The translations under genes and the position numbers were made by a program. A DNA stretch of 64,000 nt from Hyphomicrobium facile (GTDB lineage Bacteria; Pseudomonadota; Alphaproteobacteria; Rhizobiales; Hyphomicrobiaceae): positions 310,001 to 374,000 of the forward strand of contig NZ_FPCH01000002.1 in the NCBI RefSeq assembly GCF_900116175.1, written 5' to 3'. The notes beneath the pieces were generated by a model. That model worked only from the letters and a program-made list of their open reading frames with translations, was not told the origin of the DNA and searched no databases. Below, piece after piece: positions 1 through 64,000 of the stretch; position 1 is the stretch's first letter; the number at the start of each line of letters is the position of its first letter.

Positions 1-730
1 TCGACCCCATTCCGCCCTTTATAAAGCCCCATCCGCCCGCGCCGGCATTTTCGCCCATGACGTGGTGCATGATGACGTAAGCAGAGCCCGGCGTCTTCGG
101 ACCGGCGAATGTTCCAATTGACGCGTAATATGCCAGCACGGCCTTGATGCGTTCGTCTTCAAACCATTCCGAAAGAAAATCATAGGCGCTCATCATGAGC
201 ATGTCGGCAATTTCAAAAAACTTTTTGCCGTAGCGGCGATTTCGAAGCGCAAAACCACCCATCTGACTTAGCGTGCGAAAATCTCTCTTTGTCGGATCGA
301 AAGGCGTCTCCCACAATAGCTTCCGAAATACGTTAGCCGTGTCGATGAGAAACCGGTCGAACTCCGGGTAGATCTCTGCATCCTTCTTGTTGAAACGCGC
401 AAAGCTCTCCTGAGTTCTCTTCACGTTATCCGAGAAGATTATGTAATTCCCATCATCGAGCGGAGAGAGCATGTCACTGCAAGGCATGACTTCTAGCCCA
501 TGCCGCTTAAGCTCCAACTCAGCTTGGATGCGCGGGTGAAGCATGCTCATAAGATAAGAGAAAATCGAAGCGCGGAATCCCGGCGCGATTTCCTCCGTGA
601 CCGCTGCGCCTCCAACGACAGGGCGGCGCTCAAGCACAAGAGGCTTGATACCCGCTTTAGCGAGGTAGGCTGCGCAAACCAGCCCGTTGTGCCCGCCGCC
701 AATAACGATGGCACCGTATTTTTCGGCCAT
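1..730 (-). CDS. Phytoene-dehydrogenase-like FAD oxidoreductase (3' end off window)
   Basis: Translating the minus strand from the ATG at 730 gives an open frame to the window edge. It starts with a dinucleotide-binding motif of the form VIGGGHNGL (residues about 9-17), followed by an acidic-plus-GG segment (LERRPVVGGAAVTEE) typical of the CrtI/amine-oxidase FAD superfamily. About 243 residues are visible, and family members are usually 500-550, so roughly half is missing beyond base 1. The substrate cannot be told from this fragment; close relatives are annotated only as NAD(P)/FAD-dependent oxidoreductases. It is divergent from the MerR/cupin regulator at 1130, with about 400 bp between them that contain a perfect palindrome at 845-866, so that regulator may control it (inference). 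Confidence 0.8.
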   Translation of the reverse strand, partial: MAEKYGAIVIGGGHNGLVCAAYLAKAGIKPLVLERRPVVGGAAVTEEIAPGFRASIFSYLMSMLHPRIQAELELKRHGLEVMPCSDMLSPLDDGNYIIFSDNVKRTQESFARFNKKDAEIYPEFDRFLIDTANVFRKLLWETPFDPTKRDFRTLSQMGGFALRNRRYGKKFFEIADMLMMSAYDFLSEWFEDERIKAVLAYYASIGTFAGPKTPGSAYVIMHHVMGENAGAGGWGFIKGGMGS

Positions 731-1129
731 AAATTGCCCCACAAACAGAAATGGCTTCGTCTGTTCCGGCGACCGAGAGGCAATTCGGTTTCACACGGCC
801 ATTTTCAATATGGCCGCGCATTCCTGCACGGGCTGGTTACATTAAAAGCTATAAAATTATAGCTTTCATCGCGTGTCAAGCCGAATTGCAAAAGAGTCAA
901 ATATAGATATTGCGGCGTGACACCAATTTATCGAATGCTGCAAAGCGTCAATAATTGAGGCCATTTTATCCGTTTGCCGATTCATATCGCGCCTGCGCAC
1001 GCCTCAGTGAATCACATCCATGGGATGTAAAAATATTCTATATTAGTGTAGTTTTTCCGCCTTGCCGGCCGCCACGCCCTGTTGCTAAAGACTAATCCCC
1101 GTTTCTTCTCGAGGAGCGCTGGCCCAGCC
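731..1129. other. Divergent intergenic region
   Basis: This AT-rich gap separates the FAD oxidoreductase (minus) from the MerR/XRE/cupin regulator (plus). It carries the palindrome at 845-866 and a TATATTAG-type AT-rich stretch near 1038-1046 that could be the regulator's promoter. No coding sequence with convincing composition is visible. Confidence 0.5.
845..866. promoter_or_regulatory. Perfect 10-bp inverted repeat, candidate operator
   Basis: AAAGCTATAA and TTATAGCTTT are exact reverse complements separated by two bases. The site lies 115 bp upstream of the FAD oxidoreductase start and about 260 bp upstream of the MerR/XRE/cupin gene. MerR-type dimers bind long palindromes in promoter spacers, so this is the best candidate site for the adjacent regulator. 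It is unrelated to the 20-bp operator repeated further right. Confidence 0.45.
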
Positions 1130-1954
1130 ATGTCGCGCGGCTCTTATTCCCCAAGACTGAAGATCTCCGACGTTGCCCGTCTCGCCGACGTGTCGGTTTC
1201 CACTATTCGCGTGTGGGAGGCAAAGGGACTCCTTAAACCCAGCTATAGCGACGGCGGCCGCCGCCTCTACACGACAGCCGACGTCGAGAAAGCGCTTCAG
1301 ATCAAACGCATGCGAAGCGGCCGAGGAATGCCGCTTACAGATATCGCTTCTACTTTTAAAAATGACTCAAACGGCAAGTCATCCGTCGACAAAAACGCCA
1401 CCGCCAGCGTTTCGGACGTTGGGCCTATCTTGCGCAAGTTGCGCACGGAAAAGCGTTTGACATTGAAAGAGGTCGCGGATGCCGTCGAGCTGACGCCGGC
1501 AGAGCTTGCGTCGACCGAACGAACTTCGATGGGCCTTGATGTTCCCGCCTTGAAGCGGCTCGCGACATTTTTTGGCACAACACTGAATGGCATCATGGGC
1601 GCCGCTGTCCCGACAGATGGCAAGGAAATCGTTACCCGTGATCGTGGCGTAATCTTGCCCCGTCTCGGTGTGGGCTTGATGGTCGAGCGGTTCGGATCCG
1701 GCGCCGACATGATGGACTGCCAGCGCTGGACCATCGAGCCAGGGGTTAGCAGCAACGGATCTTATCGGCACGAGGGCGAGGAATTCATTGCCGTCTTGTC
1801 CGGTACATTTGAGATCACTCTCGCGGATGAGCGCGTTTACGTCCTGACCCAGGGCGACACGATTTATTTCAAGAGTGGGATTCCGCATTCTTGGCGAAAC
1901 CCAGGCCCGATTAAAACCGAAATGATTTGGATCTGCGCGGGCCACTCCTTCTAA
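1130..1954 (+). CDS. MerR-HTH + XRE-HTH + cupin regulator
   Basis: A predicted transcription regulator of 274 residues with three modules. A MerR-type winged helix lies near residues 8-60 (ISDVARLADVSVSTIRVWEAKGL). A Cro/C1-type helix-turn-helix follows around 85-135 (LRKLRTEKRLTLKEVADAVEL). A C-terminal cupin_2 barrel contains an H-x-GEEF motif and a GD..YF...IPHSW segment. XRE-cupin regulators commonly sense small metabolites through the cupin; adding a MerR head is unusual. I chose the ATG at 1130 because GAGGAG precedes it at 1111-1116 and the MerR domain starts soon after; an in-frame TTG at 1082 is the alternative. The gene is divergent from the FAD oxidoreductase and followed by a LuxR gene on the same strand. 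Confidence 0.8.
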   Translation: MSRGSYSPRLKISDVARLADVSVSTIRVWEAKGLLKPSYSDGGRRLYTTADVEKALQIKRMRSGRGMPLTDIASTFKNDSNGKSSVDKNATASVSDVGPILRKLRTEKRLTLKEVADAVELTPAELASTERTSMGLDVPALKRLATFFGTTLNGIMGAAVPTDGKEIVTRDRGVILPRLGVGLMVERFGSGADMMDCQRWTIEPGVSSNGSYRHEGEEFIAVLSGTFEITLADERVYVLTQGDTIYFKSGIPHSWRNPGPIKTEMIWICAGHSF

Positions 1955-2000
1955 CTTTATTTGACGACCACTCCTAGATTGGGAGCTTGTAGCGACTGAG

Positions 2001-3071
2001 ATGACCTTCGATAGCGCAACATCGTTCTCACTCATCGGTCGAAGCGCCACGACGATTGGAACTGACAAATTTTATCCTTGTCTCCTTAGGATCCTCACCA
2101 GCGCGATCCGCCATGACATGGCGATGGTCATGCGCTACCCGCGATTCGCGGCTCCTGACTTCCTCACAGCGACGGGTTTTTCCGAGGAGCTCATGGAAAT
2201 TTACTTGGCGGGCTTTTATCGCTTCGATCCCTTTTTCCGGTACTGGCGGACCGTTGGAAAATGCGGCGTCATTCCACTTTATACGGCGGTCGCCCCAGCC
2301 AAACGAAGAACTGATTACCTCCGCATCTTTCAACCGATGGCAAAAATCGAAGATGAGCTCGGGGTCTTTCTTCCTGGCGCCGGCGGCTCCAGCATTGCGT
2401 TGTTTATTGAACGATCGAGCGGCAAGTTCACGCCAACCGAAATGGAACACGTGCATCACATCTACCCTGTTCTTGCCGGTCTTCATGATGCGCACTTGCG
2501 AAGCATCTTTTCGACATTGGGCACGAACGTCACCGGCGCATCTCCACCTTCGCGACCAACCATGGTCGTCGACAAAAGCGGGTTGCGCGTCCATGCCGAC
2601 AGTTCTTGGCAAGACACAGAACATCATCAACCCATCTTAAGAGATGCCCTGAGGCGGCTTGAGGGCCAATCGAAAAAGACAATTCCTATGCCCGATGGAA
2701 CTATCTTGCATATGGAGCACTTGCCGAAAGACTTTCCTATCGCTCCCGAAGGAAAAATTTTCATACTCGAAGAACCCGGCCTGCAACCAATGGCAGAAAC
2801 TTCGTATGCGGAGCACCTCCCATTTGGATCGGCACTAACCGATCGGGAAGTGCAAATCGTTAAGCTCGTTTTGCAAGGCTTCCCGACTTTTGAAATCGCG
2901 CGCCGCTTGAAAATTACGGTCGGGACGGTGAAGAACCACCGTAGACGACTGTACCAAAAGCTCGATATCACGTCCGAGCGCGAGCTCTTTCTTTTATACC
3001 TGCAATCGCTGCCTCGACCGCAATCCACGACAACTGGTGACGCAACTCCCACTGAGCATCTTAAACGTTGA
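2001..3071 (+). CDS. LuxR/NarL-type HTH transcription regulator (copy 1)
   Basis: A 356-residue regulator with a long N-terminal sensory region of no recognised class and a C-terminal LuxR HTH (about residues 275-340: LTDREVQIVKLVLQGFPT.EIARRL..TVGTVKNHRRRLYQKL). It is a paralogue of the LuxR gene at 20491-21600: the two share the pattern of the N-terminal domain (D-P-F/Y-F...W, FLP..G.S..LF.ER....FT..E.E.....P...GLH.AH) as well as the HTH. The two genes sit at the left part and right end of the amine locus. LuxR-type dimers bind 18-20 bp palindromes, which makes both proteins the leading candidates to bind the repeated 20-bp operator (inference). It converges on the SDR gene with only 19 bp between stops. 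Confidence 0.85.
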   Translation: MTFDSATSFSLIGRSATTIGTDKFYPCLLRILTSAIRHDMAMVMRYPRFAAPDFLTATGFSEELMEIYLAGFYRFDPFFRYWRTVGKCGVIPLYTAVAPAKRRTDYLRIFQPMAKIEDELGVFLPGAGGSSIALFIERSSGKFTPTEMEHVHHIYPVLAGLHDAHLRSIFSTLGTNVTGASPPSRPTMVVDKSGLRVHADSSWQDTEHHQPILRDALRRLEGQSKKTIPMPDGTILHMEHLPKDFPIAPEGKIFILEEPGLQPMAETSYAEHLPFGSALTDREVQIVKLVLQGFPTFEIARRLKITVGTVKNHRRRLYQKLDITSERELFLLYLQSLPRPQSTTTGDATPTEHLKR

Positions 3072-3090
3072 TGACACAATAGATGGACCT

Positions 3091-3852
3091 TTAAAAAAAA
3101 GAGGGACGTAGAGGCGATACGGCCGTCAGGCCGCCGTCCACCACGAAAAGTTGCCCAGTGCAAAATGCGGCCTCGTCGCTGGCCAGCCAAGCCACGGCGT
3201 TTGCAACATCGGAGACAGTGCCCATTCGCCCAAGAGGATGTCGTCTTTCAGCATCCCTACGCGCGGCCATCGGGTCGCTCGCAACCGCGAACGCGCTATC
3301 GCTCATTCCGGTATCGATCCAACCCGGACAAACGGTGTTGCAACGAATTCCCACCTCTCCGTACTCCGTCGCTAATGATCGCGTGAACGCGTGGACGAAA
3401 GCTTTTGACGCGCCGTATACTGACAGCCCTGGGTCCGCGACGAGCCCGCTCACTGACCCGACGTTGACAATGGCGCCTCCGTCCGCGAGATCCGAAAAAA
3501 ATGCACGACAACAATAGAACACGCCCCTAATATTCGTAGATATCAGTTCGTTGAATTCGGCGTTTGATGTCGATGCTGCCCGTCGCTCTATTTGAATTCC
3601 TGCGTTGTTAACGAGGATCTGCGCCTTGCCGTGACGTTTGATGACTATTTCCCGCAATTCGACGACCTGTGCTTCAATCCCGATATCCGCAGTAACCCAA
3701 TCGATGTCGAGGGGAAGATCAGCAGGACGGGGGCTTCGCCCGCATGTCACGACCTTTGCTCCATCGCGCGCGAAACGTTCAACAACTGCGCGTCCTATCC
3801 CTCGGCTTCCTCCCGTTACTACTGCGATCTTGTCCTTGAGCGGCAACGCCAT
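3091..3852 (-). CDS. SDR-family NAD(P)-dependent oxidoreductase
   Basis: A classical short-chain dehydrogenase/reductase of 253 residues, the usual family length. The Rossmann glycine motif TGGSRGIG is near residues 13-20, NNAG near 83-86, the catalytic serine is in VGSVSGLV, and Y-x3-K is in YGASK; the C-terminal GQLFVVDGG segment is typical. The substrate is unknown; oxidation of an alcohol or aldehyde produced by the upstream oxygenase is plausible. It is the last gene of a minus-strand run (oxygenase, reductase, solute-binding protein, SDR) with 79 bp to the gene before it, so it is probably in the operon headed at 7294. Confidence 0.85.
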   Translation of the reverse strand: MALPLKDKIAVVTGGSRGIGRAVVERFARDGAKVVTCGRSPRPADLPLDIDWVTADIGIEAQVVELREIVIKRHGKAQILVNNAGIQIERRAASTSNAEFNELISTNIRGVFYCCRAFFSDLADGGAIVNVGSVSGLVADPGLSVYGASKAFVHAFTRSLATEYGEVGIRCNTVCPGWIDTGMSDSAFAVASDPMAARRDAERRHPLGRMGTVSDVANAVAWLASDEAAFCTGQLFVVDGGLTAVSPLRPSFF

Positions 3853-3931
3853 ACGCTTGACTGCCTTTAAGTACCGTCAGTTGCCGCTCGCGTGAGAATG
3901 CCAAGCGATCTGAATGCGATTCGAAGCCGAT

Positions 3932-5053
3932 TCAGCGCGCCGTCGTTTTGGCAATCGTCTGTTTCAAGCGGTCGTCATAGGCCTGATATTCCGCATTCAA
4001 CTTATCCCAACCGTCCATCGTCAAGAGGCGGAACATACGGTGGAAGTCCTCGTTCGACGCCGGATAATTTTTCCAGTGGTCCGGCACTGTCACATCGTTG
4101 CGCGCCATAAATGTCAATGATTGGCTCAGGAAACGATCCTGTGTTTCCTTACTCATGAGGTAATCGAGAAAGAGGTCGGCAAGTTCTCCGTGCTTTGTGC
4201 CGCGCACCTTGAAATACCAATCGCTCCATGCCGCTGCCCCCTCTTTCGGCGCGGCAATGTGATATTCATCGGGATCTTGCTTCAGGAATTGGTACGCATC
4301 GGACGAATAACTTGTGGCAGCATCTGCTTCGCCTTGATTGAGGATGTTCGCCTGCTCCGCCCCATCCTTAAACCAACGTGCGATCTTCAGCTGGTCCAAC
4401 TTTTTGAACAAAGGCTCGGCGGTCTTGATATCATACATTTCTGTCAGACCGGGCCGCGACGAACTGAGGATCGTAGGGATCGCAAGTGTGAACCACCAAT
4501 AGCCGCTGTCGCAGGTCACTTTTCCCTTGAGACGATCATCCCACAGCAGGTTCCAGCTCGTGGGTTCCAGTCCTACCGATCGCCTCAGCAAAAGCAGCGA
4601 CGTGCCGCCAGCGAACGGTACGCCGTAGTCTTTGGCGCGCTCCGGTCGGCTCTCAAAGAACCACGGATAAATCGCACCCATGTTAGAGTAGGAGGACCAT
4701 TCCTTCTTTTGGAAAAGGTTCTGCGAGATACCTGCTGACGAAACGTATTCTTCACCGATTGTGACATCGAATGGCGGCTTATCCGCCGGCGCTGCTACGA
4801 TCTGATTGATTATCTGATCCCAGCCGCCGACGGTTTCGGCTTTCGTGCCATACTTGGCATTGAAGGGCTCGATCACCGTCTCTCGAAAAGCGCTTTCGTA
4901 GTTACCAGACCAAGACACCACCAGAAGGTTTTCTCCTGCGAATGCCTCTTTGGCAGTCGCGGGATTCGCCCGACCGATTATAGCCGGCGCAGCTAGAACA
5001 GCGGCTCCCGCAGCTCCAAGTTTAACAACATGCCGTCTCGTAACGTCGGTCAT
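3932..5053 (-). CDS. Tat-exported ABC solute-binding protein (PotD-like, SBP_bac_8)
   Basis: A 373-residue periplasmic binding protein. The N-terminus has a twin-arginine signal (TRRHVVKLGAAGAAVLAAPAI, residues about 5-25), and the mature part has the spermidine/putrescine-type pattern LLVVSWSGNYESAFRETVIEPFNAKYG. The ligand is unknown; a cationic methylated amine would fit the operon, but that is inference. No permease or ATPase gene of the PotABC type is adjacent or elsewhere in the window, so it is an orphan binding protein that may use a transporter encoded elsewhere. It follows the ferredoxin-reductase gene by about 66 bp on the same strand. Confidence 0.85.
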   Translation of the reverse strand: MTDVTRRHVVKLGAAGAAVLAAPAIIGRANPATAKEAFAGENLLVVSWSGNYESAFRETVIEPFNAKYGTKAETVGGWDQIINQIVAAPADKPPFDVTIGEEYVSSAGISQNLFQKKEWSSYSNMGAIYPWFFESRPERAKDYGVPFAGGTSLLLLRRSVGLEPTSWNLLWDDRLKGKVTCDSGYWWFTLAIPTILSSSRPGLTEMYDIKTAEPLFKKLDQLKIARWFKDGAEQANILNQGEADAATSYSSDAYQFLKQDPDEYHIAAPKEGAAAWSDWYFKVRGTKHGELADLFLDYLMSKETQDRFLSQSLTFMARNDVTVPDHWKNYPASNEDFHRMFRLLTMDGWDKLNAEYQAYDDRLKQTIAKTTAR

Positions 5054-5119
5054 CTGCGTATCCCCTGGTTAGCTACTTATATTTTTCGTTTTGCTCTTCA
5101 GCTTGTACGTGCCTAGCCA

Positions 5120-6145
5120 TCATCCTGAGAGCATCGGCGGGCTCACTTGTTCGGTGGTAGGCGTTCTCATGACAAATGCGTCTGCATAACAACGGTCCTG
5201 CGGAAGGCTTTTACTGACCAGTGCGCGTCTGCACGCCTCCACAATTGCGGGCGAACCGCATAAAAATGCGGTCGCATTGGCGAGAACCGTGTAATTCGCA
5301 TCGAGCAGAGCGAGCAGTTGTTCCCGCGCGGTCGCGCCCGTCTCAGCTTCGCCTGAGGTCCGAAAGTGGTTGGCGTCTCGAAGTTGCCCGCAAAGTTGCC
5401 GAATTTCTTCTACGAGATAATGGCCCTCTTCGCACTGCGCCGATTGATATACGTGCACCGTGTCGGCATATTTTGCTTGTACGGCCGCGTGTAGGATGGA
5501 CTTAATTGGCGCGAGGCCTGTTCCACTGGCAATCAGTACCAATAGCCCTCGTGTTTTCGGCCTGAGATACGCGAAGCCAAAGGGACCAGTGATTGAAACC
5601 GGATCCCCAATGCTCGCCCGGTCATGAACGTGAGTGCTCACGCGACCACCGGCGACCTTCCTTATATGAAACTCTAGATGGTGATCACCACGACAGTTAG
5701 CAAAAGAGTATTCCCGCGCCGGAAGATTTCCAAAGTTTACATTCGCGTACTGGCCGGGATGATAATCCGAAAAAAGTTGATCGGTTTTTACTCTGACTAT
5801 GGCAACGTCTCTACCAACCCGATCAATTGACGAGATTCGCCCGTTGATGTTGGATTGCTCGCTTAGATTTTCGCGAAGACACGGGACAACGACGCAATCG
5901 GTCTGCACCTTACTTTTGCAGGCAAGAAACAGACCTTCCTTCCTCTCCTGATCAGACAAGACCATCTTGCTGACCGGAGCTTGATTGATCCGTCCCGACA
6001 CGAGAACAGACTTGCAATCTCCGCACACGCCGTTTTGGCATCCGCGTGGATAGTCGAAGCCGTGCCGAATTGCTGCTTCTAAGACACTTTCGTTGTCCTC
6101 GGCGTCAAATTCCACGCCCGCGTCGCGAATGATGACTTTCGACAT
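5120..6145 (-). CDS. Rieske oxygenase reductase, N-terminal [2Fe-2S] + FAD/NAD (copy 1)
   Basis: The electron-transfer partner of the adjacent oxygenase, 341 residues. A plant-type [2Fe-2S] ferredoxin domain comes first, with cysteines 36, 41, 44 and 76 (C-x4-C-x2-C-x31-C). It is followed by an FAD-binding barrel (REYSFAN, the RxYS flavin motif) and an NAD domain (ASGTGLAP and CGSPAIV). This ferredoxin-first order is that of BenC/NahAa-type reductases; reductases I recall for glycine betaine and carnitine oxygenases (GbcB, CntB) carry the ferredoxin at the C-terminus. I chose the ATG at 6145 because the ferredoxin strand begins immediately (MSKVIIRDAG); an ATG four codons upstream is possible. 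It lies 21 bp after the oxygenase stop. Confidence 0.88.
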   Translation of the reverse strand: MSKVIIRDAGVEFDAEDNESVLEAAIRHGFDYPRGCQNGVCGDCKSVLVSGRINQAPVSKMVLSDQERKEGLFLACKSKVQTDCVVVPCLRENLSEQSNINGRISSIDRVGRDVAIVRVKTDQLFSDYHPGQYANVNFGNLPAREYSFANCRGDHHLEFHIRKVAGGRVSTHVHDRASIGDPVSITGPFGFAYLRPKTRGLLVLIASGTGLAPIKSILHAAVQAKYADTVHVYQSAQCEEGHYLVEEIRQLCGQLRDANHFRTSGEAETGATAREQLLALLDANYTVLANATAFLCGSPAIVEACRRALVSKSLPQDRCYADAFVMRTPTTEQVSPPMLSG

Positions 6146-6166
6146 GGCGATAAGCACGCTCGACCA

Positions 6167-7294
6167 TTAAAGATCGGAACTCAGGGCTTCCTTGACGAGA
6201 GTATGAAACTTGTGCACCCCGTGCTCACTCATCGAAGTTACCTCCGCATTGTGAACGAAACGCCCCTGTTGGTACCCCCTGGAGTGCAAGCCCTTCTGGA
6301 CGCTTTCGACCAAATTGATGTCTTCGACCTGCAGCACATTGTCGATGTAATCGATGAATTCCTGCGCTTCCTTATCCGGCGTGTCGGACATCAGGTAGAA
6401 ATCAAAATATTCCAGGGTGGTTTCGGGGCCCGTGGGGATGAAGTGGAAGATCGTCATGTTCGGCTGGCCGGGGAACACGTTGAAGGCAACGTTTGGCCAA
6501 ATCCAAAATCCTGCGTACTTCGGTACCTCGCAACCATCCCCGCGCCTCACCTTGTACGCACTGTTGTCTTCGGCACGAATTGGCGACAACTGAGTAATGT
6601 GACGCGAATGCGTCGTCACCGTATACTGGTCATGGTCGACGAGCTCGACGAACGCGGGATGGGCCGGCGGGCAGTGATAGCATTCGAGGAAATTGTCTAC
6701 GACGTTCTTCCAATTCGCCTTAAGTTCGTATGTCAATCTCTTTGCAAAGACCAACTTCTCCGGATGCGGACTGTAGGATCGGATCTCCGCTTCGAGACCT
6801 GGATATTGGCTGGCGAGTGGACTGGCGTTGGGATCGAGATTGACAAAAACGAATCCGCAGAATTCCTCTATTGCAACCGTCTTTAGGCAGAACTCACTCA
6901 CTTCGAAGTCCGAAAGCGCCTTGAGCGACGGATTGGTGCGGAGCTTGCCCGCCAGATCATACGTCCATGCATGATAGGGACACGTGATTGCGCTTACTTT
7001 TCCCTGCCCCTGGAGCAACTCGTGAGCACGGTGGGAACACACGTTGTAGAATGCTCTAAGCTGCTTGTCCTTGCCCCGCACAACGACGATGCTCTGATCG
7101 GCAATTTGGACGGTGATGTAGCTGCCGGGCTCCGACAGGTTGGCGGTAGCGGTGACATAATTCCATGAGCGATAAAAGATGTCCCGCTTCTCTTTCGCCC
7201 AAATTTGATCGTCGAAATAAAACTTGGCCGGAAGCGTGCAAGACTTCGCTGGATCGTCCGTCAGTTTCCCAAAGTCCAGAACTTGATTATCCAT
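6167..7294 (-). CDS. Rieske non-heme iron oxygenase, quaternary-amine N-demethylase type (copy 1)
   Basis: A 375-residue terminal oxygenase. The Rieske motif C-x-H-x16-C-x2-H uses C86, H88, C105 and H108. The mononuclear iron segment (NFLECYHC.PAHPAF) supplies H207 and H212. The residue that bridges the two metal sites appears to be Glu204, as in the carnitine/glycine betaine branch, rather than the aspartate of aromatic-ring dioxygenases. Such enzymes hydroxylate an N-methyl or adjacent carbon, and N-demethylation releases formaldehyde, which fits the divergent Fae homologue. The exact substrate (glycine betaine, tetramethylammonium or another) is not decided by sequence. The ATG at 7294 has GGAG 8 nt upstream and aligns with the start of copy 2; 7321 is an alternative. 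Two operators lie at 7351 and 7407. Confidence 0.85.
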   Translation of the reverse strand: MDNQVLDFGKLTDDPAKSCTLPAKFYFDDQIWAKEKRDIFYRSWNYVTATANLSEPGSYITVQIADQSIVVVRGKDKQLRAFYNVCSHRAHELLQGQGKVSAITCPYHAWTYDLAGKLRTNPSLKALSDFEVSEFCLKTVAIEEFCGFVFVNLDPNASPLASQYPGLEAEIRSYSPHPEKLVFAKRLTYELKANWKNVVDNFLECYHCPPAHPAFVELVDHDQYTVTTHSRHITQLSPIRAEDNSAYKVRRGDGCEVPKYAGFWIWPNVAFNVFPGQPNMTIFHFIPTGPETTLEYFDFYLMSDTPDKEAQEFIDYIDNVLQVEDINLVESVQKGLHSRGYQQGRFVHNAEVTSMSEHGVHKFHTLVKEALSSDL

Positions 7295-7350
7295 CACCGT
7301 CTCCAAGGAATTTCGTGACACATTAAATACCCCCGCTTCCTTGGAAAGCT

Positions 7351-7370
7351 ATGGTGCCTACAGGCATAAG
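7351..7370. promoter_or_regulatory. 20-bp operator, site 1 (Rieske operon 1)
   Basis: ATGGTGCC-TACA-GGCATAAG: one perfect half-site and one degenerate. It lies 57 bp upstream of the oxygenase start at 7294, where it could overlap the promoter. Confidence 0.65.
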
Positions 7371-7406
7371 CGCGAGCGCTGCATCGAGCATGCTGACGTG
7401 CATGCA

Positions 7407-7426
7407 ATGGTGCCGGGAGACACCAT
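7407..7426. promoter_or_regulatory. 20-bp operator, site 2 (between Rieske operon 1 and fae-like 1)
   Basis: ATGGTGCC-GGGA-GACACCAT, one mismatch from the perfect palindrome, with symmetric flanks CA...TG. It lies between the divergent oxygenase operon and the fae-like gene (start 7559) and could serve both. Confidence 0.7.
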
Positions 7427-7558
7427 TGGCGTCAGAGCCAATTCGAGCTTTCGATGTACGCGCGGCGCAATCTGAATGAGATGCCGTTGTCTGGTGCGGA
7501 GGACGAGACATCTCCTGCGCGGGCACAAGATACGACGTCCAGCAACTGAGAGACTTCA

Positions 7559-8101
7559 ATGAACAATCTACTTTTTCGCACCGGCGAGGCGACGGTTTTG
7601 GCAGCTAAGGGTCAGTATACCGATGCGATGCCTGAGGTGGTTATCGGAACGATAGACGGGCCGGTGGGGCAAGCCTTCGCGAGCATGATGGGTCAGTCCC
7701 TCGGACATACTCGCTTTTTCGTCATTCGAAACCTCAACCAGATGGTTCGCCCGGCCGCGATGATGACGTCGAAGGTGACGATTCCCAACGGAGCGTATGT
7801 CGGTCTCTTTGGTGGGGTTGTGCAGGCAGCGACGGGTGACGCAATCGTCGACTGCCTCAAAGAAGATATATTGCCGAAGGACAAGGCCAACGAACTTTGC
7901 ATGATTCTAACCATCTGGCTCGATCCTCGGTGTGCAGACCATGCCGAGCTCGACAAACGCGATCTATATCGCTGCAATTACGAGGCGACAAAGCTTGCTA
8001 TCGCACGCGCCATGCGTTGCGAGCCGTCGGTCGAGGAATTGATCTCTAACCGAGACAAGGTCCAACACTATGCTTTGACCGGTGTATTCCCGCCGAAATG
8101 A
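7559..8101 (+). CDS. Formaldehyde-activating enzyme (Fae) homologue lacking the catalytic histidine (copy 1)
   Basis: A 180-residue Fae-family protein. Fae condenses formaldehyde with tetrahydromethanopterin in methylotrophs. The hallmark C-terminal NYEATKLAIARAM block and the SKVTIPN block match the family. The segment that in Methylorubrum Fae reads A-H22-I-D-L-I-I-G reads A-M24-P-E-V-V-I-G here, so the proposed catalytic histidine is replaced by methionine. The second copy (21817-22356) has the same change, so it is not a sequencing slip. This points to a Fae-like paralogue whose activity may be altered: formaldehyde binding or sensing, or another C1 carrier. It is divergent from the formaldehyde-releasing oxygenase. 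A strong hairpin follows at 8123. Confidence 0.88.
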   Translation: MNNLLFRTGEATVLAAKGQYTDAMPEVVIGTIDGPVGQAFASMMGQSLGHTRFFVIRNLNQMVRPAAMMTSKVTIPNGAYVGLFGGVVQAATGDAIVDCLKEDILPKDKANELCMILTIWLDPRCADHAELDKRDLYRCNYEATKLAIARAMRCEPSVEELISNRDKVQHYALTGVFPPK

Positions 8102-8122
8102 CTTCATTATGAGTTGCACGGT

Positions 8123-8160
8123 TGAGCCGGAGCGGACAGGAGGATTTTCGCTCCGGCTCA
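8123..8160 (+). terminator. Hairpin after fae-like 1
   Basis: TGAGCCGGAGCG and CGCTCCGGCTCA form a perfect 12-bp stem with a 14-nt loop, 22 bp after the fae-like stop. There is no T-run on the plus strand, so it may stabilise the 3' end rather than terminate on its own. Confidence 0.55.
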
Positions 8161-8162
8161 CT

Positions 8163-8202
8163 TGCGTGCGTGAACAGGCTCATGCGTGTGTGAACAGGCT
8201 CA
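8163..8202. repeat. 20-bp unit repeated twice in tandem
   Basis: The units 8163-8182 and 8183-8202 differ at one position (TGCGTGYGTGAACAGGCTCA). They begin three bases after the fae-like hairpin. The function is unknown; it could be a binding site or a slippage duplication. Confidence 0.7.
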
Positions 8203-8239
8203 AGCGCAGTCGAAGATATCGGTACTAATTTTCCGCACA

Positions 8240-8259
8240 ATGGTGCCGGTGGACACCGT
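8240..8259. promoter_or_regulatory. 20-bp operator, site 3 (MBL/DMT1 unit)
   Basis: ATGGTGCC-GGTG-GACACCGT: two mismatches in the right half. It lies 306 bp upstream of the MBL-fold gene, and a second site follows at 8370. Confidence 0.6.
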
Positions 8260-8369
8260 ACGAGTCACGGAACAGCGATTTAATCGCGACAACATCCGCA
8301 ATCCGTCTGCACACCAAAGGCAGCTTCATCGAAGATGAGAAGTCATCGCCGCCTTAGCAAAGCGGCCGA

Positions 8370-8389
8370 TTGATGCCCTTAGGCACCAT
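8370..8389. promoter_or_regulatory. 20-bp operator, site 4 (MBL/DMT1 unit)
   Basis: TTGATGCC-CTTA-GGCACCAT: the right half is perfect, and the left half has two mismatches. It lies 175 bp upstream of the MBL-fold start at 8565. Confidence 0.6.
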
Positions 8390-8564
8390 AGTAATTGGAA
8401 GACGTTTCAATAAAACTCGGATTTCAATTTTTCGCCGGTTCGCACGAAGGTGCATCGAAGGAATGAGCAGGACCTCACTCGAGGCGAAAGCAGAGAGACT
8501 ACGCGGTTCAATCGAAGTTGAAACGACTTCGCTAATTCATTTGCCCAGTTCGAAAGAGACCACC

Positions 8565-9299
8565 ATGCAAAAATCCATCGCCGAGTTCTGGTATGGCGTA
8601 GAGGCATGCGATCATAAGATCGTGCGTTTGCGCGAGATCTGGACCGACCCCTATCTCGCAGGAAATATTTGGCTGGTACGAGGCTCGAAGCGAGACCTCG
8701 TCATCGACACGGGAACGGGCATCGTATCACCTCGCCCAGTGATCGATGCGATTGTCGATAAGCCGATTCTCGCGGTAGCGTGCGCCTGCTACTACGATCA
8801 CGCCGGCGGGCTTCATTTCTTCAGTGAAAGAGGCTGTCATCGATTGGATGCCGATAAAATCGCCAATCCGACTCTCGAATCATCTGTTGTGTCAACCTAC
8901 GTCAAGGAAGGCATGCTACTTGCGTGGCCCTATGATGGATTCGAGATCAAATCCTATAAAATGCGGGGTGCTCCGCCGACGATATGCTTTGACGATGGTG
9001 ACATCATCGATTTGGGCGATCGGCGACTAGAAGTTCTTCATGTCCCCGGAGTGACGCCCGGCAGCATGGTGCTCTGGGAAGCGGCGACAGGCAGTTTGTT
9101 TACATGCGATACGCTTTACGACGATCCTGTACTAGATCGCGAATTCGCTGCAGATGATTCCATCACTCTGATAGACAGCTTAAAGCGGCTTCGTGAGCTG
9201 CCGGTGAAGACCGTGTTCCCAGGACATTATCAATGTTTTGGACGCGAACGAATGCAGGAGATCATAGACCATATTCTCCTTTCGATGGCGCCTGTTTAG
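8565..9299 (+). CDS. Metallo-beta-lactamase-fold protein with degenerate Zn1 site
   Basis: A 244-residue MBL-fold protein. In place of the family motif T-H-x-H-x-D-H it has C73-A74-C75-Y76-Y77-D78-H79, and the third Zn1 histidine (normally in PGHTPGS) is Val163 in VPGVTPGS. The Zn2 ligands are all kept: Asp78, His79, His221 (FPGHYQCFG), and the bridging Asp182 (TCDTLYDD). It may therefore bind one metal or have moved to a new role. The hydrolase substrate is unknown; thioester or C1-adduct chemistry would suit the locus (inference). The start at 8565 follows a GAAAGAG-like ribosome site. The DMT gene begins 35 bp downstream, so the two are probably cotranscribed from the operators at 8240 and 8370. 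Confidence 0.8.
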   Translation: MQKSIAEFWYGVEACDHKIVRLREIWTDPYLAGNIWLVRGSKRDLVIDTGTGIVSPRPVIDAIVDKPILAVACACYYDHAGGLHFFSERGCHRLDADKIANPTLESSVVSTYVKEGMLLAWPYDGFEIKSYKMRGAPPTICFDDGDIIDLGDRRLEVLHVPGVTPGSMVLWEAATGSLFTCDTLYDDPVLDREFAADDSITLIDSLKRLRELPVKTVFPGHYQCFGRERMQEIIDHILLSMAPV

Positions 9300-9334
9300 A
9301 ACCGAAACATATGCGAAATTGCGAAGGACGCCAG

Positions 9335-10213
9335 ATGGCTTCAGCTGGGGACACTAGATCACGGCAGTTGGGTGTCGCTTTAGTCGTCGCATCGGCAATT
9401 TGCTGGAGCACTGCTGGACTTTTTGTCCGTGTTGCCAATCTTGATTCAGCGACGTTACTTTTCTGGTCTTCCTTTTCGGCGTGTCTAAGCCTCTTAATAA
9501 TCTGTGCCGTTCGGATTCGACGTGAACTAATCCGTCAAATATCGATGATAGGCATGCCCGAACTTCTTTATATTTTAATCTCTACCGTAAATAACACGAG
9601 TTACGTCATTGCCTTGAACTCCACCAGCATCGCGAACGTTATGACGATTTACGCGTCATTGCCTTTCGTCGCGACCATCGCCGCATTTTTTTTGCTAAAG
9701 GAGCGCGTTAGCATACGCTTCCTACTATCAGGGGGGATGGCGATGCTGGGCGTCGCTATCACTGCGGGCGCCGCTGGTACGGCAAACGATATTTACGGAC
9801 TGATTGCAGCATTCATTTCGACGTCATGTTTTGCGGTGCAGCTTGTGCTGGCGAAACGTTACCCAAAAATGGACATTCTACTGATCACTGCTCTCTCCGC
9901 AGGTGTTTCGACCGTGTTGTTTCTACCGTTCACGGATTTCGCTTCACCGACACGTGGTCAGCTGCTAGGCGGCGTTTTATATGGAATTATTCCATGTGCC
10001 GTTGGACTTCCGCTCGTACTAGCAGGTGGCCGTCGGGTTAAGTCCGGAGAAGCGGCGTTCATTACGATGTTGGACGTGGTGCTCGGACCCATTTGGGTGT
10101 GGCTGTCCTTTGGGGAGCGACCAACTGATTACGCATTAGTTGGTGGTGCTATGGTTTTGGGCGCGGTGGCATGGTATCTTTCGAAAGAGGCTGTGCCATC
10201 CACCGTGTCGTGA
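9335..10213 (+). CDS. EamA/DMT-family transporter 1
   Basis: An inner-membrane transporter of 292 residues with the ten-helix, two-EamA-repeat pattern. The opening helix (ALVVASAICWSTAGLFVRVANLDSATLLFW) and the second-repeat GLIAAFISTSCFAVQLVLAKRY are typical. It is a paralogue of the DMT gene at 12188-13081: the same CWSTAGLFVR.ANLD.ATL motif, SIANVMTIYASLPFVAT and KSGEAAF/GLLTMLD/E..LGPIWVWL.FGE occur in both. Its role is probably export or uptake of an amine or its oxidation product (inference). GAAGGA precedes the ATG at 9335; an upstream ATG at 9311 is possible. It ends before a region holding a weak operator-like sequence at 10243. Confidence 0.85.
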   Translation: MASAGDTRSRQLGVALVVASAICWSTAGLFVRVANLDSATLLFWSSFSACLSLLIICAVRIRRELIRQISMIGMPELLYILISTVNNTSYVIALNSTSIANVMTIYASLPFVATIAAFFLLKERVSIRFLLSGGMAMLGVAITAGAAGTANDIYGLIAAFISTSCFAVQLVLAKRYPKMDILLITALSAGVSTVLFLPFTDFASPTRGQLLGGVLYGIIPCAVGLPLVLAGGRRVKSGEAAFITMLDVVLGPIWVWLSFGERPTDYALVGGAMVLGAVAWYLSKEAVPSTVS

Positions 10214-10242
10214 TGACGTAACGAGGTCGGCCCTTAACTTGG

Positions 10243-10262
10243 CCAGTGACCGTTGGCACCGT
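10243..10262. promoter_or_regulatory. Degenerate operator-like sequence
   Basis: CCAGTGAC-CGTT-GGCACCGT: only the right half resembles the 20-bp operator. It lies between the DMT1 stop and the 3' side of tmm, with no gene start nearby, so it may be a relic or chance. Confidence 0.25.
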
Positions 10263-10360
10263 AAAAATGCGAGTGACCGCATTCTTCATCCTTCGGTAGA
10301 CAGGTTGCCAACCGCACTCTTGGCGTTCCGAGAATTTTGCACTTCGGATGGACCGGTTGA

Positions 10361-10531
10361 TCATCGGTAGTCTATGGAACTACCGCTGCTCCGAACGATC
10401 CTCGACGCCTCGACGAGGGAGTCCGCGGCACCCGCTTCGAGCGCGGTCTTCTCAAGATCGCGAAAGATATCTCTCAAGGTGGACAGCAGCTTTTTCGGAT
10501 AGGTCTTCAGGATGTAGCGCTGCGTCCGCAT
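10361..10531 (-). CDS. Possible 56-residue ORF or gene fragment
   Basis: In the 485-bp gap between DMT1 and tmm the minus strand has an open frame from an ATG at 10531 (MRTQRYILKTYPKKLLSTLR...), rich in helix-forming residues and free of the arginine/serine bias of shadow frames. The frame is also open upstream of this ATG for a few codons. I do not recognise it; it could be the end of a decayed gene. The rest of the gap shows nothing clear. Confidence 0.25.
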   Translation of the reverse strand: MRTQRYILKTYPKKLLSTLRDIFRDLEKTALEAGAADSLVEASRIVRSSGSSIDYR

Positions 10532-10698
10532 CCATTGGTGACGCCCAGCCGATTCATCTTAACAAGCAAGGTGGACGGTTCGAGCAAGGAACGGTCTGCC
10601 ACGAACAAATCAAAGCCTCCAGGAGCTCAGTGCTGAGCAGGTCAGCGAACCGATCTCTCAGCGAGACCGATCCGCCATACTTGCAAATCGTCTTGCCG

Positions 10699-12063
10699 CT
10701 ATTCGGCAGCCGCCTTCGTTTCCGGCTGATTGAGAAACGCCTCCAACGAATCGTCGAGGGCCTTCATCCAGGGGGTGTGATGCGCAGGCGCCGTCGTGCC
10801 TGTTTGAAGCGACGTGTGCGACTGGTCGCGATAAGTCAGGATGTTATCCATCTTATGATGTTCCCACCGCTTGAACGTCTTCGCCACACCGTCGACATCG
10901 AGACGCGGATAGTCCGTTGGCGTAATCAGATCGCGGACGTACTCTGTCTGGAAATCGATCGCCTCAGTCGCGTCGACGATTGCTGCTTCTTTTTCGGTCC
11001 ACCTCTGAATATCGGCTTCCTGTTCGGCGCGCGGCGGCAGCTTGATGCGACCGAGAACGACATCTCGCGCATACCAAGCCTGAGCATCAAACATGTTGAA
11101 CGTATAGAATTGGTCCTGCATGCCGATGTACATCAGCTTCGGGTTGTCGAGCCAAAAGATGCCCTTGTAGAGGGACTGCGGGTAGAGCCTGTTGCGCGAC
11201 TTCAGGCGCAACGAGTCCTCCATGAATGGATGATGGTGGAGGTAGCCAGTGCAAAGGATGATGGCATCGACGGCCTTCTTCGTCCCGTCCTTGAAATAAG
11301 CAGTCCTGCCGACGACTTTTTCAAGGAGCGGGACCTCTTCCATGCCTTCCGGCCACTTGAAGCCCATGGGCTTCGTCCGCCAGGAAAACGTGACGGATTT
11401 GGCACCATACTTGTAGCACTGAATACCGATGTCTTCCGATGAGTAGCTCGCGCCTACGCACAGCACGTTCTTGCCCGCGAACTCATCTGCGGAACGGAAG
11501 TCGTGAGAGTGCAACGTGCGACCGAGAAATTTATCGAGCCCCGGAAATTCCGGAACGTTTGGTGTCGAGAAGTGTCCGCTGCATCCGAAGACGTAATCAA
11601 ATTCGGATGACGAGATCCTGTCGTTGACCAGATCTTTGACCGCGACCGTGAATTTCTGCGTATCTTTATTGAAGGTTACGCTTCGCACCGTGTGGCTGAG
11701 TTTGATGTAAGGGAGGATGCCGCTGCGCACGATGCGGCCCTTGATGTAATCGTGAAGCACCGCGCGCGGAGGGAACGAGGGAATTGGACGGCCGAAATGC
11801 TCTTCAAACGAGTAGTCCGCGAACTCGAGGCATTCCTTCGGTCCGTTCGACCACAGATAGCGGTACATGCTGGCATGGACCGGCTCTCCGTGCTCGTCGG
11901 TTCCGGTGCGCCAAGTATAATTCCAGATTCCACCGCAATCGCTTTGACGCTCGTAACAGACCAACTCGGGAATTTGCGCGCCCTTTCGCCGTGCGCTTTC
12001 GAATGCGCGCAAAACTGCCATGCCGCTCGGGCCAGCGCCAATTATCGCTATTCGCTCTGTCAT
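10699..12063 (-). CDS. tmm: Trimethylamine monooxygenase (flavin-containing)
   Basis: An FAD/NADPH monooxygenase of 454 residues that converts trimethylamine to TMAO. The FAD motif GAGPSG is at residues 9-14, the FMO signature F-x-G-x3-H-x3-F is FLGRTLHSHDF, and the NADPH motif is GASYSS. Blocks such as WNYTWRTGTDE.GEPVH, MYRYLWSNGPKECLEFADY, ILCTGY.HH.PF and FNMFDAQAWYARDV match bacterial Tmm of Methylocella and roseobacters closely as I recall them. It lies downstream of DMT2 on the same strand with a 124-bp gap that holds no operator, so it is probably transcribed with DMT2 from the site at 13147. TMAO demethylase, its usual partner, is not in the window. Confidence 0.92.
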   Translation of the reverse strand: MTERIAIIGAGPSGMAVLRAFESARRKGAQIPELVCYERQSDCGGIWNYTWRTGTDEHGEPVHASMYRYLWSNGPKECLEFADYSFEEHFGRPIPSFPPRAVLHDYIKGRIVRSGILPYIKLSHTVRSVTFNKDTQKFTVAVKDLVNDRISSSEFDYVFGCSGHFSTPNVPEFPGLDKFLGRTLHSHDFRSADEFAGKNVLCVGASYSSEDIGIQCYKYGAKSVTFSWRTKPMGFKWPEGMEEVPLLEKVVGRTAYFKDGTKKAVDAIILCTGYLHHHPFMEDSLRLKSRNRLYPQSLYKGIFWLDNPKLMYIGMQDQFYTFNMFDAQAWYARDVVLGRIKLPPRAEQEADIQRWTEKEAAIVDATEAIDFQTEYVRDLITPTDYPRLDVDGVAKTFKRWEHHKMDNILTYRDQSHTSLQTGTTAPAHHTPWMKALDDSLEAFLNQPETKAAAE

Positions 12064-12187
12064 ATCGTGTCCTTTCGACGTTATTCGCGTTGAGTTAGCG
12101 GGTTAAAATTCTGCAATCGGTCTTCTCACTGGCGCGCGAGAGTGTTAGTGGCGAATGCGGGATGTGGTTTTCGCGTGCCTCTGGGCT

Positions 12188-13081
12188 TCAGCTGGGAGCT
12201 GGCTCCGGCAAAGGTTGCCTTTCGATCGATAGGTACCAGGTGACCGCGCCCAGCGCGGTGGCGGCACCTACGACGGCTTCAATCGTCGGTTCCTCGCCGA
12301 AGAACAGCCAGACCCATATCGGCCCAAGAACGATCTCGAGCATGGTGAGGAGTCCGGCTTCCCCGGACTTGATCATGCGTCCACCGACGAGCGCGAGGTT
12401 GATGCCGAGTCCGTAGGCAAGGAGCCCGTAGAGGACGCATCCGCTGAGTTGAATCAGCGAAGGCACTCCGTAATTCATAAAGGGGGCGCAAACGGCGGCC
12501 GCTAACCCTGCAGCAATCGCACTGGCCAGAAGAACATCAAGGTTGGCATAACGCTTTGAGACGACGAGCATGACCGCGAACGCGACAGTCATCAAAAAAC
12601 TTACGATCAGTCCGATGGCATCATTGATCGTCGCGGCGGCGCCTGCGGTGATAGCGATGCCGGCCATTGCAATGATGCCCGCGACGATAAACTGGCGACT
12701 GACTCGTTCGTTCAGCCAGAGGAAAGCGATAGCCGTCGCAACAAGGGGCAATGACGCATAAATCGTCATCACATTCGCAACGCTGGTGTACTGCAACGCA
12801 AGAACGTAGCTCGTCGCGCAAAATGCAGCGATGATCACGTACACCAAACCCGGCCAACCGATCCCGAGGATCGCCCGCCAAAGACCGCCCCGGAGGCGGA
12901 CGGCACAAACGACGCCAAGCCCAAGACACGCCGACATGGCGTACCAGACGACAAGAGTCGCGATGTCGAGGTTTGCCAGACGTACAAATAGACCTGCCGT
13001 GCTCCAGCAAACGGCCGAGGCTGTCACAAGCGCGACGCCCATCCGTCGCGTGCCCCAAAAGTCAGCCTGCTCCATAGTCAT
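12188..13081 (-). CDS. EamA/DMT-family transporter 2
   Basis: A 297-residue inner-membrane transporter with ten predicted helices in two EamA repeats, and a paralogue of DMT1 (shared CWSTAGLFVRLANLDIATLVVW, SVANVMTIYASLPLVAT, IKSGEAGLLTMLEIVLGPIWVWLFFGEEPT). It is the first gene of a minus-strand unit that continues into tmm. DMT transporters are often found beside tmm in TMA-oxidising bacteria, so transport of TMA or a product is a reasonable guess. The operator at 13147-13166 lies 66 bp upstream of its start. Confidence 0.85.
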   Translation of the reverse strand: MTMEQADFWGTRRMGVALVTASAVCWSTAGLFVRLANLDIATLVVWYAMSACLGLGVVCAVRLRGGLWRAILGIGWPGLVYVIIAAFCATSYVLALQYTSVANVMTIYASLPLVATAIAFLWLNERVSRQFIVAGIIAMAGIAITAGAAATINDAIGLIVSFLMTVAFAVMLVVSKRYANLDVLLASAIAAGLAAAVCAPFMNYGVPSLIQLSGCVLYGLLAYGLGINLALVGGRMIKSGEAGLLTMLEIVLGPIWVWLFFGEEPTIEAVVGAATALGAVTWYLSIERQPLPEPAPS

Positions 13082-13146
13082 TCAAGCTCGACCTCGCGAT
13101 GTGTGTCTTTCACATCCCGATTATCGTCCTCGAGCTTAGGGCCACA

Positions 13147-13166
13147 ATGGTGCCGCTTGGTACTAT
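13147..13166. promoter_or_regulatory. 20-bp operator, site 5 (DMT2-tmm unit)
   Basis: ATGGTGCC-GCTT-GGTACTAT with flanking CA...TG. The left half is perfect and the right half has two mismatches. It lies 66 bp upstream of DMT2 (minus strand). Confidence 0.68.
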
Positions 13167-13334
13167 TGGGCGGTGCCCGTGTTGGGTTTCACCCTCGCTA
13201 TCGTCGCGTTTGACGATCCCTGGGTGGGATCAGTCCTCCGGACTGAGAGAGCACGATTTCAAGTTAGTTTGGCAGTGCGCAACTGAACCATTTTTCATCA
13301 TTCCGCCTCGAACTGCTGCACAGCCGCATTGCCT

Positions 13335-13354
13335 ATGGTGCCACCTGGCACCAT
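13335..13354. promoter_or_regulatory. 20-bp operator, site 6 (tmoXVW-like operon), perfect palindrome
   Basis: ATGGTGCC-ACCT-GGCACCAT: both halves are exact reverse complements. It lies 60 bp upstream of the solute-binding-protein start at 13414 and is the best copy in the window, so it defines the consensus. Confidence 0.75.
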
Positions 13355-13413
13355 TGGCTTTGACCTGCCGCAGGCTTTTGCTGGTGACCTCAGCTCCAAA
13401 CCGGAGAATTGTC

Positions 13414-14388
13414 ATGTCCCGCCAGCTCATCATCTCTCTCCTTGTCTCGTTCGGACTTCTTGCGTTCACGTGCGATGGCAACGCTGCTTCTGTTCCTGAA
13501 TCGAAAGAGCCCATCAAAATCGCGCTGAACGAATGGACCGGCCAGAACGTGACGGCCAAAGTTCTGGGCGGCATCTATGAATCCATGGGATACAAAGTCG
13601 AATACGTTACCGCCGGAGCCATGCCGCAGTTTACTGCGATGCAAGAAGGCAAGCTGACGACCCAGCCTGAAGTTTGGACAAATCTTGTCGGCGAAGCCTA
13701 TCCCAAAGCGCTTGAGACCAAGACCATCGTTGAGCTGGGACTGCTTGGGCTGAACAATTACGAGGGCTGGGCGTATCCCAAATACATGGAGCAGATGTGT
13801 CCCGGGCTGCCCAGGCTCGAAGGGCTGATTGCTTGCAAAGATAAGCTCGCAACTCCCGAAACCTTTCCCAAGGGACGCATCCTCGCCTATCCCTCAGATT
13901 GGGGAACGGCATCCGCGAAGCTCGTCGCAGGAATGAAGCTTCCGTTCGTTGCAGTGCCCGCAGGCAGCGAAGGAGCCGAGATCGCAGAAATCAAAGCAGC
14001 GTTCCTCAAGAAGGCACCGCTGGTGCTGATGTTTTGGAAGCCGCACTGGGTCCATGCAGTCTACGATATGGACTGGGTGCAGATCGACCCGCCCTACAGC
14101 GACGCGTGCGCAACGGATCCCAAGGTCGGCCCCAATCCCGATACGACCGACGACTGCGGCTTTCCGCAGGCGCGCGTCGTCAAATCGGCCTGGGTGGGTA
14201 TGGAAAAACAATGGCCGGCTGCCTTCAGCGTTCTCAAGAATTTCCAGTTTGATGGCACTGAGCAGGGCAAATTGGTTTACGAGATCGACCAGAAAGGTCG
14301 CAAGCTCGACGATGTCGTTGCCGAGTGGTTGAAATCCCACGAAGGCACTTGGAAGCCGTGGGTGACCACCGCGACCGCCAGCAACTAA
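13414..14388 (+). CDS. tmoX: TMAO/betaine-type ABC solute-binding protein (TmoX-like)
   Basis: A periplasmic binding protein of 324 residues, with a Sec signal peptide (about residues 1-25, ending near GNAAS) and an OpuAC/ProX-type ligand-binding fold. Aromatic residues in NEWTGQN, QPEVWTN, EGWAYP and FWKPHWVH would supply the cation-binding aromatic cage for a quaternary ammonium or N-oxide. The position beside tmm, and a downstream ATPase plus unusually long permease, match the TMAO transporter TmoXVW. A glycine betaine transporter is the alternative, since sequence alone does not settle the ligand. GGAGA lies about 10 nt before the ATG. The operator at 13335 heads the operon. Confidence 0.8.
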   Translation: MSRQLIISLLVSFGLLAFTCDGNAASVPESKEPIKIALNEWTGQNVTAKVLGGIYESMGYKVEYVTAGAMPQFTAMQEGKLTTQPEVWTNLVGEAYPKALETKTIVELGLLGLNNYEGWAYPKYMEQMCPGLPRLEGLIACKDKLATPETFPKGRILAYPSDWGTASAKLVAGMKLPFVAVPAGSEGAEIAEIKAAFLKKAPLVLMFWKPHWVHAVYDMDWVQIDPPYSDACATDPKVGPNPDTTDDCGFPQARVVKSAWVGMEKQWPAAFSVLKNFQFDGTEQGKLVYEIDQKGRKLDDVVAEWLKSHEGTWKPWVTTATASN

Positions 14389-14477
14389 TCCCGACAGAAC
14401 AATAGGCGCGCTCGATCCTGGGCGCGTCTACCAATTGCCGCAAAGAGCAAAGCCCCTACGGGCGGGAGGGATCAAAA

Positions 14478-15572
14478 GTGAACTTTCAATTGAGAGATGC
14501 GTACACCCCACATCCAGTGTCATCAAATGCCAAACTAGCCTGCGCAAATCTCTGGAAAGTCTATGGTCCGAAGGTAGGCTATTACTTCGATACCAAGGGC
14601 TACATCATCGATCCGCAGCTGCTCGCAAAGCGCATGCGCGACGAGAAGCACATCCCAGCCGTTGCCAACGTTTCCCTCGACATTCCCGAGGGTGAAATCT
14701 TCGTCATCATGGGATTGTCCGGGTCCGGCAAGTCCACAGTGTTACGCTGCCTCGCACGTCTGCTTGACCTCTCTCACGGTCAAGTCGTTCTCGACGGTCA
14801 AGATATTTCGAAACTGACCGAGCGCGACCTCATTGATGTTCGACGCCACAAGATGGGGATGGTGTTCCAACATTTCGGGTTGATGCCGCATTTAACGGTC
14901 ATCGATAACGTCGCTTTCCCTCTCAAGATCCAAGGTAAGCCAAAGCAAGAACGGCTGGCCCGCGCGCACGAAATGATAGAACTCGTTGGCCTTCACGGCC
15001 GCGAGGACGCCTATCCGCGCCAGCTGTCCGGCGGTCAGCAGCAGCGCGTCGGCATTGCGAGATCGTTGGCGGTTGGCCCCGAGGTTTGGTTTCTCGACGA
15101 GCCGTTCAGCGCGCTTGACCCCCTCATCCGTCGTCAAATGCAGGACGAGTTTCTTCGCCTGCAAAAGCAGCTCAAGAAAACGATCGTCTTCGTCACGCAC
15201 GACTTCATAGAAGCCATGCGTCTCGCGGATCGTATTTGCGTGATGAAGGACGGCTTTGTTGTACAGGTCGGCACGCCGGAGGAGTTGGTCTCGCGTCCCG
15301 CCAATGACTACGTCCGCTCGTTCGTCGGCGACGCTCCGCTCGCGAAAGTGTTGCGCGTCGGGGCGATCATGAACCGGCACATCGCAGATGAGCATCGCGC
15401 CATAGCCACCACGAAGATCTCCGCGTCGGCCAAGCTCGAAGAAGCGATGACGTTGTTCCGCAATGAGAGCAGTGTCCTCAATGTCTGCGACGAGGAGGGG
15501 CAGGAGATCGGCAGCCTTTCGGCGTTGCAAGTCGTTCAAGCGCTTGCGGCTAAGTCGAGGATCGCGCCGTGA
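14478..15572 (+). CDS. tmoV: Quaternary-amine/TMAO ABC transporter ATPase (TmoV/ProV-like)
   Basis: The cytoplasmic ATPase of the transporter, 364 residues. It has Walker A GLSGSGKST (79-87), signature LSGGQQQRVG, Walker B VWFLDEP, and the switch histidine in VTHD. A C-terminal tail (from about residue 295) resembles the CBS region of OpuA/ProV ATPases (AIMNRHI...A..KLEEAM..F....SVLNVCDEEG). The start is a GTG at 14478 with GGGAGGG 8 nt upstream. It sits 89 bp after the binding-protein gene and overlaps the permease by four bases (GTGA), so translation of the two is coupled. Confidence 0.85.
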   Translation: MNFQLRDAYTPHPVSSNAKLACANLWKVYGPKVGYYFDTKGYIIDPQLLAKRMRDEKHIPAVANVSLDIPEGEIFVIMGLSGSGKSTVLRCLARLLDLSHGQVVLDGQDISKLTERDLIDVRRHKMGMVFQHFGLMPHLTVIDNVAFPLKIQGKPKQERLARAHEMIELVGLHGREDAYPRQLSGGQQQRVGIARSLAVGPEVWFLDEPFSALDPLIRRQMQDEFLRLQKQLKKTIVFVTHDFIEAMRLADRICVMKDGFVVQVGTPEELVSRPANDYVRSFVGDAPLAKVLRVGAIMNRHIADEHRAIATTKISASAKLEEAMTLFRNESSVLNVCDEEGQEIGSLSALQVVQALAAKSRIAP

Positions 15573-17665
15573 GTGGAGAACGCCAAACCAGATCAAATCT
15601 CGCCGGCACGCTCGATATGTCGTGGAAAGATATGTCTTGGCTCCTAATGGGCCTGCTCGCCGCGATCGCATTGTATGCCGCACCAAATGTGACATGGTTG
15701 GGAACGTTTCCCGAGCATTGGGGCCTTCCCATTTCCGCGTGGACGAACGCGATCCTGGCTCCGATGGTCGTAGGCTTGCAGGGCGCGACACGCGTCCTCA
15801 GCCAAGTTATCGGCGCGCCAATGTCCGCAGGCCGCGCCGTGCTCGATTGGACGCCGTGGAGCACGGTGACATTGGCATTTTTCCTTCTCGCCTATTGGAC
15901 GGCGGGAATTCGAACAGCGTGTTTCACGTTGGCATCGTTCCTGTACATCGTCTCGGTGGGCTTCTGGACGCCCACGATGAACACGATTGCTCAGATCGGG
16001 TTGGCCATACCTATTGCCATTCTCTTAGGCTTTGCGATCGGAACGCTCGCGGCTCGCTACCCCCGCTTGAACACCGCTACGCAAGCGAGCCTCGATTTCA
16101 TGCAGACGATACCGACGTTCGCATATCTTATCCCGATTTTGCTGTTGTTCGGCTTTGGTCCCGTCGTGGGGCTGATCACCAGCATCATTTATGCGATGCC
16201 TCCGATGATCCGGAATACCATCCTCGGCCTTCAGCGCGTGCCGCCGGAATTACGCGAGTCTGGACGCATGAGCGGCTGCACGCCCTTGCAGGAGTTTTGG
16301 TGGGTGCGTGTGCCCGCCGCGACGCCCCAGCTGCTGGTGGGGCTCAATCAGACCACCATGGCCGCCTTTTCGATGATCATCATCGCTTCCGTAATCGGCG
16401 GATCACAAGACATCGGCTGGGAAGTCCTCAGCACGATGCGCAAAGCGCAATTTGGAGAAAGCCTTGCCGCAGGCGTCGTCATCGCGGTCTTGGCGATGAT
16501 CCTCGATCGCGTCAGCTGCGGGTTCACGCAACGCTATGTCCACGGTGAACAATTTCACACCAATCGCTATTTCTGGATCGCTTCACTCGGAGCTTTGTTT
16601 GCGTCGGTGGCGCTCGCGAGCTTGGTGCCTTCTCTCTGGGTCTGGCCCGACGCGTGGGTGATCCGGCCGGCTGCTCCACTGGATACCGCCGTGGACTGGA
16701 TTACCGCGAACTACGGCACTAGCCTCAACGCTCTAAAAACGACAGCCTTCTATTACTTTTTGCTGCCGCTCAAAATCGGTCTCGTGCAGGCAGTGACGCC
16801 AATGACCTGGGGCCTTTCGTTCGATGGACCGGTGCAGATCGGATATTGGGCAATCGCTGCCCTCGCCGTCGGTGTTGCAACAGTCTACTCCGATCGCGCG
16901 GCAGCATCGATTATCGCGGTCATCGCGATACTCTTGTTCTACGGCACCACAGGCATCCCGTGGCCCGTGTTCATCGCGATTGTCACCCTCGCGGCTTATC
17001 AGGCCGGAGGGTTTCCCACGGCAGTCTTCGCGTTCTTGGCGCAGCTGTTCATTCTAGTATCCGGATTTTGGCCGGCTGCGATGCTTTCGGTCTATTTGTG
17101 CGTAGCGGCCGTGGCAATCTGCATCGCGATCGGAGTCTCATTGGGAGCTGCCGCTGCTAACAACGATCACCTTTCCGCTCTCCTACGTCCCATCAACGAC
17201 GGTTTGCAGACCGTTCCCCAGTTTGTTCTGCTCATACCCGCTTTGATGTTTTTCCAGGCCGGCGATTTTACTGCGCTGATCGCCATCATTCTGTACGCCA
17301 TCGTCCCGGCGATAAAATATACCGAAGCCGGCTTGCGCAACGTTTCGCCTAACTCCGTCGAAGCTGGGTTGGCATTGGGGTGCACGAAACGACAAATGTT
17401 TTGGCAGGTGCGGTTACCGCAAGCCGTTCCTGAAATCCTGCTCGGTGTGAACCAGACGATTATGTACGCGCTCGCGATGCTGGTTATCGCAGCCCTCGTC
17501 GGCACCACCGACCTTGGTCAGGAGGTCTACATCGCGCTCGGTAAAGCCGATGCCGGAAGCGGGCTTGTCGCGGGCATTTCTATGGCGCTGATCGCCATGA
17601 TCGCCGATCGTGTGCTCCAAAATGCGGCTTCGAGCCGAAAAGCGGCACTCGGGTTGCCGGTATAA
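15569..17665 (+). CDS. tmoW: Double-domain ABC permease (TmoW-like)
   Basis: A membrane permease of 698 residues with two BPD-type permease modules in tandem. Each has a QTIP/QTVPxF...PxLxxF segment and an ATP-coupling EAA loop (ESGRMSGCTPLQEFWWVRVPAATPQ..., then EAGLALGCTKRQMFWQVRLPQAVPE...). Ordinary ProW is about half this length. The repeat means one polypeptide can form the whole channel, as in the TMAO transporter permease. It starts at a GTG that overlaps the ATPase stop. It is the last gene of the operon and converges on the second reductase gene. Confidence 0.85.
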   Translation: MSGERQTRSNLAGTLDMSWKDMSWLLMGLLAAIALYAAPNVTWLGTFPEHWGLPISAWTNAILAPMVVGLQGATRVLSQVIGAPMSAGRAVLDWTPWSTVTLAFFLLAYWTAGIRTACFTLASFLYIVSVGFWTPTMNTIAQIGLAIPIAILLGFAIGTLAARYPRLNTATQASLDFMQTIPTFAYLIPILLLFGFGPVVGLITSIIYAMPPMIRNTILGLQRVPPELRESGRMSGCTPLQEFWWVRVPAATPQLLVGLNQTTMAAFSMIIIASVIGGSQDIGWEVLSTMRKAQFGESLAAGVVIAVLAMILDRVSCGFTQRYVHGEQFHTNRYFWIASLGALFASVALASLVPSLWVWPDAWVIRPAAPLDTAVDWITANYGTSLNALKTTAFYYFLLPLKIGLVQAVTPMTWGLSFDGPVQIGYWAIAALAVGVATVYSDRAAASIIAVIAILLFYGTTGIPWPVFIAIVTLAAYQAGGFPTAVFAFLAQLFILVSGFWPAAMLSVYLCVAAVAICIAIGVSLGAAAANNDHLSALLRPINDGLQTVPQFVLLIPALMFFQAGDFTALIAIILYAIVPAIKYTEAGLRNVSPNSVEAGLALGCTKRQMFWQVRLPQAVPEILLGVNQTIMYALAMLVIAALVGTTDLGQEVYIALGKADAGSGLVAGISMALIAMIADRVLQNAASSRKAALGLPV

Positions 17666-17984
17666 TTACTTTGCGGGGTCGCGTCCTGCGTGACCCGGCC
17701 AAGATTTAGCGGCTAGCCCGTGTTTTTACTCGGGCCAGCCTCTGCATTACAAAGCCAAACACGGCTCTACCGAGCTTTTTGGCAAATGCTGTTCGAAGCG
17801 AATGCCGCCGAAAGTGAATGTGCGAGCAGCCTGGGGTTAGCCTTTGAGGCGGGTCATGGGGCGTCGTCCGTTTCAAACGCGTCGATGCGCCGAAGTGGAA
17901 TCCAAGGGAGCGGAATGCCTCTGGAGCCCCCGTTCAACGACAGGCCGAGTTTTGTCTCGGCCTCTATCCAGACGGCGGACGGAT
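17666..17984. other. Intergenic region between convergent operons
   Basis: No convincing gene. A GGGTC/GACCC pair near 17675 follows the permease stop, and a clear hairpin lies at 17943-17962. Short frames here look like shadows. Confidence 0.5.
17943..17962 (-). terminator. Hairpin after reductase 2
   Basis: GGCCGAG and CTCGGCC form a 7-bp stem with a 6-nt loop, 23 bp past the reductase stop on the minus strand. There is no T-run, so termination is possible but weak. Confidence 0.4.
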
Positions 17985-18998
17985 CTATTCGACGACCATC
18001 GTCGATGCAGAGACGAAGGGATCGGCGTGACAGTCGGATGGAGTGACCCCCATCTCCATCGCAAACTTCTGGCAATTCGCAACCAATCCAGGCGAACCGC
18101 AGGTATAGATTTTGTGTCCTTGGAGGGTCTCGAAGTGGCGCCTAAGCTCAATAAAAACGTCGGTTGTCCTGGCGGCATCGATGCCGTTGGCGCGGGTAAT
18201 GACCGGGAAATAACCAAATCTCGGGTACTTTTCGGCGAGCTTCAGCATTTCTTCGTTTTGATAAAGTCCTTTCGCCTCGCGCGCGGAATGGTAGATGCGT
18301 ATGTCGTGGCCGGGCATTGATGCCAAGGCGTCTAGCAATATCGATTTCGCCGGTGCGAGTCCCGTGCCGCCGACGACCATCGTAATTGGTCCTGGGTGCT
18401 CTTTGCGGAGGTAGGCGCTTCCAAACGGAGCATTCAAGACGAACCGGTCCGACGGTTTGCACTTCTCGTATACGTGCTTACTGACCTTCCCGTGTTTGTA
18501 ATACTCGATGTGAAATTCCAATTCCGCCGCACCTGGGCGATTGGCGAACGAATATTCCCGCGCTGGAAGATTGGGGAAAGTGAGCGTGGCGAACTGCCCG
18601 GCGCTAAACATGGGCGAAGGGCTCGTGCAGGGCTTGGCCTTGAGGATAGCGATCTCCGATGACACGCGGTCTATCGACGTCACGACGCACTCGTACTTGG
18701 CTGGGGTGAACGTGTCTGCGTCCTCAATGAATTCTACCTCGCAGTCGCTTGTGGGCATCGCGCGGCAGGCGAGGATGATGTTTTCGAACTTTTCTGCCTC
18801 CGTGAGTGCCGTCGGATCATATGTTTTGTGCGTGACCGTGCCCTTGCGCAAGATGGACTTGCACGAGGAGCAATTGCCCTGACGGCAGGCATAGGGATAG
18901 TCGAGTCCCGCCTTCAACGCCTCGTCCAGTATCGAGAACCCTCTCCGCACCTCTAACGTAGTCTCGAATTGGGGAATCGACACCTTAAAGTTGGCCAT
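17985..18998 (-). CDS. Rieske oxygenase reductase, N-terminal [2Fe-2S] + FAD/NAD (copy 2)
   Basis: The 337-residue electron-transfer partner of oxygenase 2. It has the same architecture as copy 1: a ferredoxin domain with cysteines 38, 43, 46 and 78, then flavin motif REYSFAN, then NAD motifs GGTGLAPAKS and CGSPGLV. I chose the ATG at 18998, with GAAGGACGAG just upstream and the first ferredoxin strand at residue 4. The longer frame starting at 19067 would read through the hairpin at 19024-19052 and is unlikely. It is downstream of oxygenase 2, with 73 bp between them holding that hairpin, so its expression may be lower than that of the oxygenase. Confidence 0.87.
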   Translation of the reverse strand: MANFKVSIPQFETTLEVRRGFSILDEALKAGLDYPYACRQGNCSSCKSILRKGTVTHKTYDPTALTEAEKFENIILACRAMPTSDCEVEFIEDADTFTPAKYECVVTSIDRVSSEIAILKAKPCTSPSPMFSAGQFATLTFPNLPAREYSFANRPGAAELEFHIEYYKHGKVSKHVYEKCKPSDRFVLNAPFGSAYLRKEHPGPITMVVGGTGLAPAKSILLDALASMPGHDIRIYHSAREAKGLYQNEEMLKLAEKYPRFGYFPVITRANGIDAARTTDVFIELRRHFETLQGHKIYTCGSPGLVANCQKFAMEMGVTPSDCHADPFVSASTMVVE

Positions 18999-19015
18999 TA
19001 CTCGTCCTTCGATCT

Positions 19016-19052
19016 TAAAATAAACGCTGCGCACGGCCTCCGTGCGCAGCGT
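19016..19052 (-). terminator. Strong hairpin between oxygenase 2 and reductase 2
   Basis: 19024-19036 and 19040-19052 are a perfect 13-bp inverted repeat with a 3-nt loop (arms ACGCTGCGCACGG and its complement). On the minus strand it is followed by TTTATTTT, the look of an intrinsic terminator. It sits 20 bp after the oxygenase stop and about 25 bp before the reductase ribosome site, so it probably causes partial termination or protects the upstream mRNA end. Confidence 0.7.
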
Positions 19053-19071
19053 CAAGTGGCCTCGCAATATG

Positions 19072-20259
19072 TCAGCGCCTGTCAGCGCTCATAGCGTTGT
19101 AGTAGATGGACTGAAAATGGTGGATGCCGTGCTCGCTGGATGAGGATGCTTTGTGATCGCCTAACCCGTCGCTCGATCTACCTTCCCCGACAAGCTTTTG
19201 GTCGATAACAAGCCTGCCCTGCGAGTATGCAACAGAATGGAGACCACGCTGCACGCTTTCCACTAGGCCGATATCTTCCGGCTGGAGAACGTCCTTGATG
19301 TATTCCATCGCAGCCTTCTCTTCCTCATTGGGCATCGCCTCATCGAGGAAGAAATCCCAGTGCTCATACGTGGTCTCTGGGCCTGTCGGCATGATATGCA
19401 TGAACGACAAATTTCGGCGGCCGGGGAAAACGTTGAAAGTAACGTTGGGCCATAGATACCAAGCTGCGTACATCAGCTGGGCGCCCTGCTGATTTTTGTC
19501 GACCTTGTACGCCGAGTTTTCCTCTCGCGCGGGGGCTATGTGGCTCGAGCAGATCGCGAAGTTCTTGGTCTGATAGATGCCGTGGTCGAAGAGCTCTACG
19601 AGGGCCGGATGCGCCGGCGGGCAGTGGTAGCACTCCTGGAAATTCTCGACGACATTCTTCCAGTTCGCTTTGATTTCGAACGTCTGACGACCCGCGTAGA
19701 CCAGCGTTTCTGGAGTATCAACATACTTGCGGACGTCTGCCTCGAAGTCGCCCGATGTCTCAGCGAGCGACTTGGCGTTGAGATCGATGTTGATCCAAAC
19801 AAACCCAAGGAAAACCTCGAGCTTCACAGGCTTCAGACAAAACTCTTCCGTCTTGAAACCGGCGACATTCTCCAGCACAGAGTTTGAGCGAAGTTGGCCG
19901 TCAAGCTCGTACTGCCAAGCGTGATAGGGGCAAGTGATAGCACGCGTCTTCCCTTCACCCTGTAGCAACTGGTGGGCCCGGTGAGAGCAGACATTGTGGA
20001 AGGCGCGAAGGTTGCCATCGCGACCGCGCACGATAGCGATACTTTGATCGCCTATTTTGACGGTGCGATAGGCGCCGGGGGCCGCGAGTTGGCTCGCGTG
20101 ACAGACGAAGTTCCAGGATTTGTAGAAGATCTTTTCTTTCTCGAGTTCGTAGATCTCGCGATCAAAATACAGATTTGCAGGAAGGGTGTACGAATGCGCG
20201 GGATCGTTTGGCCGAAAGCGGTCGAGCCCGAAGAGTTCCTCATCGTTTTTCTGGAGCAT
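19072..20259 (-). CDS. Rieske non-heme iron oxygenase, quaternary-amine N-demethylase type (copy 2)
   Basis: A 395-residue oxygenase paralogous to copy 1. The Rieske cluster uses C91, H93, C110 and H113. The catalytic segment ENFQECYHCPPAHPAL gives Glu209 as the probable bridging residue and H212/H217 as iron ligands. Blocks shared with copy 1 include FYKSWN/FYRSWN, DQSI, CSHRAH.LLQG.GK..AITCPYHAW and VQ.GLHS. Differences near the C-terminus (an extra segment around VGEGRSSDGLGDHKASS) and through the middle suggest a different amine substrate. AGGTGA precedes the ATG at 20259. The operator at 20366 lies 107 bp upstream. Glycine betaine is one candidate substrate, but this is not proven. Confidence 0.86.
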   Translation of the reverse strand: MLQKNDEELFGLDRFRPNDPAHSYTLPANLYFDREIYELEKEKIFYKSWNFVCHASQLAAPGAYRTVKIGDQSIAIVRGRDGNLRAFHNVCSHRAHQLLQGEGKTRAITCPYHAWQYELDGQLRSNSVLENVAGFKTEEFCLKPVKLEVFLGFVWINIDLNAKSLAETSGDFEADVRKYVDTPETLVYAGRQTFEIKANWKNVVENFQECYHCPPAHPALVELFDHGIYQTKNFAICSSHIAPAREENSAYKVDKNQQGAQLMYAAWYLWPNVTFNVFPGRRNLSFMHIMPTGPETTYEHWDFFLDEAMPNEEEKAAMEYIKDVLQPEDIGLVESVQRGLHSVAYSQGRLVIDQKLVGEGRSSDGLGDHKASSSSEHGIHHFQSIYYNAMSADRR

Positions 20260-20365
20260 TTGAAGTCACCTTTTCTTTGCGAAATGCAATGGCCGACGCC
20301 CGCTTGGTGAACGCAGCCGAAGCCATACCCTGACGCTATTTCTGGGAATGAGCCGGCAGACAGCA

Positions 20366-20385
20366 ATGGTGCCGGTTGGCACTAG
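20366..20385. promoter_or_regulatory. 20-bp operator, site 7 (Rieske operon 2)
   Basis: ATGGTGCC-GGTT-GGCACTAG, two mismatches in the right half, preceded by CA. It lies 107 bp upstream of oxygenase 2 on the minus strand. Confidence 0.68.
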
Positions 20386-20490
20386 TGGCTTGCTCGCAGT
20401 CGATGAATTATTGGAAAGGGTGCGCCCTATTTCGCGGCATCCGGCCCGCGATGGAGACGAGCGACTAACCTAAGCGGCCGAAGCTCGCTA

Positions 20491-21600
20491 TTACTCGTCC
20501 TCGGAGGCGTTGCACGGCAGCGTGCGCAGTTTCAGGTTCGCCAGCTGCCATTTCAGCTGATTGGCGAACGGCATGAGCGCGGTGACAAGCTCCCTCTCGG
20601 AGGAGACGTCCAATTTTCGATAGATGCGCAAACGACGGTTCTTAACCGAACCCTTTGATATCCGCAGTCGCTGCGCAATCGCGCCAGTACTGAATCCGTC
20701 AAGTGTAAGCGCGATGATGTCTCGTTCGCGTGGTGTCAATTGATCAACAATCGACGACGATGCTCGCTCCCCGGCTTCGCTGTCCATAACGCCTTCGCCG
20801 ATATGGTGAAGAAGAAGGCCCCCGGGGGCGATCGAGTTCATGCAGTCGAGTTCCATCCCCCTGAAAGGCAATGCTCCGTCGGCGAGTTGCTGGCGGATTT
20901 CATCATACGACAACGACCACTCGATATTTCTTAGTGCCACGTCCGCTTCCGCAAGCTGGCGCCACTTCGGCGTGGAATAAACAAGCTTGCCATGGCGATC
21001 GAAAATGGCGGCTGGCCTGTCTTGGAACGACGCTGGCGCATGCGCTGCACTATGCATCGCTGTCATTAGCGTCCGCGTGTGAGCCTGATGCAGGCCGTGA
21101 ACGATTGGAAAGAAACGTTCAATGCGTTCGATGTCCTCCTTGGTAAAGCGATCGGCTTTTCTCTCGAAGAACAGCGACAGGCAAGATCTGCCGACCGACG
21201 GAAGGAAAATGGCCAGCTCGTCGGTGAACTCCATTTTCTTCATGAAATCGAGGCAGTAGAAATTTTTGTCCGCAGCCGACGGAAGTGCCGTTTCCATGGT
21301 CTCAACGCGGGCGACCCTGTTTGAGCGCCAGGAGCAGAAATAAGGATCCGTCGAGCGCGGTTCGGCTCCCAAGTAGTACTGGACGATGTTTGAACTAATT
21401 TCTTTCGTATGCAGGACGTCAGGATCGCAACCGGGCGCGTAGCGGACGATCCATCCGGTCTCATGCGGGATAAGCGACCCGATCAATTCCAATAGTCGCA
21501 AGTGGAAGCCCAGCTCGCCGATTTCAGAGGAAGCGGCATTCAACGATTTGGACACGTCCTCCCATTCGCGCGGCTCAAACGAGACCAAACAGCTCTCCAT
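20491..21600 (-). CDS. LuxR/NarL-type HTH transcription regulator (copy 2)
   Basis: A 369-residue paralogue of the regulator at 2001-3071. The N-terminal sensory region shares the FLPSVGRSCLSLFFERK and FFPIVHGLHQAHTR patterns, and the C-terminal LuxR HTH lies around residues 285-345 (LTPRERDIIALTLDGFSTGAIAQRLRISKGSVKNRRLRIYRKL). It has no response-regulator receiver domain, so the signal is probably a small molecule. It sits between Rieske operon 2 and the second fae-like gene. A lone half-site (TTGGTGCC, 21670-21677) lies 70 bp upstream, which would fit autoregulation (inference). Confidence 0.85.
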   Translation of the reverse strand: MESCLVSFEPREWEDVSKSLNAASSEIGELGFHLRLLELIGSLIPHETGWIVRYAPGCDPDVLHTKEISSNIVQYYLGAEPRSTDPYFCSWRSNRVARVETMETALPSAADKNFYCLDFMKKMEFTDELAIFLPSVGRSCLSLFFERKADRFTKEDIERIERFFPIVHGLHQAHTRTLMTAMHSAAHAPASFQDRPAAIFDRHGKLVYSTPKWRQLAEADVALRNIEWSLSYDEIRQQLADGALPFRGMELDCMNSIAPGGLLLHHIGEGVMDSEAGERASSSIVDQLTPRERDIIALTLDGFSTGAIAQRLRISKGSVKNRRLRIYRKLDVSSERELVTALMPFANQLKWQLANLKLRTLPCNASEDE

Positions 21601-21746
21601 CGCTCAGTCAAATGACACGCTCTTAGATGCGGTCTGTTTGTTCAGCGCGTCAATAGGTCGGTCAAACTATTGGTGCCCGGGACAGAATTTAGGCAAAAAG
21701 GGTAACCGCCTTAGCGCAGTCAACAAGACCCCGGTTCTTGCGGCGC

Positions 21747-21787
21747 AAAAAACGCGCGCCCCCGACCTTGGCGAAGTTGAGGGCGCG
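21747..21787 (-). terminator. Intrinsic terminator after fae-like 2
   Basis: CGCGCCC (21755-21761) pairs with GGGCGCG (21781-21787), and the minus-strand transcript continues into six T's (21747-21752). It starts 30 bp past the fae-like 2 stop and shields the LuxR gene behind it. Confidence 0.75.
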
Positions 21788-21816
21788 AGTTTTCCATCGC
21801 CGAAAGGCGACCAATC

Positions 21817-22356
21817 TCAACCAGGGAAGACGTCTGCCAGCGCGTAATGTTTGATCTTATCGCGGTTAGCAATCAGCTCGTCGACTGTAGGCTCACCCTT
21901 CATCGCTCTGCAGATCGCCAGCTTTGTTGCCTCATACTGGCAACGATAGAGATCCTTCTTGTCGAGTTCCTTATGATCCGCAACGCGGGGATCCAGCCAA
22001 ACCGTTATGATCATGCAGATCTCGTTGGCTTTGTCCTTGGGTAGAATGCCGTCCTTCAGACAGTCGACGATCGCGTCTCCGATCGCCCCCTGCACCACGC
22101 CGCCAAAGAGCTCGATATAGGCGCTGTTCGGAATCGTGACTTTCGATGTCATCAGTGCGGCTGGCCGCACTTGTTGGTTGAGATCGCGAATAACGAAGAA
22201 GCGTGTGTGCCCCATCGATTGCCCCATCATTCCCGCAAAGGCATGCCCAACTGGCCCGTCGACGGTGCCGATGACGATTTCAGGCATCGCATCAGTGTAC
22301 TGGCCTTCGGAGGCAAGTACCGTCGCTTCACCAGTAAGAAACACCAAGTTTTTCAT
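21817..22356 (-). CDS. Formaldehyde-activating enzyme (Fae) homologue lacking the catalytic histidine (copy 2)
   Basis: A 179-residue close paralogue of copy 1, by eye nearly 80 percent identical. It has the same conserved blocks (SKVTIPNSAY, QYEATKLAICRAM) and the same replacement of the catalytic histidine by Met24 in DAMPEIVIG. The start at 22356 aligns exactly with copy 1 (MKNLVFLTGEATVLA against MNNLLFRTGEATVLA); a frame extension to 22383 is less likely. It is a single-gene unit with its own operator at 22538 and its own terminator at 21747. Pairing of one Fae homologue with each oxygenase operon suggests a dedicated role with the released formaldehyde. Confidence 0.88.
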   Translation of the reverse strand: MKNLVFLTGEATVLASEGQYTDAMPEIVIGTVDGPVGHAFAGMMGQSMGHTRFFVIRDLNQQVRPAALMTSKVTIPNSAYIELFGGVVQGAIGDAIVDCLKDGILPKDKANEICMIITVWLDPRVADHKELDKKDLYRCQYEATKLAICRAMKGEPTVDELIANRDKIKHYALADVFPG

Positions 22357-22537
22357 AGCTCTCAGATTGTTGGACTGGCCCACGGAACTCGTTTGTTCGG
22401 ATCCGTCTTGAGCAGCGGTAGATCTATTGACTCCCGATGATCAAGTCAGCTCATCGGAAGTCTAAAAATCTCGGATCGCCAAGAGTGTCCCTGGGCACTA
22501 CCTCCCAAAAAACGAAGATGTGGGTCGGCCAGATTTT

Positions 22538-22557
22538 ACGGTGCCAACAGGCACCAT
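22538..22557. promoter_or_regulatory. 20-bp operator, site 8 (fae-like 2)
   Basis: ACGGTGCC-AACA-GGCACCAT followed by TG: one mismatch in the left half and a perfect right half. It lies 182 bp upstream of the fae-like 2 start on the minus strand. Confidence 0.7.
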
Positions 22558-22615
22558 TGAGCAAGACACTCGTCTCGCCGACTATCTGTCCGTTCTGAGG
22601 AAATTCCACGAGACG

Positions 22616-22654
22616 AAAAAGCTGGAGCGGTGTTCCCTGCACTGCTCCAGCTTT
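22616..22654 (-). terminator. Intrinsic terminator of the SIR2-HerA-KTSC operon
   Basis: AAAGCTGGAGC (22618-22628) and GCTCCAGCTTT (22644-22654) make an 11-bp perfect stem with a 15-nt loop. On the minus strand it ends in a run of five T's. It lies about 220 bp past the KTSC stop. Confidence 0.7.
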
Positions 22655-22874
22655 ACTCATCCCCCCAATACGAATCGATGTCGCTATTCTCGGTCTGATA
22701 GATCAGCGACCTCAATCGGTCCAATAGCGATCAGTAAGCGGATTACTAGCGAAAATTTCCATTTTCGCTGCCAATCCAATTCGAGACGTCGGCCGACGAT
22801 CCGACGCGATTTGGCGGATGTCAGATTAGGTTATGGCGGGCGTCACGGCACCCATATGCGCGCCCACAATGCGC

Positions 22875-23087
22875 TCAGCCTACGCGTGAGAAAGGATAGC
22901 CGCTCCGAATGTAGGTGTTGAGAAACTGACCTTTCGACGGCGCTTCCTTGAATCGCTCATAGAGCCCCGCGTCAACGTTGTAATACTGATAAACCGAGCC
23001 GTTGGTGAACTCGACCTCAAGCGTCTGTGTCGGCTCGTCGTACCCAACGGACGCGATATTGGTTGATGATACGTATTCGCGGTTCAT
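22875..23087 (-). CDS. KTSC-domain small protein
   Basis: A 70-residue protein that is a single KTSC domain, recognisable by the YVSSTNIASVGYDEPTQTLEVEFTNG start, the YQYYNV core and the KGQFLNTYIR end (the family is named for its Lys-Thr-Ser-Cys pattern, altered here). KTSC domains are small beta-rich modules linked to nucleic-acid enzymes, of unknown biochemical role. Its ATG overlaps the HerA stop by four bases, so it is translated with the SIR2-HerA operon and may be an accessory subunit of that system. Confidence 0.8.
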   Translation of the reverse strand: MNREYVSSTNIASVGYDEPTQTLEVEFTNGSVYQYYNVDAGLYERFKEAPSKGQFLNTYIRSGYPFSRVG

Positions 23088-24931
23088 ACTTTGCCACCTT
23101 GGTCATCGGGAGAGTCTTTAATAGGTTTTCGCTGGATCACCGTGTTGTTCGCGACGGCTCTCGTACTCTGGGCACGCCATGAGGCGACCATGCGATCATA
23201 ACCTTCGGCAACGCGGCGCTTTGCCCAAGCTTCTGTCACCTCGGGATCGGCGCTCCTCGGTTGATACCCCTCGCTGGGCAGCGTCACTCTGCACCGCACC
23301 GGCAATCTTGCTGCCTCACCAGCGATGATCGCTTCTCCGGTCCGCAGGACCGGCAGCAAATCCATGAGCCCGGCGAGATTATCGGGCAATGCTCCTTTGA
23401 CTCGACTTCGATCTGCAGGGTTCGCAAGTCGTAGCGCGATGAGCGTTCCACATTGTGAGAGAACTGTTTCATCGACCTCGGCCGGACGTTGCGAGACGAG
23501 CATGGCGCCGACGCCGTATTTCCGTCCCTCTTTGGCAATTCGCTTGACGATGTCGGAGGCAGCGCTGTCGCCCCCCGCGCCGAGGTATCGGTGAGCCTCT
23601 TCCATAACGACGAGAAGCGGGCGCAGGATGCCTCCCTCCGTCTTTTCGCGACTCCAGAAAAGCGCCTCATAGACGATGCGCAGAATTGAACTGATCAATC
23701 GAACCAGCACGCTGCTTGGAACACTGGAAAGATCGAGGATCGTAATCTGCCGGTCGTGGCCGAGCCAGCCCTGCAACAGCTCCGGAAGGTCACGCTCGAT
23801 TTCGCCTTTGAGATTTGGCTCCCAAGGCCCGGGATGCAGGATAAAGTCATACCGACGATCGAGAAGCCGAGAGCGCAGAAGGTTCAATTGCCGCCGAATC
23901 CCTTTTGCCGCAGTGTTGAGGTAAGGCCCGGCACTTCCAATTGCATGTGGTTGATAACGCGGTGGCGCCAGCTTGTCGGCGCTACCTTCGGCGACGAGCG
24001 CTGGCACATCGCGTTGGGCACCGGTGAATGTCGTCGTTTCGAAATCGATCAGTTCATACCATAGCTGCTTCAAGCTGAACGGGATTGGGGTATCAACAGT
24101 CAACGAAGACGGATCTACGCCCAAAATGGGTTTCAGAGCGAGGCGCTTTTCCTTGAGCTCCTGGATCTTGTCGGTAAAGGCAATTTCATGATTGTCGCTC
24201 AAGGTACCGACTAACAGATCCAGGAGCTCGCCCGCTTCCAGGGCCCAATAGGGTACGAACAGCGGTAATTCGTTCGTTTGAGGCGAAGCGCTGTAGACGC
24301 GTGCGACATCGGCAAGCGCCGAAGCATATTCCCCGTGAATATCAAGCAACAATATGCGCGCGGCGGGAGAGCCGCGATCACTGCCGCCGGGCTTGACGAT
24401 CGATCTCAGAAGACTGGCAACGGTGGTAGATTTACCCGATCCCGTCGAGCCTAGAATTGCGCTATGGCGGGTGACGAGGTTGTCGAGCGAGAGGCGCACG
24501 GCAATATTTTCGGCGCTTGCCAGATGGCCAATCTCGACTTGGTCATCCCCTCGCCCCCCATAAATTCGGCGTAAGTCGCCTTCGGTCACGATATGTACGG
24601 TATCGCCAATATTCGGGTGTTGGCTTAACCCTCGCTCGAAGCGAGCGCCTATGGCTTCACCTGCCAATTCAACCCGCATCCAGCGGCTAGTCTCGACTAC
24701 ATCTCGTTCGAAATGTTGAGGTGCGGCTGTCGCGCCGACCTCGCAGACGACGCCGTAGAGATCCTGATAGCCCTGCGGTATGCGAACAAAACTTCCCACC
24801 TGCCCGACACGATAGGTATGGCCAGCGATGATTGCTAAACCTGAACTGAGAGATTCCACCAGTCGCACGGAAACGGAAGCACCCGTGACGGCACTTACAG
24901 TCCCAAGGAGCGTCGGATCGCTGCTGTTCAC
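23084..24931 (-). CDS. HerA-like hexameric ATPase (DUF87), defence-associated
   Basis: A 615-residue ATPase of the HerA/FtsK superfamily. An N-terminal HAS-barrel comes first (about residues 8-120, GTVSAVTGASVSV...), then Walker A GSTGSGKST (161-169), Walker B with catalytic acid in VVMEEAHRYLG, and the arginine-finger region near RVKGALPDNLAGL. HerA hexamers paired with SIR2 form an NAD-depleting anti-phage complex. The start is a GTG at 24931 that overlaps the SIR2 stop (GTGA); the longer open frame to 25225 has the composition of a shadow of SIR2 and is rejected. It is followed by KTSC with an ATGA overlap. Confidence 0.87.
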   Translation of the reverse strand: MNSSDPTLLGTVSAVTGASVSVRLVESLSSGLAIIAGHTYRVGQVGSFVRIPQGYQDLYGVVCEVGATAAPQHFERDVVETSRWMRVELAGEAIGARFERGLSQHPNIGDTVHIVTEGDLRRIYGGRGDDQVEIGHLASAENIAVRLSLDNLVTRHSAILGSTGSGKSTTVASLLRSIVKPGGSDRGSPAARILLLDIHGEYASALADVARVYSASPQTNELPLFVPYWALEAGELLDLLVGTLSDNHEIAFTDKIQELKEKRLALKPILGVDPSSLTVDTPIPFSLKQLWYELIDFETTTFTGAQRDVPALVAEGSADKLAPPRYQPHAIGSAGPYLNTAAKGIRRQLNLLRSRLLDRRYDFILHPGPWEPNLKGEIERDLPELLQGWLGHDRQITILDLSSVPSSVLVRLISSILRIVYEALFWSREKTEGGILRPLLVVMEEAHRYLGAGGDSAASDIVKRIAKEGRKYGVGAMLVSQRPAEVDETVLSQCGTLIALRLANPADRSRVKGALPDNLAGLMDLLPVLRTGEAIIAGEAARLPVRCRVTLPSEGYQPRSADPEVTEAWAKRRVAEGYDRMVASWRAQSTRAVANNTVIQRKPIKDSPDDQGGKV

Positions 24932-26128
24932 GGTGCGTCTTCCGTGATCGCTTGCGATGCGCCACCTACGCTGGAAACTTCCGACGCGGCTGGGCGAGAG
25001 AGCTCTGTGGCCTGAGCGAGGGCGCAGAAGCGGGTAAAGCGGGCGAAGTCTCCGAGCAAGAACAGCGGTGGTTCTCCAGAGTTGCGCGCACCCCAAAAAC
25101 TCGCGCGGATGTCTTCCCAATTCTTTGGCGGTTCTCCTGGGCGCCACTTTCCCGCAACACCGCTGATCACTGCGCCATCGGCGGCATATACAGAAAGGTT
25201 GGGCCGATCGTAAGCGAGGCGGCACGCAGCTTCTTCTTTGTCGAGCGTCCCGAATTGAAAAGCGAACACGGCGCTATTTGCGTTCATCGCTAAGGCTTCA
25301 TCAAGTACGGCGCAGACGTGAGCATCGCGAAACGAAAAGCCGATGGCGAGCACCAGCGTATCGGGAGTTAGAAGAAATTGCTTCAAGCGCTCGAAAAGCG
25401 CCGCATAAGGTTGTTTCTGCGTCAGATCGTATTTGAGATGATCGGGATAGACGAGCTGAGTGGCGGCGCGCCCGTGCCCGCGCACAACCGCGCCGTTGTC
25501 AAGCTTCCAGCCAATAGAACCATGAAGCTTCCAAAGCCTTGACCATCGGGCGGGAAGATCATCGCCCGCAACGGTGACGGGATCGAAAAAAGGTGAGTGG
25601 CCGCCGGTGAACCCGTCGAAGTAGGGAGCCCTGACACGTTCGAACGCCTCTTCGAAAAGGAGATCATAATTGGTTGTAAAAATCTCGACCGCATGGGCGC
25701 GAAGCGTCCCGCTCACCCAGGCCACGAGCTCGGAATACCCGGTTCGTCCAGTCGGTAGAGCGACGGAGACGATGCCTCCAATGTTTTTGCAAATTTGCTC
25801 GCCCCAATAGCCTATAGCCATTTCCATCGAGGCCGCTGATCTTCGTTTTGCCGAGCGCCTTTTCGAGCAATCGCACCTTCGTCAAAACGGTCTCGATATT
25901 TGCTTTGCCACCAAGATCGCCGATAATTGCATTTGCGGCAGCAAGGTTTGCACCTTGGAGACCGGCGATCGCATTCCTCGTCAATTCATCGACACCGGGG
26001 ATTAGCGCTTGGCCCGTTTCCGACAGCTGTCCATCCTTCCCGATTTTGATTGCGAGAGGTGCGCCGGCGCCGACCAATAAGGCAATCCTCTTACGCCCCT
26101 GCGAGAGGATTTGACGCAAATCGCCCAT
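24928..26128 (-). pseudogene. SIR2-domain NADase of a SIR2-HerA system, +1 frameshift as read
   Basis: The gene is split over two frames. The first frame (from ATG 26128) has the SIR2 start RIALLVGAGAPLAIKI and continues through LDGNGYRLLG. The second frame picks up at GEQICKNIGG and carries TTNYDLLFEEAF, WKLHGSIGW and GFSFRDAH, all hallmarks of SIR2 defence NADases. Removing one G from the GGGG run at 25802-25805 (CCCC on the plus strand) joins the frames into one protein of about 399 residues. Both halves look under selection, so this is either a recent mutation, a phase-variable switch, or a base-calling error in a homopolymer. The stop overlaps the HerA start. Confidence 0.8.
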
Positions 26129-26313
26129 GAACCGATCAGGATTATGAACCGTTTCCAAGCCAACCCACTCCGGATAAAATGAAAGAGAACGATATCGGAC
26201 GTCGAACTGACGCCTCTCCAAACACGATCAGCGCCGCTCGGCGCTCGAGCGATTGCAAAGACAAAAAAGAGCATTTCCCCTCACCCAAGCATATGAAAGC
26301 CCCCAAAGGAGAT

Positions 26314-27810
26314 TTATTGCGACAGGGCAATCGCGTTTAGCTCCTTCCAAATGGCGTACATGGCGAAGGTGTCGAGTTCGCAGTAGTCTTTGAGAGCGCC
26401 CGATATTGCGCTCCGTTCAGCGCCATCCGTTGTCGTGATCATTTCGGACCAACGTGCGGAGGCGATTCCACCATTTTTGATGTCGAGATGCTCGTAACTT
26501 AGGTCCGGGACAAGAACGGGAAGCACCGCCTTAATCGAGGTACTTCCCTTGAACCCTTCATGCACGTAATGCTGATCCACGAAAATATCCCGCAAATCCC
26601 GGATCTGTCCGTTGATACGCGTGAGAACAGTAGCCAAGTTGGGGCACCGCGCCGCCATCTCCGTGTTTACGCCGCGCTCGAACGGCGCGTACCAAACGAT
26701 GACAGAGCCATCCGCTCCGATATGTTCGTCGAGCAATCGAACAACATCCCCAGTCGGGTCGCTCAACTCATCATGCAAAAATTCAAAATGCGCCGGCTCG
26801 GCGTCGGGTCCAGTCAGAATGTGCAGTGAGAATTGAAAGGGAATGGGTTGATAGGGACCGTAGCCATCAAACATCGGGATCGCCGGCGCAAACGTCTCAT
26901 AATCGAGAAAATGAAGCGGCCACTGGTAAGAGGCCAGAGCTTCACGGATACGAACTTTATCGATGATTGACTGACCCGTCTTCGCGACATAAACCTGATT
27001 TTTCTGTGCACGGCTCAGGTTAAATTCTTCAGGGATTCCTTCAAGGTTGAATATCCCGCGATCGATGAGGTCAGCGAGCTTCTTTTTGCTGGCGCCGATG
27101 CGAACGATGTCGTGCACGGAATAAGCCGGGACGTCGGGATGCGAATAGGGAAATGTGCTGCATTGGCGGCTGCGTCCTTTATAGTGGCAATCGCATCCGT
27201 CTTGAGGCTCGTCTGTTTGCTTAAGATAAACGAGAGCTTCATCCATTGCTCGCGTTGTGTCGGGATGTTTTGTTGCAACGCCCGGCGAGCACTCCATTTG
27301 CTGCAGAAGGCGGTCGACGTCCAGCGCGCCGGATCGGACATAGGTCTTGTTCAAAAGGATGACGGTGCGGTTGCGCAGAGTGACACCTGCGCGCTCGGCG
27401 ACAATCGCCTGAAACGTGAGATCGGTAATATGGTCTCGATCATCGATTCCCTCTTTGAGCGCGTTGTTGCCCTTGATTTCGAAGAGATCCCAAGCGCCTT
27501 CGGGAGCGGGAGAGATGACGTCACATCGGACGAAGAACCCACCCGACGAAAATGCGGCTTGAAAGATCGTTGCCCCTTTGGCCATGAGCTCCTGAGTCTC
27601 ACGGACGGCGTCGGCGCCGGTTTTCACTACTAGGACTCCTGCCGGAAAAAGCATACGGGCTGCCCTCTCGACATCGTCTCCCTGTTCGAGAAGTTGCAAT
27701 TCGAGTTCGGACAAGGCGAATGCCTCAATGAACTCAGGCCGATGCACTTTGAGCCAGCAATTTTTGCGACAGATCAAATAATCAAGGAATATCGTTTTGG
27801 TAATGAGCAC
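26314..27810 (-). CDS. DUF2779-domain protein, probable nuclease-like
   Basis: About 498 residues from a GTG at 27810 (GAGGG about 7 nt upstream; the frame is open to 27888). The second half carries the DUF2779 signature: LDYETFAPAIPMFDG...QPIPFQFSLHI, then WYAPFERGVNTEMA and LSYEHLDIKNGG. The D-x-E in LDYETF plus later aspartates resembles a DEDD exonuclease active site. The first half begins with TKTIFLDYLICRKNCWLKVH and has a Cys cluster (CDCHYKGRSRQCSTF). DUF2779 proteins recur in defence regions, but no function is established as far as I know. It is about 185 bp upstream of the SIR2 operon on the same strand, perhaps a separate unit. Confidence 0.75.
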   Translation of the reverse strand: MLITKTIFLDYLICRKNCWLKVHRPEFIEAFALSELELQLLEQGDDVERAARMLFPAGVLVVKTGADAVRETQELMAKGATIFQAAFSSGGFFVRCDVISPAPEGAWDLFEIKGNNALKEGIDDRDHITDLTFQAIVAERAGVTLRNRTVILLNKTYVRSGALDVDRLLQQMECSPGVATKHPDTTRAMDEALVYLKQTDEPQDGCDCHYKGRSRQCSTFPYSHPDVPAYSVHDIVRIGASKKKLADLIDRGIFNLEGIPEEFNLSRAQKNQVYVAKTGQSIIDKVRIREALASYQWPLHFLDYETFAPAIPMFDGYGPYQPIPFQFSLHILTGPDAEPAHFEFLHDELSDPTGDVVRLLDEHIGADGSVIVWYAPFERGVNTEMAARCPNLATVLTRINGQIRDLRDIFVDQHYVHEGFKGSTSIKAVLPVLVPDLSYEHLDIKNGGIASARWSEMITTTDGAERSAISGALKDYCELDTFAMYAIWKELNAIALSQ

Positions 27811-28030
27811 AGCGCCCTCGAAAGGAATATAGATCGGCAGCCTCGAAAACACACAAAAATTGGTACTGAGAATCGACTCAGCAGCCAAACTTCTGAATAA
27901 TCGCTCGCAACCAATCGAACCGCCGAATCAGCGCTACTCTAGCGCATTGATCCATTCCTCGTCCCAATCCGTCTAGAAACGAAAAAAAACAAAAAAAGCC
28001 GCGCATGCTGCAATCGTCTGCCCTTCCCAA

Positions 28031-28082
28031 TCCAGCATTCCTTTCGCATGCAGAAATCCAATTTCGATTGGAGATTTCTCCT
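28031..28082. repeat. Imperfect 52-bp direct repeat, left copy
   Basis: Resembles 34341-34392 in the same orientation, sharing the pattern CCAGC-T-C-TTTCGC-TGCAGAA followed by AT-rich CAA(A)TT-ATTG-A-ATTTCTC. By eye, roughly three quarters of positions agree. The two copies flank the DUF262 and CHAT genes, and the right copy is about 40 bp from a tyrosine recombinase gene. Confidence 0.45.
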
Positions 28083-28144
28083 AGAGAATGTATTGAAATG
28101 CTGAATGACTTTCACTTCTGAGCAGCAAACCGCCGCATACACCA

Positions 28145-28165
28145 GGAGGCGTCCGAGACGCCTCC
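28145..28165 (-). terminator. Perfect hairpin after the DUF262 gene
   Basis: GGAGGCGTC and GACGCCTCC form a 9-bp stem with a 3-nt loop, 26 bp past the DUF262 stop on the minus strand. It lacks a T-run, so it may be only an RNA-stabilising structure. Confidence 0.45.
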
Positions 28166-28190
28166 CATCTCTGCTGCGCAGCAGTGCTCC

Positions 28191-29909
28191 CTAGATGCGC
28201 AGGACCCTGTCTGCAAGGTGTAAAAGGTCCCGCTGACGTGACAGGATGGCGGTCTCGTTCCATTCCGAGTTTGTCATAAGAGACGAGTTAAGAGCGAACG
28301 ATTGATTGCCATCCGTTCCAAAGATCGAACGCTTCTTGCTTGTAAAGTCTGCGTTGCCGATGGTCGAATTGGCCGGGTGAGTGAGGATCGTGAGATTTCC
28401 GAGCATGTAGCACAGTTCCCGGCGACGCTTAATATTGGGAAAGTCTTTGACCCATTTGCTATTACGGGCGGGATTCTGCGGAAGCACGTGTTCGAGAGTA
28501 ATATTTGGCGGGAAAAACGGCGGAATGTCTGACGACATCTCTGCATTCATCCGTAAGAGAAGCGCTTTGAGGTAGGAAACCTTTTCAGCCTTTTCGCCGA
28601 TCGGGCCTTGCAGCAATTTGTTGATCTGGTCGCGCTCAGCTGACGTCAGGAATAGCTCGCTGTTCAGCGCAAACACATCGCGATTCTGAGCTATGTGTTC
28701 GTTGATTCTCTGAAAACGCTTGACCCGCTTGCTCTTGGGGACGCCGAGAATGACGAAGCCCAAACACAATGCATTGAGAGCACGAAAGAAGTCCTCCGAC
28801 TTTTTTGCGGAAGGACTGTTGGCGTAAATGCTGCTCGTGGGACCACTCGATAGCCACAACAATGCTGTTGGCCGCCAATCGTCGAAAGGCAGGCCTTGGA
28901 AGCATGCCACTATTCGATTGATGGACGCGCTACTTGGCCCAAAATCCAGTGTGGCAGAGTCGAACGCCGAATAATTTTGGATGAACCCTTCAAGCCGGCT
29001 TCGGAACGCGACCAGTCGGCGTGAGTCCGCAAGCACCTCTTTGAGGCCGACCTTTAGATCGCGCCCGTCGTAATTTGGCATGACCAAGCGCAGGATCGTG
29101 TTCACATACTCTTCGAGCCTGTCATCCCCGAGTTCCTCTTGAGCGCGCATCCATGCCAACGAAAGCGCATGAGTCTGCTCGTCGCTCGGATTTAGCTTCC
29201 CCATGAGCTCCACCTTGACCAGGTCAAGGCTCGATAACGGCTGCCCTGGTGTATTGACACTGCGGAACAGCAGATACGCGTCATCCAATGTCGTCGCCGT
29301 CATCACCACGACGAATGTTTGCCGAAGGATAACGGCAATGAGTTTTTCGACGGTGGCTATGGGATGCTCCGCCGCTTCCTTGCTCAGCCGCCGTATGACG
29401 TTGAGCAGGCGATCCATACCATCGGTTTTCGCGTCGGGTGGTAGATGCCGTGTGCTTCCCAGCCGCAATGTGAACTGTTCGAATTCTGTACGATAAGGGG
29501 TATGAAGGACGATGCGAGGAGAATGACTATGACCGAGCAACGCATGCTCGGGACGTTCAAAGTGGCTCTGCAAATCGGACTGAGACCGCCCCGCCGGCAA
29601 TGCATCACGCAATACCGCTAACATTGCCGTCAATGTCACCAAGCGTTGCTGACCGTCCACGACCTCGTGGGGGTCACTCGCTCTCGCTTGGGCTACAACA
29701 ATTGGCCCTAGGAAATAATGCCCGCTCGCATCTTTGAGTTCGGGATAGTAACTCTCCCGCTCGACCACTGCATAAAGATCGTCGAAAAGTTGGAGCGCCC
29801 TGCCCTCGTCCCAGGAGTAAGGTCGTTGGAAAGGTGGCATGCGGAACGTATTCGATCCGCTTAGCATCTGCCCAATTGTTTGGATCTGCGTTTGAAATAA
29901 TGATTGCAT
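28191..29909 (-). CDS. GmrSD-like DUF262/DUF1524 nuclease
   Basis: A 572-residue protein with an N-terminal DUF262 (ParB-like) domain: FRMPPFQRPYSWDE and VVDGQQRLVTLTAML, the DGQQR motif of the GmrS NTPase. The C-terminal DUF1524 HNH nuclease domain reads ITLEHVLPQNP...YMLGNLTIL. Fused GmrSD proteins are type IV restriction enzymes that cut modified phage DNA. I chose the ATG at 29909 because the conserved domain starts there (MQSLFQTQIQTIGQMLSG); the frame is open to 30032. It is 236 bp downstream of the CHAT gene on the same strand. Confidence 0.87.
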   Translation of the reverse strand: MQSLFQTQIQTIGQMLSGSNTFRMPPFQRPYSWDEGRALQLFDDLYAVVERESYYPELKDASGHYFLGPIVVAQARASDPHEVVDGQQRLVTLTAMLAVLRDALPAGRSQSDLQSHFERPEHALLGHSHSPRIVLHTPYRTEFEQFTLRLGSTRHLPPDAKTDGMDRLLNVIRRLSKEAAEHPIATVEKLIAVILRQTFVVVMTATTLDDAYLLFRSVNTPGQPLSSLDLVKVELMGKLNPSDEQTHALSLAWMRAQEELGDDRLEEYVNTILRLVMPNYDGRDLKVGLKEVLADSRRLVAFRSRLEGFIQNYSAFDSATLDFGPSSASINRIVACFQGLPFDDWRPTALLWLSSGPTSSIYANSPSAKKSEDFFRALNALCLGFVILGVPKSKRVKRFQRINEHIAQNRDVFALNSELFLTSAERDQINKLLQGPIGEKAEKVSYLKALLLRMNAEMSSDIPPFFPPNITLEHVLPQNPARNSKWVKDFPNIKRRRELCYMLGNLTILTHPANSTIGNADFTSKKRSIFGTDGNQSFALNSSLMTNSEWNETAILSRQRDLLHLADRVLRI

Positions 29910-30144
29910 GGAATTGACGCGACTGAGAACCCCCAACTGTACGTAGGTAATATGCCTTCTGACAACGGAGCAATCCAGGAGAAAATATCGACGAGTGAGT
30001 GCAGCTGCACGATAGCATGCTAATATCGTCATTGACCTTGCGGACGAAAAGATAAAGTTCGCCCAAGCGGACGACGTTCATGAGACCGCTTAGTCGCCTA
30101 AAGCCTCACTTCGACAACGGAGAACAGCTTGACCCTCCGGATCT

Positions 30145-33100
30145 CTACCGGCTTCCAAAAAAATCGGTAATCCAGGTGCTGATCGGGTGTGTCGGTGTCG
30201 TTCCAGCTACGTCGGCATTGGATGCAAGGCCAGGCACACCGCCAAGACTCCCGTAAGCGAGCACACGGTCATCCTTCTCTGTTAGTCCGTGAACGAAAAT
30301 GTTCAATCCGGCGGACATATCGTCTCGATCAAGTACAATGCCTTTCTTCGAGAGCTTGAGGATGACCCCCTCGTTCTTGCCCGTGGACTCGCTCCAGTGT
30401 TTATAGCCGTAATCTAGGACGTGACTGGCATCCATAAGCCCCAATCCTATAGTCCGCATGCGCTGCACGGCGACCCAAATGTGTTTTGGCTCAATTACCA
30501 AGCCGGAAACCGAACTCGAAAACAGATCGTCGTCCTTCCAGATGACCGAGATATCGCCGGACTTCTCGAGCGTGGCAACTGCAGCAACGCCGGTCACGCC
30601 GCACGGCTCCGACAGTTCGCCACCGAGAAACAAATTGCTAGTATCGCCAGCTATAGCCTTTGACTTGAATCCCTCGATTATTCTTGAACGCCGCACATCC
30701 AGACTCACGGGATCAATCTCGTAGACTGTGGTGCGTAGTCCTTGCCAGCAAAAGCGGGGCAAACCGGAAATATCTTTCTTGTCAAAGTCGAAGCTTCTGG
30801 ATGGGTTGGCGGTAATTGCGGCCACAAGACCCCCGTTCCACATAGCAAGGACACCAGCGCCCCCAAAACCACCCGTTGACTGCGTCTCTAGCGTGACTCG
30901 TTTTCCAACTTGGCCATTCGCACTCACAGAGACAACGATGACGTCGTGAGGTACGTTTGATGCGAGAACGGGCATCATCAGGACCCTAGCGCCATCGGTC
31001 GTCGCGACGACATCTGCTGGAATGAAGCCGCTCAGATCGGGAAACTCAGTCTTCCACTGCTCCCGCCCATTGGTATCAAAGGATCGCAACACTGGTATCG
31101 GCGGTTGGGTTGATGCATAGCCAGTGACGTAGATGCTTGTGCCCCCTATTGCGAACCGCCCCATCCCGACATCGCGCGAGTCTGCACGCCAACGCTCAGT
31201 ACCGTCTCGCGCGTGGCGACTGAGAATGCCATTCATATTCTTGCCGTTCCACTCCCCGATCAAAGCGATCAGCAGGTCATCACCCTGCGCCGTAGCTTGC
31301 AGGATTTCACCTGTGTCCGAATAACCGGAAAGGTATTCAAACGAAGAAGAGGCTACCGACGTTAATGGCGATTGTTCACGCCGAGCAATCGCACCATTGC
31401 CGACCACGGTGAAGGCCGCCCAATAATATGGGTGCTGGTGGAGCGCATCGCCTCTGGACAGGAATGACCGGACCGCGAGACCAAAGGCGGGGGCTGCACC
31501 TTCTGATTTATCCGCATGCCAGTTCTTGATGAAGGACGTTACGAGTTCCTGCGTGGCAATAGAATCGACGGACCAAAGTGAGGCCAGGGCCGTAGGTGCA
31601 CCGGCGACCGTAAAGGCCGCTTGCAGGTCCTGCACATTGCGGCTTGCTTGCGCCACATCATACTTGGCGGTGTTGCACGCGGATAAGATGACGAGCCTCG
31701 CATTCAGCCTAAATTGAGAAATTTCCGATGCCGACAACAGTCCGTCATCGAATGGATCTTTCGGGTTGCCCGGCGTCAGCACCAGCGCGCCTTCCGTCAT
31801 GCCTTTGGCGTCCCCCATTGTCAGGCCATGCGTGGCGAAATGCAGAACATCGTACTCAGCTAGCGGCTTCGACCTGAAGCTCTCTTCCGTCGCTTTGTTG
31901 CCGAGTAAGACACTAGAAGCGGGCGCGCCTAATTCCGCAGCTGCGGATTTCAACTCGTCGGCGGTTTCGGGAAGTGGCTGAAAGTTCAGGATGCCGTTTG
32001 GCGTTTTCAGACTTCCCCTGAAAAACTCAGTTGATTCGAGGGCACGTGCATGATCACCGAAGTCTGGATCGCCGATTCCGAGGTAGGGGCGGGCGGAATT
32101 GCCCGCCAGCTTGGCGCGCGTCGCAAGCATGTGGCGGGCGGAAACAACGACTGAGAACGTCAGGTCTCGCGCCAGCCAGTGGGCCGTCCTAAGGTCATAG
32201 CCTTCGCCGATACGCTTGGGTTCTTCGGCGAGGAGTGCGCCGAGCGGCACACTCGCGAAGTTGGGAGGTAGCGCCACCGTGACGTGCGTTCCGGAAGCGA
32301 GGCAGCTGTCCAGTCCACCAAACAGATAGTTGCGTACGCGGATCGCTGACGCCACGGGAAATCTTGAAGCCGCATCCAAGTTTTTTGGACGTTTCGAGGA
32401 AGCATCACTGACGGATTTCACGTCCTTCGCAATCGCTGAGTCAAAAGCGGCGGTTGAGAAGGTCGCGAAATTTCGCCGTATGCAAAACCTTCCGTACCCA
32501 GCCAGAAAGTTGAAATATCCAACATACGCTTCACCTTCACCGAGGGATTTCTGAACCGCTTCCAACGAAGGCAGTCCTGCCGTTGGACCTTGGCGCTGGT
32601 TTTGGAACTTCTGCTTCAGTTTCGACAGTCGCGTGATGGCGGCGCTGTAGTCCGTGAGTACGTCGCCGTTTTGATTTGGAAGTGATGCTCCATTCAATAG
32701 CTTATAAAGTTTTTGGAGCTCCCAGGCCTGCTTTCTTTCTGCCAGTTGGAGATAAGCTTGAGCGTCCCTACGCGATTCCTGATTTGGCTGCGCCGCAAGC
32801 ATCGCGGCGGTATCGACCAAACGATGCCGTAAATTGCGCCCGAGCACCTCGCTGCCCTTTATCATCAGATCAATGTTGTCGTTGCCGGCCCGGTTAGCGG
32901 CAGCGGTGAGGCCGCTGGCGATGACAATCTTGTCGACCATACTGGCGATCTGAAATCCCTCGAAGCTGGCGCGCAAAACCTTATCGAAGTTGTCGAGGCG
33001 GTCTTTGGCCGCCGAGATCACGCGGGTGCGTCCGCTTTCCACGTTGCCGTCAGAAAGATCGAGCAATCCTAGTGTGAAGTTGCGATATGAACGCATATCG

Positions 33101-34185
33101 GCAATTTCGATGCCGGATACATTCCAGGTGGTCTCCTTCTCGAAAATTTTTCGCCAGCGCGCATCCGGCTTGGCTTTTGTTGCAACAGCGACCAATACTT
33201 CCGACACACCGAAGAAGAACTCGGTGTTTGTGCGAAATTCGCCACGCTGCAAAAGGTCCTCCCGATGTGCGTGCATTGGATGACGCTGGTGGATCGCCTG
33301 TGCTTCATCAAGATTGCCGTCGAGAACCATCGCTGCGGAGGCCATGCTGTTAGCAATAGACATACGATGCAACTTCACGCCTTCGTCAATGTCGAGCATT
33401 TGCCAAGCGTCCGCCGCTTGCACGAAGGCCAAGGCGGTCGGTCCAAAGCTGTTCGTGAACGACAGCGCATGCGCCGCAATATCCACGTAACGAGTTCTCA
33501 AGACACTGCCGGGCGCAAGAACGCGAGAGAGAAACGGGTTCGCTTCGGCAAGAAGCGCAAACGCGCCTACAATGTCTTGCCCTTCGAACTCTGCTTCGAG
33601 AAGCTCCACAAGCACCTTAGCGATCGCATACTTACTATCGGGGTCGGCCAATAGAAGACCGAATAGAGCCATGGAGCGCGACTGTTCCGCAGCCGCGCCG
33701 TCAATTCGTTGGAGAAAATAGTCATGCAGCGCAAGCTCGAGTTCGGAATATAGAGTGCGATGTGGAATAGGACTTGCTACTGAACCGGCACCGCCCCTCT
33801 CGATCAAACCTCTCAGGTAGTCATCCTTCTGGTACCAGTGATTGAGCTTCGTTTCGTAAAGGACAAAATCCGGCCAAAAGATCGACATCCGCTTATCGGC
33901 ACTGAGGAGAGGACGAGCCTGCTGCAAGCTTCGGCCCACGCAATCCCAATCATAGGCGATGGCACAAATCTGCACGAGATCGCGCAGAAGAACTCCCTTT
34001 CGAATGGGATCTGCAGTCTGAGATATCTCCTCGGTTAGTCGAGCTTTTGCTTGCCTCAGTTGTCCTTGCTGCAAAAGGGCGAAAGCCGTGTCATCCTGAA
34101 TATCAAATGGACTCTTTGCTTCGGCATCCGCGCCGAAAAGCAATGCGATCACGAAAAGCAGAGTGCCAAAATGCCGTTCGATCAT
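30145..34185 (-). CDS. Secreted CHAT-domain (caspase-like) protein with C-terminal propeller-like region
   Basis: A very large protein, 1346 residues. It starts with a Sec signal peptide (about residues 1-24, LLFVIALLFGADAEA). A long helical, TPR-like region follows (about 25-640), then a CHAT cysteine-protease domain (about 700-930) with the catalytic His in LHFATHG (near 785) and Cys in ILSACNTAK (near 835). The last 400 residues are strand-rich repeats (GTERWRADSRD, GREQWKTEFP, GDISVIWKDDD) resembling a PQQ-type beta-propeller. CHAT proteases in defence systems are normally cytoplasmic; the signal peptide points to the periplasm instead. The target is unknown. It may be unrelated to immunity despite its neighbours. 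Confidence 0.82.
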   Translation of the reverse strand: MIERHFGTLLFVIALLFGADAEAKSPFDIQDDTAFALLQQGQLRQAKARLTEEISQTADPIRKGVLLRDLVQICAIAYDWDCVGRSLQQARPLLSADKRMSIFWPDFVLYETKLNHWYQKDDYLRGLIERGGAGSVASPIPHRTLYSELELALHDYFLQRIDGAAAEQSRSMALFGLLLADPDSKYAIAKVLVELLEAEFEGQDIVGAFALLAEANPFLSRVLAPGSVLRTRYVDIAAHALSFTNSFGPTALAFVQAADAWQMLDIDEGVKLHRMSIANSMASAAMVLDGNLDEAQAIHQRHPMHAHREDLLQRGEFRTNTEFFFGVSEVLVAVATKAKPDARWRKIFEKETTWNVSGIEIADMRSYRNFTLGLLDLSDGNVESGRTRVISAAKDRLDNFDKVLRASFEGFQIASMVDKIVIASGLTAAANRAGNDNIDLMIKGSEVLGRNLRHRLVDTAAMLAAQPNQESRRDAQAYLQLAERKQAWELQKLYKLLNGASLPNQNGDVLTDYSAAITRLSKLKQKFQNQRQGPTAGLPSLEAVQKSLGEGEAYVGYFNFLAGYGRFCIRRNFATFSTAAFDSAIAKDVKSVSDASSKRPKNLDAASRFPVASAIRVRNYLFGGLDSCLASGTHVTVALPPNFASVPLGALLAEEPKRIGEGYDLRTAHWLARDLTFSVVVSARHMLATRAKLAGNSARPYLGIGDPDFGDHARALESTEFFRGSLKTPNGILNFQPLPETADELKSAAAELGAPASSVLLGNKATEESFRSKPLAEYDVLHFATHGLTMGDAKGMTEGALVLTPGNPKDPFDDGLLSASEISQFRLNARLVILSACNTAKYDVAQASRNVQDLQAAFTVAGAPTALASLWSVDSIATQELVTSFIKNWHADKSEGAAPAFGLAVRSFLSRGDALHQHPYYWAAFTVVGNGAIARREQSPLTSVASSSFEYLSGYSDTGEILQATAQGDDLLIALIGEWNGKNMNGILSRHARDGTERWRADSRDVGMGRFAIGGTSIYVTGYASTQPPIPVLRSFDTNGREQWKTEFPDLSGFIPADVVATTDGARVLMMPVLASNVPHDVIVVSVSANGQVGKRVTLETQSTGGFGGAGVLAMWNGGLVAAITANPSRSFDFDKKDISGLPRFCWQGLRTTVYEIDPVSLDVRRSRIIEGFKSKAIAGDTSNLFLGGELSEPCGVTGVAAVATLEKSGDISVIWKDDDLFSSSVSGLVIEPKHIWVAVQRMRTIGLGLMDASHVLDYGYKHWSESTGKNEGVILKLSKKGIVLDRDDMSAGLNIFVHGLTEKDDRVLAYGSLGGVPGLASNADVAGTTPTHPISTWITDFFGSR

Positions 34186-34340
34186 TGAACTTAGCCCTGT
34201 AGCGCTGGCGGTTCAAAAAGGTCCTAATCCTCGTGTTGGACTGCAGCGAAGGTAACTTGATCCATTCGTCCCCTCATTCCGCTTTCTATTGGATACACAA
34301 AAAATGCTGGGCGGGCGGCAATGTATTTGTGTCGGCTACT

Positions 34341-34392
34341 CCAGCTTCTTTTCGCGTGCAGAACCCAAATTCAAATTGAAAATTTCTCTTTT
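34341..34392. repeat. Imperfect 52-bp direct repeat, right copy
   Basis: Partner of the repeat at 28031. It lies in the 245-bp gap between the CHAT start and the tyrosine recombinase at 34431, where an attachment site could be expected. Confidence 0.45.
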
Positions 34393-34430
34393 CGATAGTA
34401 ATATATCTAAATGATTTCAATTAGTTATGA

Positions 34431-35483
34431 ATGCCAGACGCCGTGCAGTCCGAGATCTCTCATTTCAACTCCGCCCTACTTTCGGAGAACGCACGTCGGT
34501 ACGCAGCGAGTTCGTTTCGGCCTGGCACGCGCCGCCAATATGCGACGGCCCTCAAACAGTGGCTCCAATGGCGGGGCCTAATCGACCTCGAGCCTGCCGA
34601 CACAATCGACGTTGCCAACTACCTCGCGGAGCTTGCCTCTGCGGGCAAAAGCATTTCAACATTGAGGACCGCTATTGCGGCGATTAGAGCCGGGCATACC
34701 GCAAAGAGCTGGTTATTCGATACAACGGCGCCACCGATCAGCCTTGTGATGCGCGGCATCGCCAATGCGCACTATCAACTGCCCCGGCAAGCCGAACCGT
34801 TACGCGGCAGCGTCCTCTCAGATATCCTGACCACACTTGCTGAAGGCCGTCCTTCCCTGCGCGATCGCCGTGACGCGGCAGTTCTCGCGCTCGGATACGC
34901 TTTCGCCCTGCGACGTGCGGAGCTGGCCGGTCTCGACTTCGAGCGACTCGGCCACGGAGAACGAGGCGGGACCGGCGTGCTCCGACTGACTCTGACGACG
35001 ATCGAAGTCATGTTCGCGATCTCCAAGACGTCACGCGGGATGCCAGAAGTTGTATCGGTTCCGCGAGACGAGCTAACCTTGGCCGCGACGGCCATCGAAG
35101 CCTGGTTAGGCGCTGCCGACATCAAACCCGGGCAACCTGTATTTCAGCGCATAACAAAAAGCAGCAAGATCCGAGGTCGGCTTTCAGGTCAGACCGTCGC
35201 GGCAATCGTGAAGACCCGCGTCGCTGAGCACGGCCGTATGAGGCATGGCACGGAGAATTGCTTTGCGGAGTTTGATGCTGCACGTTTTTCCGGTCATTCG
35301 CTTCGGGTTGGCTTTTGCGTGTCGGCAGCGGAGGCAGGTGCCGACATCCGATCGATCGCTAGCGTGACCCGACATCGATCCATGGTCATGCCGGCGCGAT
35401 ATTCCCAGCGCGCAGACCAACTCCGCACATCTCCGCATCGGCTCGTAGGAGTCGGGCTTAAGTCGCTAGAGGTCAACGAATGA
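34431..35483 (+). CDS. Tyrosine recombinase/integrase (mobile element 1)
   Basis: A 350-residue site-specific recombinase. The N-terminal SAM-like core-binding domain covers about residues 20-110 (FRPGTRRQYATALKQWLQWRG). The catalytic domain has the first Arg in GYAFALRRAELAGL, H-x-x-R in FSGHSLRVGF, and His plus the Tyr nucleophile in RHRSMVMPARYSQ. The family includes XerC/D-like and small-element integrases. The next gene's ATG overlaps its stop (ATGA at 35480), so the two are coupled. It could have moved the adjacent DUF262-CHAT block, given the repeats at 28031 and 34341. Confidence 0.88.
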   Translation: MPDAVQSEISHFNSALLSENARRYAASSFRPGTRRQYATALKQWLQWRGLIDLEPADTIDVANYLAELASAGKSISTLRTAIAAIRAGHTAKSWLFDTTAPPISLVMRGIANAHYQLPRQAEPLRGSVLSDILTTLAEGRPSLRDRRDAAVLALGYAFALRRAELAGLDFERLGHGERGGTGVLRLTLTTIEVMFAISKTSRGMPEVVSVPRDELTLAATAIEAWLGAADIKPGQPVFQRITKSSKIRGRLSGQTVAAIVKTRVAEHGRMRHGTENCFAEFDAARFSGHSLRVGFCVSAAEAGADIRSIASVTRHRSMVMPARYSQRADQLRTSPHRLVGVGLKSLEVNE

Positions 35484-36235
35484 CAACAGTCATCAAGTTT
35501 CCTCGACCTCAACGTCACCAGGAACCAGACGAGGAAATTATCGAGCTACTCGCAGAGCTTTTGGAGAAGGCGAAGTCTGGCGAGCTGCAAAGTCTCGTCA
35601 CCTTGAATCGGATCAAGTGGAACGAACCAAGACGAAGTTACAATCCTCGGGGTCGAGGAAGAGATGAGCGCAAGGTCATTGTTTTTCCTCGTTGTCGAAC
35701 CCGTTCGGCTCGTCTTCGAGAGCTACGTCCAGCATTCTTGTTATTGTTGACGAGGCTACATGCAGTCCACCGATCAGACTTGCCGCGTGCCCCTTGTCCA
35801 TCTTCATCGCGAGCTCGGGCGCACCGTTGCCGACTCGAGTATTGCCGCGTTGGAATTTCGCGAGGGTCACCTCGTCGACAAGCTGGTTTTCGCCGCTACT
35901 GTGCTTTAGCGCCTGGAAGTTGGTTTCGAGATCTGTCACCGGATGAATTTCGGCGCCGTTACTACGATGAGGTATTGAACCGGCTCGACCCCAAGCGCGT
36001 CATCGCCGACCTCGAAGGGATGGCCGATGGAAGGACCGTGGCCCTGTTATGTTTCGAGCCGCCGACGCCGGAGTCTCCGTGGTGCCATCGAGGTCTCGTG
36101 GCTCTTTGGCTCTATGAGACGCTCGCACTTCGAGTGAGCGAGTTTGGACAGAAGGGTTGTTGCGCCGCGCATCCGAAACTACACCCACAATTTCGTCGAG
36201 ATGCATCGGCCCAGTACGACCTATTCGACATCTAG
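35480..36235 (+). CDS. Chimeric ORF with C-terminal DUF488 fragment
   Basis: An open frame of 251 residues that looks like three pieces. The first about 60 residues (MTTVIKFPRPQRHQ.PDEEIIELLAELLEKAKSGEL) read as a small soluble protein coupled to the recombinase by an ATGA overlap. The middle, about 65-150, is arginine-rich and unlike real protein, and overlaps a credible minus-strand frame. From about residue 150 the sequence is the C-terminal half of a DUF488 protein (WFRDLSPDEFRRRYYDEVLNRLDPKRV, ALLCFEPP...WCHRGLVALWL). A DUF488 protein normally has an N-terminal half that is missing here, so the DUF488 part is a truncated remnant. Confidence 0.45.
   Translation: MTTVIKFPRPQRHQEPDEEIIELLAELLEKAKSGELQSLVTLNRIKWNEPRRSYNPRGRGRDERKVIVFPRCRTRSARLRELRPAFLLLLTRLHAVHRSDLPRAPCPSSSRARAHRCRLEYCRVGISRGSPRRQAGFRRYCALAPGSWFRDLSPDEFRRRYYDEVLNRLDPKRVIADLEGMADGRTVALLCFEPPTPESPWCHRGLVALWLYETLALRVSEFGQKGCCAAHPKLHPQFRRDASAQYDLFDI
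35676..35939 (-). CDS. Possible 87-residue protein within the scrambled region
   Basis: A minus-strand frame from a GTG at 35939 with balanced composition (MTDLETNFQALKHSSGENQLVDEV...MLDVALEDEPNGFDNEEKQ). It overlaps the implausible middle of the plus-strand frame, which is why I list it. I do not recognise it. It may be an inserted small gene that broke the DUF488 gene. Confidence 0.35.
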   Translation of the reverse strand: MTDLETNFQALKHSSGENQLVDEVTLAKFQRGNTRVGNGAPELAMKMDKGHAASLIGGLHVASSTITRMLDVALEDEPNGFDNEEKQ

Positions 36236-37065
36236 CTGAGGTCTTCAGATTTCTCGTCCCATGACGCGTGAGAGCGGTTGGGAGAATTAGAAGAAAGACC
36301 CGACCGATACGTAATGCAGAAATCACCTTCGTCGATCGACGGAGCTCCTGCTGCTGCCAAGCCCTACCGGGAGGCCTTCATGCCGACGAAACGAGCGGTA
36401 CGACATGCCTTTCGCTTCCCGGTTCAAAGAACGGCCCGTAGCGGGCAGAGGATGGGTCAGGAGCGGCTTCCTTTATATCTCCGCTACTGGCCTAGCGGGG
36501 ACAAGGATCGTCCGCCAGCGGTGTCGTCGAAGCCCGCAATGCGCGAAGTTTGAGCGGGCGATAGATGCGACGGCGATGAAGACGTACGTGCGCGAGCAAA
36601 GCCGCTCAAGACTCGCCATCGAACACGCGCGTCTCAGGACGGCGTCGCGATTCATCTCGATGCTGCGAAGGAGCGTGGCGCGCCCGACGAAGGCGACGGC
36701 TTGCCGGAGCCATAGGCGGGCTAAGCTGTTCAATTGACGGAGCTGGAAGGGTAGCAGCGGATTGTGACGACGATGTGCGTTTCTGTCTTCCTGCGGTTGA
36801 AAGCCTTCGAGCGATTCAACACCACTTCTCGATGTTCGATCACTTCTTGCAGTTCAGATAGGCCTGCATACTGTTCTACGGGTTGGCTTCTCGGTACGAA
36901 AGCCGGGTTAGGCTCTCGTGTTAGAGCCGGGTTAGGCGCCACTATCCGCACTGGGTGAGGTTCTCGGGAAACCTGGGTTGGGTTCTCGGCGGCGCCGGGT
37001 TGGGCTTCCGGGCCGACTGCCGGGTTAGCGGTCCGGGCGATCAAATTCGCTCAAATATCGCCGGA
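36236..37065. other. Non-coding or decayed region with degenerate repeats
   Basis: 830 bp with no convincing gene. Several overlapping arginine/serine-rich frames are present on both strands, but none has family features. The right part, 36903-37070, is a degenerate tandem repeat. Confidence 0.45.
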
Positions 37066-37070
37066 TTAGG
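36903..37070. repeat. Seven degenerate copies of a CCGGGTTAGG-centred unit
   Basis: Copies of CCGGGTTRGG occur at 36903, 36927, 36951, 36973, 36995, 37020 and 37061 with spacing of 22-25 bp (the last 41 bp). On the minus strand they encode NPA/EPNPA-like peptides in the frame 36730-37044. The array abuts, and slightly overlaps, the stop of the next gene. Confidence 0.65.
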
Positions 37071-38061
37071 TTTCAGGAGCGACCCATATTTTCGAACCGT
37101 CAATAGCGTTGAAATGTCCCTCTTCGGTCACCTCGGGCAGCGTGACCCGCCCGTAGCCGATAGCGACGAAAATCCCGCGCTTCACGCATCTGCCGTCGCC
37201 GTCGTATTGGCTGAGAAGCCGTTTCAATCCCTTGTCAGCCCACGCCAACGACTTGAGGCCTGACGTCCTCAGATCGTTGCGGGAAAACTCAGCGAATCCT
37301 CTCGCGAGGTGAAACTTTCTCAGGATCAACGTCGCCACCGGAATTTCGGCGGACAACCGAAATTTTCCCGAGTGAATGTGCCGCTCGACCTCGCTGAGCA
37401 GGTCATCAGGGAATTCGTACTGATTGGGCCTTTGCCGTTTCGATCGAGGCTGATTGCACTTTTTCACGGTCAGAAGCTCGGCATCTCCCCTCTTCTTGTT
37501 CAGGACATAGACCATCCACGGCGTGAGGCCAGCTCGGACCGCCAGCGGTCCCGGAAGCTTTGTATCCGTCTTTTTGCCATCGGCGCCTCGTGGGACCACA
37601 CCCTTTGGCCGCTTTGAGGTTCGCACCTCGCACCGCTCCGTCAGGTTCGGGTCCTTCGGTCTGTTCTTGAACGAACGCTCCGCGAGCATCAATCGCAGAA
37701 GGCCTGCTCCATACAATCCCGCATCGAACGACGACAGCGAGATGTACACGCGCTCGATCTGAGGACGCCATGCTCTCGGATTGATCAGCGTGCTCGCGCC
37801 CGAGTTCGACACCAAACCACCTCCGGCGGCAATTTGCCGGAGCAGATCAGCATCCCGACCGCGATGCCAATCGGCCCATGGCACATCACCATTCGCGCTC
37901 CGCGAAGTGAGCTCGTCCGGCAAACAACGAAGCTCCGTGCCGAAATGCAAATCAGGGCCGGTGGTCTCCAGGAACCTATCAGGTCCGGACGCAACAACTT
38001 CACGGTCCAATTGTGTCGAGCCTTTAACGACGTCTTCGGCGTCGCTTGGCGTATCCCTCAT
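37066..38061 (-). CDS. Hypothetical protein, basic
   Basis: A 331-residue frame from an ATG at 38061. The second half has ordinary protein character (MVYVLNKKRGDAELLTVKKC, YEFPDDLLSEVERHIHSGKFRLSAEIPVATLILRKFHLARGFAEFSRNDL). I recognise no domain. The central run KNRPKDPNLTERCEV... is rich in lysine and arginine, which suggests nucleic-acid contact (inference). It lies alone between the repeat array and a 400-bp gap, and competing plus-strand frames are weaker. Confidence 0.5.
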   Translation of the reverse strand: MRDTPSDAEDVVKGSTQLDREVVASGPDRFLETTGPDLHFGTELRCLPDELTSRSANGDVPWADWHRGRDADLLRQIAAGGGLVSNSGASTLINPRAWRPQIERVYISLSSFDAGLYGAGLLRLMLAERSFKNRPKDPNLTERCEVRTSKRPKGVVPRGADGKKTDTKLPGPLAVRAGLTPWMVYVLNKKRGDAELLTVKKCNQPRSKRQRPNQYEFPDDLLSEVERHIHSGKFRLSAEIPVATLILRKFHLARGFAEFSRNDLRTSGLKSLAWADKGLKRLLSQYDGDGRCVKRGIFVAIGYGRVTLPEVTEEGHFNAIDGSKIWVAPET

Positions 38062-38459
38062 GTGGCGGAACTCCCATTCGAATGCTCACGCGTTCGCTGC
38101 CGTGCGGCATCGCCCAATACGGATATCGCGAAAAGCGACGAATGCCATTCCGACGAGAATGACAACTCAAAAATACGCAGCCGATGAACAAATTGGACCG
38201 GAATTAGAATTCCGCAGCGAATTCAGCGCATCGAGAATTTGGAAAGTACAATAAATCTGTACTATACTGTTTTTACAGGCGCTTTCCCGTGAATTTTATT
38301 CACAGATTTATTCCGATTTTCGATATAGGATATTTGCCAATTCGACGCCGCGAGCGCTATTTGTCGGAACAAGGGACGACGATAAAAATCCCGAGGAGAG
38401 AAGGTCGATCGACTGAGCAAGAGGAACGAGAGGACGGAGTCGGAATCAAAAAATGACGA
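38062..38459. other. Intergenic region upstream of excisionase/integrase
   Basis: No gene is visible. It is AT-rich around 38245-38340 with promoter-like sequence (CTGTACTATACTG, 38263-38275), suitable for driving the next two genes. Confidence 0.4.
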
Positions 38460-38753
38460 ATGGAGTCTCTCTTGAAAAAGCGGAACGTCTTCCGACCCTA
38501 CATCCCTGAGATCGTAGATGCCGACACAGCTGCCTATTTGCTCTGCATTTCGAGATCGACGTACGACAATTACGTCGATCTCGGGTTCCTTCCGGAAGCA
38601 GACGTCGTCTTCGGCAATTTGAAGCGATGGCGTTGGTCGACGATCGTTGATCATATTACTCGTCACCCCAGCGTAGCGCTTATCGGCGCTGACGTGGGGC
38701 AAGTGGACCCTTACCTGAAGGCTATCTGGGATGGGGCGAAAGCGACTCGCTAG
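38460..38753 (+). CDS. Excisionase/AlpA-like DNA-binding protein
   Basis: A 97-residue protein with a winged-helix excisionase pattern: VDADTAAYLLCISRSTYDNYVDLGFLPEADVVFGNLKRWRWSTIVDHI (about residues 19-67), a recognition helix followed by an R-W wing as in AlpA/HTH_17 proteins. It overlaps the start of the downstream integrase by 23 bp, the usual xis-int coupling. It probably biases the integrase toward excision or regulates it. Confidence 0.7.
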   Translation: MESLLKKRNVFRPYIPEIVDADTAAYLLCISRSTYDNYVDLGFLPEADVVFGNLKRWRWSTIVDHITRHPSVALIGADVGQVDPYLKAIWDGAKATR

Positions 38754-39849
38754 ACAATCTCTTCCCGCGCATGTGCACACGACCCGCATGCGCGGGAAAG
38801 AATACTACGCCCTTCACCCGCATCGCGGCACCAAGCGAGCGGGGAAGCGAGTTCCGCTGCCCGGATGTCCATATCTTCCGGATGGCACGCCCAATCCAGA
38901 ATGGTGGTCGAGCTATCGAAGCGCTGCTGAAGCAATAGGACTACTGCATCGGAGTTCGACTCCTCGGCCTGGCACGATTGCGGCGGCCATCGCCGGCTAC
39001 ATGGAAAGCCCCGATTGGCGTATCTCGCTTAAACCCGGCCCGCGTAAAGAATATGCGCGCCACCTAAGATACGTGTCTGCTGTCTGGGGCGAACTTGCCC
39101 TCGCCGGAATTGAAACCAAACACGTCATGGAGCTGCGCGACTCGCGTGCCGACACTCCTCCGGACGCAAACAACCTCGTCATTGCTCTCTCGAGCTTGAT
39201 GAAGTGGAGTGTCCTTCGCGGACTGCGAGCAACCAATCCTTGCCGCGATGTGCCGAAATTCAAAGGCGGTGAGGGATATGCGCCGTGGCCCTGGGAGGCG
39301 ATCGAGCATTTTCGTCAACATGCTCGTCGCGAACTGGCTGATGCCGCCGATTTGGCTCTGTACACGGGACAACGCCAGGGCGACGTGCTCGCGATGTCAT
39401 GGCGCGACTACACTGGCGATCTGATTTGCGTTAAGCAGGCGAAGACATCGAAGTCTCTCAGGCTAGCCGTCCATCGTGACCTGCAGGCCGTACTCGAACG
39501 CCTGCTGGAGAGAACAGGTTCGACTTTAGCCGAACTCCGGTTGAGCAATGCGCGCATTCTCCTGAACAGTCGGGGCCTACCCTGGAAGACAGGCTTTAAG
39601 GCGTCCTGGCAGGCCCAGTTCAACAGACCAATCATGGCGTCGCTGAGAGAACGGGAACTCGTCTTTCACGGACTGCGCAAGTCGGCGGTTGTCTTTCTGC
39701 TCGAGGCGGGAGCCACGACCGCCGAGGTGCAAGCCATTACCGGGCAATCGATGCAGATGGTGGAGCACTACGCGCGACAGGTGAACCAGAAGAAACTGGC
39801 GCGCTCGGCAATCCTCAAGTGGGAATCGGCGTCGAGGGACGAAGCGTGA
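38731..39849 (+). CDS. Phage-type tyrosine integrase (mobile element 2)
   Basis: A 372-residue integrase. The catalytic domain has Arg in LALYTGQRQGDVLAMSW, H-x-x-R in FHGLRKSAVVFLLEAG, and the Tyr in VEHYARQV; the second histidine position reads TGQSMQ, with Gln in place of the usual His. The N-terminal region (residues 1-80) resembles phage integrases with an arm-binding domain. It ends 75 bp left of the tRNA-Pro attachment repeat at 39925, which suggests that its element used the same tRNA, with its other boundary lost or left of the window. Confidence 0.88.
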   Translation: MGRKRLARQSLPAHVHTTRMRGKEYYALHPHRGTKRAGKRVPLPGCPYLPDGTPNPEWWSSYRSAAEAIGLLHRSSTPRPGTIAAAIAGYMESPDWRISLKPGPRKEYARHLRYVSAVWGELALAGIETKHVMELRDSRADTPPDANNLVIALSSLMKWSVLRGLRATNPCRDVPKFKGGEGYAPWPWEAIEHFRQHARRELADAADLALYTGQRQGDVLAMSWRDYTGDLICVKQAKTSKSLRLAVHRDLQAVLERLLERTGSTLAELRLSNARILLNSRGLPWKTGFKASWQAQFNRPIMASLRERELVFHGLRKSAVVFLLEAGATTAEVQAITGQSMQMVEHYARQVNQKKLARSAILKWESASRDEA

Positions 39850-39865
39850 ATAGATTGACCACGAT

Positions 39866-40005
39866 TTGTACAACGCGTGCGCCGAATTGTACAACGGAAG
39901 CCCGGTTCGGTGCGTAAGCCTTTGAAAAATGGTCGGAGCGAGAGGATTTGAACCTCCGACCCCCAGTCCCCCAGACTGGTGCGCTGTAGCGGCGGTTGTA
40001 CGACC
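39866..40005. repeat. Three TTGTACRACS motifs around the attachment site
   Basis: TTGTACAACG at 39866-39875 and 39887-39896 (21 bp apart) and TTGTACGACC at 39996-40005, on both sides of the 61-bp attachment repeat. Their spacing and position fit arm-type binding sites of one of the two adjacent tyrosine integrases (inference). Confidence 0.45.
39925..39985. repeat. Left attachment site (duplicated 3' part of tRNA-Pro)
   Basis: Identical over 61 bp to 59262-59322, from an AAAAAT run through the CCA end, T arm, variable loop and anticodon arm. It diverges at 39986, so it is not a functional tRNA. Confidence 0.9.
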
Positions 40006-40138
40006 ACTTCCGGCGCGGTTAGCTTAACATGTTAGGTAAACGCCTGTATTTCCTCGCGCTTTTAGAAGAAGTCTGGCTGGATGGCACACGGCAAGAGTGT
40101 GTTGACTGCGCTCTTCAGTGGTTTCTGATGAGGAAAGT

Positions 40139-40161
40139 GTGTCCCCGGCGTGTCCCCGGCG
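40139..40161. repeat. 23-bp GTGTCCCCGGC tandem, left copy
   Basis: GTGTCCCCGGC repeated twice plus one base, identical to 59187-59209. It overlaps the 5' region of the integrase frame. Its presence near both ends of the island suggests a relic of a tandem element or terminal recognition sites. Confidence 0.7.
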
Positions 40162-40182
40162 GACTACAGGGAACAGTGCGCG

Positions 40183-41520
40183 ATGAAGCAAAGGCTCACC
40201 GACGAAACGATTGCGACTATCGATGTGGCGCCACCGGCGAAGCGACTGGAAGTTTTTGACACTGTACTCCCCGGTCTTGTTCTGAGGGTCACTGAGCGTG
40301 GCATCAAGAGCTTCGCGGTCCGCTATCGGCACCAGGGCAAAACTCTCAGGTGCACGATTGGCAAAACGCCTCCCCTCAAGCTCAAGAAGGCGCGCGAGAT
40401 CGGATACGGGCTCCTTGCAGCCGCGCGAGAGGGTCTGAACCCGATGGCCGAAAAGCGCGCTGCGCAGAAAGCCAAAGATACTTCGCCCCCGTGCGAAAAG
40501 GTTGTTGAACGCTTCATCGAGAAAGGGCTTTCGGGAGCCAAACCCGACCATGCCAAGGAAGTCGCGCGCCTTCTGCGAAAGGAAGTCGCAAATAGGTGGA
40601 AGGGGCGCACACTCGCAAGTGTCGAAGCGGCCGATGTCGCAAAGCTTCTGGAAGGCATCTCCGCTCCCAGCACACAGCGCCACGCCTACTATGCGCTTCG
40701 CCTGCTTTTCAAATGGTCAAAAGGCGTCGGAATCATTTCGGCTTCGCCAATCGGCAAAGACTTTCCCAATCCAAGCAAACCGAGAAGCCGCGAGCGAGTG
40801 CTTGAAACGGAGGAACTGAAGGCAATCTGGACAACCGTGATCGGTACCTACTCCACATTCAACGCCATCGTCCAGCTACTCCTAGTAACCGGCCAGCGTC
40901 GGGATGAGGTTGCTGAGGCAATGTGGAAAGAGTTCGATTTCTCGAAGAACGTCTGGACCATCCCAGCGCACCGAACGAAGACCGGCGACAAGCCCCATCG
41001 GCTTCCTCTGACCGATCTTATGATTCAAATTCTCAACAACATCCCTCGGGGAGCATCTACTTATGTCTTTCCAGGTCAAGGGGCGAAGAGAGGTACGTTT
41101 TCGGGATGGTCGCGGTCGAAGCGCCGCCTCGACGAAAAATGCCATATCAGCGATTGGCGGCTTCACGATTTGCGGCGCACGATGAGTACCCGATTGGCGG
41201 AAAAGGGCGTCGCGCCACATGTCGTCGAGCGCATTATCAATCACAGGGACGGACAAGTTTCAGGCGTCGCCGCAATCTACAACCGGGCTACCTACGAGAA
41301 GGAGATGCTGGAGGCGTTGGAACGCTGGTCTCGCCACTTAGAGAACCTTTATCGGTCAACTATGTGGGTATTGAAGGATACGCCGCAGAATCGCGCAGCA
41401 CTTGAAATGCTCGGCCCCTTAGCCGAATCGAATGGAATGGAGAAGCCATCGCGCCGAATCAGGATCGCGCCGCCGAACGATTGCGCGACCAGCAAACGCG
41501 AGTATTCTAGTAGCTTGTAA
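40183..41520 (+). CDS. P4-type tyrosine integrase (DUF4102 arm domain), island integrase
   Basis: 445 residues from the ATG at 40183 (a GTG at 40150 lies in the 23-bp repeat and is less likely). The N-terminal DUF4102 arm-binding domain reads LTDETIATIDVAPPAKRLEVFDTVLPGLVLRVTERGIKSFAVRYR. The catalytic domain has Arg in LVTGQRRDEVAEAMW, H-x-x-R in LHDLRRTMSTRL, His in IINHRDG and Tyr in AAIYNRATY. This family integrates at tRNA 3' ends. It sits about 200 bp inside the left attachment site and is the enzyme expected to have inserted the island into tRNA-Pro. Confidence 0.92.
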   Translation: MKQRLTDETIATIDVAPPAKRLEVFDTVLPGLVLRVTERGIKSFAVRYRHQGKTLRCTIGKTPPLKLKKAREIGYGLLAAAREGLNPMAEKRAAQKAKDTSPPCEKVVERFIEKGLSGAKPDHAKEVARLLRKEVANRWKGRTLASVEAADVAKLLEGISAPSTQRHAYYALRLLFKWSKGVGIISASPIGKDFPNPSKPRSRERVLETEELKAIWTTVIGTYSTFNAIVQLLLVTGQRRDEVAEAMWKEFDFSKNVWTIPAHRTKTGDKPHRLPLTDLMIQILNNIPRGASTYVFPGQGAKRGTFSGWSRSKRRLDEKCHISDWRLHDLRRTMSTRLAEKGVAPHVVERIINHRDGQVSGVAAIYNRATYEKEMLEALERWSRHLENLYRSTMWVLKDTPQNRAALEMLGPLAESNGMEKPSRRIRIAPPNDCATSKREYSSSL

Positions 41521-41767
41521 GATTGCTTTTGCTATATATGGCCGATGCTTGGGGTTGTGTCGTGGCTGCGAATCGCCGCCGTTATTCGCGCTTTGATGCC
41601 ACTCAAGCACGCTATCCTCGCCATTCCCGTCTCTCTCTCAGAAACCGTCCCGGCAGGGTGACTTGACAACTATTGCTCTGACGGACTGACTATTCGTCTT
41701 CGCAAGTCGCGATTGCCAATTCTTCCTCGTCTCGCAGACGCGTGACAATTTCAAATTGGGGTGCACG

Positions 41768-42616
41768 ATGCCGTTGAGCGCGAACGCTTCTATTCACGGC
41801 GAGAACCGTGCGCGGGGTGCTAGCGTTTTACGGTGGGCGGGAAGCAAGAACAAAAGCCTCGGTGCCCTCAGTAGATTTTGGTCTAACGGGCAAACTTACG
41901 TTGAGCCATTCTGTGGCTCAGCGGCGCTTTTCTTTCACCTCAAGCCCCATAGAGCGTATTTGTCGGACCTCAATTCCGATCTCATAAATACGTTTGAGCG
42001 GGTGCGTGATCATCCCGAGTCATTGTGGAACGACCTCTCCGCGCTTCCCAACGATCCGAGCACCTACTACGCGCTGCGCGAGCAGTTCAATTCTCGCAAA
42101 TTGAGCGAATATCAGTCCGCAAAGATATTTCTCTATCTAAATCGGAGATGTTTCAACGGCCTTTGGCGCACCAATAAACGCGGGCAGTTCAATGTACCCT
42201 ACGGAGGCGAGAAGACCGGGTCACTTCCCTCACTCGAACACTTCAAAAGAGCAAGCGCTCAACTTTCACTTGCTTCGATGAAGGTAAAAGATTTTCGCGT
42301 TGCTCTTTCTCGGAAGTGGAGCCCCCGACACTTTATCTATGTTGACCCTCCGTACCTCTCCGCCAGAAAACGAATCTTCGTTGATTACAACGCCAGCATA
42401 TTTAGAGAGAGGGATTTTGACGATCTAATCGATCTTCTCTCTATCGCTGACAAGGGTGGCGCTAAATTCGTTCTGACTTACAAGGACACATCAAAACTTC
42501 GAAAAGCTTGCCTCCAATGGAATAAGCATCGAATTAGCGTGACTCGGAACGTCGGAGGATTTGCCTCCTCCCGCAAGGTCGATAAGGAGATGATCGTGAC
42601 AAATGTCGAAGGCTAA
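41768..42616 (+). CDS. D12-class DNA adenine methyltransferase, first gene of four-gene operon
   Basis: A 282-residue N6-adenine methylase of the Dam/D12 class. Motifs are RWAGSK (AdoMet region), VEPFCGSAALFF (motif I), DLNSDLI, and the catalytic DPPY in YVDPPYLSARK. The recognition sequence cannot be predicted; the Dam lineage suggests GATC-like sites. I chose the ATG at 41768; an upstream GTG at 41756 is possible. It overlaps the phosphoesterase gene by 14 bp, so the two are translated as a unit. No classical restriction subunit is adjacent; the downstream phosphoesterase and ATPase may use its mark to tell self from foreign DNA (inference). Confidence 0.88.
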   Translation: MPLSANASIHGENRARGASVLRWAGSKNKSLGALSRFWSNGQTYVEPFCGSAALFFHLKPHRAYLSDLNSDLINTFERVRDHPESLWNDLSALPNDPSTYYALREQFNSRKLSEYQSAKIFLYLNRRCFNGLWRTNKRGQFNVPYGGEKTGSLPSLEHFKRASAQLSLASMKVKDFRVALSRKWSPRHFIYVDPPYLSARKRIFVDYNASIFRERDFDDLIDLLSIADKGGAKFVLTYKDTSKLRKACLQWNKHRISVTRNVGGFASSRKVDKEMIVTNVEG

Positions 42617-43883
42617 GAAGACTGTTGCACTGCCGACGGCCGACAAATTTGCCGCTTTGGTAGTAAGCGACATTCACGCAATCGATACGGATCCCACAAG
42701 TTCCAGCGCGGCGTCCTACGTGAGCGCCAGGCAAATTGCTGCTGACACGATAAAAGATCCGCTAGGTGAGCTACGGAACACCATTAATTCGGGTGTTCCA
42801 AAGCCTGATTGCATAATCTGCCCCGGCGATCTTGCCGACAAGTCAAACCCTTCAGCACTCAGTTACGTTTGGAATGAACTCTCAGCCATAGCAAAATCTC
42901 TGGGCGACGTGCCCTTGATCGCAACGCCGGGAAACCACGATCTTGATTCCCGGTTTAAAATTTCCGATTACGACGCTCGCGGACAAATAATGGCCGTTCG
43001 CCCCAGGGTTCCTTGGGACGACCATCGGAACTATTTGGAATTCTGGGCTGAGCATTTCAGCATTCGGCGCGTTGGACCTGCTCGTATAGTTGCTTTGAAC
43101 AGTGCCGCGTATCATGGATACGGCAAATCAGAAAAAAGCGAGTACGAGCATGGTCGAGTTACTCAACGAACCGTTCAAAACATCGAACAGCGTCTAAAAG
43201 AAGGTGCTTCTGATTGCGGGTTCAACATTCTCGTTTGTCACCATCACCTCGTCCGCAACAATGAGATTTCTGAAGTCGATTATAGTCAAATGGTCGGTGG
43301 CGACGAACTCCTGGCCATGATTGGATGCGGCTCGTATGGGACCTGGCTCGTAATCCATGGTCACAAACATCGACCTCGGTTGTTCTACGCGGGCGGAGGT
43401 GGTAGCGCACCTGTGATTCTGGGGGCAGCGAGTTTCAGCTTCAATGTCAATCAAGATGCGACCAACAAATCCCCTAACCAGTTTCATTTGGTAACGCTCG
43501 ACAGCCGCAAGGCAGAAGCTATCGGTCAGGGTATCGCGGGCGAAGTTCGAAGTTGGGATTGGGACTACGGACGTGGGTGGAGGCGCGCACAGCAGAACAG
43601 GGGCTTGCCCACACGCGCTGGCTTTGGGCACCGAGGTGACGCCGCGTCCGTTGCTCTCGCCATCGATAAACTGCTGAGAGAAAAAAATCTCTCAAGCATT
43701 AATTGGCCGGAACTCGTATCATACATACCCACGGTTGATTGCTTGCTTCCTCAAGACGCTGAGCTACTTCGTCAAACACTTAAGTCAAGGTTTGGGCTCA
43801 ACATCATTGATCCTGAGGGCGTGCCGCTCCAAGTTGGGCGCGAATTTTCAGGGGTGGCCAATGCCTACAAAACTAGCGCTTGA
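42603..43883 (+). CDS. Calcineurin-like metallophosphoesterase, second gene of four-gene operon
   Basis: A 426-residue metal-dependent phosphoesterase with the full motif set: D-x-H (VVSDIHA, near 21-23), GDLAD, GNHD, HHH (CHHHLV) and GHKH (IHGHKHRP). The last 120 or so residues (from about LREKNLSSINWPELV) form a separate helical tail. The substrate could be nucleic acid ends, cyclic nucleotides or phosphoproteins; in this setting a nuclease role is likely (inference). It overlaps both neighbours, by 14 bp with the methylase and 23 bp with the ATPase. Confidence 0.88.
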   Translation: MSKAKKTVALPTADKFAALVVSDIHAIDTDPTSSSAASYVSARQIAADTIKDPLGELRNTINSGVPKPDCIICPGDLADKSNPSALSYVWNELSAIAKSLGDVPLIATPGNHDLDSRFKISDYDARGQIMAVRPRVPWDDHRNYLEFWAEHFSIRRVGPARIVALNSAAYHGYGKSEKSEYEHGRVTQRTVQNIEQRLKEGASDCGFNILVCHHHLVRNNEISEVDYSQMVGGDELLAMIGCGSYGTWLVIHGHKHRPRLFYAGGGGSAPVILGAASFSFNVNQDATNKSPNQFHLVTLDSRKAEAIGQGIAGEVRSWDWDYGRGWRRAQQNRGLPTRAGFGHRGDAASVALAIDKLLREKNLSSINWPELVSYIPTVDCLLPQDAELLRQTLKSRFGLNIIDPEGVPLQVGREFSGVANAYKTSA

Positions 43884-45684
43884 GTTCAACGCCCGTTTCG
43901 TTCCGCCCGCGAAGGTCGCTGCATCCTTCGTTGAGCCGAACCAATTTGATGACGTGGCGTCGATGAATCACAACATAATAATAGGTCCGCGCGGTAGCGG
44001 TAAAACAACATTACTCAAGATGCTAACTATCAGCGCCTTGGAGAATTGGCGCGCACCGGGAACTGATCAAAAGATTAGAGAAATCGAATTCAACTCCGCT
44101 TTCATAGCGTCCGATCAAGTTTGGAGCGAGCAGCTTGCTAACGCGTCGACAGAGGAAGATGAGTGGGGAAGGGCCGCTTTTTATACGCACACCGTACTCG
44201 CCTTAATAAATGCGATACACGAAGCGGCCAATTTAGGAAGGAAAGGCTCTCCTGATTACTTATCTCACCTTGCGTTCCAGGTTGATAGCGAGCTTGAGGC
44301 CACGTTTGTCCAGATGGTTGCGCAGGGCCTTCGTATTGATGTGCCCGCAACGACTTTCCTCGGATTAGAGGTAGCCCTTCGTAGCTATCTCGGCCTGATG
44401 GATCCTCGAAACGCAAAAACGAGGAACTTGTCAGCAATTCCATTCTCCAACACTAGCGACTTTTTCAATTCTCTTTCTTTGATCCTCGACGTGATCAATG
44501 GTCTCATAGGACAACCCCACCGACGCTGGGGGCTTTTGTTCGATGAAATCGAGATCGCTCCTCAGCACATCGGCAAACTTCTCTTCAAGTCTCTGCGAAG
44601 TTTTGACCCGAGATTTATAATCAAGATGGCCTTCTGGCCGTACATGAGTGAACTATCGAAAATTCTTCAGTCGAGCACGATAGCGAAAGCCAACCACGAT
44701 TACAAAGTTGTCAGCCTCAGTTACGCCCACAAGAACGACACGGATGCGTTTTCGGCAACGTTCGCAGAACATATTCTTCGAAAACTGAACGTCACTCGGA
44801 GCGAGTTTCACGAGATATTCGGCACATCAGTATTTGAAAAGGGACGCACACGTTATTCGGCCTCCACAGGGGCAACGCCTCAAACCGCTCCCGACATTTT
44901 CGAGGAGCTAGCTTCGAAAGATCCATCGTTCAAAGCTTATTATAACTCTAAGCGACTAGGCCGAAAAAGTCGCCTGACCGAGAATGAATCCGCGGCGCTG
45001 GTGCGGAAGGTGTTGCCCGTCGTTGTTATGCGGAATTTTTATCTCCAGCATTGGGATAAATCGTCGAACGACGATCTCGGAAGAGCAAAACAGAGATCCC
45101 GAAAAAGTCCATCCCTGTACGCAGGCTATCCGTCGATAATTCAATTGGCTGACGGAAATCCCCGGACCCTGCTTATATTGCTAACGCCGCTCGCAAAGGC
45201 CCTCGAACAAGCGCGTGAAAGTAATGCCAAAGCTAGGCTCTCCGTACCGTTGCAGAACATCGCTATCGAGACGGCGTCTAGCCATGTTCAATCGCTTCTT
45301 CTTGCGACGCCGGTCTCTTTACAAGGGCCGCTTGCTCGTAAAGGTTTACCGGGGCTTGTGGACGTTATTGGAGATAGACTAGCAGCGCGTTTGCTAGGTG
45401 AACATTTCGACCCAGACTACGTAGGATCTTTTATGTTCGACAAGAGCCTGCCTCCGACAGCGGAAGAGGCAATTGGCGAAGCGTTGAATGCGGGAGCTAT
45501 AATCTATGTTCCAGAAACTGGTGTCTCTCCCGACAGTATATTAGAGGGACTTACAAACAAGCGCTTTAGAATATCCTATACGTTATGTCCCCGATATAAA
45601 CTGCCTCTGATTTTGGGAAGACAAATTGCTCTTTCCAACCTCCTATCTGAAGCAGCGCAAGAAGAGCTATTTGCGGAGAGATAG
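43861..45684 (+). CDS. P-loop ATPase (ORC/CDC6-like), third gene of four-gene operon
   Basis: A 607-residue ATPase. Walker A GPRGSGKTTLLK lies near residues 42-53, and Walker B in RRWGLLFDEIEIAPQH (about 220-230). Later segments, such as GYPSIIQLADGNPRTLLILLTPL, look like the sensor-2/winged-helix part of ORC/CDC6-type AAA+ proteins. It probably couples ATP hydrolysis to DNA recognition for the phosphoesterase and methylase partners (inference). I chose the ATG at 43861, just before the P-loop domain; the longer frame from 43735 lies inside the phosphoesterase gene. It is followed after one base by the next gene. Confidence 0.8.
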   Translation: MPTKLALEFNARFVPPAKVAASFVEPNQFDDVASMNHNIIIGPRGSGKTTLLKMLTISALENWRAPGTDQKIREIEFNSAFIASDQVWSEQLANASTEEDEWGRAAFYTHTVLALINAIHEAANLGRKGSPDYLSHLAFQVDSELEATFVQMVAQGLRIDVPATTFLGLEVALRSYLGLMDPRNAKTRNLSAIPFSNTSDFFNSLSLILDVINGLIGQPHRRWGLLFDEIEIAPQHIGKLLFKSLRSFDPRFIIKMAFWPYMSELSKILQSSTIAKANHDYKVVSLSYAHKNDTDAFSATFAEHILRKLNVTRSEFHEIFGTSVFEKGRTRYSASTGATPQTAPDIFEELASKDPSFKAYYNSKRLGRKSRLTENESAALVRKVLPVVVMRNFYLQHWDKSSNDDLGRAKQRSRKSPSLYAGYPSIIQLADGNPRTLLILLTPLAKALEQARESNAKARLSVPLQNIAIETASSHVQSLLLATPVSLQGPLARKGLPGLVDVIGDRLAARLLGEHFDPDYVGSFMFDKSLPPTAEEAIGEALNAGAIIYVPETGVSPDSILEGLTNKRFRISYTLCPRYKLPLILGRQIALSNLLSEAAQEELFAER

Positions 45685-45685
45685 G

Positions 45686-46621
45686 ATGAGATCGGTGGAG
45701 GTGATTGGAGAAAAAGGATTGGAAAGCGCCGATTTGTTTATCGGGGCAATTGGATACGAACGCCGTGCACGATTTGCGCTGGAAAAATTCTCAAAGAAAT
45801 CCGAAACGAAAATCGGTGCATTCATCGGCCTTGAGTTCCCGTTCCATCAAGTTCTCGATTATTCAGAGAATCTTGAACTGTTTCGAAGCATGAACGCATC
45901 GACGATACCGGGCTGCGAACACGGGACTACCGAGGAACTTGTAAAGCGCTTCTCGGCTACCGCAGGCTTGGATAGTCATCCTCTGACGCTGATCGTGGAC
46001 ATCAGTGTTATGTCACGGCAAATGATGGCAAATGTCATATGCGCAATCGACCGATTTTCGATGGATCGAGAAATTGCGATACATGCCGTATATGCACCCG
46101 CCACCTTCGAGAAACCCCCAATTACGCCGCCCATGCGATTTGCCGGTCCGGTTCGGGCCGAGTTCGCTGGATGGTCCTCTCGCCCGGATAGTCCACTGTG
46201 CCTGATTATGGGATTAGGATATGAGGAAAACTTGGCGCTCGGTGCTATATCGTATCTTGAGCCGGGAAGGACGGTACTTTTTTTACCGAGGGGGCTGGAC
46301 CGGCGCTACATACCGCTTGTTCGAGAAGAATCTAAAAAAATCTCGTCACACATTCCTGCAATCAATCTTGAATATAATCTTACTGAGTGGGGGAGCTCCC
46401 TAAACCTTCTCAGAAGGGTTTGCGAGCAACTACTAGTTGACGGACGTGTCGTGATCGTACCGTTCGGACCAAAAGTGTTTGCCTGGAACGCGATGCTTCT
46501 TTCGTTGATCGATGGATTTCGAGAGGTCTCTGTCTGGAGGTTCAGCGCGGAGGATGATGCGGAACCGCAGAACCGACATCCTGCTGGGGAAATTATTCGC
46601 GTTGATCTATCGGTTGCATAG
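45686..46621 (+). CDS. Unknown Rossmann-like protein, fourth gene of four-gene operon
   Basis: A 311-residue protein of no family I recognise. Strand-helix alternation suggests an alpha/beta fold with two similar halves: LESADLFIGAIGYERRARFALEKF with LTLIVDISVMSRQMMANVICAID, then SPLCLIMGLGYEENLALGAISYL with GRVVIVPFGPKVFAWNAMLLSLI. The recurring G-Y-E-x2 after a hydrophobic strand is notable. It starts one base after the ATPase stop, with GGAG just upstream, so it is firmly part of the operon. A nucleotide- or signal-sensing role is a guess from fold pattern only. Its end overlaps the convergent gene at 46593 by 29 bp. Confidence 0.75.
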   Translation: MRSVEVIGEKGLESADLFIGAIGYERRARFALEKFSKKSETKIGAFIGLEFPFHQVLDYSENLELFRSMNASTIPGCEHGTTEELVKRFSATAGLDSHPLTLIVDISVMSRQMMANVICAIDRFSMDREIAIHAVYAPATFEKPPITPPMRFAGPVRAEFAGWSSRPDSPLCLIMGLGYEENLALGAISYLEPGRTVLFLPRGLDRRYIPLVREESKKISSHIPAINLEYNLTEWGSSLNLLRRVCEQLLVDGRVVIVPFGPKVFAWNAMLLSLIDGFREVSVWRFSAEDDAEPQNRHPAGEIIRVDLSVA

Positions 46622-47087
46622 TGGCGCGAATGGAAGAAGAAGCGACAAGCGACGAGCCGAGGTTCTCATCGATCTCGGAGAGCGCAGGAAATTCCGAACA
46701 CCAATGCGTTTCCAATTCGGCAACAGATTTGTTCGATGCAGCGGCATTTATGTTTAGGAAAAAGGGAGTGGGTTCCGCCCGAAATTCGGCAGCGAGGAAA
46801 GCGGAGCAGTATTGCTCCCAGTTGCCCAGCAGAAGATCATATCGGCCACGCGCCATCGCCAGCCAGGGCACTTGTGGCGCTAAATCGTACATGGCTAGAA
46901 TCATTACTGTAGCCGTGGTGACTTCTGAGAACAGTAGACAGGGCTTATTGGAATAGCGGTGCAGAACTACGAATGCCCGGTCTGTTGCTGCTTTGACCAC
47001 TTCCGACATCGCAAAATTTGCAAGCGACTGCTCCCAGCCCAAGAGCCGTCCGTCATGAGCCTCCGAGCGAATGTATAGCTCGTTCAT
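46593..47087 (-). CDS. Unknown small protein A, last gene of five-gene operon
   Basis: A 164-residue protein without a recognised domain. It is a paralogue of the first gene in the same operon (47574-48077): both share a W-x2-x-LAN helix with S/R-E-(V/I)V, an H-x5-CL strand, a W-x4-S/C-x-AF helix, and the tail P-x-LSEID-x3-x-S-LVASS. Its ATG overlaps the previous stop by four bases (ATGA), so translation is coupled. Function unknown. Confidence 0.65.
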   Translation of the reverse strand: MNELYIRSEAHDGRLLGWEQSLANFAMSEVVKAATDRAFVVLHRYSNKPCLLFSEVTTATVMILAMYDLAPQVPWLAMARGRYDLLLGNWEQYCSAFLAAEFRAEPTPFFLNINAAASNKSVAELETHWCSEFPALSEIDENLGSSLVASSSIRATMQPIDQRE

Positions 47088-47314
47088 TTCGAAGATATCC
47101 GCTGAAAGAACACGGTGTTCGCGATGGCCAGCTGCCGATCCGGGCGAAGCGCGTCGAACTCGCGTTGCGACATTCCCATCTCCGCCTCGGTAAGAGACTG
47201 TTCGGTGATGCGACCCTCATAGGTCCCCGCATTCGCTCGTCGAAGCATTTCCATACTGGTTTCCGGACCTCGACCCGTGCGGGGATAACTGGGTTTCAAA
47301 TCCTCCGCAGGCAT
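47084..47314 (-). CDS. Unknown small protein, fourth gene of five-gene operon
   Basis: 76 residues with a charged helical C-terminus (ITEQSLTEAEMGMSQREFDALRPDRQLAIANTVFF). It resembles short phage or satellite proteins with an MS..EFDAL..D.QLA pattern, but I assign no family. It overlaps the neighbouring genes at both ends, which supports it being real. Confidence 0.6.
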   Translation of the reverse strand: MPAEDLKPSYPRTGRGPETSMEMLRRANAGTYEGRITEQSLTEAEMGMSQREFDALRPDRQLAIANTVFFQRISSK

Positions 47315-47448
47315 TTCCAGCGGCGAGGTATCGCGCTCGCAAGTTTGCTGCTGTGAGCGAGCGCCTCTTCCTTGCGTTTAGATTCGGCACGTAGCCAGTT
47401 TTCGGTTAACTGACGATCTTCTTCAGCGGTCCACATACTTTCCCTCAT
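47296..47448 (-). CDS. Unknown small protein, third gene of five-gene operon
   Basis: About 50 residues from the ATG at 47448 (or 46 from 47436), beginning MRESMWTAEEDRQLTENWLRAES. The TAEEDRQL..N segment is like the first helix of Myb/SANT-type or short phage DNA-binding proteins. It overlaps the 3' end of the upstream gene and the 5' end of the downstream one. The upstream part of its frame is a shadow. Confidence 0.5.
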   Translation of the reverse strand: MRESMWTAEEDRQLTENWLRAESKRKEEALAHSSKLASAIPRRWKCLRRI

Positions 47449-47590
47449 CAAGTTTGTCGAAGTCCTCCTTCGACCAGCCATAAATCTTCTGCGGCGGTGG
47501 GATTTTGCGATCAAGGACGAGACGCAACAGACGATGCTTGCTGACGCCGAGCCGCGCGGCAGCGTCCTTCGCCTCAATTACAAATTTCAT
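47423..47590 (-). CDS. AlpA/excisionase-like HTH protein, second gene of five-gene operon
   Basis: 55 residues from the ATG at 47590, with a compact excisionase-type helix-turn-helix: VIEAKDAAARLGVSKHRLLRLVLDRKIPPPQKIYGWSKEDFDKL. The alternating helices plus a W-S-K-E-D wing match MerR-like AlpA regulators of satellites. Its start overlaps the stop of the upstream gene by 17 bp. It is likely a regulator of the island or its excision. Confidence 0.7.
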   Translation of the reverse strand: MKFVIEAKDAAARLGVSKHRLLRLVLDRKIPPPQKIYGWSKEDFDKLDEGKYVDR

Positions 47591-48077
47591 GACGGATCTT
47601 TTCATTGGCCTGCTCAAGACTTGATGCGACCAAATCGAGCGAAGTTGAGAGTGCCGAGTCGATCTCGCTCAGACTCGGGGTTCGGAGGCAATTGGTTCGG
47701 AGAAGCTCATTTGCGGCTCGCAGCGTAGCGTCGTGATTTACGCCTTCGAGTTGGCCGAACATGCCAACTTGCACGTGAACGAATGCCCGCGAAAATCGCT
47801 TCCAATCGTGTTCAAGAGTTTTGCCAGCCCCAGACGCGGTCAATAAGGTCGGCGCGAGGGCAGCGCGCTTCAGCCCGTAAAATACCAGCAGCGAAAGCTC
47901 TTCCGGTTTAATCGTTGGAACAATCAGGCATACCGGGCCGTGATCGTGCAGTCGCATAAACGGCACGTGAGACCGCGACTGCACAATCTCGCGCAGGCCC
48001 CAATTGGCCAATTGGAGGGCCCAGGGACTCAATGCCCCGCCGAAATGGGGCAAATTGGATTTCGAACGGTACGCCAT
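47574..48077 (-). CDS. Unknown small protein B, first gene of five-gene operon
   Basis: A 167-residue paralogue of small protein A (46593-47087), with shared WALQLANWGLREIV, CLIVP, DWKRFSRAF and PSLSEIDSALSTSLDLVASS patterns. It heads a minus-strand operon of five overlapping genes. No family recognised and no signal peptide. The conserved C-terminal SEID motif in both copies could be a partner-binding site (inference). Confidence 0.65.
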   Translation of the reverse strand: MAYRSKSNLPHFGGALSPWALQLANWGLREIVQSRSHVPFMRLHDHGPVCLIVPTIKPEELSLLVFYGLKRAALAPTLLTASGAGKTLEHDWKRFSRAFVHVQVGMFGQLEGVNHDATLRAANELLRTNCLRTPSLSEIDSALSTSLDLVASSLEQANEKIRHEICN

Positions 48078-48435
48078 AACGATTTTCCCTATGCGGCGGA
48101 CGCATTCGCTTGGCCTTTTTCCGGGTCGCAGAAATAAGTCGATATACGCCCGCCGCGTTATCCATATATGGGAAAACAGAAAAATAATTCAATAGGTGCA
48201 GTCCGTTAATGCCTGAAATCGTCTGCCCCATTTCAGCAGCGAGGGCGCCGCTTTTTAGGGGGGATCAAAAATATCCCATGGGGTCCCCATACGGCCATTC
48301 CCATTTCATTTTCGCTTTTCCCAATATCCATTAAATCGGGGCGGTCCCACATGATTCTATTTATAGAACATGCAATAAGGCTTGCCGCGACACCGAAATT
48401 GCAACTCAAAATTCGATTGCAATCTAATGGCTTGC
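48078..48435. other. Intergenic region between recombinase and five-gene operon
   Basis: No convincing gene. The left part presumably holds the promoter of the five-gene operon (minus strand). The right part contains AT-rich sequence with two TTGCAA motifs near the end of the recombinase. Confidence 0.4.
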
Positions 48436-49185
48436 CTAGGTGGAGGACTGCCGGACGCCGCTCCCCGCGCAGGCAGCCGTCGGTGGCAACGGTTCCACAA
48501 GCTGCTGCCAAAGCCTGAGCACCGACTTGTGTGATGCGGCGTAGCCCTGAGCCTTCAGTGAACCAGCGGCGAGGCGTGCTGAGTAGCCCTGCTCCTTGAG
48601 CTTTCTTGCCTCAGCTTGCAGTTCAGCATCGACCATGAGCATGAGCTTTCCCGTTGACGGATCAGTTTCGAGGGCAAAGCCGAGCGGCACGCCGCCGCCC
48701 ATGTACCTGCCTGACGAGCGTTGGCTCTTCTTCACGTCGCGAATTCTCTCAGCGATGCGGCTTCGTTCGAACTCCGCGACGTTACTCAGAAGTCCGAAAA
48801 CCAGCGACGACACGTTGGACATGGTGACATCCCCGCCAAGGTCACGGAGGTAAAGGCCAACGTTTCGCTTTTTGAGAATCTTCAGTGTTCCACTTGCGTC
48901 ATGGGCGTCGCGGAAGACGCGATCTAGCTTCGTGCTGACAATGATGTTTTCCGCGTCGGCCACCGAAAGCAACTGAGCGCCGCCGGGACGACTGGCAAAT
49001 GGCACTGAACCCGAGATGGCTGGATCACTATAGATTTCCACGAGTTCGAAGCCTTCCAACTCGCAGACAAGTTGTATTGCCCTCTTTTGGGCTTCCAGCG
49101 TGTCGCCTCTCTCGCTTTGCGCCTCAGTAGAGCAGCGGCAATAGCCAAACGCTTTGCGTTTTATGGCGGCATTCCCAGACCGCAT
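48436..49185 (-). CDS. Serine recombinase (resolvase family)
   Basis: A 249-residue recombinase. The nucleophile serine is in YCRCSTEAQ (near residue 19), the conserved arginine is in FASRPGGAQLL, and LDRVFRD plus the long helix FGLLSNVAEFERSRIAERI follow, as in resolvase/invertase catalytic domains. The C-terminal region (about 190-249) holds a small HTH (YSARLAAGSLKAQGYAASHKSVLRLWQQL). It could resolve element dimers or act in inversion. It is the only recombinase in the island besides the P4 integrase and divergent from the next gene. Confidence 0.9.
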   Translation of the reverse strand: MRSGNAAIKRKAFGYCRCSTEAQSERGDTLEAQKRAIQLVCELEGFELVEIYSDPAISGSVPFASRPGGAQLLSVADAENIIVSTKLDRVFRDAHDASGTLKILKKRNVGLYLRDLGGDVTMSNVSSLVFGLLSNVAEFERSRIAERIRDVKKSQRSSGRYMGGGVPLGFALETDPSTGKLMLMVDAELQAEARKLKEQGYSARLAAGSLKAQGYAASHKSVLRLWQQLVEPLPPTAACAGSGVRQSST

Positions 49186-49364
49186 GGCTTTACCTCCTCT
49201 TTTCTTGGGGAGGCACTACAGCAGCTCCCCAACTGAGGTAAAATCTATAATGTCCGCGATGTTTTTCAAGTATTACCTCGGATCAAGGTGAACCTAATTC
49301 TTGATATTACTACTCATGGACCCCATTATTAATCATAATAAACACGTTCGGAAGAATTAAGCCT

Positions 49365-49847
49365 ATGATAGAACAAATCACACTTGTAAAATCTGCAGAA
49401 GATTTCGATCAGATAGCTTTGGCGCTCGGAGTTCCGCGCTACACCCTTCCCACCAAGATCGAGCAACGGCAGGTTCAACCACCAACGCCATGGGAAGTCG
49501 CGTTGACCGGATACGAGCTAGACGAGGAAGAGTGGCGGATAGTTGGGCCGCTGGTCCCGCGAGGAATTGCCCATCACGCACGGTGCGACCGTTCTTACGT
49601 CAACGCCTGTTTGGCCCGCCAGCGCCTTGCGCGTTACGGCAAGTCCTGGTGGTACTTGGACCCGTCACTTGGACCCGTATCTTCATTACGCGGTCGCTAT
49701 TTGCGATGGGTGTCGCTTCGCTGGTTCCAGAAACTGTTCGAGGATCTGACGCGGTTTGGAGGACTTTCCTCCGCCCGAATGGCAGAATTCGAAAATTTGG
49801 CTACCGAGGCAGAAAACCGCTTGCGCCGGAAAGGCGCTCACTCCTGA
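49365..49847 (+). CDS. IS5-type DUF4096 domain protein, orphan or domesticated
   Basis: A 160-residue protein whose core (about residues 50-135) matches the DUF4096 N-terminal domain of IS5/IS4-like transposases: LDEEEWRIVGPLVPRG, then DRSYVNACLARQRLARYGKSWWYLDPSLGPVSSLRGRYLRWV.LRWFQKLFEDL. There is no DDE catalytic half downstream and no IS end nearby. It also has its own 50-residue N-terminal extension and a full-length frame with stop, so it may be a domesticated DNA-binding protein rather than a broken IS. Confidence 0.6.
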   Translation: MIEQITLVKSAEDFDQIALALGVPRYTLPTKIEQRQVQPPTPWEVALTGYELDEEEWRIVGPLVPRGIAHHARCDRSYVNACLARQRLARYGKSWWYLDPSLGPVSSLRGRYLRWVSLRWFQKLFEDLTRFGGLSSARMAEFENLATEAENRLRRKGAHS

Positions 49848-50043
49848 ATGAACGATCAGAGAGACGGGCAAGAGTTGGTCGCAATAAGCGCTCTAAATCG
49901 TGAGCAGGCTTATTACGCAACCGAGAAACGCTGAAACAGCAACTTCGTGCAAACCTACAGACAGGTATCGAGTACTGTTCAACAAGATATAAATTCAATT
50001 GCCTGTGTTTCAGAGTTTCACTGTTTCAAAGCAAGCGAACGAC

Positions 50044-51534
50044 TCAAACCTCGCGATACGTCACATCCGCACGGGCTTCGCCGACCTTCTTACCTTCGAG
50101 CAACTGCGTCTTAAGGCAAATCTCGTTCGAATTTGCCATGAGCAGCAACCAATCATCGCTCAGGTCTCCGGTCGGCAGTTCACCGAACATGTAACCGCGT
50201 GTCATCTTCCCCGCGACACGACGATTCGCCGGGATAAATCCCAACTTTGTCATTGCCTGTTTGATTGCGCTGGAAATCGCCGAATTCAACTCGGCGTCCC
50301 CGGGCAAACATGCGGCCGCGCAGACCTGTTTGAACGGGATGAATACGCCTGAGCGAGAAAATCGAGCCATGAGGGCCCGAATTTGGACGGGGTCAAGATT
50401 CTCAAGCAGGCGCTCGTAAATTTCACCGCCCGTAAACCGCTCATCTTGTTGTGCGCGAGCAAGAGCAAGAATATCAGCAGTCGGATAGATGACAGTCAGA
50501 TCGTTTTCCTTTCGCGCTTTCGTTTCCATCGCGGCAGCTTCCCCCCACAATTGCAGCAACACGTCCTTCAATCCATCCACATCGATGGGGTTTTCCGCAT
50601 CCGCTGCGCATTTCAAAGGCCAGAATCGAACACTCCCAGTCGGGTCCGAAAGGTATTTGTGGTCATTTGTTGTGCCCCAACAGACGAATTGGCGTGGGAC
50701 TGTCGAAACAGTCCGGTCATAAGCACGACGCGCCCGGTCGATCGCGCGAGACACAAACGACTTAATTTTTTCGATTTCCGAACGCTTTTTTTGAGCCATT
50801 TCTCCGAACTCGGCGATGAGAATGCCTCCCATCAGTTCAATGACTTCCTTGGAGCTTGCGCCGATTTCGAGGTTGTCATCAAAGTACTTGTCAAAAGCCA
50901 GGGCTCGTAGAAAGCTTGATTTTCGTGCATCTTGACCACCTTCGAGCACGGGAACGTACTTATAAGGTGTTCCCGGAAATCGAACGCGACGAACAGCAGC
51001 TATCATCGCGCTCTTCCCGACGAAGCTTGTAAATTCGTTTTGTTCGACCCGCGCGTAGTCGGAGAGAAACGTTGCAAGACGAGGCTGTCCATCCCACGCG
51101 ACTTCGAGCCGATTGAAAAGTTCATGAAGCGGATTATAGGCCAGTTCCTCCGCGATGACGAAGAGATGCTGGATGAGGACGGCTTGCGAAACCTGGTATC
51201 GTGCCTGCTCGAACGCCGACCAGATGGCTCGGAGCGATGCGTCCGTCAGTTCGCTATGCCCTGCGACGCCGCGCAACTCGTAGATGTTCGCGAAAGAATT
51301 ATAAGCAATCGCTATGCGAAAAAGCATAAGCCCTTCGCGCGTATTTTGGATTGTCTTCAATGGCAATCCCTTGCGGCTCAACTCAGTAAACGGCGTAGAG
51401 AAATTGAAGCCGCCGTTACCATCGGGCACGAGCAAGGTCGCGACAATCGTTTCTACTTTTTCTCGAAACGACTCAGTATCTATTGAACCTTCGCAAGCCG
51501 TCTCTTCCTCAAAAGCGGGTGTATTCAAAATCAT
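50044..51534 (-). CDS. VapE-family replicative ATPase
   Basis: A 496-residue protein of the virulence-associated E family (SF3/primase-associated helicase-like). Blocks include WDGQPRLATFLSDYARV, VPVLEGGQDARKSSFLRALA (P-loop region, near 195-215), GGILIAEFGEMAQKKRSEIEKIKSFVSRAIDRARRAYDRTVSTVPRQFVCWGTTN and LSDPTGSVRFWPLKC. It works with the upstream primase in satellite and prophage replication. It overlaps the primase stop by four bases (ATGA). This pair suggests that the island can replicate after excision. Confidence 0.88.
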   Translation of the reverse strand: MILNTPAFEEETACEGSIDTESFREKVETIVATLLVPDGNGGFNFSTPFTELSRKGLPLKTIQNTREGLMLFRIAIAYNSFANIYELRGVAGHSELTDASLRAIWSAFEQARYQVSQAVLIQHLFVIAEELAYNPLHELFNRLEVAWDGQPRLATFLSDYARVEQNEFTSFVGKSAMIAAVRRVRFPGTPYKYVPVLEGGQDARKSSFLRALAFDKYFDDNLEIGASSKEVIELMGGILIAEFGEMAQKKRSEIEKIKSFVSRAIDRARRAYDRTVSTVPRQFVCWGTTNDHKYLSDPTGSVRFWPLKCAADAENPIDVDGLKDVLLQLWGEAAAMETKARKENDLTVIYPTADILALARAQQDERFTGGEIYERLLENLDPVQIRALMARFSRSGVFIPFKQVCAAACLPGDAELNSAISSAIKQAMTKLGFIPANRRVAGKMTRGYMFGELPTGDLSDDWLLLMANSNEICLKTQLLEGKKVGEARADVTYREV

Positions 51535-52877
51535 GGACTAACTCCCATCTCGCGGACCATTTTGGCGTACGCGGCTGCATTAGATTTTTTATATTTTGCG
51601 CCGGTTCGCCCGGGGCAAAATTCGGGACAGTTCTCGCGCGCAAGGAAGATGAGGGTACCCATGCTCGCTTTGCGATCCGCACGTTGATCGCGCTCAAGGC
51701 CGTCCCAAATTTTATCTACTCGGCTCTCGTCATAGAGTTCTGGCGCGCGCATGGACCATTCGTGCGCTAAAGACCGACCGGCGTCGCTTCCATCCGTCTC
51801 GTTATGGATTGCGGCTAATGCTGAAAACCACTTCTTGTACTCGATGCTTGCCGGTATGTGATCCAGGCACTGGGCGACTTGGGCTGCAACACCTTCCGCA
51901 CCTGCCATTTCTCGTGCTTGTCGCCGCGCTTCCGATAGCTTGATCGTTTCGAGGCGGCGCTTTTCAATATCCGTCTTAATTTCGTTCCAGATGACCTCCC
52001 AATCGAAAAGCTCGCCTTTGAAAACTTCGACGCTATGTCCGACTGATGACCGGAGAGGCTTTGCGGGCGTCCAATGAATTCGAGAGGGGTTCTCGCAACT
52101 CTTATCGTAGGAAATGGTATCCAAGATGGTGGTGCCCACGGCGTGGTAGATCGCACGGAAACCGTCCTGCCCCACAACAGCAAGCGGTATGGGCTTTTTC
52201 AAAAAGAGAATGCTTCGTGATTTCTCTTCAGGATCGTGTTGCATCTCAAAATGAGGGTTTTCGACCGCATCTTGAATTTTACCCTCGTGAAGGACGGTTA
52301 CGTTCTTCAGTTCCGAATATTTCGAGATGGATGCGCAGAATTCTGCCACTTCCTCGTCTGAAACAGGAACGCTCGGGAATTTCTTGCGCCGAGCTAGTAA
52401 CGCGGCGAATTCTTTGTCCTGAAGTTTCTGACGTGAGCGCCCGTGATTGAAGGTCGTGTAGACGACACTGGCGCAGCCGAACTCCTTAAACGCATCGCAA
52501 ACGGCGTTATATTTCCCAGTGTTGTCGATGTCATAAGTTAGGGCGTCTACGGTTTCGAAACAAACGTCGGTACGATACCCGAGACCGTTCCCATAGATTA
52601 ATCCGTGCAGGTCTTTCTTGCTCTGTTCCCGATGCTCCGACAGGAACGCCTGAAAAATTCCTCCCAAAGGAACATTTCGTAGCGGCTGAAAACCGTCAAA
52701 CTTGTTTCGAACATAACCGATGCTCATAGGATGATACGCGAGGCTGTGGCCAAGCTTTGGCACGGATAGAGCAGCCGAGGCTCGAATGCGATCTACAGCA
52801 TCGGGATCGGGCTCAAGCTCCACGCTTGGTTTCTTGCGACCAGCATTTGGCCGCGAATTATCATTCACCGCTTTCAT
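51531..52877 (-). CDS. Primase-like protein with PriCT-2 domain
   Basis: A 448-residue protein. The C-terminal 90 or so residues are a primase C-terminal-2 domain (CLDHIPASIEYKKWFSALAAIHNETDGSDAGRSLAHEWSMRAPELYDESRVDKIWDGL). The middle part has a D-I-D segment (ALTYDIDNTGKYNAVCDAF) and HG-R around VYTTFNHGRSRQKL, resembling the primase-polymerase active site of plasmid and satellite replication proteins. It is translationally coupled to VapE and forms with it the replication module of the island. Confidence 0.8.
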   Translation of the reverse strand: MKAVNDNSRPNAGRKKPSVELEPDPDAVDRIRASAALSVPKLGHSLAYHPMSIGYVRNKFDGFQPLRNVPLGGIFQAFLSEHREQSKKDLHGLIYGNGLGYRTDVCFETVDALTYDIDNTGKYNAVCDAFKEFGCASVVYTTFNHGRSRQKLQDKEFAALLARRKKFPSVPVSDEEVAEFCASISKYSELKNVTVLHEGKIQDAVENPHFEMQHDPEEKSRSILFLKKPIPLAVVGQDGFRAIYHAVGTTILDTISYDKSCENPSRIHWTPAKPLRSSVGHSVEVFKGELFDWEVIWNEIKTDIEKRRLETIKLSEARRQAREMAGAEGVAAQVAQCLDHIPASIEYKKWFSALAAIHNETDGSDAGRSLAHEWSMRAPELYDESRVDKIWDGLERDQRADRKASMGTLIFLARENCPEFCPGRTGAKYKKSNAAAYAKMVREMGVSP

Positions 52878-52932
52878 GTGCGATGTTCCTTTCGCTTAAT
52901 TTTCGTTTGTGCGCGATGAGGCGCCTTATTTT

Positions 52933-53130
52933 TTAGGAATTCAGGCGCTGTTTCAAAGCTTCCTGCTCGGCCACTAGCGCTTCCACTTCGGAGCGAAGCC
53001 AGAAGACCTTTCGGGGGCTTGCGCGATACGGTGGGCTTAACTTGGTCCCCACCAGGGTCCAAAGCCGAGTGCTGTAGGTTGCGAGCAGATCGCAAGCTTC
53101 AGCGGTTGAGACGTAGCGAGAATTTTGCAC
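52933..53130 (-). CDS. Small HTH/AlpA-like DNA-binding protein
   Basis: 65 residues: YVSTAEACDLLATYSTRLWTLVGTKLSPPYRASPRKVFWLRSEVEALVAEQEAL, a helix-turn-helix of the excisionase type with a basic wing (RKVFWLRSEVE). It precedes the primase gene on the same strand by 56 bp and may regulate the replication module or take part in excision. A longer overlapping frame (52874-53095) is its shadow. Confidence 0.65.
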   Translation of the reverse strand: MQNSRYVSTAEACDLLATYSTRLWTLVGTKLSPPYRASPRKVFWLRSEVEALVAEQEALKQRLNS

Positions 53131-53198
53131 GTGTAGCTCCTGTTTCAGTTACAGGAGACAAATATAAATATAGCAACAAACTCAGTCGATCACGTCGG

Positions 53199-53867
53199 CT
53201 AGTTGGGACGGCGATTTGCAGCGACTCGTCGAGCAAGCTCCGCAAACATTCGCTCTTCGGCTTTTATCGCTCGCTTTTCATCTCGCTTCGCTTTCGCAGG
53301 CTTGCACGCTTCCACTATTTGCTTTGGATCGAGCTTGAGATAGCGATGCGTCTCTGATGTCGCGATTTCGAGCGCGATATCGATGCTCTTCCGGCGAGGA
53401 GCTGCGGCCTTCATTTCTTGAAAGACTTCCACAATCTGTGCGCCAATCTCTCTCGCGCGCGCCCTTCTCATTCCTCTACAGGTTCCTGGCAGTGATCCGG
53501 GAGGACCCCCGCTACGATTGGCCCGCAATTTTTTAAAGCCTGGAACGCGCAATACCGCGAGGGCTAAGAGCGCCGCACCGTCGTCTGTGACTTCAAGAAA
53601 CTTGTAGAGTTCCGAAATTCTAGCTTCAGCACTGACGCCTTTGGGCGCCCCCCGAAGACCGATGGGGACGTTCCTCAGGTTTCGTCCAATGACATCGGTC
53701 ACTAGGAGTTCGATCAAGGCGTCACGATCTGCCGAGACGCCGAAGTGTCGCTTTAGTTCTGGGATTTTAGTTTGAGGTGACTCACCGGGCCGCAGTGGGC
53801 GCGAGAGTGTACCAGGATATACCACACGCTTTAACTTGCTCACGGTAAGGCACTCAATACTGAACAT
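53199..53867 (-). CDS. Hypothetical protein at the head of the replication module
   Basis: A 222-residue soluble, basic protein of no family I recognise. Two helical segments (KIPELKRHFGVSADRDALIELLVTDVIG, then ARISELYKFLEVTDDGAALLALAVL) have similar layouts, so it may contain a duplicated domain. The C-terminal tail is a charged helix (KAKRDEKRAIKAEERMFAELARRVAANRRPN). It lies upstream of the AlpA-like and primase genes on the same strand. Confidence 0.55.
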   Translation of the reverse strand: MFSIECLTVSKLKRVVYPGTLSRPLRPGESPQTKIPELKRHFGVSADRDALIELLVTDVIGRNLRNVPIGLRGAPKGVSAEARISELYKFLEVTDDGAALLALAVLRVPGFKKLRANRSGGPPGSLPGTCRGMRRARAREIGAQIVEVFQEMKAAAPRRKSIDIALEIATSETHRYLKLDPKQIVEACKPAKAKRDEKRAIKAEERMFAELARRVAANRRPN

Positions 53868-53951
53868 TCAGATCGGCCTGAGCGCTAACCCAAAATCCGT
53901 CCGGTTCAAATTGAATTAAGGATTTAACCTAACATGTTGAGGTTATTTCTT

Positions 53952-55008
53952 TTACCCGGTCGTGTCGGATTCCCCGTACCGATGCTTTGACTGAAACGGC
54001 TGACGGGAGTTTATCACCCATTTAGCCATTTGTTCCATCTCGCTCCGCTTGAGCATGAATTCCGCTTCGGTGAGAGGTACGTTCTCGCAACCAAATGCGG
54101 CCTTCACAGTTACGGGAGGCAGGTCGCGCCATCGCACGAGTTCTCCTCCCTCGTTGAACCTAATAAAAACTTCGTTCTGCTTCATCTTCACGTGAAAAAT
54201 AAAACGCACCACAGCAATTTCGACACTCGGATGAATTGCAAAGCCTGAACCAGCTTGAACGCCAATCTTGCAGTTGCTCGCAGCATCGATGGCGTCGAAT
54301 TGCATTGACGCTCCATGAACGGGAATGAGAGATGTTTCGGGCCGGACCAGCAGGTACGCCTGCTTGGCCGAGACTGTACCGTCATTGCCCAAGGTAAGAA
54401 ATAACGAGGAAAGGTGCTCCGCTCCATCGCTTGATCCTGCTATGCCTCCGGGCCGGAGTATATAACCGAGAGAAAGCCTCGGTGATCGTTGGACACGGAT
54501 CATGTCGCGCACTTGAAAATCAACCATCACACGATTGGAGGCACCGGCTCTCTGAAAGTATTTCTGATGACCGGGAGCCATGCTCATGTGTGGTCGAAAT
54601 TTCGATTCGGGAACCTGAATTGCGACCACGCCTGAATTCGATCCCTCAGCCTGCAATATGGCCATTACTTTGATACCGCCGTGCGGGGGACTCAGTATCT
54701 CCGGCACGATTGATTTTATCTTGCTCGCAAACGACACAGCATCATTAAGAGGTTGGGGTTTGTCCGCTCGGTCGATATCGGATTCGCCTTTCTTATCTTC
54801 GATGCCGAAGATCAAGACGCCCCCAACGGCATTTGACAGCGCCGATAAACTTTCTCCCAGGCTCTTTCTATCATCGCGGGTTGCCTCCGCGTTTTCGGGG
54901 TCTCTCCTTCCTCTTGAATTCGAGCGTTTGACCTTCCTCCACGCCATCGACGCAGATTCGCTCGACGGCTGCCCAGCCCTGTTGCACCAAAACGTCCCAA
55001 ATCTCCAT
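53952..55008 (-). pseudogene. AlbA_2 (Schlafen-like) domain protein, +1 frameshift as read
   Basis: From the ATG at 55008 the frame reads MEIWDVLVQQGWAAVERI...GQTLEFKRKERP and then leaves frame. The rest (DDRKSLGESLSALSNAVGGVLIFGIEDKK..., an AlbA_2 domain) continues one frame over to 53952. Deleting one base of the GGGG run at 54897-54900 joins the two into a protein of about 351 residues. A longer single frame from 55013 exists but has a nonsense N-terminus. AlbA_2 domains bind nucleic acids. The C-terminal half is unassigned. It lies 17 bp after the STAND gene, so it is its operon partner. Confidence 0.7.
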
Positions 55009-55025
55009 TTCATCCACCTGTCGAA

Positions 55026-58000
55026 TCAAATGTCGTCGAGTCTTTCATCCTCGCGCCGTTTGAGATCGATGGCATCGCGAGCGTATTTTGCCAGACCCTC
55101 GTAAAACTCGTAACCAGCGGAGAAGCGTGAGATCGTGCTCAATGCTTTTTCAGCATCCTCAAGCATATCAACATCGCGCTTAAATGGCTGGCCGGGCGAT
55201 CCAGATCGCATCCCTGAAATTGCTGCCCCATACAGATAGCTGATCACACGCCGATAACATTCCTCGCCGAATTGACGAGATCGAGTGAGCAAGTGAATTA
55301 CGAACTCTTGGTCTTTCAACACGACCGAGGCCGGTCCTTCACCTATGATACGACCTATGGCCTCAAGCTCATGTTGGTTAGCGGTGTTGGATAAATGCCG
55401 GAGAACGCCAACGAGCTGATCGTCGAAAGGCGTAAATATTGTTCCGAACAGCTCGGCCGACCGAGTACGAAAAATCAAATCGTCCGTAGTCCGCTCAAAA
55501 AGCCAAGTAACAACGCGAGACAGGATTTTTGGAAAATCGTCGGATTGACGAAACTTCAGAGGTATATGCCCGTAAGGTCCATGATTGCACGGTCGAAAAT
55601 CCCAACTAACAACCTTCGCCGCATGATCGACTCTTCTGATGAAGAATTCGACGCATTCCAACCCGTGCTGCTTCGACGCTTCGGCAAGGAATTCTTCGAT
55701 CCAATGTCCCTCTAGCTCTTTCAAGACTTCCAATTTACTGAGAAGCCTTTTCACATCCTCGTCAGTTAAGCTCTCGAACATGTTGACTCGATCAAAGCGG
55801 AGAAGCATCAGCGCCTGATCGGCAATGTTCGCAGTGACCGAGATATTTCCACTTACCACCAAGTCTAAAACCGTTCTGGGTTCGTGGATCATTCCACGCA
55901 GGGCGGCTATTCCACTTGCGACCACATGCGGCTGTTCAGACGCCAATAGCTTGCGGACATGTTCCACCGCCTCGTTGCCAAAGGACCGCGTCGCGGGCGA
56001 AAAACAGTAAGCATAACCGACTGCCGATTGTTTTTTGGGGTCGTCAGAAGCCAGAAAATTTTCTACAGCATCCCTGGCCTTTGCAGGCTCTTCAACCATG
56101 AGCTCACTGAGCGCGATATCAACGTGGCGGTCGATAACATCTTCGCTGGGCGCCGACGCGACGTGCCGCACGATGGCTTCAGCGAATTTCGGGTTTTTTC
56201 GACAGAGTACGACCAAAAAAGGTCGGGGCGCCGAGTCAACATCGTCGGAGTGGCGCGCAATGTCTTGCAACATTGTATTCACGAATGCTCGCAGCTCATC
56301 TCCCGAAGGGTACGCTTCGGTCAATTCGATTGATAAATTCTCTTGCTCTTTGGAATTGCTCTCGTGGTCATCGGAAACGTTATCCGACATCTTTTTGAGC
56401 AGATGGCCGTAGCCATCCACGAGAACTCTCGTTGTTCGAAATTCTATGGTGCTGGGGAGGACCGAGAAGAGTTTTTTTGCTCCAATCGCGGGCGTCCCGT
56501 CCCCGTAGTGAGCGTGCCAAGAAACCGCGTCCGCAATTTCTAGCAAGACGACGGGCGAGAGGTTTTTTGTTCGTATCAAAGCCGCTAATTTCGCCATTGT
56601 CTCGGAGAATTCTCTATCCCACTCAACGCGGCTCAACGAATTTCGCGGGTAACGCAATGCTTCGTGCAGAAGGCGTGCTGCCAGAAATCCGGCCCGAGGC
56701 AGATCGGACCGAGCCAATAGCGAAAGCGTTGCCCTTATCAGCTTTGAACGGATTGGCCTAACAAAGGTAAGATTGACGCTGAATTGTTCGAGTGTCATGG
56801 AGCGACCGCCCCACGATGTAACGTGCCCGTCCGGTTCAAAAATAGATTTCAAAAAATCAAAGGGCGTATACTTGTGAGACCAGGAGTCAGGCTTTTCGAG
56901 TAGGGAAAAACCAAATTTGGCGACTGCTTCGATGAAAGCACGAGGCTTGTCTGGCTTTACTTCACAGAGTTCGCTGAGAATTCTTATTGGATGTTCGGGA
57001 TGCGGATTAGTCTCGCGATCATCGCGCGTCGCGAGTTCCCATAAGCATTCGCAAGCTGGTGTGACATGTTCGAGGTTGTATGCGACGAAGCGGAGTATTT
57101 CCGCTACGTGCCGACTGAAACGGCGCTCTCTTATTAATTTTGTGGCAAGAGAAAGAGCCCGCATCGGCTGATAGAAAGCGACAGCTTCCACGGCCTTCAA
57201 ATGCGGATCGTGATATTCGTACTGGGGCTTGAGCTTATCCCATACTCCATCAAGCAATTTACTCTGCGACGGATTCCCATCGCTCCGCCGCCAGTCCAAT
57301 CGCCCCAAATTCACGATTAGTCGCTCAAGCGAAGGCGAATTGTCCACCGCGTCGAAAACCCGTTCAGCATAGCCCGTTGAGCGACCCTCTGCCGCCACGC
57401 ATTCTCTTTCGATTATAGCGTCCGCAAGCAGATCGGGTGACAGTCGATATAGACCGCCGCGTTTGAAGAGCACTCCTCCATCTATTATTACGCGGATCAA
57501 TCTCGCGGTCTCATTCCTTTCGATGCCTTCCAAGTTTTCGACGGTTTCGAGAAGACGCGTGTCTTCAATATTGAGCGGCTGAACGAGAGCAAATACCCGC
57601 AATAACTTCCTGATGGCCGCCTCGTCGCTCTTGGCCCCGATTGAGCCAGCAGCGACTTTGTAAAAACTTGCCACCAAAGTATCGCGAAATGCCTTGGCGT
57701 TCTTCACCAACTCGACATGACGATGATCGCTGGATACGACCAGAGAGGCCATGACTGTCGAGAGCGGACAGTCGAGAGTGATCTTCGCTATAGGTTCTGC
57801 GGCGGTCGCTGGGCCGTTTCGGTCGCGCAAGACCTGATGCGCCAAGGCAATCGAGTCTTTCAATCCGAGAGGCTGCAAGTGAACATCGACAGTCTTTTTA
57901 TCAACAATCCCAAAACGGCTCGCTTGATGTTGGATAAGGTCTGCGCCATACGGACGAGACGCGAGTAGTAGTCGGGTTCGATGTTGAGGATCAGCCGCGT

Positions 58001-59045
58001 ACTGGAGAACCAGACTCAGATCGCTTCGGTCATGACAATCGTCAATTATGAGAAGTTTTTCGTCATCACCTAAAGAATCTAGGCTTTTGGAAGTCGGCTC
58101 TTCGGCAACGGATAGAAAGCGAATTAGAACACCCTTCCGGCGCGCTTTAAACTTTTTGACCGCCTCGCGTAACAACCGCGTTTTACCGAAACCACCCGCG
58201 CCGATGAGACGGATGATCTTGACTTCGGGCTGCTCTAAGTAGTCGCAGAGTTGATGAAACTCTTGTTCACGGCCGACCAACTCCCAGTCGTGCCCGAACG
58301 CTCCCTTTTTTCCAAGAAATGGCGCAAAAAATTCTTCCGTGCTCATCCAGGGACTTGGATCGGTTTCGCCGAGCAAAGCGAAACGAAGGTGCGGAAAAAA
58401 AATATCGACGATGCGACGCTGGTTGTCTTTTGTTAGCTGGCGGACATGACGGGAAATGTCGTCCTTGTCCCAAATCTCCCAATCGTTGTGACAATCGATG
58501 GCTTGGCGAGCCTGCGGACTCGCGATACGTGCCAGCAGAATTATTTTTTTCCCAGCGGTGCGCTTGTACTTGCCCACCGCCGTGTGGACCTTTTGGGGTC
58601 CAAATTCTTGCTCTCGCTTGCATTGAAAATCCCAGACGTGGCCCTCAGGAAATTTTACCTCGACATCTGCACCTTCTTGAGTGTGCCCTTTGCTTCCTAG
58701 CCGATGAACTGTCGCGTCAGGATAACGATGCTCTAGCAGCGTAGCGCTGAATTTCTCAAAGCTCTCTTCGTCCAACGCTTCGAGCGGAAACGGCTTGTCG
58801 AAGGAAACGGTGACAAGCTTTTGCGGCGCATAGCCCGCTGCGGCTAAAACTTCGTCGCTATCGACACCCAGCGCCGATGCCAAAGCTGGGATTTGGGTCA
58901 CGCGCGGGCGGGACTCACCGCGTTCCCACCGACTAATCGTCTGTTGTGCGGCTCCAATTCGTTGAGCGAGATCAGCTTGTTGCGGAAACCCCGCAGAGGT
59001 GCGCCAACCCGCCAAGGACCGTCCGAATTCGACGTAAGTCGCCAT
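55026..59045 (-). CDS. XRE-HTH + Mrr-like nuclease + STAND NTPase protein, probable defence sensor
   Basis: A 1339-residue multidomain protein. Residues 5-65 are an XRE helix-turn-helix (LAQRIGAAQQTISRWERGESRP). Residues 85-200 resemble an Mrr-type PD-(D/E)xK nuclease, with Asp127 in GADVEVKF, Gln141/Lys143 in WDFQCKRE, and the WEIWDKDDI strand. Residues 255-470 are a P-loop STAND-type NTPase with Walker A IGAGGFGKTR (281-290) and Walker B in KLLIIDDCHD. The remaining 800 residues are helical repeats suited to ligand sensing. Avs-type defence proteins share the nuclease-NTPase-sensor order; the N-terminal DNA-binding head is extra. It is cotranscribed with the AlbA_2 gene. Confidence 0.82.
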   Translation of the reverse strand: MATYVEFGRSLAGWRTSAGFPQQADLAQRIGAAQQTISRWERGESRPRVTQIPALASALGVDSDEVLAAAGYAPQKLVTVSFDKPFPLEALDEESFEKFSATLLEHRYPDATVHRLGSKGHTQEGADVEVKFPEGHVWDFQCKREQEFGPQKVHTAVGKYKRTAGKKIILLARIASPQARQAIDCHNDWEIWDKDDISRHVRQLTKDNQRRIVDIFFPHLRFALLGETDPSPWMSTEEFFAPFLGKKGAFGHDWELVGREQEFHQLCDYLEQPEVKIIRLIGAGGFGKTRLLREAVKKFKARRKGVLIRFLSVAEEPTSKSLDSLGDDEKLLIIDDCHDRSDLSLVLQYAADPQHRTRLLLASRPYGADLIQHQASRFGIVDKKTVDVHLQPLGLKDSIALAHQVLRDRNGPATAAEPIAKITLDCPLSTVMASLVVSSDHRHVELVKNAKAFRDTLVASFYKVAAGSIGAKSDEAAIRKLLRVFALVQPLNIEDTRLLETVENLEGIERNETARLIRVIIDGGVLFKRGGLYRLSPDLLADAIIERECVAAEGRSTGYAERVFDAVDNSPSLERLIVNLGRLDWRRSDGNPSQSKLLDGVWDKLKPQYEYHDPHLKAVEAVAFYQPMRALSLATKLIRERRFSRHVAEILRFVAYNLEHVTPACECLWELATRDDRETNPHPEHPIRILSELCEVKPDKPRAFIEAVAKFGFSLLEKPDSWSHKYTPFDFLKSIFEPDGHVTSWGGRSMTLEQFSVNLTFVRPIRSKLIRATLSLLARSDLPRAGFLAARLLHEALRYPRNSLSRVEWDREFSETMAKLAALIRTKNLSPVVLLEIADAVSWHAHYGDGTPAIGAKKLFSVLPSTIEFRTTRVLVDGYGHLLKKMSDNVSDDHESNSKEQENLSIELTEAYPSGDELRAFVNTMLQDIARHSDDVDSAPRPFLVVLCRKNPKFAEAIVRHVASAPSEDVIDRHVDIALSELMVEEPAKARDAVENFLASDDPKKQSAVGYAYCFSPATRSFGNEAVEHVRKLLASEQPHVVASGIAALRGMIHEPRTVLDLVVSGNISVTANIADQALMLLRFDRVNMFESLTDEDVKRLLSKLEVLKELEGHWIEEFLAEASKQHGLECVEFFIRRVDHAAKVVSWDFRPCNHGPYGHIPLKFRQSDDFPKILSRVVTWLFERTTDDLIFRTRSAELFGTIFTPFDDQLVGVLRHLSNTANQHELEAIGRIIGEGPASVVLKDQEFVIHLLTRSRQFGEECYRRVISYLYGAAISGMRSGSPGQPFKRDVDMLEDAEKALSTISRFSAGYEFYEGLAKYARDAIDLKRREDERLDDI

Positions 59046-59186
59046 AACATACCCAAAAAAAGATTCTCTGATCTCATACTCTAATTATGAGTACGTCTTT
59101 TTTATGATATGGTTAACTGTTCGCCTGCGGTTCAATTTGCAACCGTCCCAGCGTCACTACGAGGAGAAGTTTGGAGCGAAAAAAGC

Positions 59187-59209
59187 GTGTCCCCGGCGTG
59201 TCCCCGGCG
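59187..59209. repeat. 23-bp GTGTCCCCGGC tandem, right copy
   Basis: Identical to 40139-40161, in the same orientation, 53 bp inside the right attachment repeat. No integrase gene is attached to this copy, so it may be the leftover 5' region of a lost integrase gene. Confidence 0.7.
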
Positions 59210-59261
59210 CACGACGTCATTGCGCCGATTTTACCACACAACAAATCATTGATTTTAATTT

Positions 59262-59322
59262 AAAAATGGTCGGAGCGAGAGGATTTGAACCTCCGACCCC
59301 CAGTCCCCCAGACTGGTGCGCT
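59262..59322. repeat. Right attachment site (within intact tRNA-Pro)
   Basis: The 61-bp partner of 39925-39985. It covers the 3' half of the functional tRNA-Pro. Confidence 0.9.
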
Positions 59323-59344
59323 AACCAGGCTGCGCTACGCTCCG
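59267..59344 (-). tRNA. tRNA-Pro(GGG)
   Basis: On the minus strand the 78-nt gene has a CGGAGCG acceptor arm pairing with CGCTCCG, an encoded CCA at 59267-59269, and an anticodon arm CCAGT-CTGGGGG-ACTGG with anticodon GGG. The T arm (GTTCAAATC) is present. It is the insertion target of the island to its left, which restored the 3' half of the gene. Confidence 0.93.
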
Positions 59345-59554
59345 ATTTGGAAATCTCGATGGCTCCAGCCTGAACTTCGCGTCAGGAGGGCCACCCGGTC
59401 GATCTGGCCGGTCGATCTCGGCGTTGGGTACCCGGAACACTCCCCCCCGTCAAGGAGGATGTACCGCGCGGGCGCGTATCTTGGCTAATCGGGCCCGTGA
59501 TCACGTTGTGCAGATCGGTTGCACAGGGCGGCGGACCGCGTGAAACCTCGGCTC

Positions 59555-60586
59555 TCAACGCCGGTATTCGGGCAATCGCTTCAAGATATCGATGATCGGG
59601 TTCTCGACCCAGGCATGGGTCACGAGATCGCGGTGGCGGACGTCGCCTCCCGGAACCACGGCAACGCCGCCGGTTGCGAGGCGGTTGTTTATCTCGGGGC
59701 TGACGTCGACGTCGTGGGCCGCGAGAATGTTTTCGAACCGGGCGTTCTGGTTGCGCGTCGAGCCGAGATAGACGCTGACGAAGAAGGCCGACGGATCCGC
59801 CTCTATCCAACGCGCGAACTTGTCGAGATCGCCATAGAGTGAATCGAGAAGAACGACGCCGCGAACGCGCTTCTTCAAACCGCCGCGCTCGATCGCGGAA
59901 GCCGCCGCCACGTATCCCCCGCTATAGGCGACGATGATGACCGGCATGCTCGCAAAGGTGCGGAGCGATTTGCGATCGCCGTGCATGCGCGCAAGCTGCT
60001 GTCCGGCCTCGCCGATGAAACGCCCGAAGACGCCGGGCTGCCAGAATTTGCCGGCGCTCGAATCCGCCGCATCGACCGCAAGCTGAGGGGCAACAAGAAC
60101 GACATTGGCGTTGGATGCCGAGATCTGATCCGGAACTTTCTGGCGCTCGAGAACGTCGCGTTGAAGCGTTGCCCCGTGGCCGTGAAAGAAGACCATCATC
60201 AATGCGGGGCGGCGAATATCGAAGCCCTTCGGAATGTGCAGCAGCACACGATTATCGTTGTAGGTCTGGTCTTCCCAATAGACGCGCCCCGATCCCGTGC
60301 GATGACCTTTGCGGCCGCCTTCATCGACATTCAGAAACGGTGCAGCGGAGCCCGGCATCGTTCCATGATATGGAAAGGGCGCGGTATCGAACGGCACAAG
60401 GCTCGTCTTTGCGGCCTTGGTCGGGCCGCTTCTCGATTTCACTTCAGTCTTGGAAGGCGCGACTGGATGCTTGCCCGTCTTGCTCGCTGCGCCAGCATCC
60501 GAAACATTCAGCGTCCAAGCGACGCTTGCGCCGAGAGCTTGCGCAAGAAATTTCCGTCGCCCGTCGTTTATTGCCGCCGGCGCCAT
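59555..60586 (-). CDS. Exported alpha/beta-hydrolase-like protein
   Basis: A 343-residue protein from the ATG at 60586, with an Arg-Arg containing signal region (DGRRKFLAQALGASVAWTLNVSDAGAAS), perhaps Tat-dependent, followed by a low-complexity linker. The catalytic part has ALMMVFFHGHGATLQRDVLERQKVPDQI, oxyanion-hole region HGHG and the nucleophile elbow IIVAYSGGYVA (Ser in A-Y-S-G-G), as in esterase/depolymerase-like hydrolases. No substrate is predicted. It is adjacent to the tRNA and outside the island, so it belongs to the core chromosome. Confidence 0.75.
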   Translation of the reverse strand: MAPAAINDGRRKFLAQALGASVAWTLNVSDAGAASKTGKHPVAPSKTEVKSRSGPTKAAKTSLVPFDTAPFPYHGTMPGSAAPFLNVDEGGRKGHRTGSGRVYWEDQTYNDNRVLLHIPKGFDIRRPALMMVFFHGHGATLQRDVLERQKVPDQISASNANVVLVAPQLAVDAADSSAGKFWQPGVFGRFIGEAGQQLARMHGDRKSLRTFASMPVIIVAYSGGYVAAASAIERGGLKKRVRGVVLLDSLYGDLDKFARWIEADPSAFFVSVYLGSTRNQNARFENILAAHDVDVSPEINNRLATGGVAVVPGGDVRHRDLVTHAWVENPIIDILKRLPEYRR

Positions 60587-60888
60587 GCGCTCGACACTCC
60601 GTCGTCGTTCATTAGAGTTGCGTTTACCCTCGCACAGAAGAGTCAGCCACGATTCGCCCACGAATTGACGTGTGGCTGTAAAGTCCAAAGTTGTTCAATT
60701 CGTGGGATGCGCCCGCCCGAATGCCATAGGGATGACGTTATGCTGCACTTGGCGAATCCACGAACAGGTTCTTACGCGCAACGCGCTAGATGTATTTTAG
60801 CAACGCGGATTCAACATGTTCTGTCAGCAGTTGTTGCTGTGCATCCGAGTCAATACTGTCCACGAGTCGGCCACGGTTAAGCTCTTTC
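60587..60888. other. Intergenic region
   Basis: About 300 bp between the divergent hydrolase and permease genes. It must contain both promoters, but I see no clear conserved elements. The permease frame is open to 60790 without a better start. Confidence 0.35.
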
Positions 60889-62247
60889 ATGACATCTGCC
60901 GCCAGCATCCGCGCACCGTCCTCGATGGGTTCCGGTCTCGATATCCGGACAGTCTCCACGGTCACCGCCACCGCCCTCGCCGTTGCCGATATGATCGGCA
61001 TCGGTGTTTTCACTAGCCTTGGCTTTCAGGTCGCAAGCATTCCCTCGGCGTTCTCGGTGCTGTTGCTCTGGATCGTCGGCGGCGTTGCGGCGCTTTGTGG
61101 CGCCCTCGCCTACGCGGAATTGGCTGCGGCGTTTCCGCGGTCAGGCGGGGAATACAATTTCCTCTCGCGCATCTATCATCCGGCTGTCGGCTTTCTCGCA
61201 GGATGGATATCCGCGACAGTCGGGTTCTCGGCCCCGATCGCGCTCGCGGCGATGGCTTTCGGCGTCTACTTCAAAGCGATCTCGCCCGATATTCCGCCGC
61301 TTTTTCTCGGGCTCGCCGTCGTCTGGATCGTGACCGCCGTGCATCTCAGCGGCATCAAGCACTCCAGCAAATTCCAGAACATCTCGACGCTGATCAAAAT
61401 CGCGCTCATCGTTGCGCTGATCATCGCCGGGCTCGCCTACGGAACGCCACAGCCCATTTCCTTCGCCCCCTCGGCCGACGACTGGACCTATGTTGCGAGC
61501 GCGCCGTTCGCGGTCAGCCTCGTCTTCGTCATGTATGCCTACTCCGGCTGGAACGCTGCGACCTATATCGCTGGCGAGATTCGCGAGCCTTCCGTCAGTT
61601 TGCCGCGCTCGATCGTTGCCGCGACTTTGATCGTCATCGCAGGCTATGTCGCTCTCAATGCGGTGTTCCTCTACACGACGCCGATTTCGGCCATGGCCGG
61701 GCAGATCGACGTCGCGCTGGTCGCCGGCAAACACATTTTCGGCGAGTTCGGCGGCCGGATCGTCGGAGGGCTGATCTGCATCGGCCTCATTTCTTCGATC
61801 AGCGCCATGACGTGGATCGGACCTCGCGTCACGATGGCGATGGGCAAAGACCATGGGCTGCTGCAGGCGCTTTCGCGCACGACGAGCGATGGCGTTCCCA
61901 AAACCGCAATTCTGTTGCAGCTCGGCATCGTCACTGTGCTGCTCATGACGCAGAGCTTTGAGGCGGTTCTCGACACGATCCAGTTCAGCCTCACGCTTTG
62001 CTCTTTCCTGGCCGTGCTCGGCGTCATCGTGCTGCGCTGGACCGAGCCCGGTCTACCCCGCCCCTACCGGACCTGGGGTTATCCGGTGACGCCGTTTATC
62101 TTCCTCGGTGTGACCGCTTTCATGATGTACTACCTCGTTGTCGAGCGTCCTCTGCAGTCGCTGGCAGGTCTTGCCATCATGCTGACGGGTTTGGCCGTTT
62201 ATGCCTTTTCGCAACGGCGTTCGTTGATTGGTGCAAGACCTCAATAG
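60889..62247 (+). CDS. APC-family amino acid permease
   Basis: A 452-residue inner-membrane transporter with about 12 helices. The first unwound helix has MIGIGVFTSLGFQ, followed by ALCGALAYAELAAAFPRSGGEYNFLSRIYHPAVGFLAGW and later YSGWNAATYIAGEIREP, all signatures of APC/LAT-like permeases. The amino acid substrate is unknown. The ATG at 60889 starts 19 codons before the first core-domain residues; the frame is open further upstream. The next gene starts nine bases after its stop, suggesting an operon. Confidence 0.85.
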   Translation: MTSAASIRAPSSMGSGLDIRTVSTVTATALAVADMIGIGVFTSLGFQVASIPSAFSVLLLWIVGGVAALCGALAYAELAAAFPRSGGEYNFLSRIYHPAVGFLAGWISATVGFSAPIALAAMAFGVYFKAISPDIPPLFLGLAVVWIVTAVHLSGIKHSSKFQNISTLIKIALIVALIIAGLAYGTPQPISFAPSADDWTYVASAPFAVSLVFVMYAYSGWNAATYIAGEIREPSVSLPRSIVAATLIVIAGYVALNAVFLYTTPISAMAGQIDVALVAGKHIFGEFGGRIVGGLICIGLISSISAMTWIGPRVTMAMGKDHGLLQALSRTTSDGVPKTAILLQLGIVTVLLMTQSFEAVLDTIQFSLTLCSFLAVLGVIVLRWTEPGLPRPYRTWGYPVTPFIFLGVTAFMMYYLVVERPLQSLAGLAIMLTGLAVYAFSQRRSLIGARPQ

Positions 62248-62255
62248 GACCAAAC

Positions 62256-63545
62256 ATGGCTAGAATGCGCGTCTCCGTTGCGATCGCCGCCGTCATGGCT
62301 GTTGCCTTCGCAATCCTTCCCGTTTCCGCGCAGGCCGAGCCGAGCGCCAGTATCAACGATACGGCCCGTTTCATCGCCGGGTTGCAGCCGTCGGAGGGCT
62401 CGCCCCTTACGGCGTACACGAACGAAGGGTACTGGAAGCAGTACGCTCGCAGTTTCGACGAGGCTTGGGCCGGACTCGAGCGGCGCCAGCTGTCGAAGAT
62501 CCGCACCATGGTTGCGCGCGATTTCAACAACCCTCAGCCGGTGCTGTTCTATCTCTTCAGCGGGCCGGACTTTCTCTATGCGGACGCATTCTTTCCGTCG
62601 GCCGACACTTATGTGATGGCGGGTCTGGAGCCTCCGGGCCAGATCCCGGATCTGCGCAAGTTTTCCCGCGGCGAGATCGCGAGCTCGCTCCGGGACCTTC
62701 GCTCGTCGTTGAGCTCGGTGCTGAGCTACAGCTTCTTCCAGACGAAATTCATGCGCGTCGATTTCAGCCGCGCCAAGCTCAACGGCACGCTGCCTGTGCT
62801 GATGACCTTCCTGGCGCGCTCCGGCAAGACGATCTACGACATCTCGCTGTTCGATCTGCAGAGCGACGGCACGCTGCATCCCGTCGAAGAGAACATCGCG
62901 AACGCCACGGGCCGCGGCGCGAAAATCGTATTCTCGGACGCCAATGTCGGCAAGAAGCGCACGATCTACTACTTCAGCACGGACTTGTCCGACGGCGGCA
63001 TCAAGAACAGCGGGTTTCTCACCTTCTGTGACACGCTCGGACATGGCGACAGCTTCTTGAAGAGCGCGTCGTATCTGATGCACTCGGATAATTTCTCGAC
63101 GGTGCGCGACTTCCTGCTTTCGCACAGCGTTTCGCTGCTCGAAGATGACTCAGGCATCCCCATACGTTTCTTCGCGCAAGGCTGGCAGCTTCATCCGTAC
63201 GGCCGTTACGTGGGGCCCATCAGCCTCTTCGGCGGCCAATATCAGGCGAAGCTCAAGGACGTTTTCGCAAAGGGGAACGCGAAGCCGATCGATTTCAGCC
63301 TCGGCTACCGCTGGAGGCCGACGGAGTCGAACATCCTGCTCGCCGTCAAAGATCCGTCCGCAACGGCTTTCGAGGTTGCTCCGGCGACGGGCAAGCAGAG
63401 CGCGTCGGATTCCGAGACCGGTTCGGTAACGAAGGCGAAGGCTGAGTCCAAGTCCGATACTCCCGCCCGGCAACGCAGCCGGCACAACCGGGAGCAGAAG
63501 ACGGTCAGCAATCCGTGGCCGAAGCTATTCGGCTACGCTCCCTGA
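62256..63545 (+). CDS. Exported protein of unknown function
   Basis: A 429-residue protein with a Sec signal peptide (MRVSVAIAAVMAVAFAILPVSAQAEP, cleavage near AQA). The mature part begins SASINDTARFIAGLQPSEGSPLTAYT and contains VLFYLFSGPDFLYADAFFPSADTYVMAGLEPPG, a pattern I know only from hypothetical alphaproteobacterial proteins. The C-terminal tail is low-complexity and charged (KAKAESKSDTPARQRSRHNREQK). It begins nine bases after the permease stop; an upstream open frame (61998) lies inside the permease gene and is ignored. Confidence 0.75.
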   Translation: MARMRVSVAIAAVMAVAFAILPVSAQAEPSASINDTARFIAGLQPSEGSPLTAYTNEGYWKQYARSFDEAWAGLERRQLSKIRTMVARDFNNPQPVLFYLFSGPDFLYADAFFPSADTYVMAGLEPPGQIPDLRKFSRGEIASSLRDLRSSLSSVLSYSFFQTKFMRVDFSRAKLNGTLPVLMTFLARSGKTIYDISLFDLQSDGTLHPVEENIANATGRGAKIVFSDANVGKKRTIYYFSTDLSDGGIKNSGFLTFCDTLGHGDSFLKSASYLMHSDNFSTVRDFLLSHSVSLLEDDSGIPIRFFAQGWQLHPYGRYVGPISLFGGQYQAKLKDVFAKGNAKPIDFSLGYRWRPTESNILLAVKDPSATAFEVAPATGKQSASDSETGSVTKAKAESKSDTPARQRSRHNREQKTVSNPWPKLFGYAP

Positions 63546-63573
63546 TCGCGGATCACGTTCCGGACGCTGGCCG

Positions 63574-64000
63574 TCATTTGCCTCTTATGAACCCGACGAG
63601 GTTATCGGCGGGGAACGCAAGCACGTCTATTCTTTCAGGAAGACGTTGGGCTGCGACTGCCGCAACGAAGTGATCTCCGACGACGAGATCCCTGATCTCG
63701 AGATCAAATCCTGAACCTTGCGCGCGGGCCGTACGACTGCCTCCAACGACGCCCTGCTCCGTCAGCAATCGGCCGATACCCGAGCCAAGAGCCTTGGCGG
63801 CAGCTTCAAGGCGGACCCACGCCACGATCACGTCGGTGTTGGATGCCGGCGACAATGCCTGTTCAGCTCCCATGCGTTGGGCGGCACTCACGATCCGCTG
63901 GCGCCGGTCATCTGACATACGGATGCGGCGTTCCTTTCGCTCGAGGTCGACGCCGGGCTGCATGTCTTTCGAGACGACGATGAGTGCGGCTCCGCCGGTG
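63574..64000 (-). CDS. 4'-phosphopantetheinyl transferase superfamily protein (5' end off window)
   Basis: The minus-strand frame runs to the window edge without a start; an internal ATG at 63963 is not the true start, because codons upstream continue the family pattern (GGAALIVVSKDMQPGVDLERKERRI). The motifs GVDLER and VRLEAAAKALGSGIG correspond to the GVDIE metal site and the W-x-x-KEA-x-x-K motif of Sfp/ACP-type transferases, with Arg-Leu-Glu in place of the usual Lys-Glu. It would attach phosphopantetheine to a carrier protein. The family identification rests on these two motifs. Confidence 0.7.
   Translation of the reverse strand, partial: TGGAALIVVSKDMQPGVDLERKERRIRMSDDRRQRIVSAAQRMGAEQALSPASNTDVIVAWVRLEAAAKALGSGIGRLLTEQGVVGGSRTARAQGSGFDLEIRDLVVGDHFVAAVAAQRLPERIDVLAFPADNLVGFIRGK

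Follow-up and report, generated by a model that had tools for sequence, protein, structure and literature searches.

The 64-kb window, that is, the whole stretch of DNA analysed here, carries a locus whose predicted genes point to the use of methylated amines. Among them are two paralogous LuxR genes, which an earlier note on this DNA had correctly recognized and whose products share 32% identity. Transcription units were deduced from gene order.

1082-1954: MerR/XRE/cupin regulator gene, beside the locus
2001-3071, + strand: LuxR1, the paralogue of a different clade
5120..7294, - strand: Rieske oxygenase 1 and its ferredoxin reductase
7559..8101, + strand: fae-like 1
8565..10213, + strand: MBL-fold hydrolase and EamA transporter DMT1
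10699..13081, - strand: EamA transporter DMT2 and trimethylamine monooxygenase (tmm)
13414..17665, + strand: betaine/choline-type ABC transporter (tmoXVW-like)
17985..20259, - strand: Rieske oxygenase 2 and its reductase
20491-21600, - strand: LuxR2, with a GerE HTH and, in the model, a LuxR-type ligand-binding fold; the proposed binder
21817..22356, - strand: fae-like 2

The earlier note had also described eight near-copies of a 20-bp palindrome and taken them to mark six promoters of one regulon. A pattern search with ATGGTGCC-N4-GGCACCAT, allowing up to 3 mismatches, yielded 8 matches in the window against 0.20 expected (100 shuffles; standard deviation 0.45, largest count 2), and these were exactly the eight copies described, at the same positions, with no others. 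The sharing of sites between units stands, as does the palindrome itself; the number of units served and the length of the dyad had to be revised. Five intergenic regions hold the eight sites and serve seven transcription units (Rieske1, fae1, MBL-DMT1, DMT2-tmm, tmoXVW-like, Rieske2 and fae2), and the dyad measures about 24 bp (CAATGGTGCC-N4-GGCACCATTG). A ninth, degenerate copy stands 56 bp from the last of the eight (22482 to 22538), a spacing identical to that between the first two (7351/7407). "G060" below denotes a second genome carrying much of the locus.

7351..7370: copy 1, one half good and the other weak, before Rieske operon 1
7329-7324, - strand: -10-like hexamer of copy 1, TATTTA
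7407..7426: copy 2, 1 mismatch, before fae-like 1, 56 bp from copy 1
8240..8259: copy 3, 2 mismatches, distal site of MBL-DMT1; also in G060
8370..8389: copy 4, 2 mismatches, proximal site of MBL-DMT1; the G060 copy is weaker (PWM 14.2)
8411-8416: -10-like hexamer of copy 4, TAAAAC
13147..13166: copy 5, 2 mismatches, before DMT2-tmm (- strand); also in G060
13335..13354: copy 6, perfect, before the tmoXVW-like operon; also in G060
20366..20385: copy 7, 2 mismatches, between LuxR2 and Rieske operon 2; shared, at the equivalent place, by G060, two Aminobacter strains and Hansschlegelia plantiphila
22538..22557: copy 8, 1 mismatch, before fae-like 2 and perhaps LuxR2 too; also in G060
22482..22501: ninth copy, degenerate (PWM 4.3), better kept in G060 (L029:19003, PWM 16.3)

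Scanning the host genome with the same pattern (up to 3 mismatches) returned 42 places, as compared to 1 for a reversed-pattern control, and not the hundreds of unpositioned matches that the earlier note had named as fatal to its proposal. At up to 2 mismatches 9 places remained, 7 of them inside the amine locus. The 42 strings were then scored with a matrix; the window's eight sites ranked highest, the matrix having been built from those same eight. The site ranking ninth lies just 3′ of a third LuxR paralogue, the only full-length one in the genome besides LuxR1 and LuxR2, and ahead of msuE-sfnG, a dimethylsulfone gene set. No palindrome accompanies the host's other TMA cluster (permease, dmm-like, tmm, tdm), where the best PWM score is 3.4. 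The idea that the host lacks Tdm and uses a Rieske enzyme as a substitute was rejected, as Tdm was found at C4:490705.

LuxR1 and LuxR2 both match PF00196 (the GerE/NarL-type C-terminal HTH). The remaining Pfam matches of the two proteins are to related HTH families and sigma region 4; they include no receiver domain of the kind present in NarL/FixJ response regulators and no AraC or GntR domain, and Autoind_bind gave no match in either protein at E 0.001. The predicted structure of LuxR2 (pLDDT 89.7) shows a LuxR ligand-binding fold joined to a NarL-type HTH. Its best Foldseek match is the ligand-binding domain of VqsR (TM 0.80 by target length), followed by QscR, RhlR and SdiA, and then by phytochrome GAF domains. 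The model therefore suggests an autoinducer-binding type of domain by fold alone and not by ligand. Proteins of this family are about 345-380 aa long and have an additional alpha/beta stretch ahead of the HTH.

Association of the motif with this family was examined in other genomes using a matrix built from the window sites only. Similarity of the LuxR proteins alone served to select the loci, of which 54 were non-redundant once six that had been fetched twice (L151, L158, L154, L174, L170, L169) were counted a single time. In 36 of the 54, a site scoring at least 14 and the LuxR gene were no more than 600 bp apart; 18 had no site close to the gene, including 8 with none anywhere in the stretch. 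Permuted matrices gave a mean of 0.16 per 30 loci at this score. In one set of 30 stretches (22 genomes, host genome excluded), 17 had a site of at least 16 no farther than 600 bp from the LuxR gene, whereas permuted matrices averaged 0.075 and never exceeded 2 of 30. In a separate set, of 30 named loci, 25 reached a score of at least 14. Of 30 named relatives, twenty are accompanied by tmm and five by a Rieske2 homologue. The order LuxR2-site-Rieske2 is found again in Aminobacter and Hansschlegelia. In the reverse direction, of 30 loci retrieved by the motif alone, 4 had a family member no farther than 1.5 kb away, and 3 of these members were new.

A count over 397 genomes gave a similar picture: the motif (up to 1 mismatch) occurs in 11 of the 26 genomes with a full-length family member versus 6 of the 371 without (p 9e-11), "full-length" meaning E below 1e-55, a threshold set after viewing the score table, and with at most 5 candidates scored per genome, so that members may be missed. 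One of the six, G184, has the motif without mismatch, yet no family member on full scoring. Both the N in CAATGGTGNC-N4-GNCACCATTG and the degenerate genus pattern were designed after the sites had been viewed; positives are therefore partly circular, whereas negatives are not. As to the contig profile searches, a two-row profile (A1) found no relative and a second one (A2, 30 rows of 42 members chosen) was too divergent; a 9-row profile (A3) worked. L065_8921, a wrongly called frame of 947 aa that contains a stop, was excluded from the family profile, and two Bacillota rows (L178 and L179, HTH only) from the A3 results. Taken with the site beside the third paralogue, the 36/54 loci and the 11/26 versus 6/371 genomes support the view of a single, LuxR-type regulon. 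Because it recurs beside the same kind of regulator in many methylamine-using bacteria, the palindrome is very probably what the adjoining LuxR-type protein binds.

The lux box, 20 bp long, is bound by LuxR-type quorum-sensing receptors, most of which are activators. The palindrome appears to be placed in a like manner with respect to the -10 element: a -10-like hexamer is found 21 nt downstream, a peak reached at any offset by 6 of 1000 shuffles with hand-made -10 weights; the signal is faint for tmoX, Rieske2 and both fae genes. We propose, at a probability of about 0.78, that the palindrome is the operator of the LuxR-type family and that LuxR2 binds it as a substrate-responsive activator of the amine operons. 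A LuxR2 dimer would occupy the dyad, whose centre would lie some 43 bp ahead of the transcription start, the position of a lux box; the start would thus be expected about 34 bp beyond the palindrome's edge. Once a small molecule of the pathway filled its ligand-binding domain, LuxR2 would activate the operons by which a methylated amine is taken up and oxidatively demethylated, namely those for tmoXVW-like uptake, the two Rieske oxygenases, Tmm, the two Fae-like, putatively formaldehyde-binding proteins and the transporters.

LuxR2 seems the more plausible binder of the two paralogues. LuxR1 also belongs to the family and shares the locus with LuxR2, and some members of its clade (at L073, L083 and L085) have sites scoring at least 20 near the gene or within a few kb, which would fit binding by LuxR1, alone or together with LuxR2. 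We consider this improbable: LuxR1 is placed in a different clade from LuxR2 (with a long end branch and a less certain placement), several LuxR1-like loci (L077-L080, L082) have no site in the stretch, and there is no palindrome near LuxR1 itself, although none lies directly ahead of LuxR2 either. Moreover, G060 has LuxR2 (89%), Rieske2, tmoXVW, DMT2-tmm, MBL and fae2 (98%), each with a site ahead, and no match to LuxR1 at E 1e-30. Since G060 retains a C-terminal fragment of fae1, the LuxR1 side may be a recent loss, making the kept sites less telling about LuxR1.

The activator role attributed to LuxR2 is likewise a matter of probability. The -35 element would lie within the palindrome, as expected if a repressor released by an amine sat there. 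This reading appears unlikely given the single preferred, lux-box-like distance to the -10, which suits an activator, and the prevalence of activators among LuxR-type receptors. A precedent for repression exists in Ruegeria pomeroyi, where TmoR, a GntR protein, represses tmm, while TmaR, of the AraC type, activates tdm and downstream genes (PMC13390433). Attribution of the sites to some unrelated regulator, of which the MerR/XRE/cupin gene beside the locus offers a candidate, or to a dispersed repeat would accommodate the six genomes with the motif and no full-length family member; it is very improbable, since site and LuxR gene go together across several families, Acetobacter included, and since the 26 distinct LuxR-side sites keep their arms while the four central bases vary. 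On these two grounds the repeat in particular is not favoured.

The putative LuxR2 system resembles LuxR, TraR, QscR, SdiA and VqsR in its GerE HTH, modelled ligand-binding fold and 20-bp dyad at a lux-box-like place. It differs from quorum-sensing receptors in lacking an Autoind_bind match, in length, in half-site and in its setting among catabolic genes. The host has two PF00765 (LuxI) matches, scoring 47.5 and 32.4 bits against a cut-off of 24, on contigs C5 and C3, and none on C4, the contig of the amine locus; no LuxI match was obtained in 6 of 11 family-bearing genomes, so AHL signalling is not favoured. This suggests a LuxR ligand-binding fold in catabolic use with no partner synthase. 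TmaR and TmoR share with it the control of trimethylamine breakdown but belong to other DNA-binding families, AraC and GntR; the main text of the paper describing them does not contain the word "LuxR" (PMC13390433). DmfR of Paracoccus aminophilus is described as a LuxR-family activator of dimethylformamide genes (PMC4543880), hence of a methylated-amide pathway. Its presumed counterpart, encoded on plasmid pLVM1 of Methylobacterium sp. DM1 two genes ahead of a DMFA2_C protein, scores E 5e-6 with the family profile, where the tandem LuxRs encoded on that plasmid reach 6e-109 and 2e-111, and its stretch has no site scoring at least 10; the DM1 protein was therefore rejected as a family member.

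Our literature search found no description of this LuxR-type regulator of methylated-amine genes; the regulators of aerobic trimethylamine breakdown found in print are the AraC and GntR proteins of one marine bacterium. The present family would add a third, unrelated one in Methylobacterium, Methylocella, Aminobacter, Acetobacter and their kin, with a defined DNA site that makes regulons readable from sequence. Both Rieske oxygenases and both Fae-like proteins are thereby flagged as candidate amine-pathway genes. Tentatively, and with considerable doubt, the family may have departed from quorum sensing to sense methylated N and S compounds in methylotrophs, here running a quaternary methylammonium route. 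The substrate, possibly tetramethylammonium, would be imported by the tmoXVW-like transporter; Rieske2 would remove one methyl group as formaldehyde, to be held by the Fae-like proteins, and the remaining trimethylamine would be oxidised by Tmm. Aminobacter aganoensis DSM 7051 is reported as a tetramethylammonium hydroxide-utilising isolate (PMC8235418). Its genome has the order LuxR2-site-Rieske2-reductase; next come glutathione-linked formaldehyde genes and, with a site of its own, a TMAO permease.

A pattern search of the window for ATGGTGCC-N4-GGCACCAT, allowing up to three mismatches, returned eight matches where 0.20 were expected in 64 kb. Their coordinates are exactly those listed in the earlier note, which had assigned them to six promoters; they lie instead in five intergenic regions, ahead of seven transcription units. 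The sites and the regulator genes around them are as follows:

7351, 7407, 8240, 8370, 13147, 13335, 20366 and 22538: starts of the eight copies of the 20-bp palindrome
2001-3071, plus strand: LuxR1, a GerE-HTH protein
20491-21600, minus strand: LuxR2, a GerE-HTH protein 32% identical to LuxR1
1082-1954, beside LuxR1: a single regulator protein combining MerR HTH, XRE-type HTH and cupin domains

The locus encodes two Rieske oxygenases (52% identical to each other), each with a ferredoxin reductase, two Fae-like proteins (79% identity), a trimethylamine monooxygenase, Tmm (803.9 bits; cut-off 675), an MBL-fold hydrolase, two EamA transporters and a ProXWV/choline-type ABC transporter. Common flanks extend the dyad past 20 bp, to about CAATGGTGCC-N4-GGCACCATTG. 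Ahead of both fae-like genes, a weak and a strong copy stand 56 bp apart (7351/7407 and 22482/22538); the fae2 pair is kept in the genome of a near relative, G060 (L029:18947/19003).

Across the 4.43-Mb host genome, the pattern occurs at 42 places with up to three mismatches (one with the reversed-pattern control) and at nine with up to two, seven of these inside the window locus. When the 42 places were scored with a matrix made from the eight window sites, these sites took ranks 1 to 8, as expected from the way the matrix was built. Rank 9, TTAGTGCCATTCGGCACTAT on contig C3, is informative since it was not in the building set. It starts at L021:10865, 74 bp beyond the stop codon of the LuxR gene at C3:155801, which encodes the one further full-length LuxR2 relative of this genome (LuxR3). 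The genes that follow the site encode an FMN reductase of the MsuE type (215.8 bits; cut-off 212.5) and the dimethylsulfone monooxygenase SfnG (607.7 bits; cut-off 382.95).

LuxR2 relatives were found in six of the 103 genomes of the family at E 1e-30, and in 18 of the 397 genomes of the order at E 1e-25; both counts include the host. Thirty stretches from 22 other genomes were chosen by the LuxR2 protein alone (27-89% identity). In 17 of them the window-derived matrix found a site scoring at least 16 no more than 600 bp from the LuxR gene, against a mean of 0.075 and a maximum of 2 for 200 column-permuted symmetric matrices; at a cut-off of 14 the count was again 17, against a permuted mean of 0.16. 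A further set of 32 named loci, reduced to 30 by removing two Bacillota rows with an HTH-only match, covered Aminobacter, Pseudaminobacter, Hansschlegelia, Methylorubrum, Methylobacterium, Methylopila, Methylocella, Chelatococcus, Chenggangzhangella, Acetobacter and others; 25 carry a site of score at least 14 within 600 bp. With the sets merged and six duplicates removed, a site lies near the LuxR gene in 36 of 54 loci and anywhere in the stretch in 46; eight of the 18 misses (L071, L072, L074, L077-L080, L082) have none in the whole stretch. The window's order LuxR2, site, Rieske2 is shared by Aminobacter aganoensis, Aminobacter sp. AP02 and Hansschlegelia plantiphila. Pseudaminobacter soli has sites behind LuxR2, ahead of Rieske2 and between MBL and tmm.

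Searching by motif only (up to two mismatches) gave hits in 70 of the 397 order genomes. Among 30 loci fetched this way, four had a member of the LuxR2 family within 1.5 kb, three of them (L100, L101, L104) missed by the protein search and confirmed by profile. The other 26 had none at that distance, suggesting that most weak matches arise by chance or lie far from the regulator. When one mismatch at most was allowed, the motif occurred in 11 of the 26 genomes that encode a full-length member and in 6 of the 371 that encode none of full length (Fisher p 9e-11; 9e-10 with the host removed). Within the genus, a degenerate pattern occurred in 4 of 6 genomes with a relative and 0 of 16 without. 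Because the order and genus patterns were drawn up after some of the sites had been seen, the fully independent part of these comparisons is the absence from genomes lacking the family. The permuted-matrix test on the 30 stretches is unaffected by this choice.

We propose that the palindrome is the operator of a LuxR-type family and that LuxR2 is its binder in the window locus, with a probability of about 0.78. The earlier suggestion of a LuxR-type regulon was right in kind, as the sites co-locate with this family across Alphaproteobacteria. That LuxR1 binds the sites is unlikely. A tree of the family (midpoint root; long branches flagged) splits into two groups, LuxR1 with nine others falling apart from LuxR2, LuxR3 and the LuxRs of methylamine clusters (49 rows). 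Moreover, G060 has LuxR2 (89%) and a LuxR3 and yields no LuxR1 match at E 1e-30, yet keeps sites ahead of fae2, Rieske2, tmoX, DMT2-tmm and MBL. However, beside MBL in G060 lies a C-terminal fragment of fae1 (L030:13467-13751; residues 86-180, 87% over 95 residues), so that this genome may only recently have lost the LuxR1-Rieske1 side. This lowered our estimate for LuxR2 slightly, from 0.80, and made LuxR1 a little less improbable. Upstream of LuxR2, CAATAG-N10-CTATTG (21651-21672) repeats the operator's outer arms around a different centre. It is also present in G060, where the stretches are 92% alike overall, and may be a coincidence or an autoregulatory site.

Reading from the palindrome toward the gene, a -10-like hexamer starts 21 nt past it (mean score -0.46 with hand-made -10 weights, versus -5.67, sd 1.77, over 50 offsets). 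With 3-nt slack, 6 of 1000 shuffles reached this peak at any offset, and 1 in 1000 did so within offsets 19-22. Judged by eye, Rieske1, MBL and DMT2 have a good hexamer; at tmoX, at Rieske2 and at the fae genes it is weak. This spacing puts the dyad centre near -43, where a lux box sits, a position that would suit an activator taking the place of the -35 element. In the LuxR2 model (pLDDT 89.7; 31-row alignment), the ligand-binding domain is LuxR-type, with that of VqsR as its best match (TM 0.80 by target length), followed by QscR, RhlR and SdiA; an extra alpha/beta stretch (about 195-268) and the HTH complete it. Neither LuxR1 nor LuxR2 matches the Pfam autoinducer domain, and no LuxI gene is present in 6 of the 11 genomes that have the family, so that an AHL is a less likely ligand than a molecule of the pathway. 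The host has two weak LuxI matches, away from the locus.

A tmm homologue (at least 55%) occurs in 20 of the 30 named stretches and a Rieske2 homologue (at least 60%) in five, one having both; six, some of them short or cut, have neither. Methylobacterium jeotgali has a Tmm (826.2 bits; cut-off 675), Aminobacter aganoensis and Methylocella tundrae a permease above the TMAO-permease cut-off of 690 (786.5 and 898.1), and Acetobacter peroxydans a TMAO demethylase at 1096.7 bits against a cut-off of 1100. Methylobacterium sp. DM1 has two tandem LuxR genes on its plasmid pLVM1, opposite a permease gene and DmmA-like genes and close to mau genes; a weaker site (15.4) precedes the first of the two (L180:7836). 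The plasmid, carrying family, site variant, mau and dmm-like genes, is predicted to be conjugative; hence the module could move. The host has a second TMA cluster (C4:483410-493002; L184:5410-15002) with TMAO permease (892.3 bits), haem N-demethylase-like, GcvT-like, Tmm (808.9) and Tdm (1204.7) genes, in which the palindrome is absent (best matrix score 3.4). This counts against a simple "TMA regulon"; what the operator marks in H. facile is the Rieske/Fae/tmm locus, together with the sulfone genes of LuxR3. A divergent 302-aa gene beside that cluster has no Pfam or NCBIfam match.

A LuxR-type regulator acting with a lux-box-like dyad is a known class of machine; new is the tie between this palindrome and one regulator family across Alphaproteobacteria. 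Within the searchable literature, the LuxR branch, its putative operator and its regulon appear undescribed. The titles and abstract openings in the part of the literature found mention no LuxR protein controlling TMA or dimethylsulfone genes. One paper pairs trimethylamine monooxygenase with a LuxR, and that LuxR is DmfR. Ruegeria pomeroyi uses the AraC protein TmaR and the GntR protein TmoR (PMC13390433), and A. aganoensis DSM 7051 (TH-3) is an isolate described as using tetramethylammonium hydroxide (PMC8235418). The latter suggests that Rieske2 may demethylate a quaternary ammonium.

Farther along the window, 23084-34185 is perhaps a defence island: it encodes a HerA-type ATPase, a GmrSD protein, a CHAT-domain protein and, at 24928-25827, a SIR2_2 protein, next to which the frame 25664-26221 has no match.
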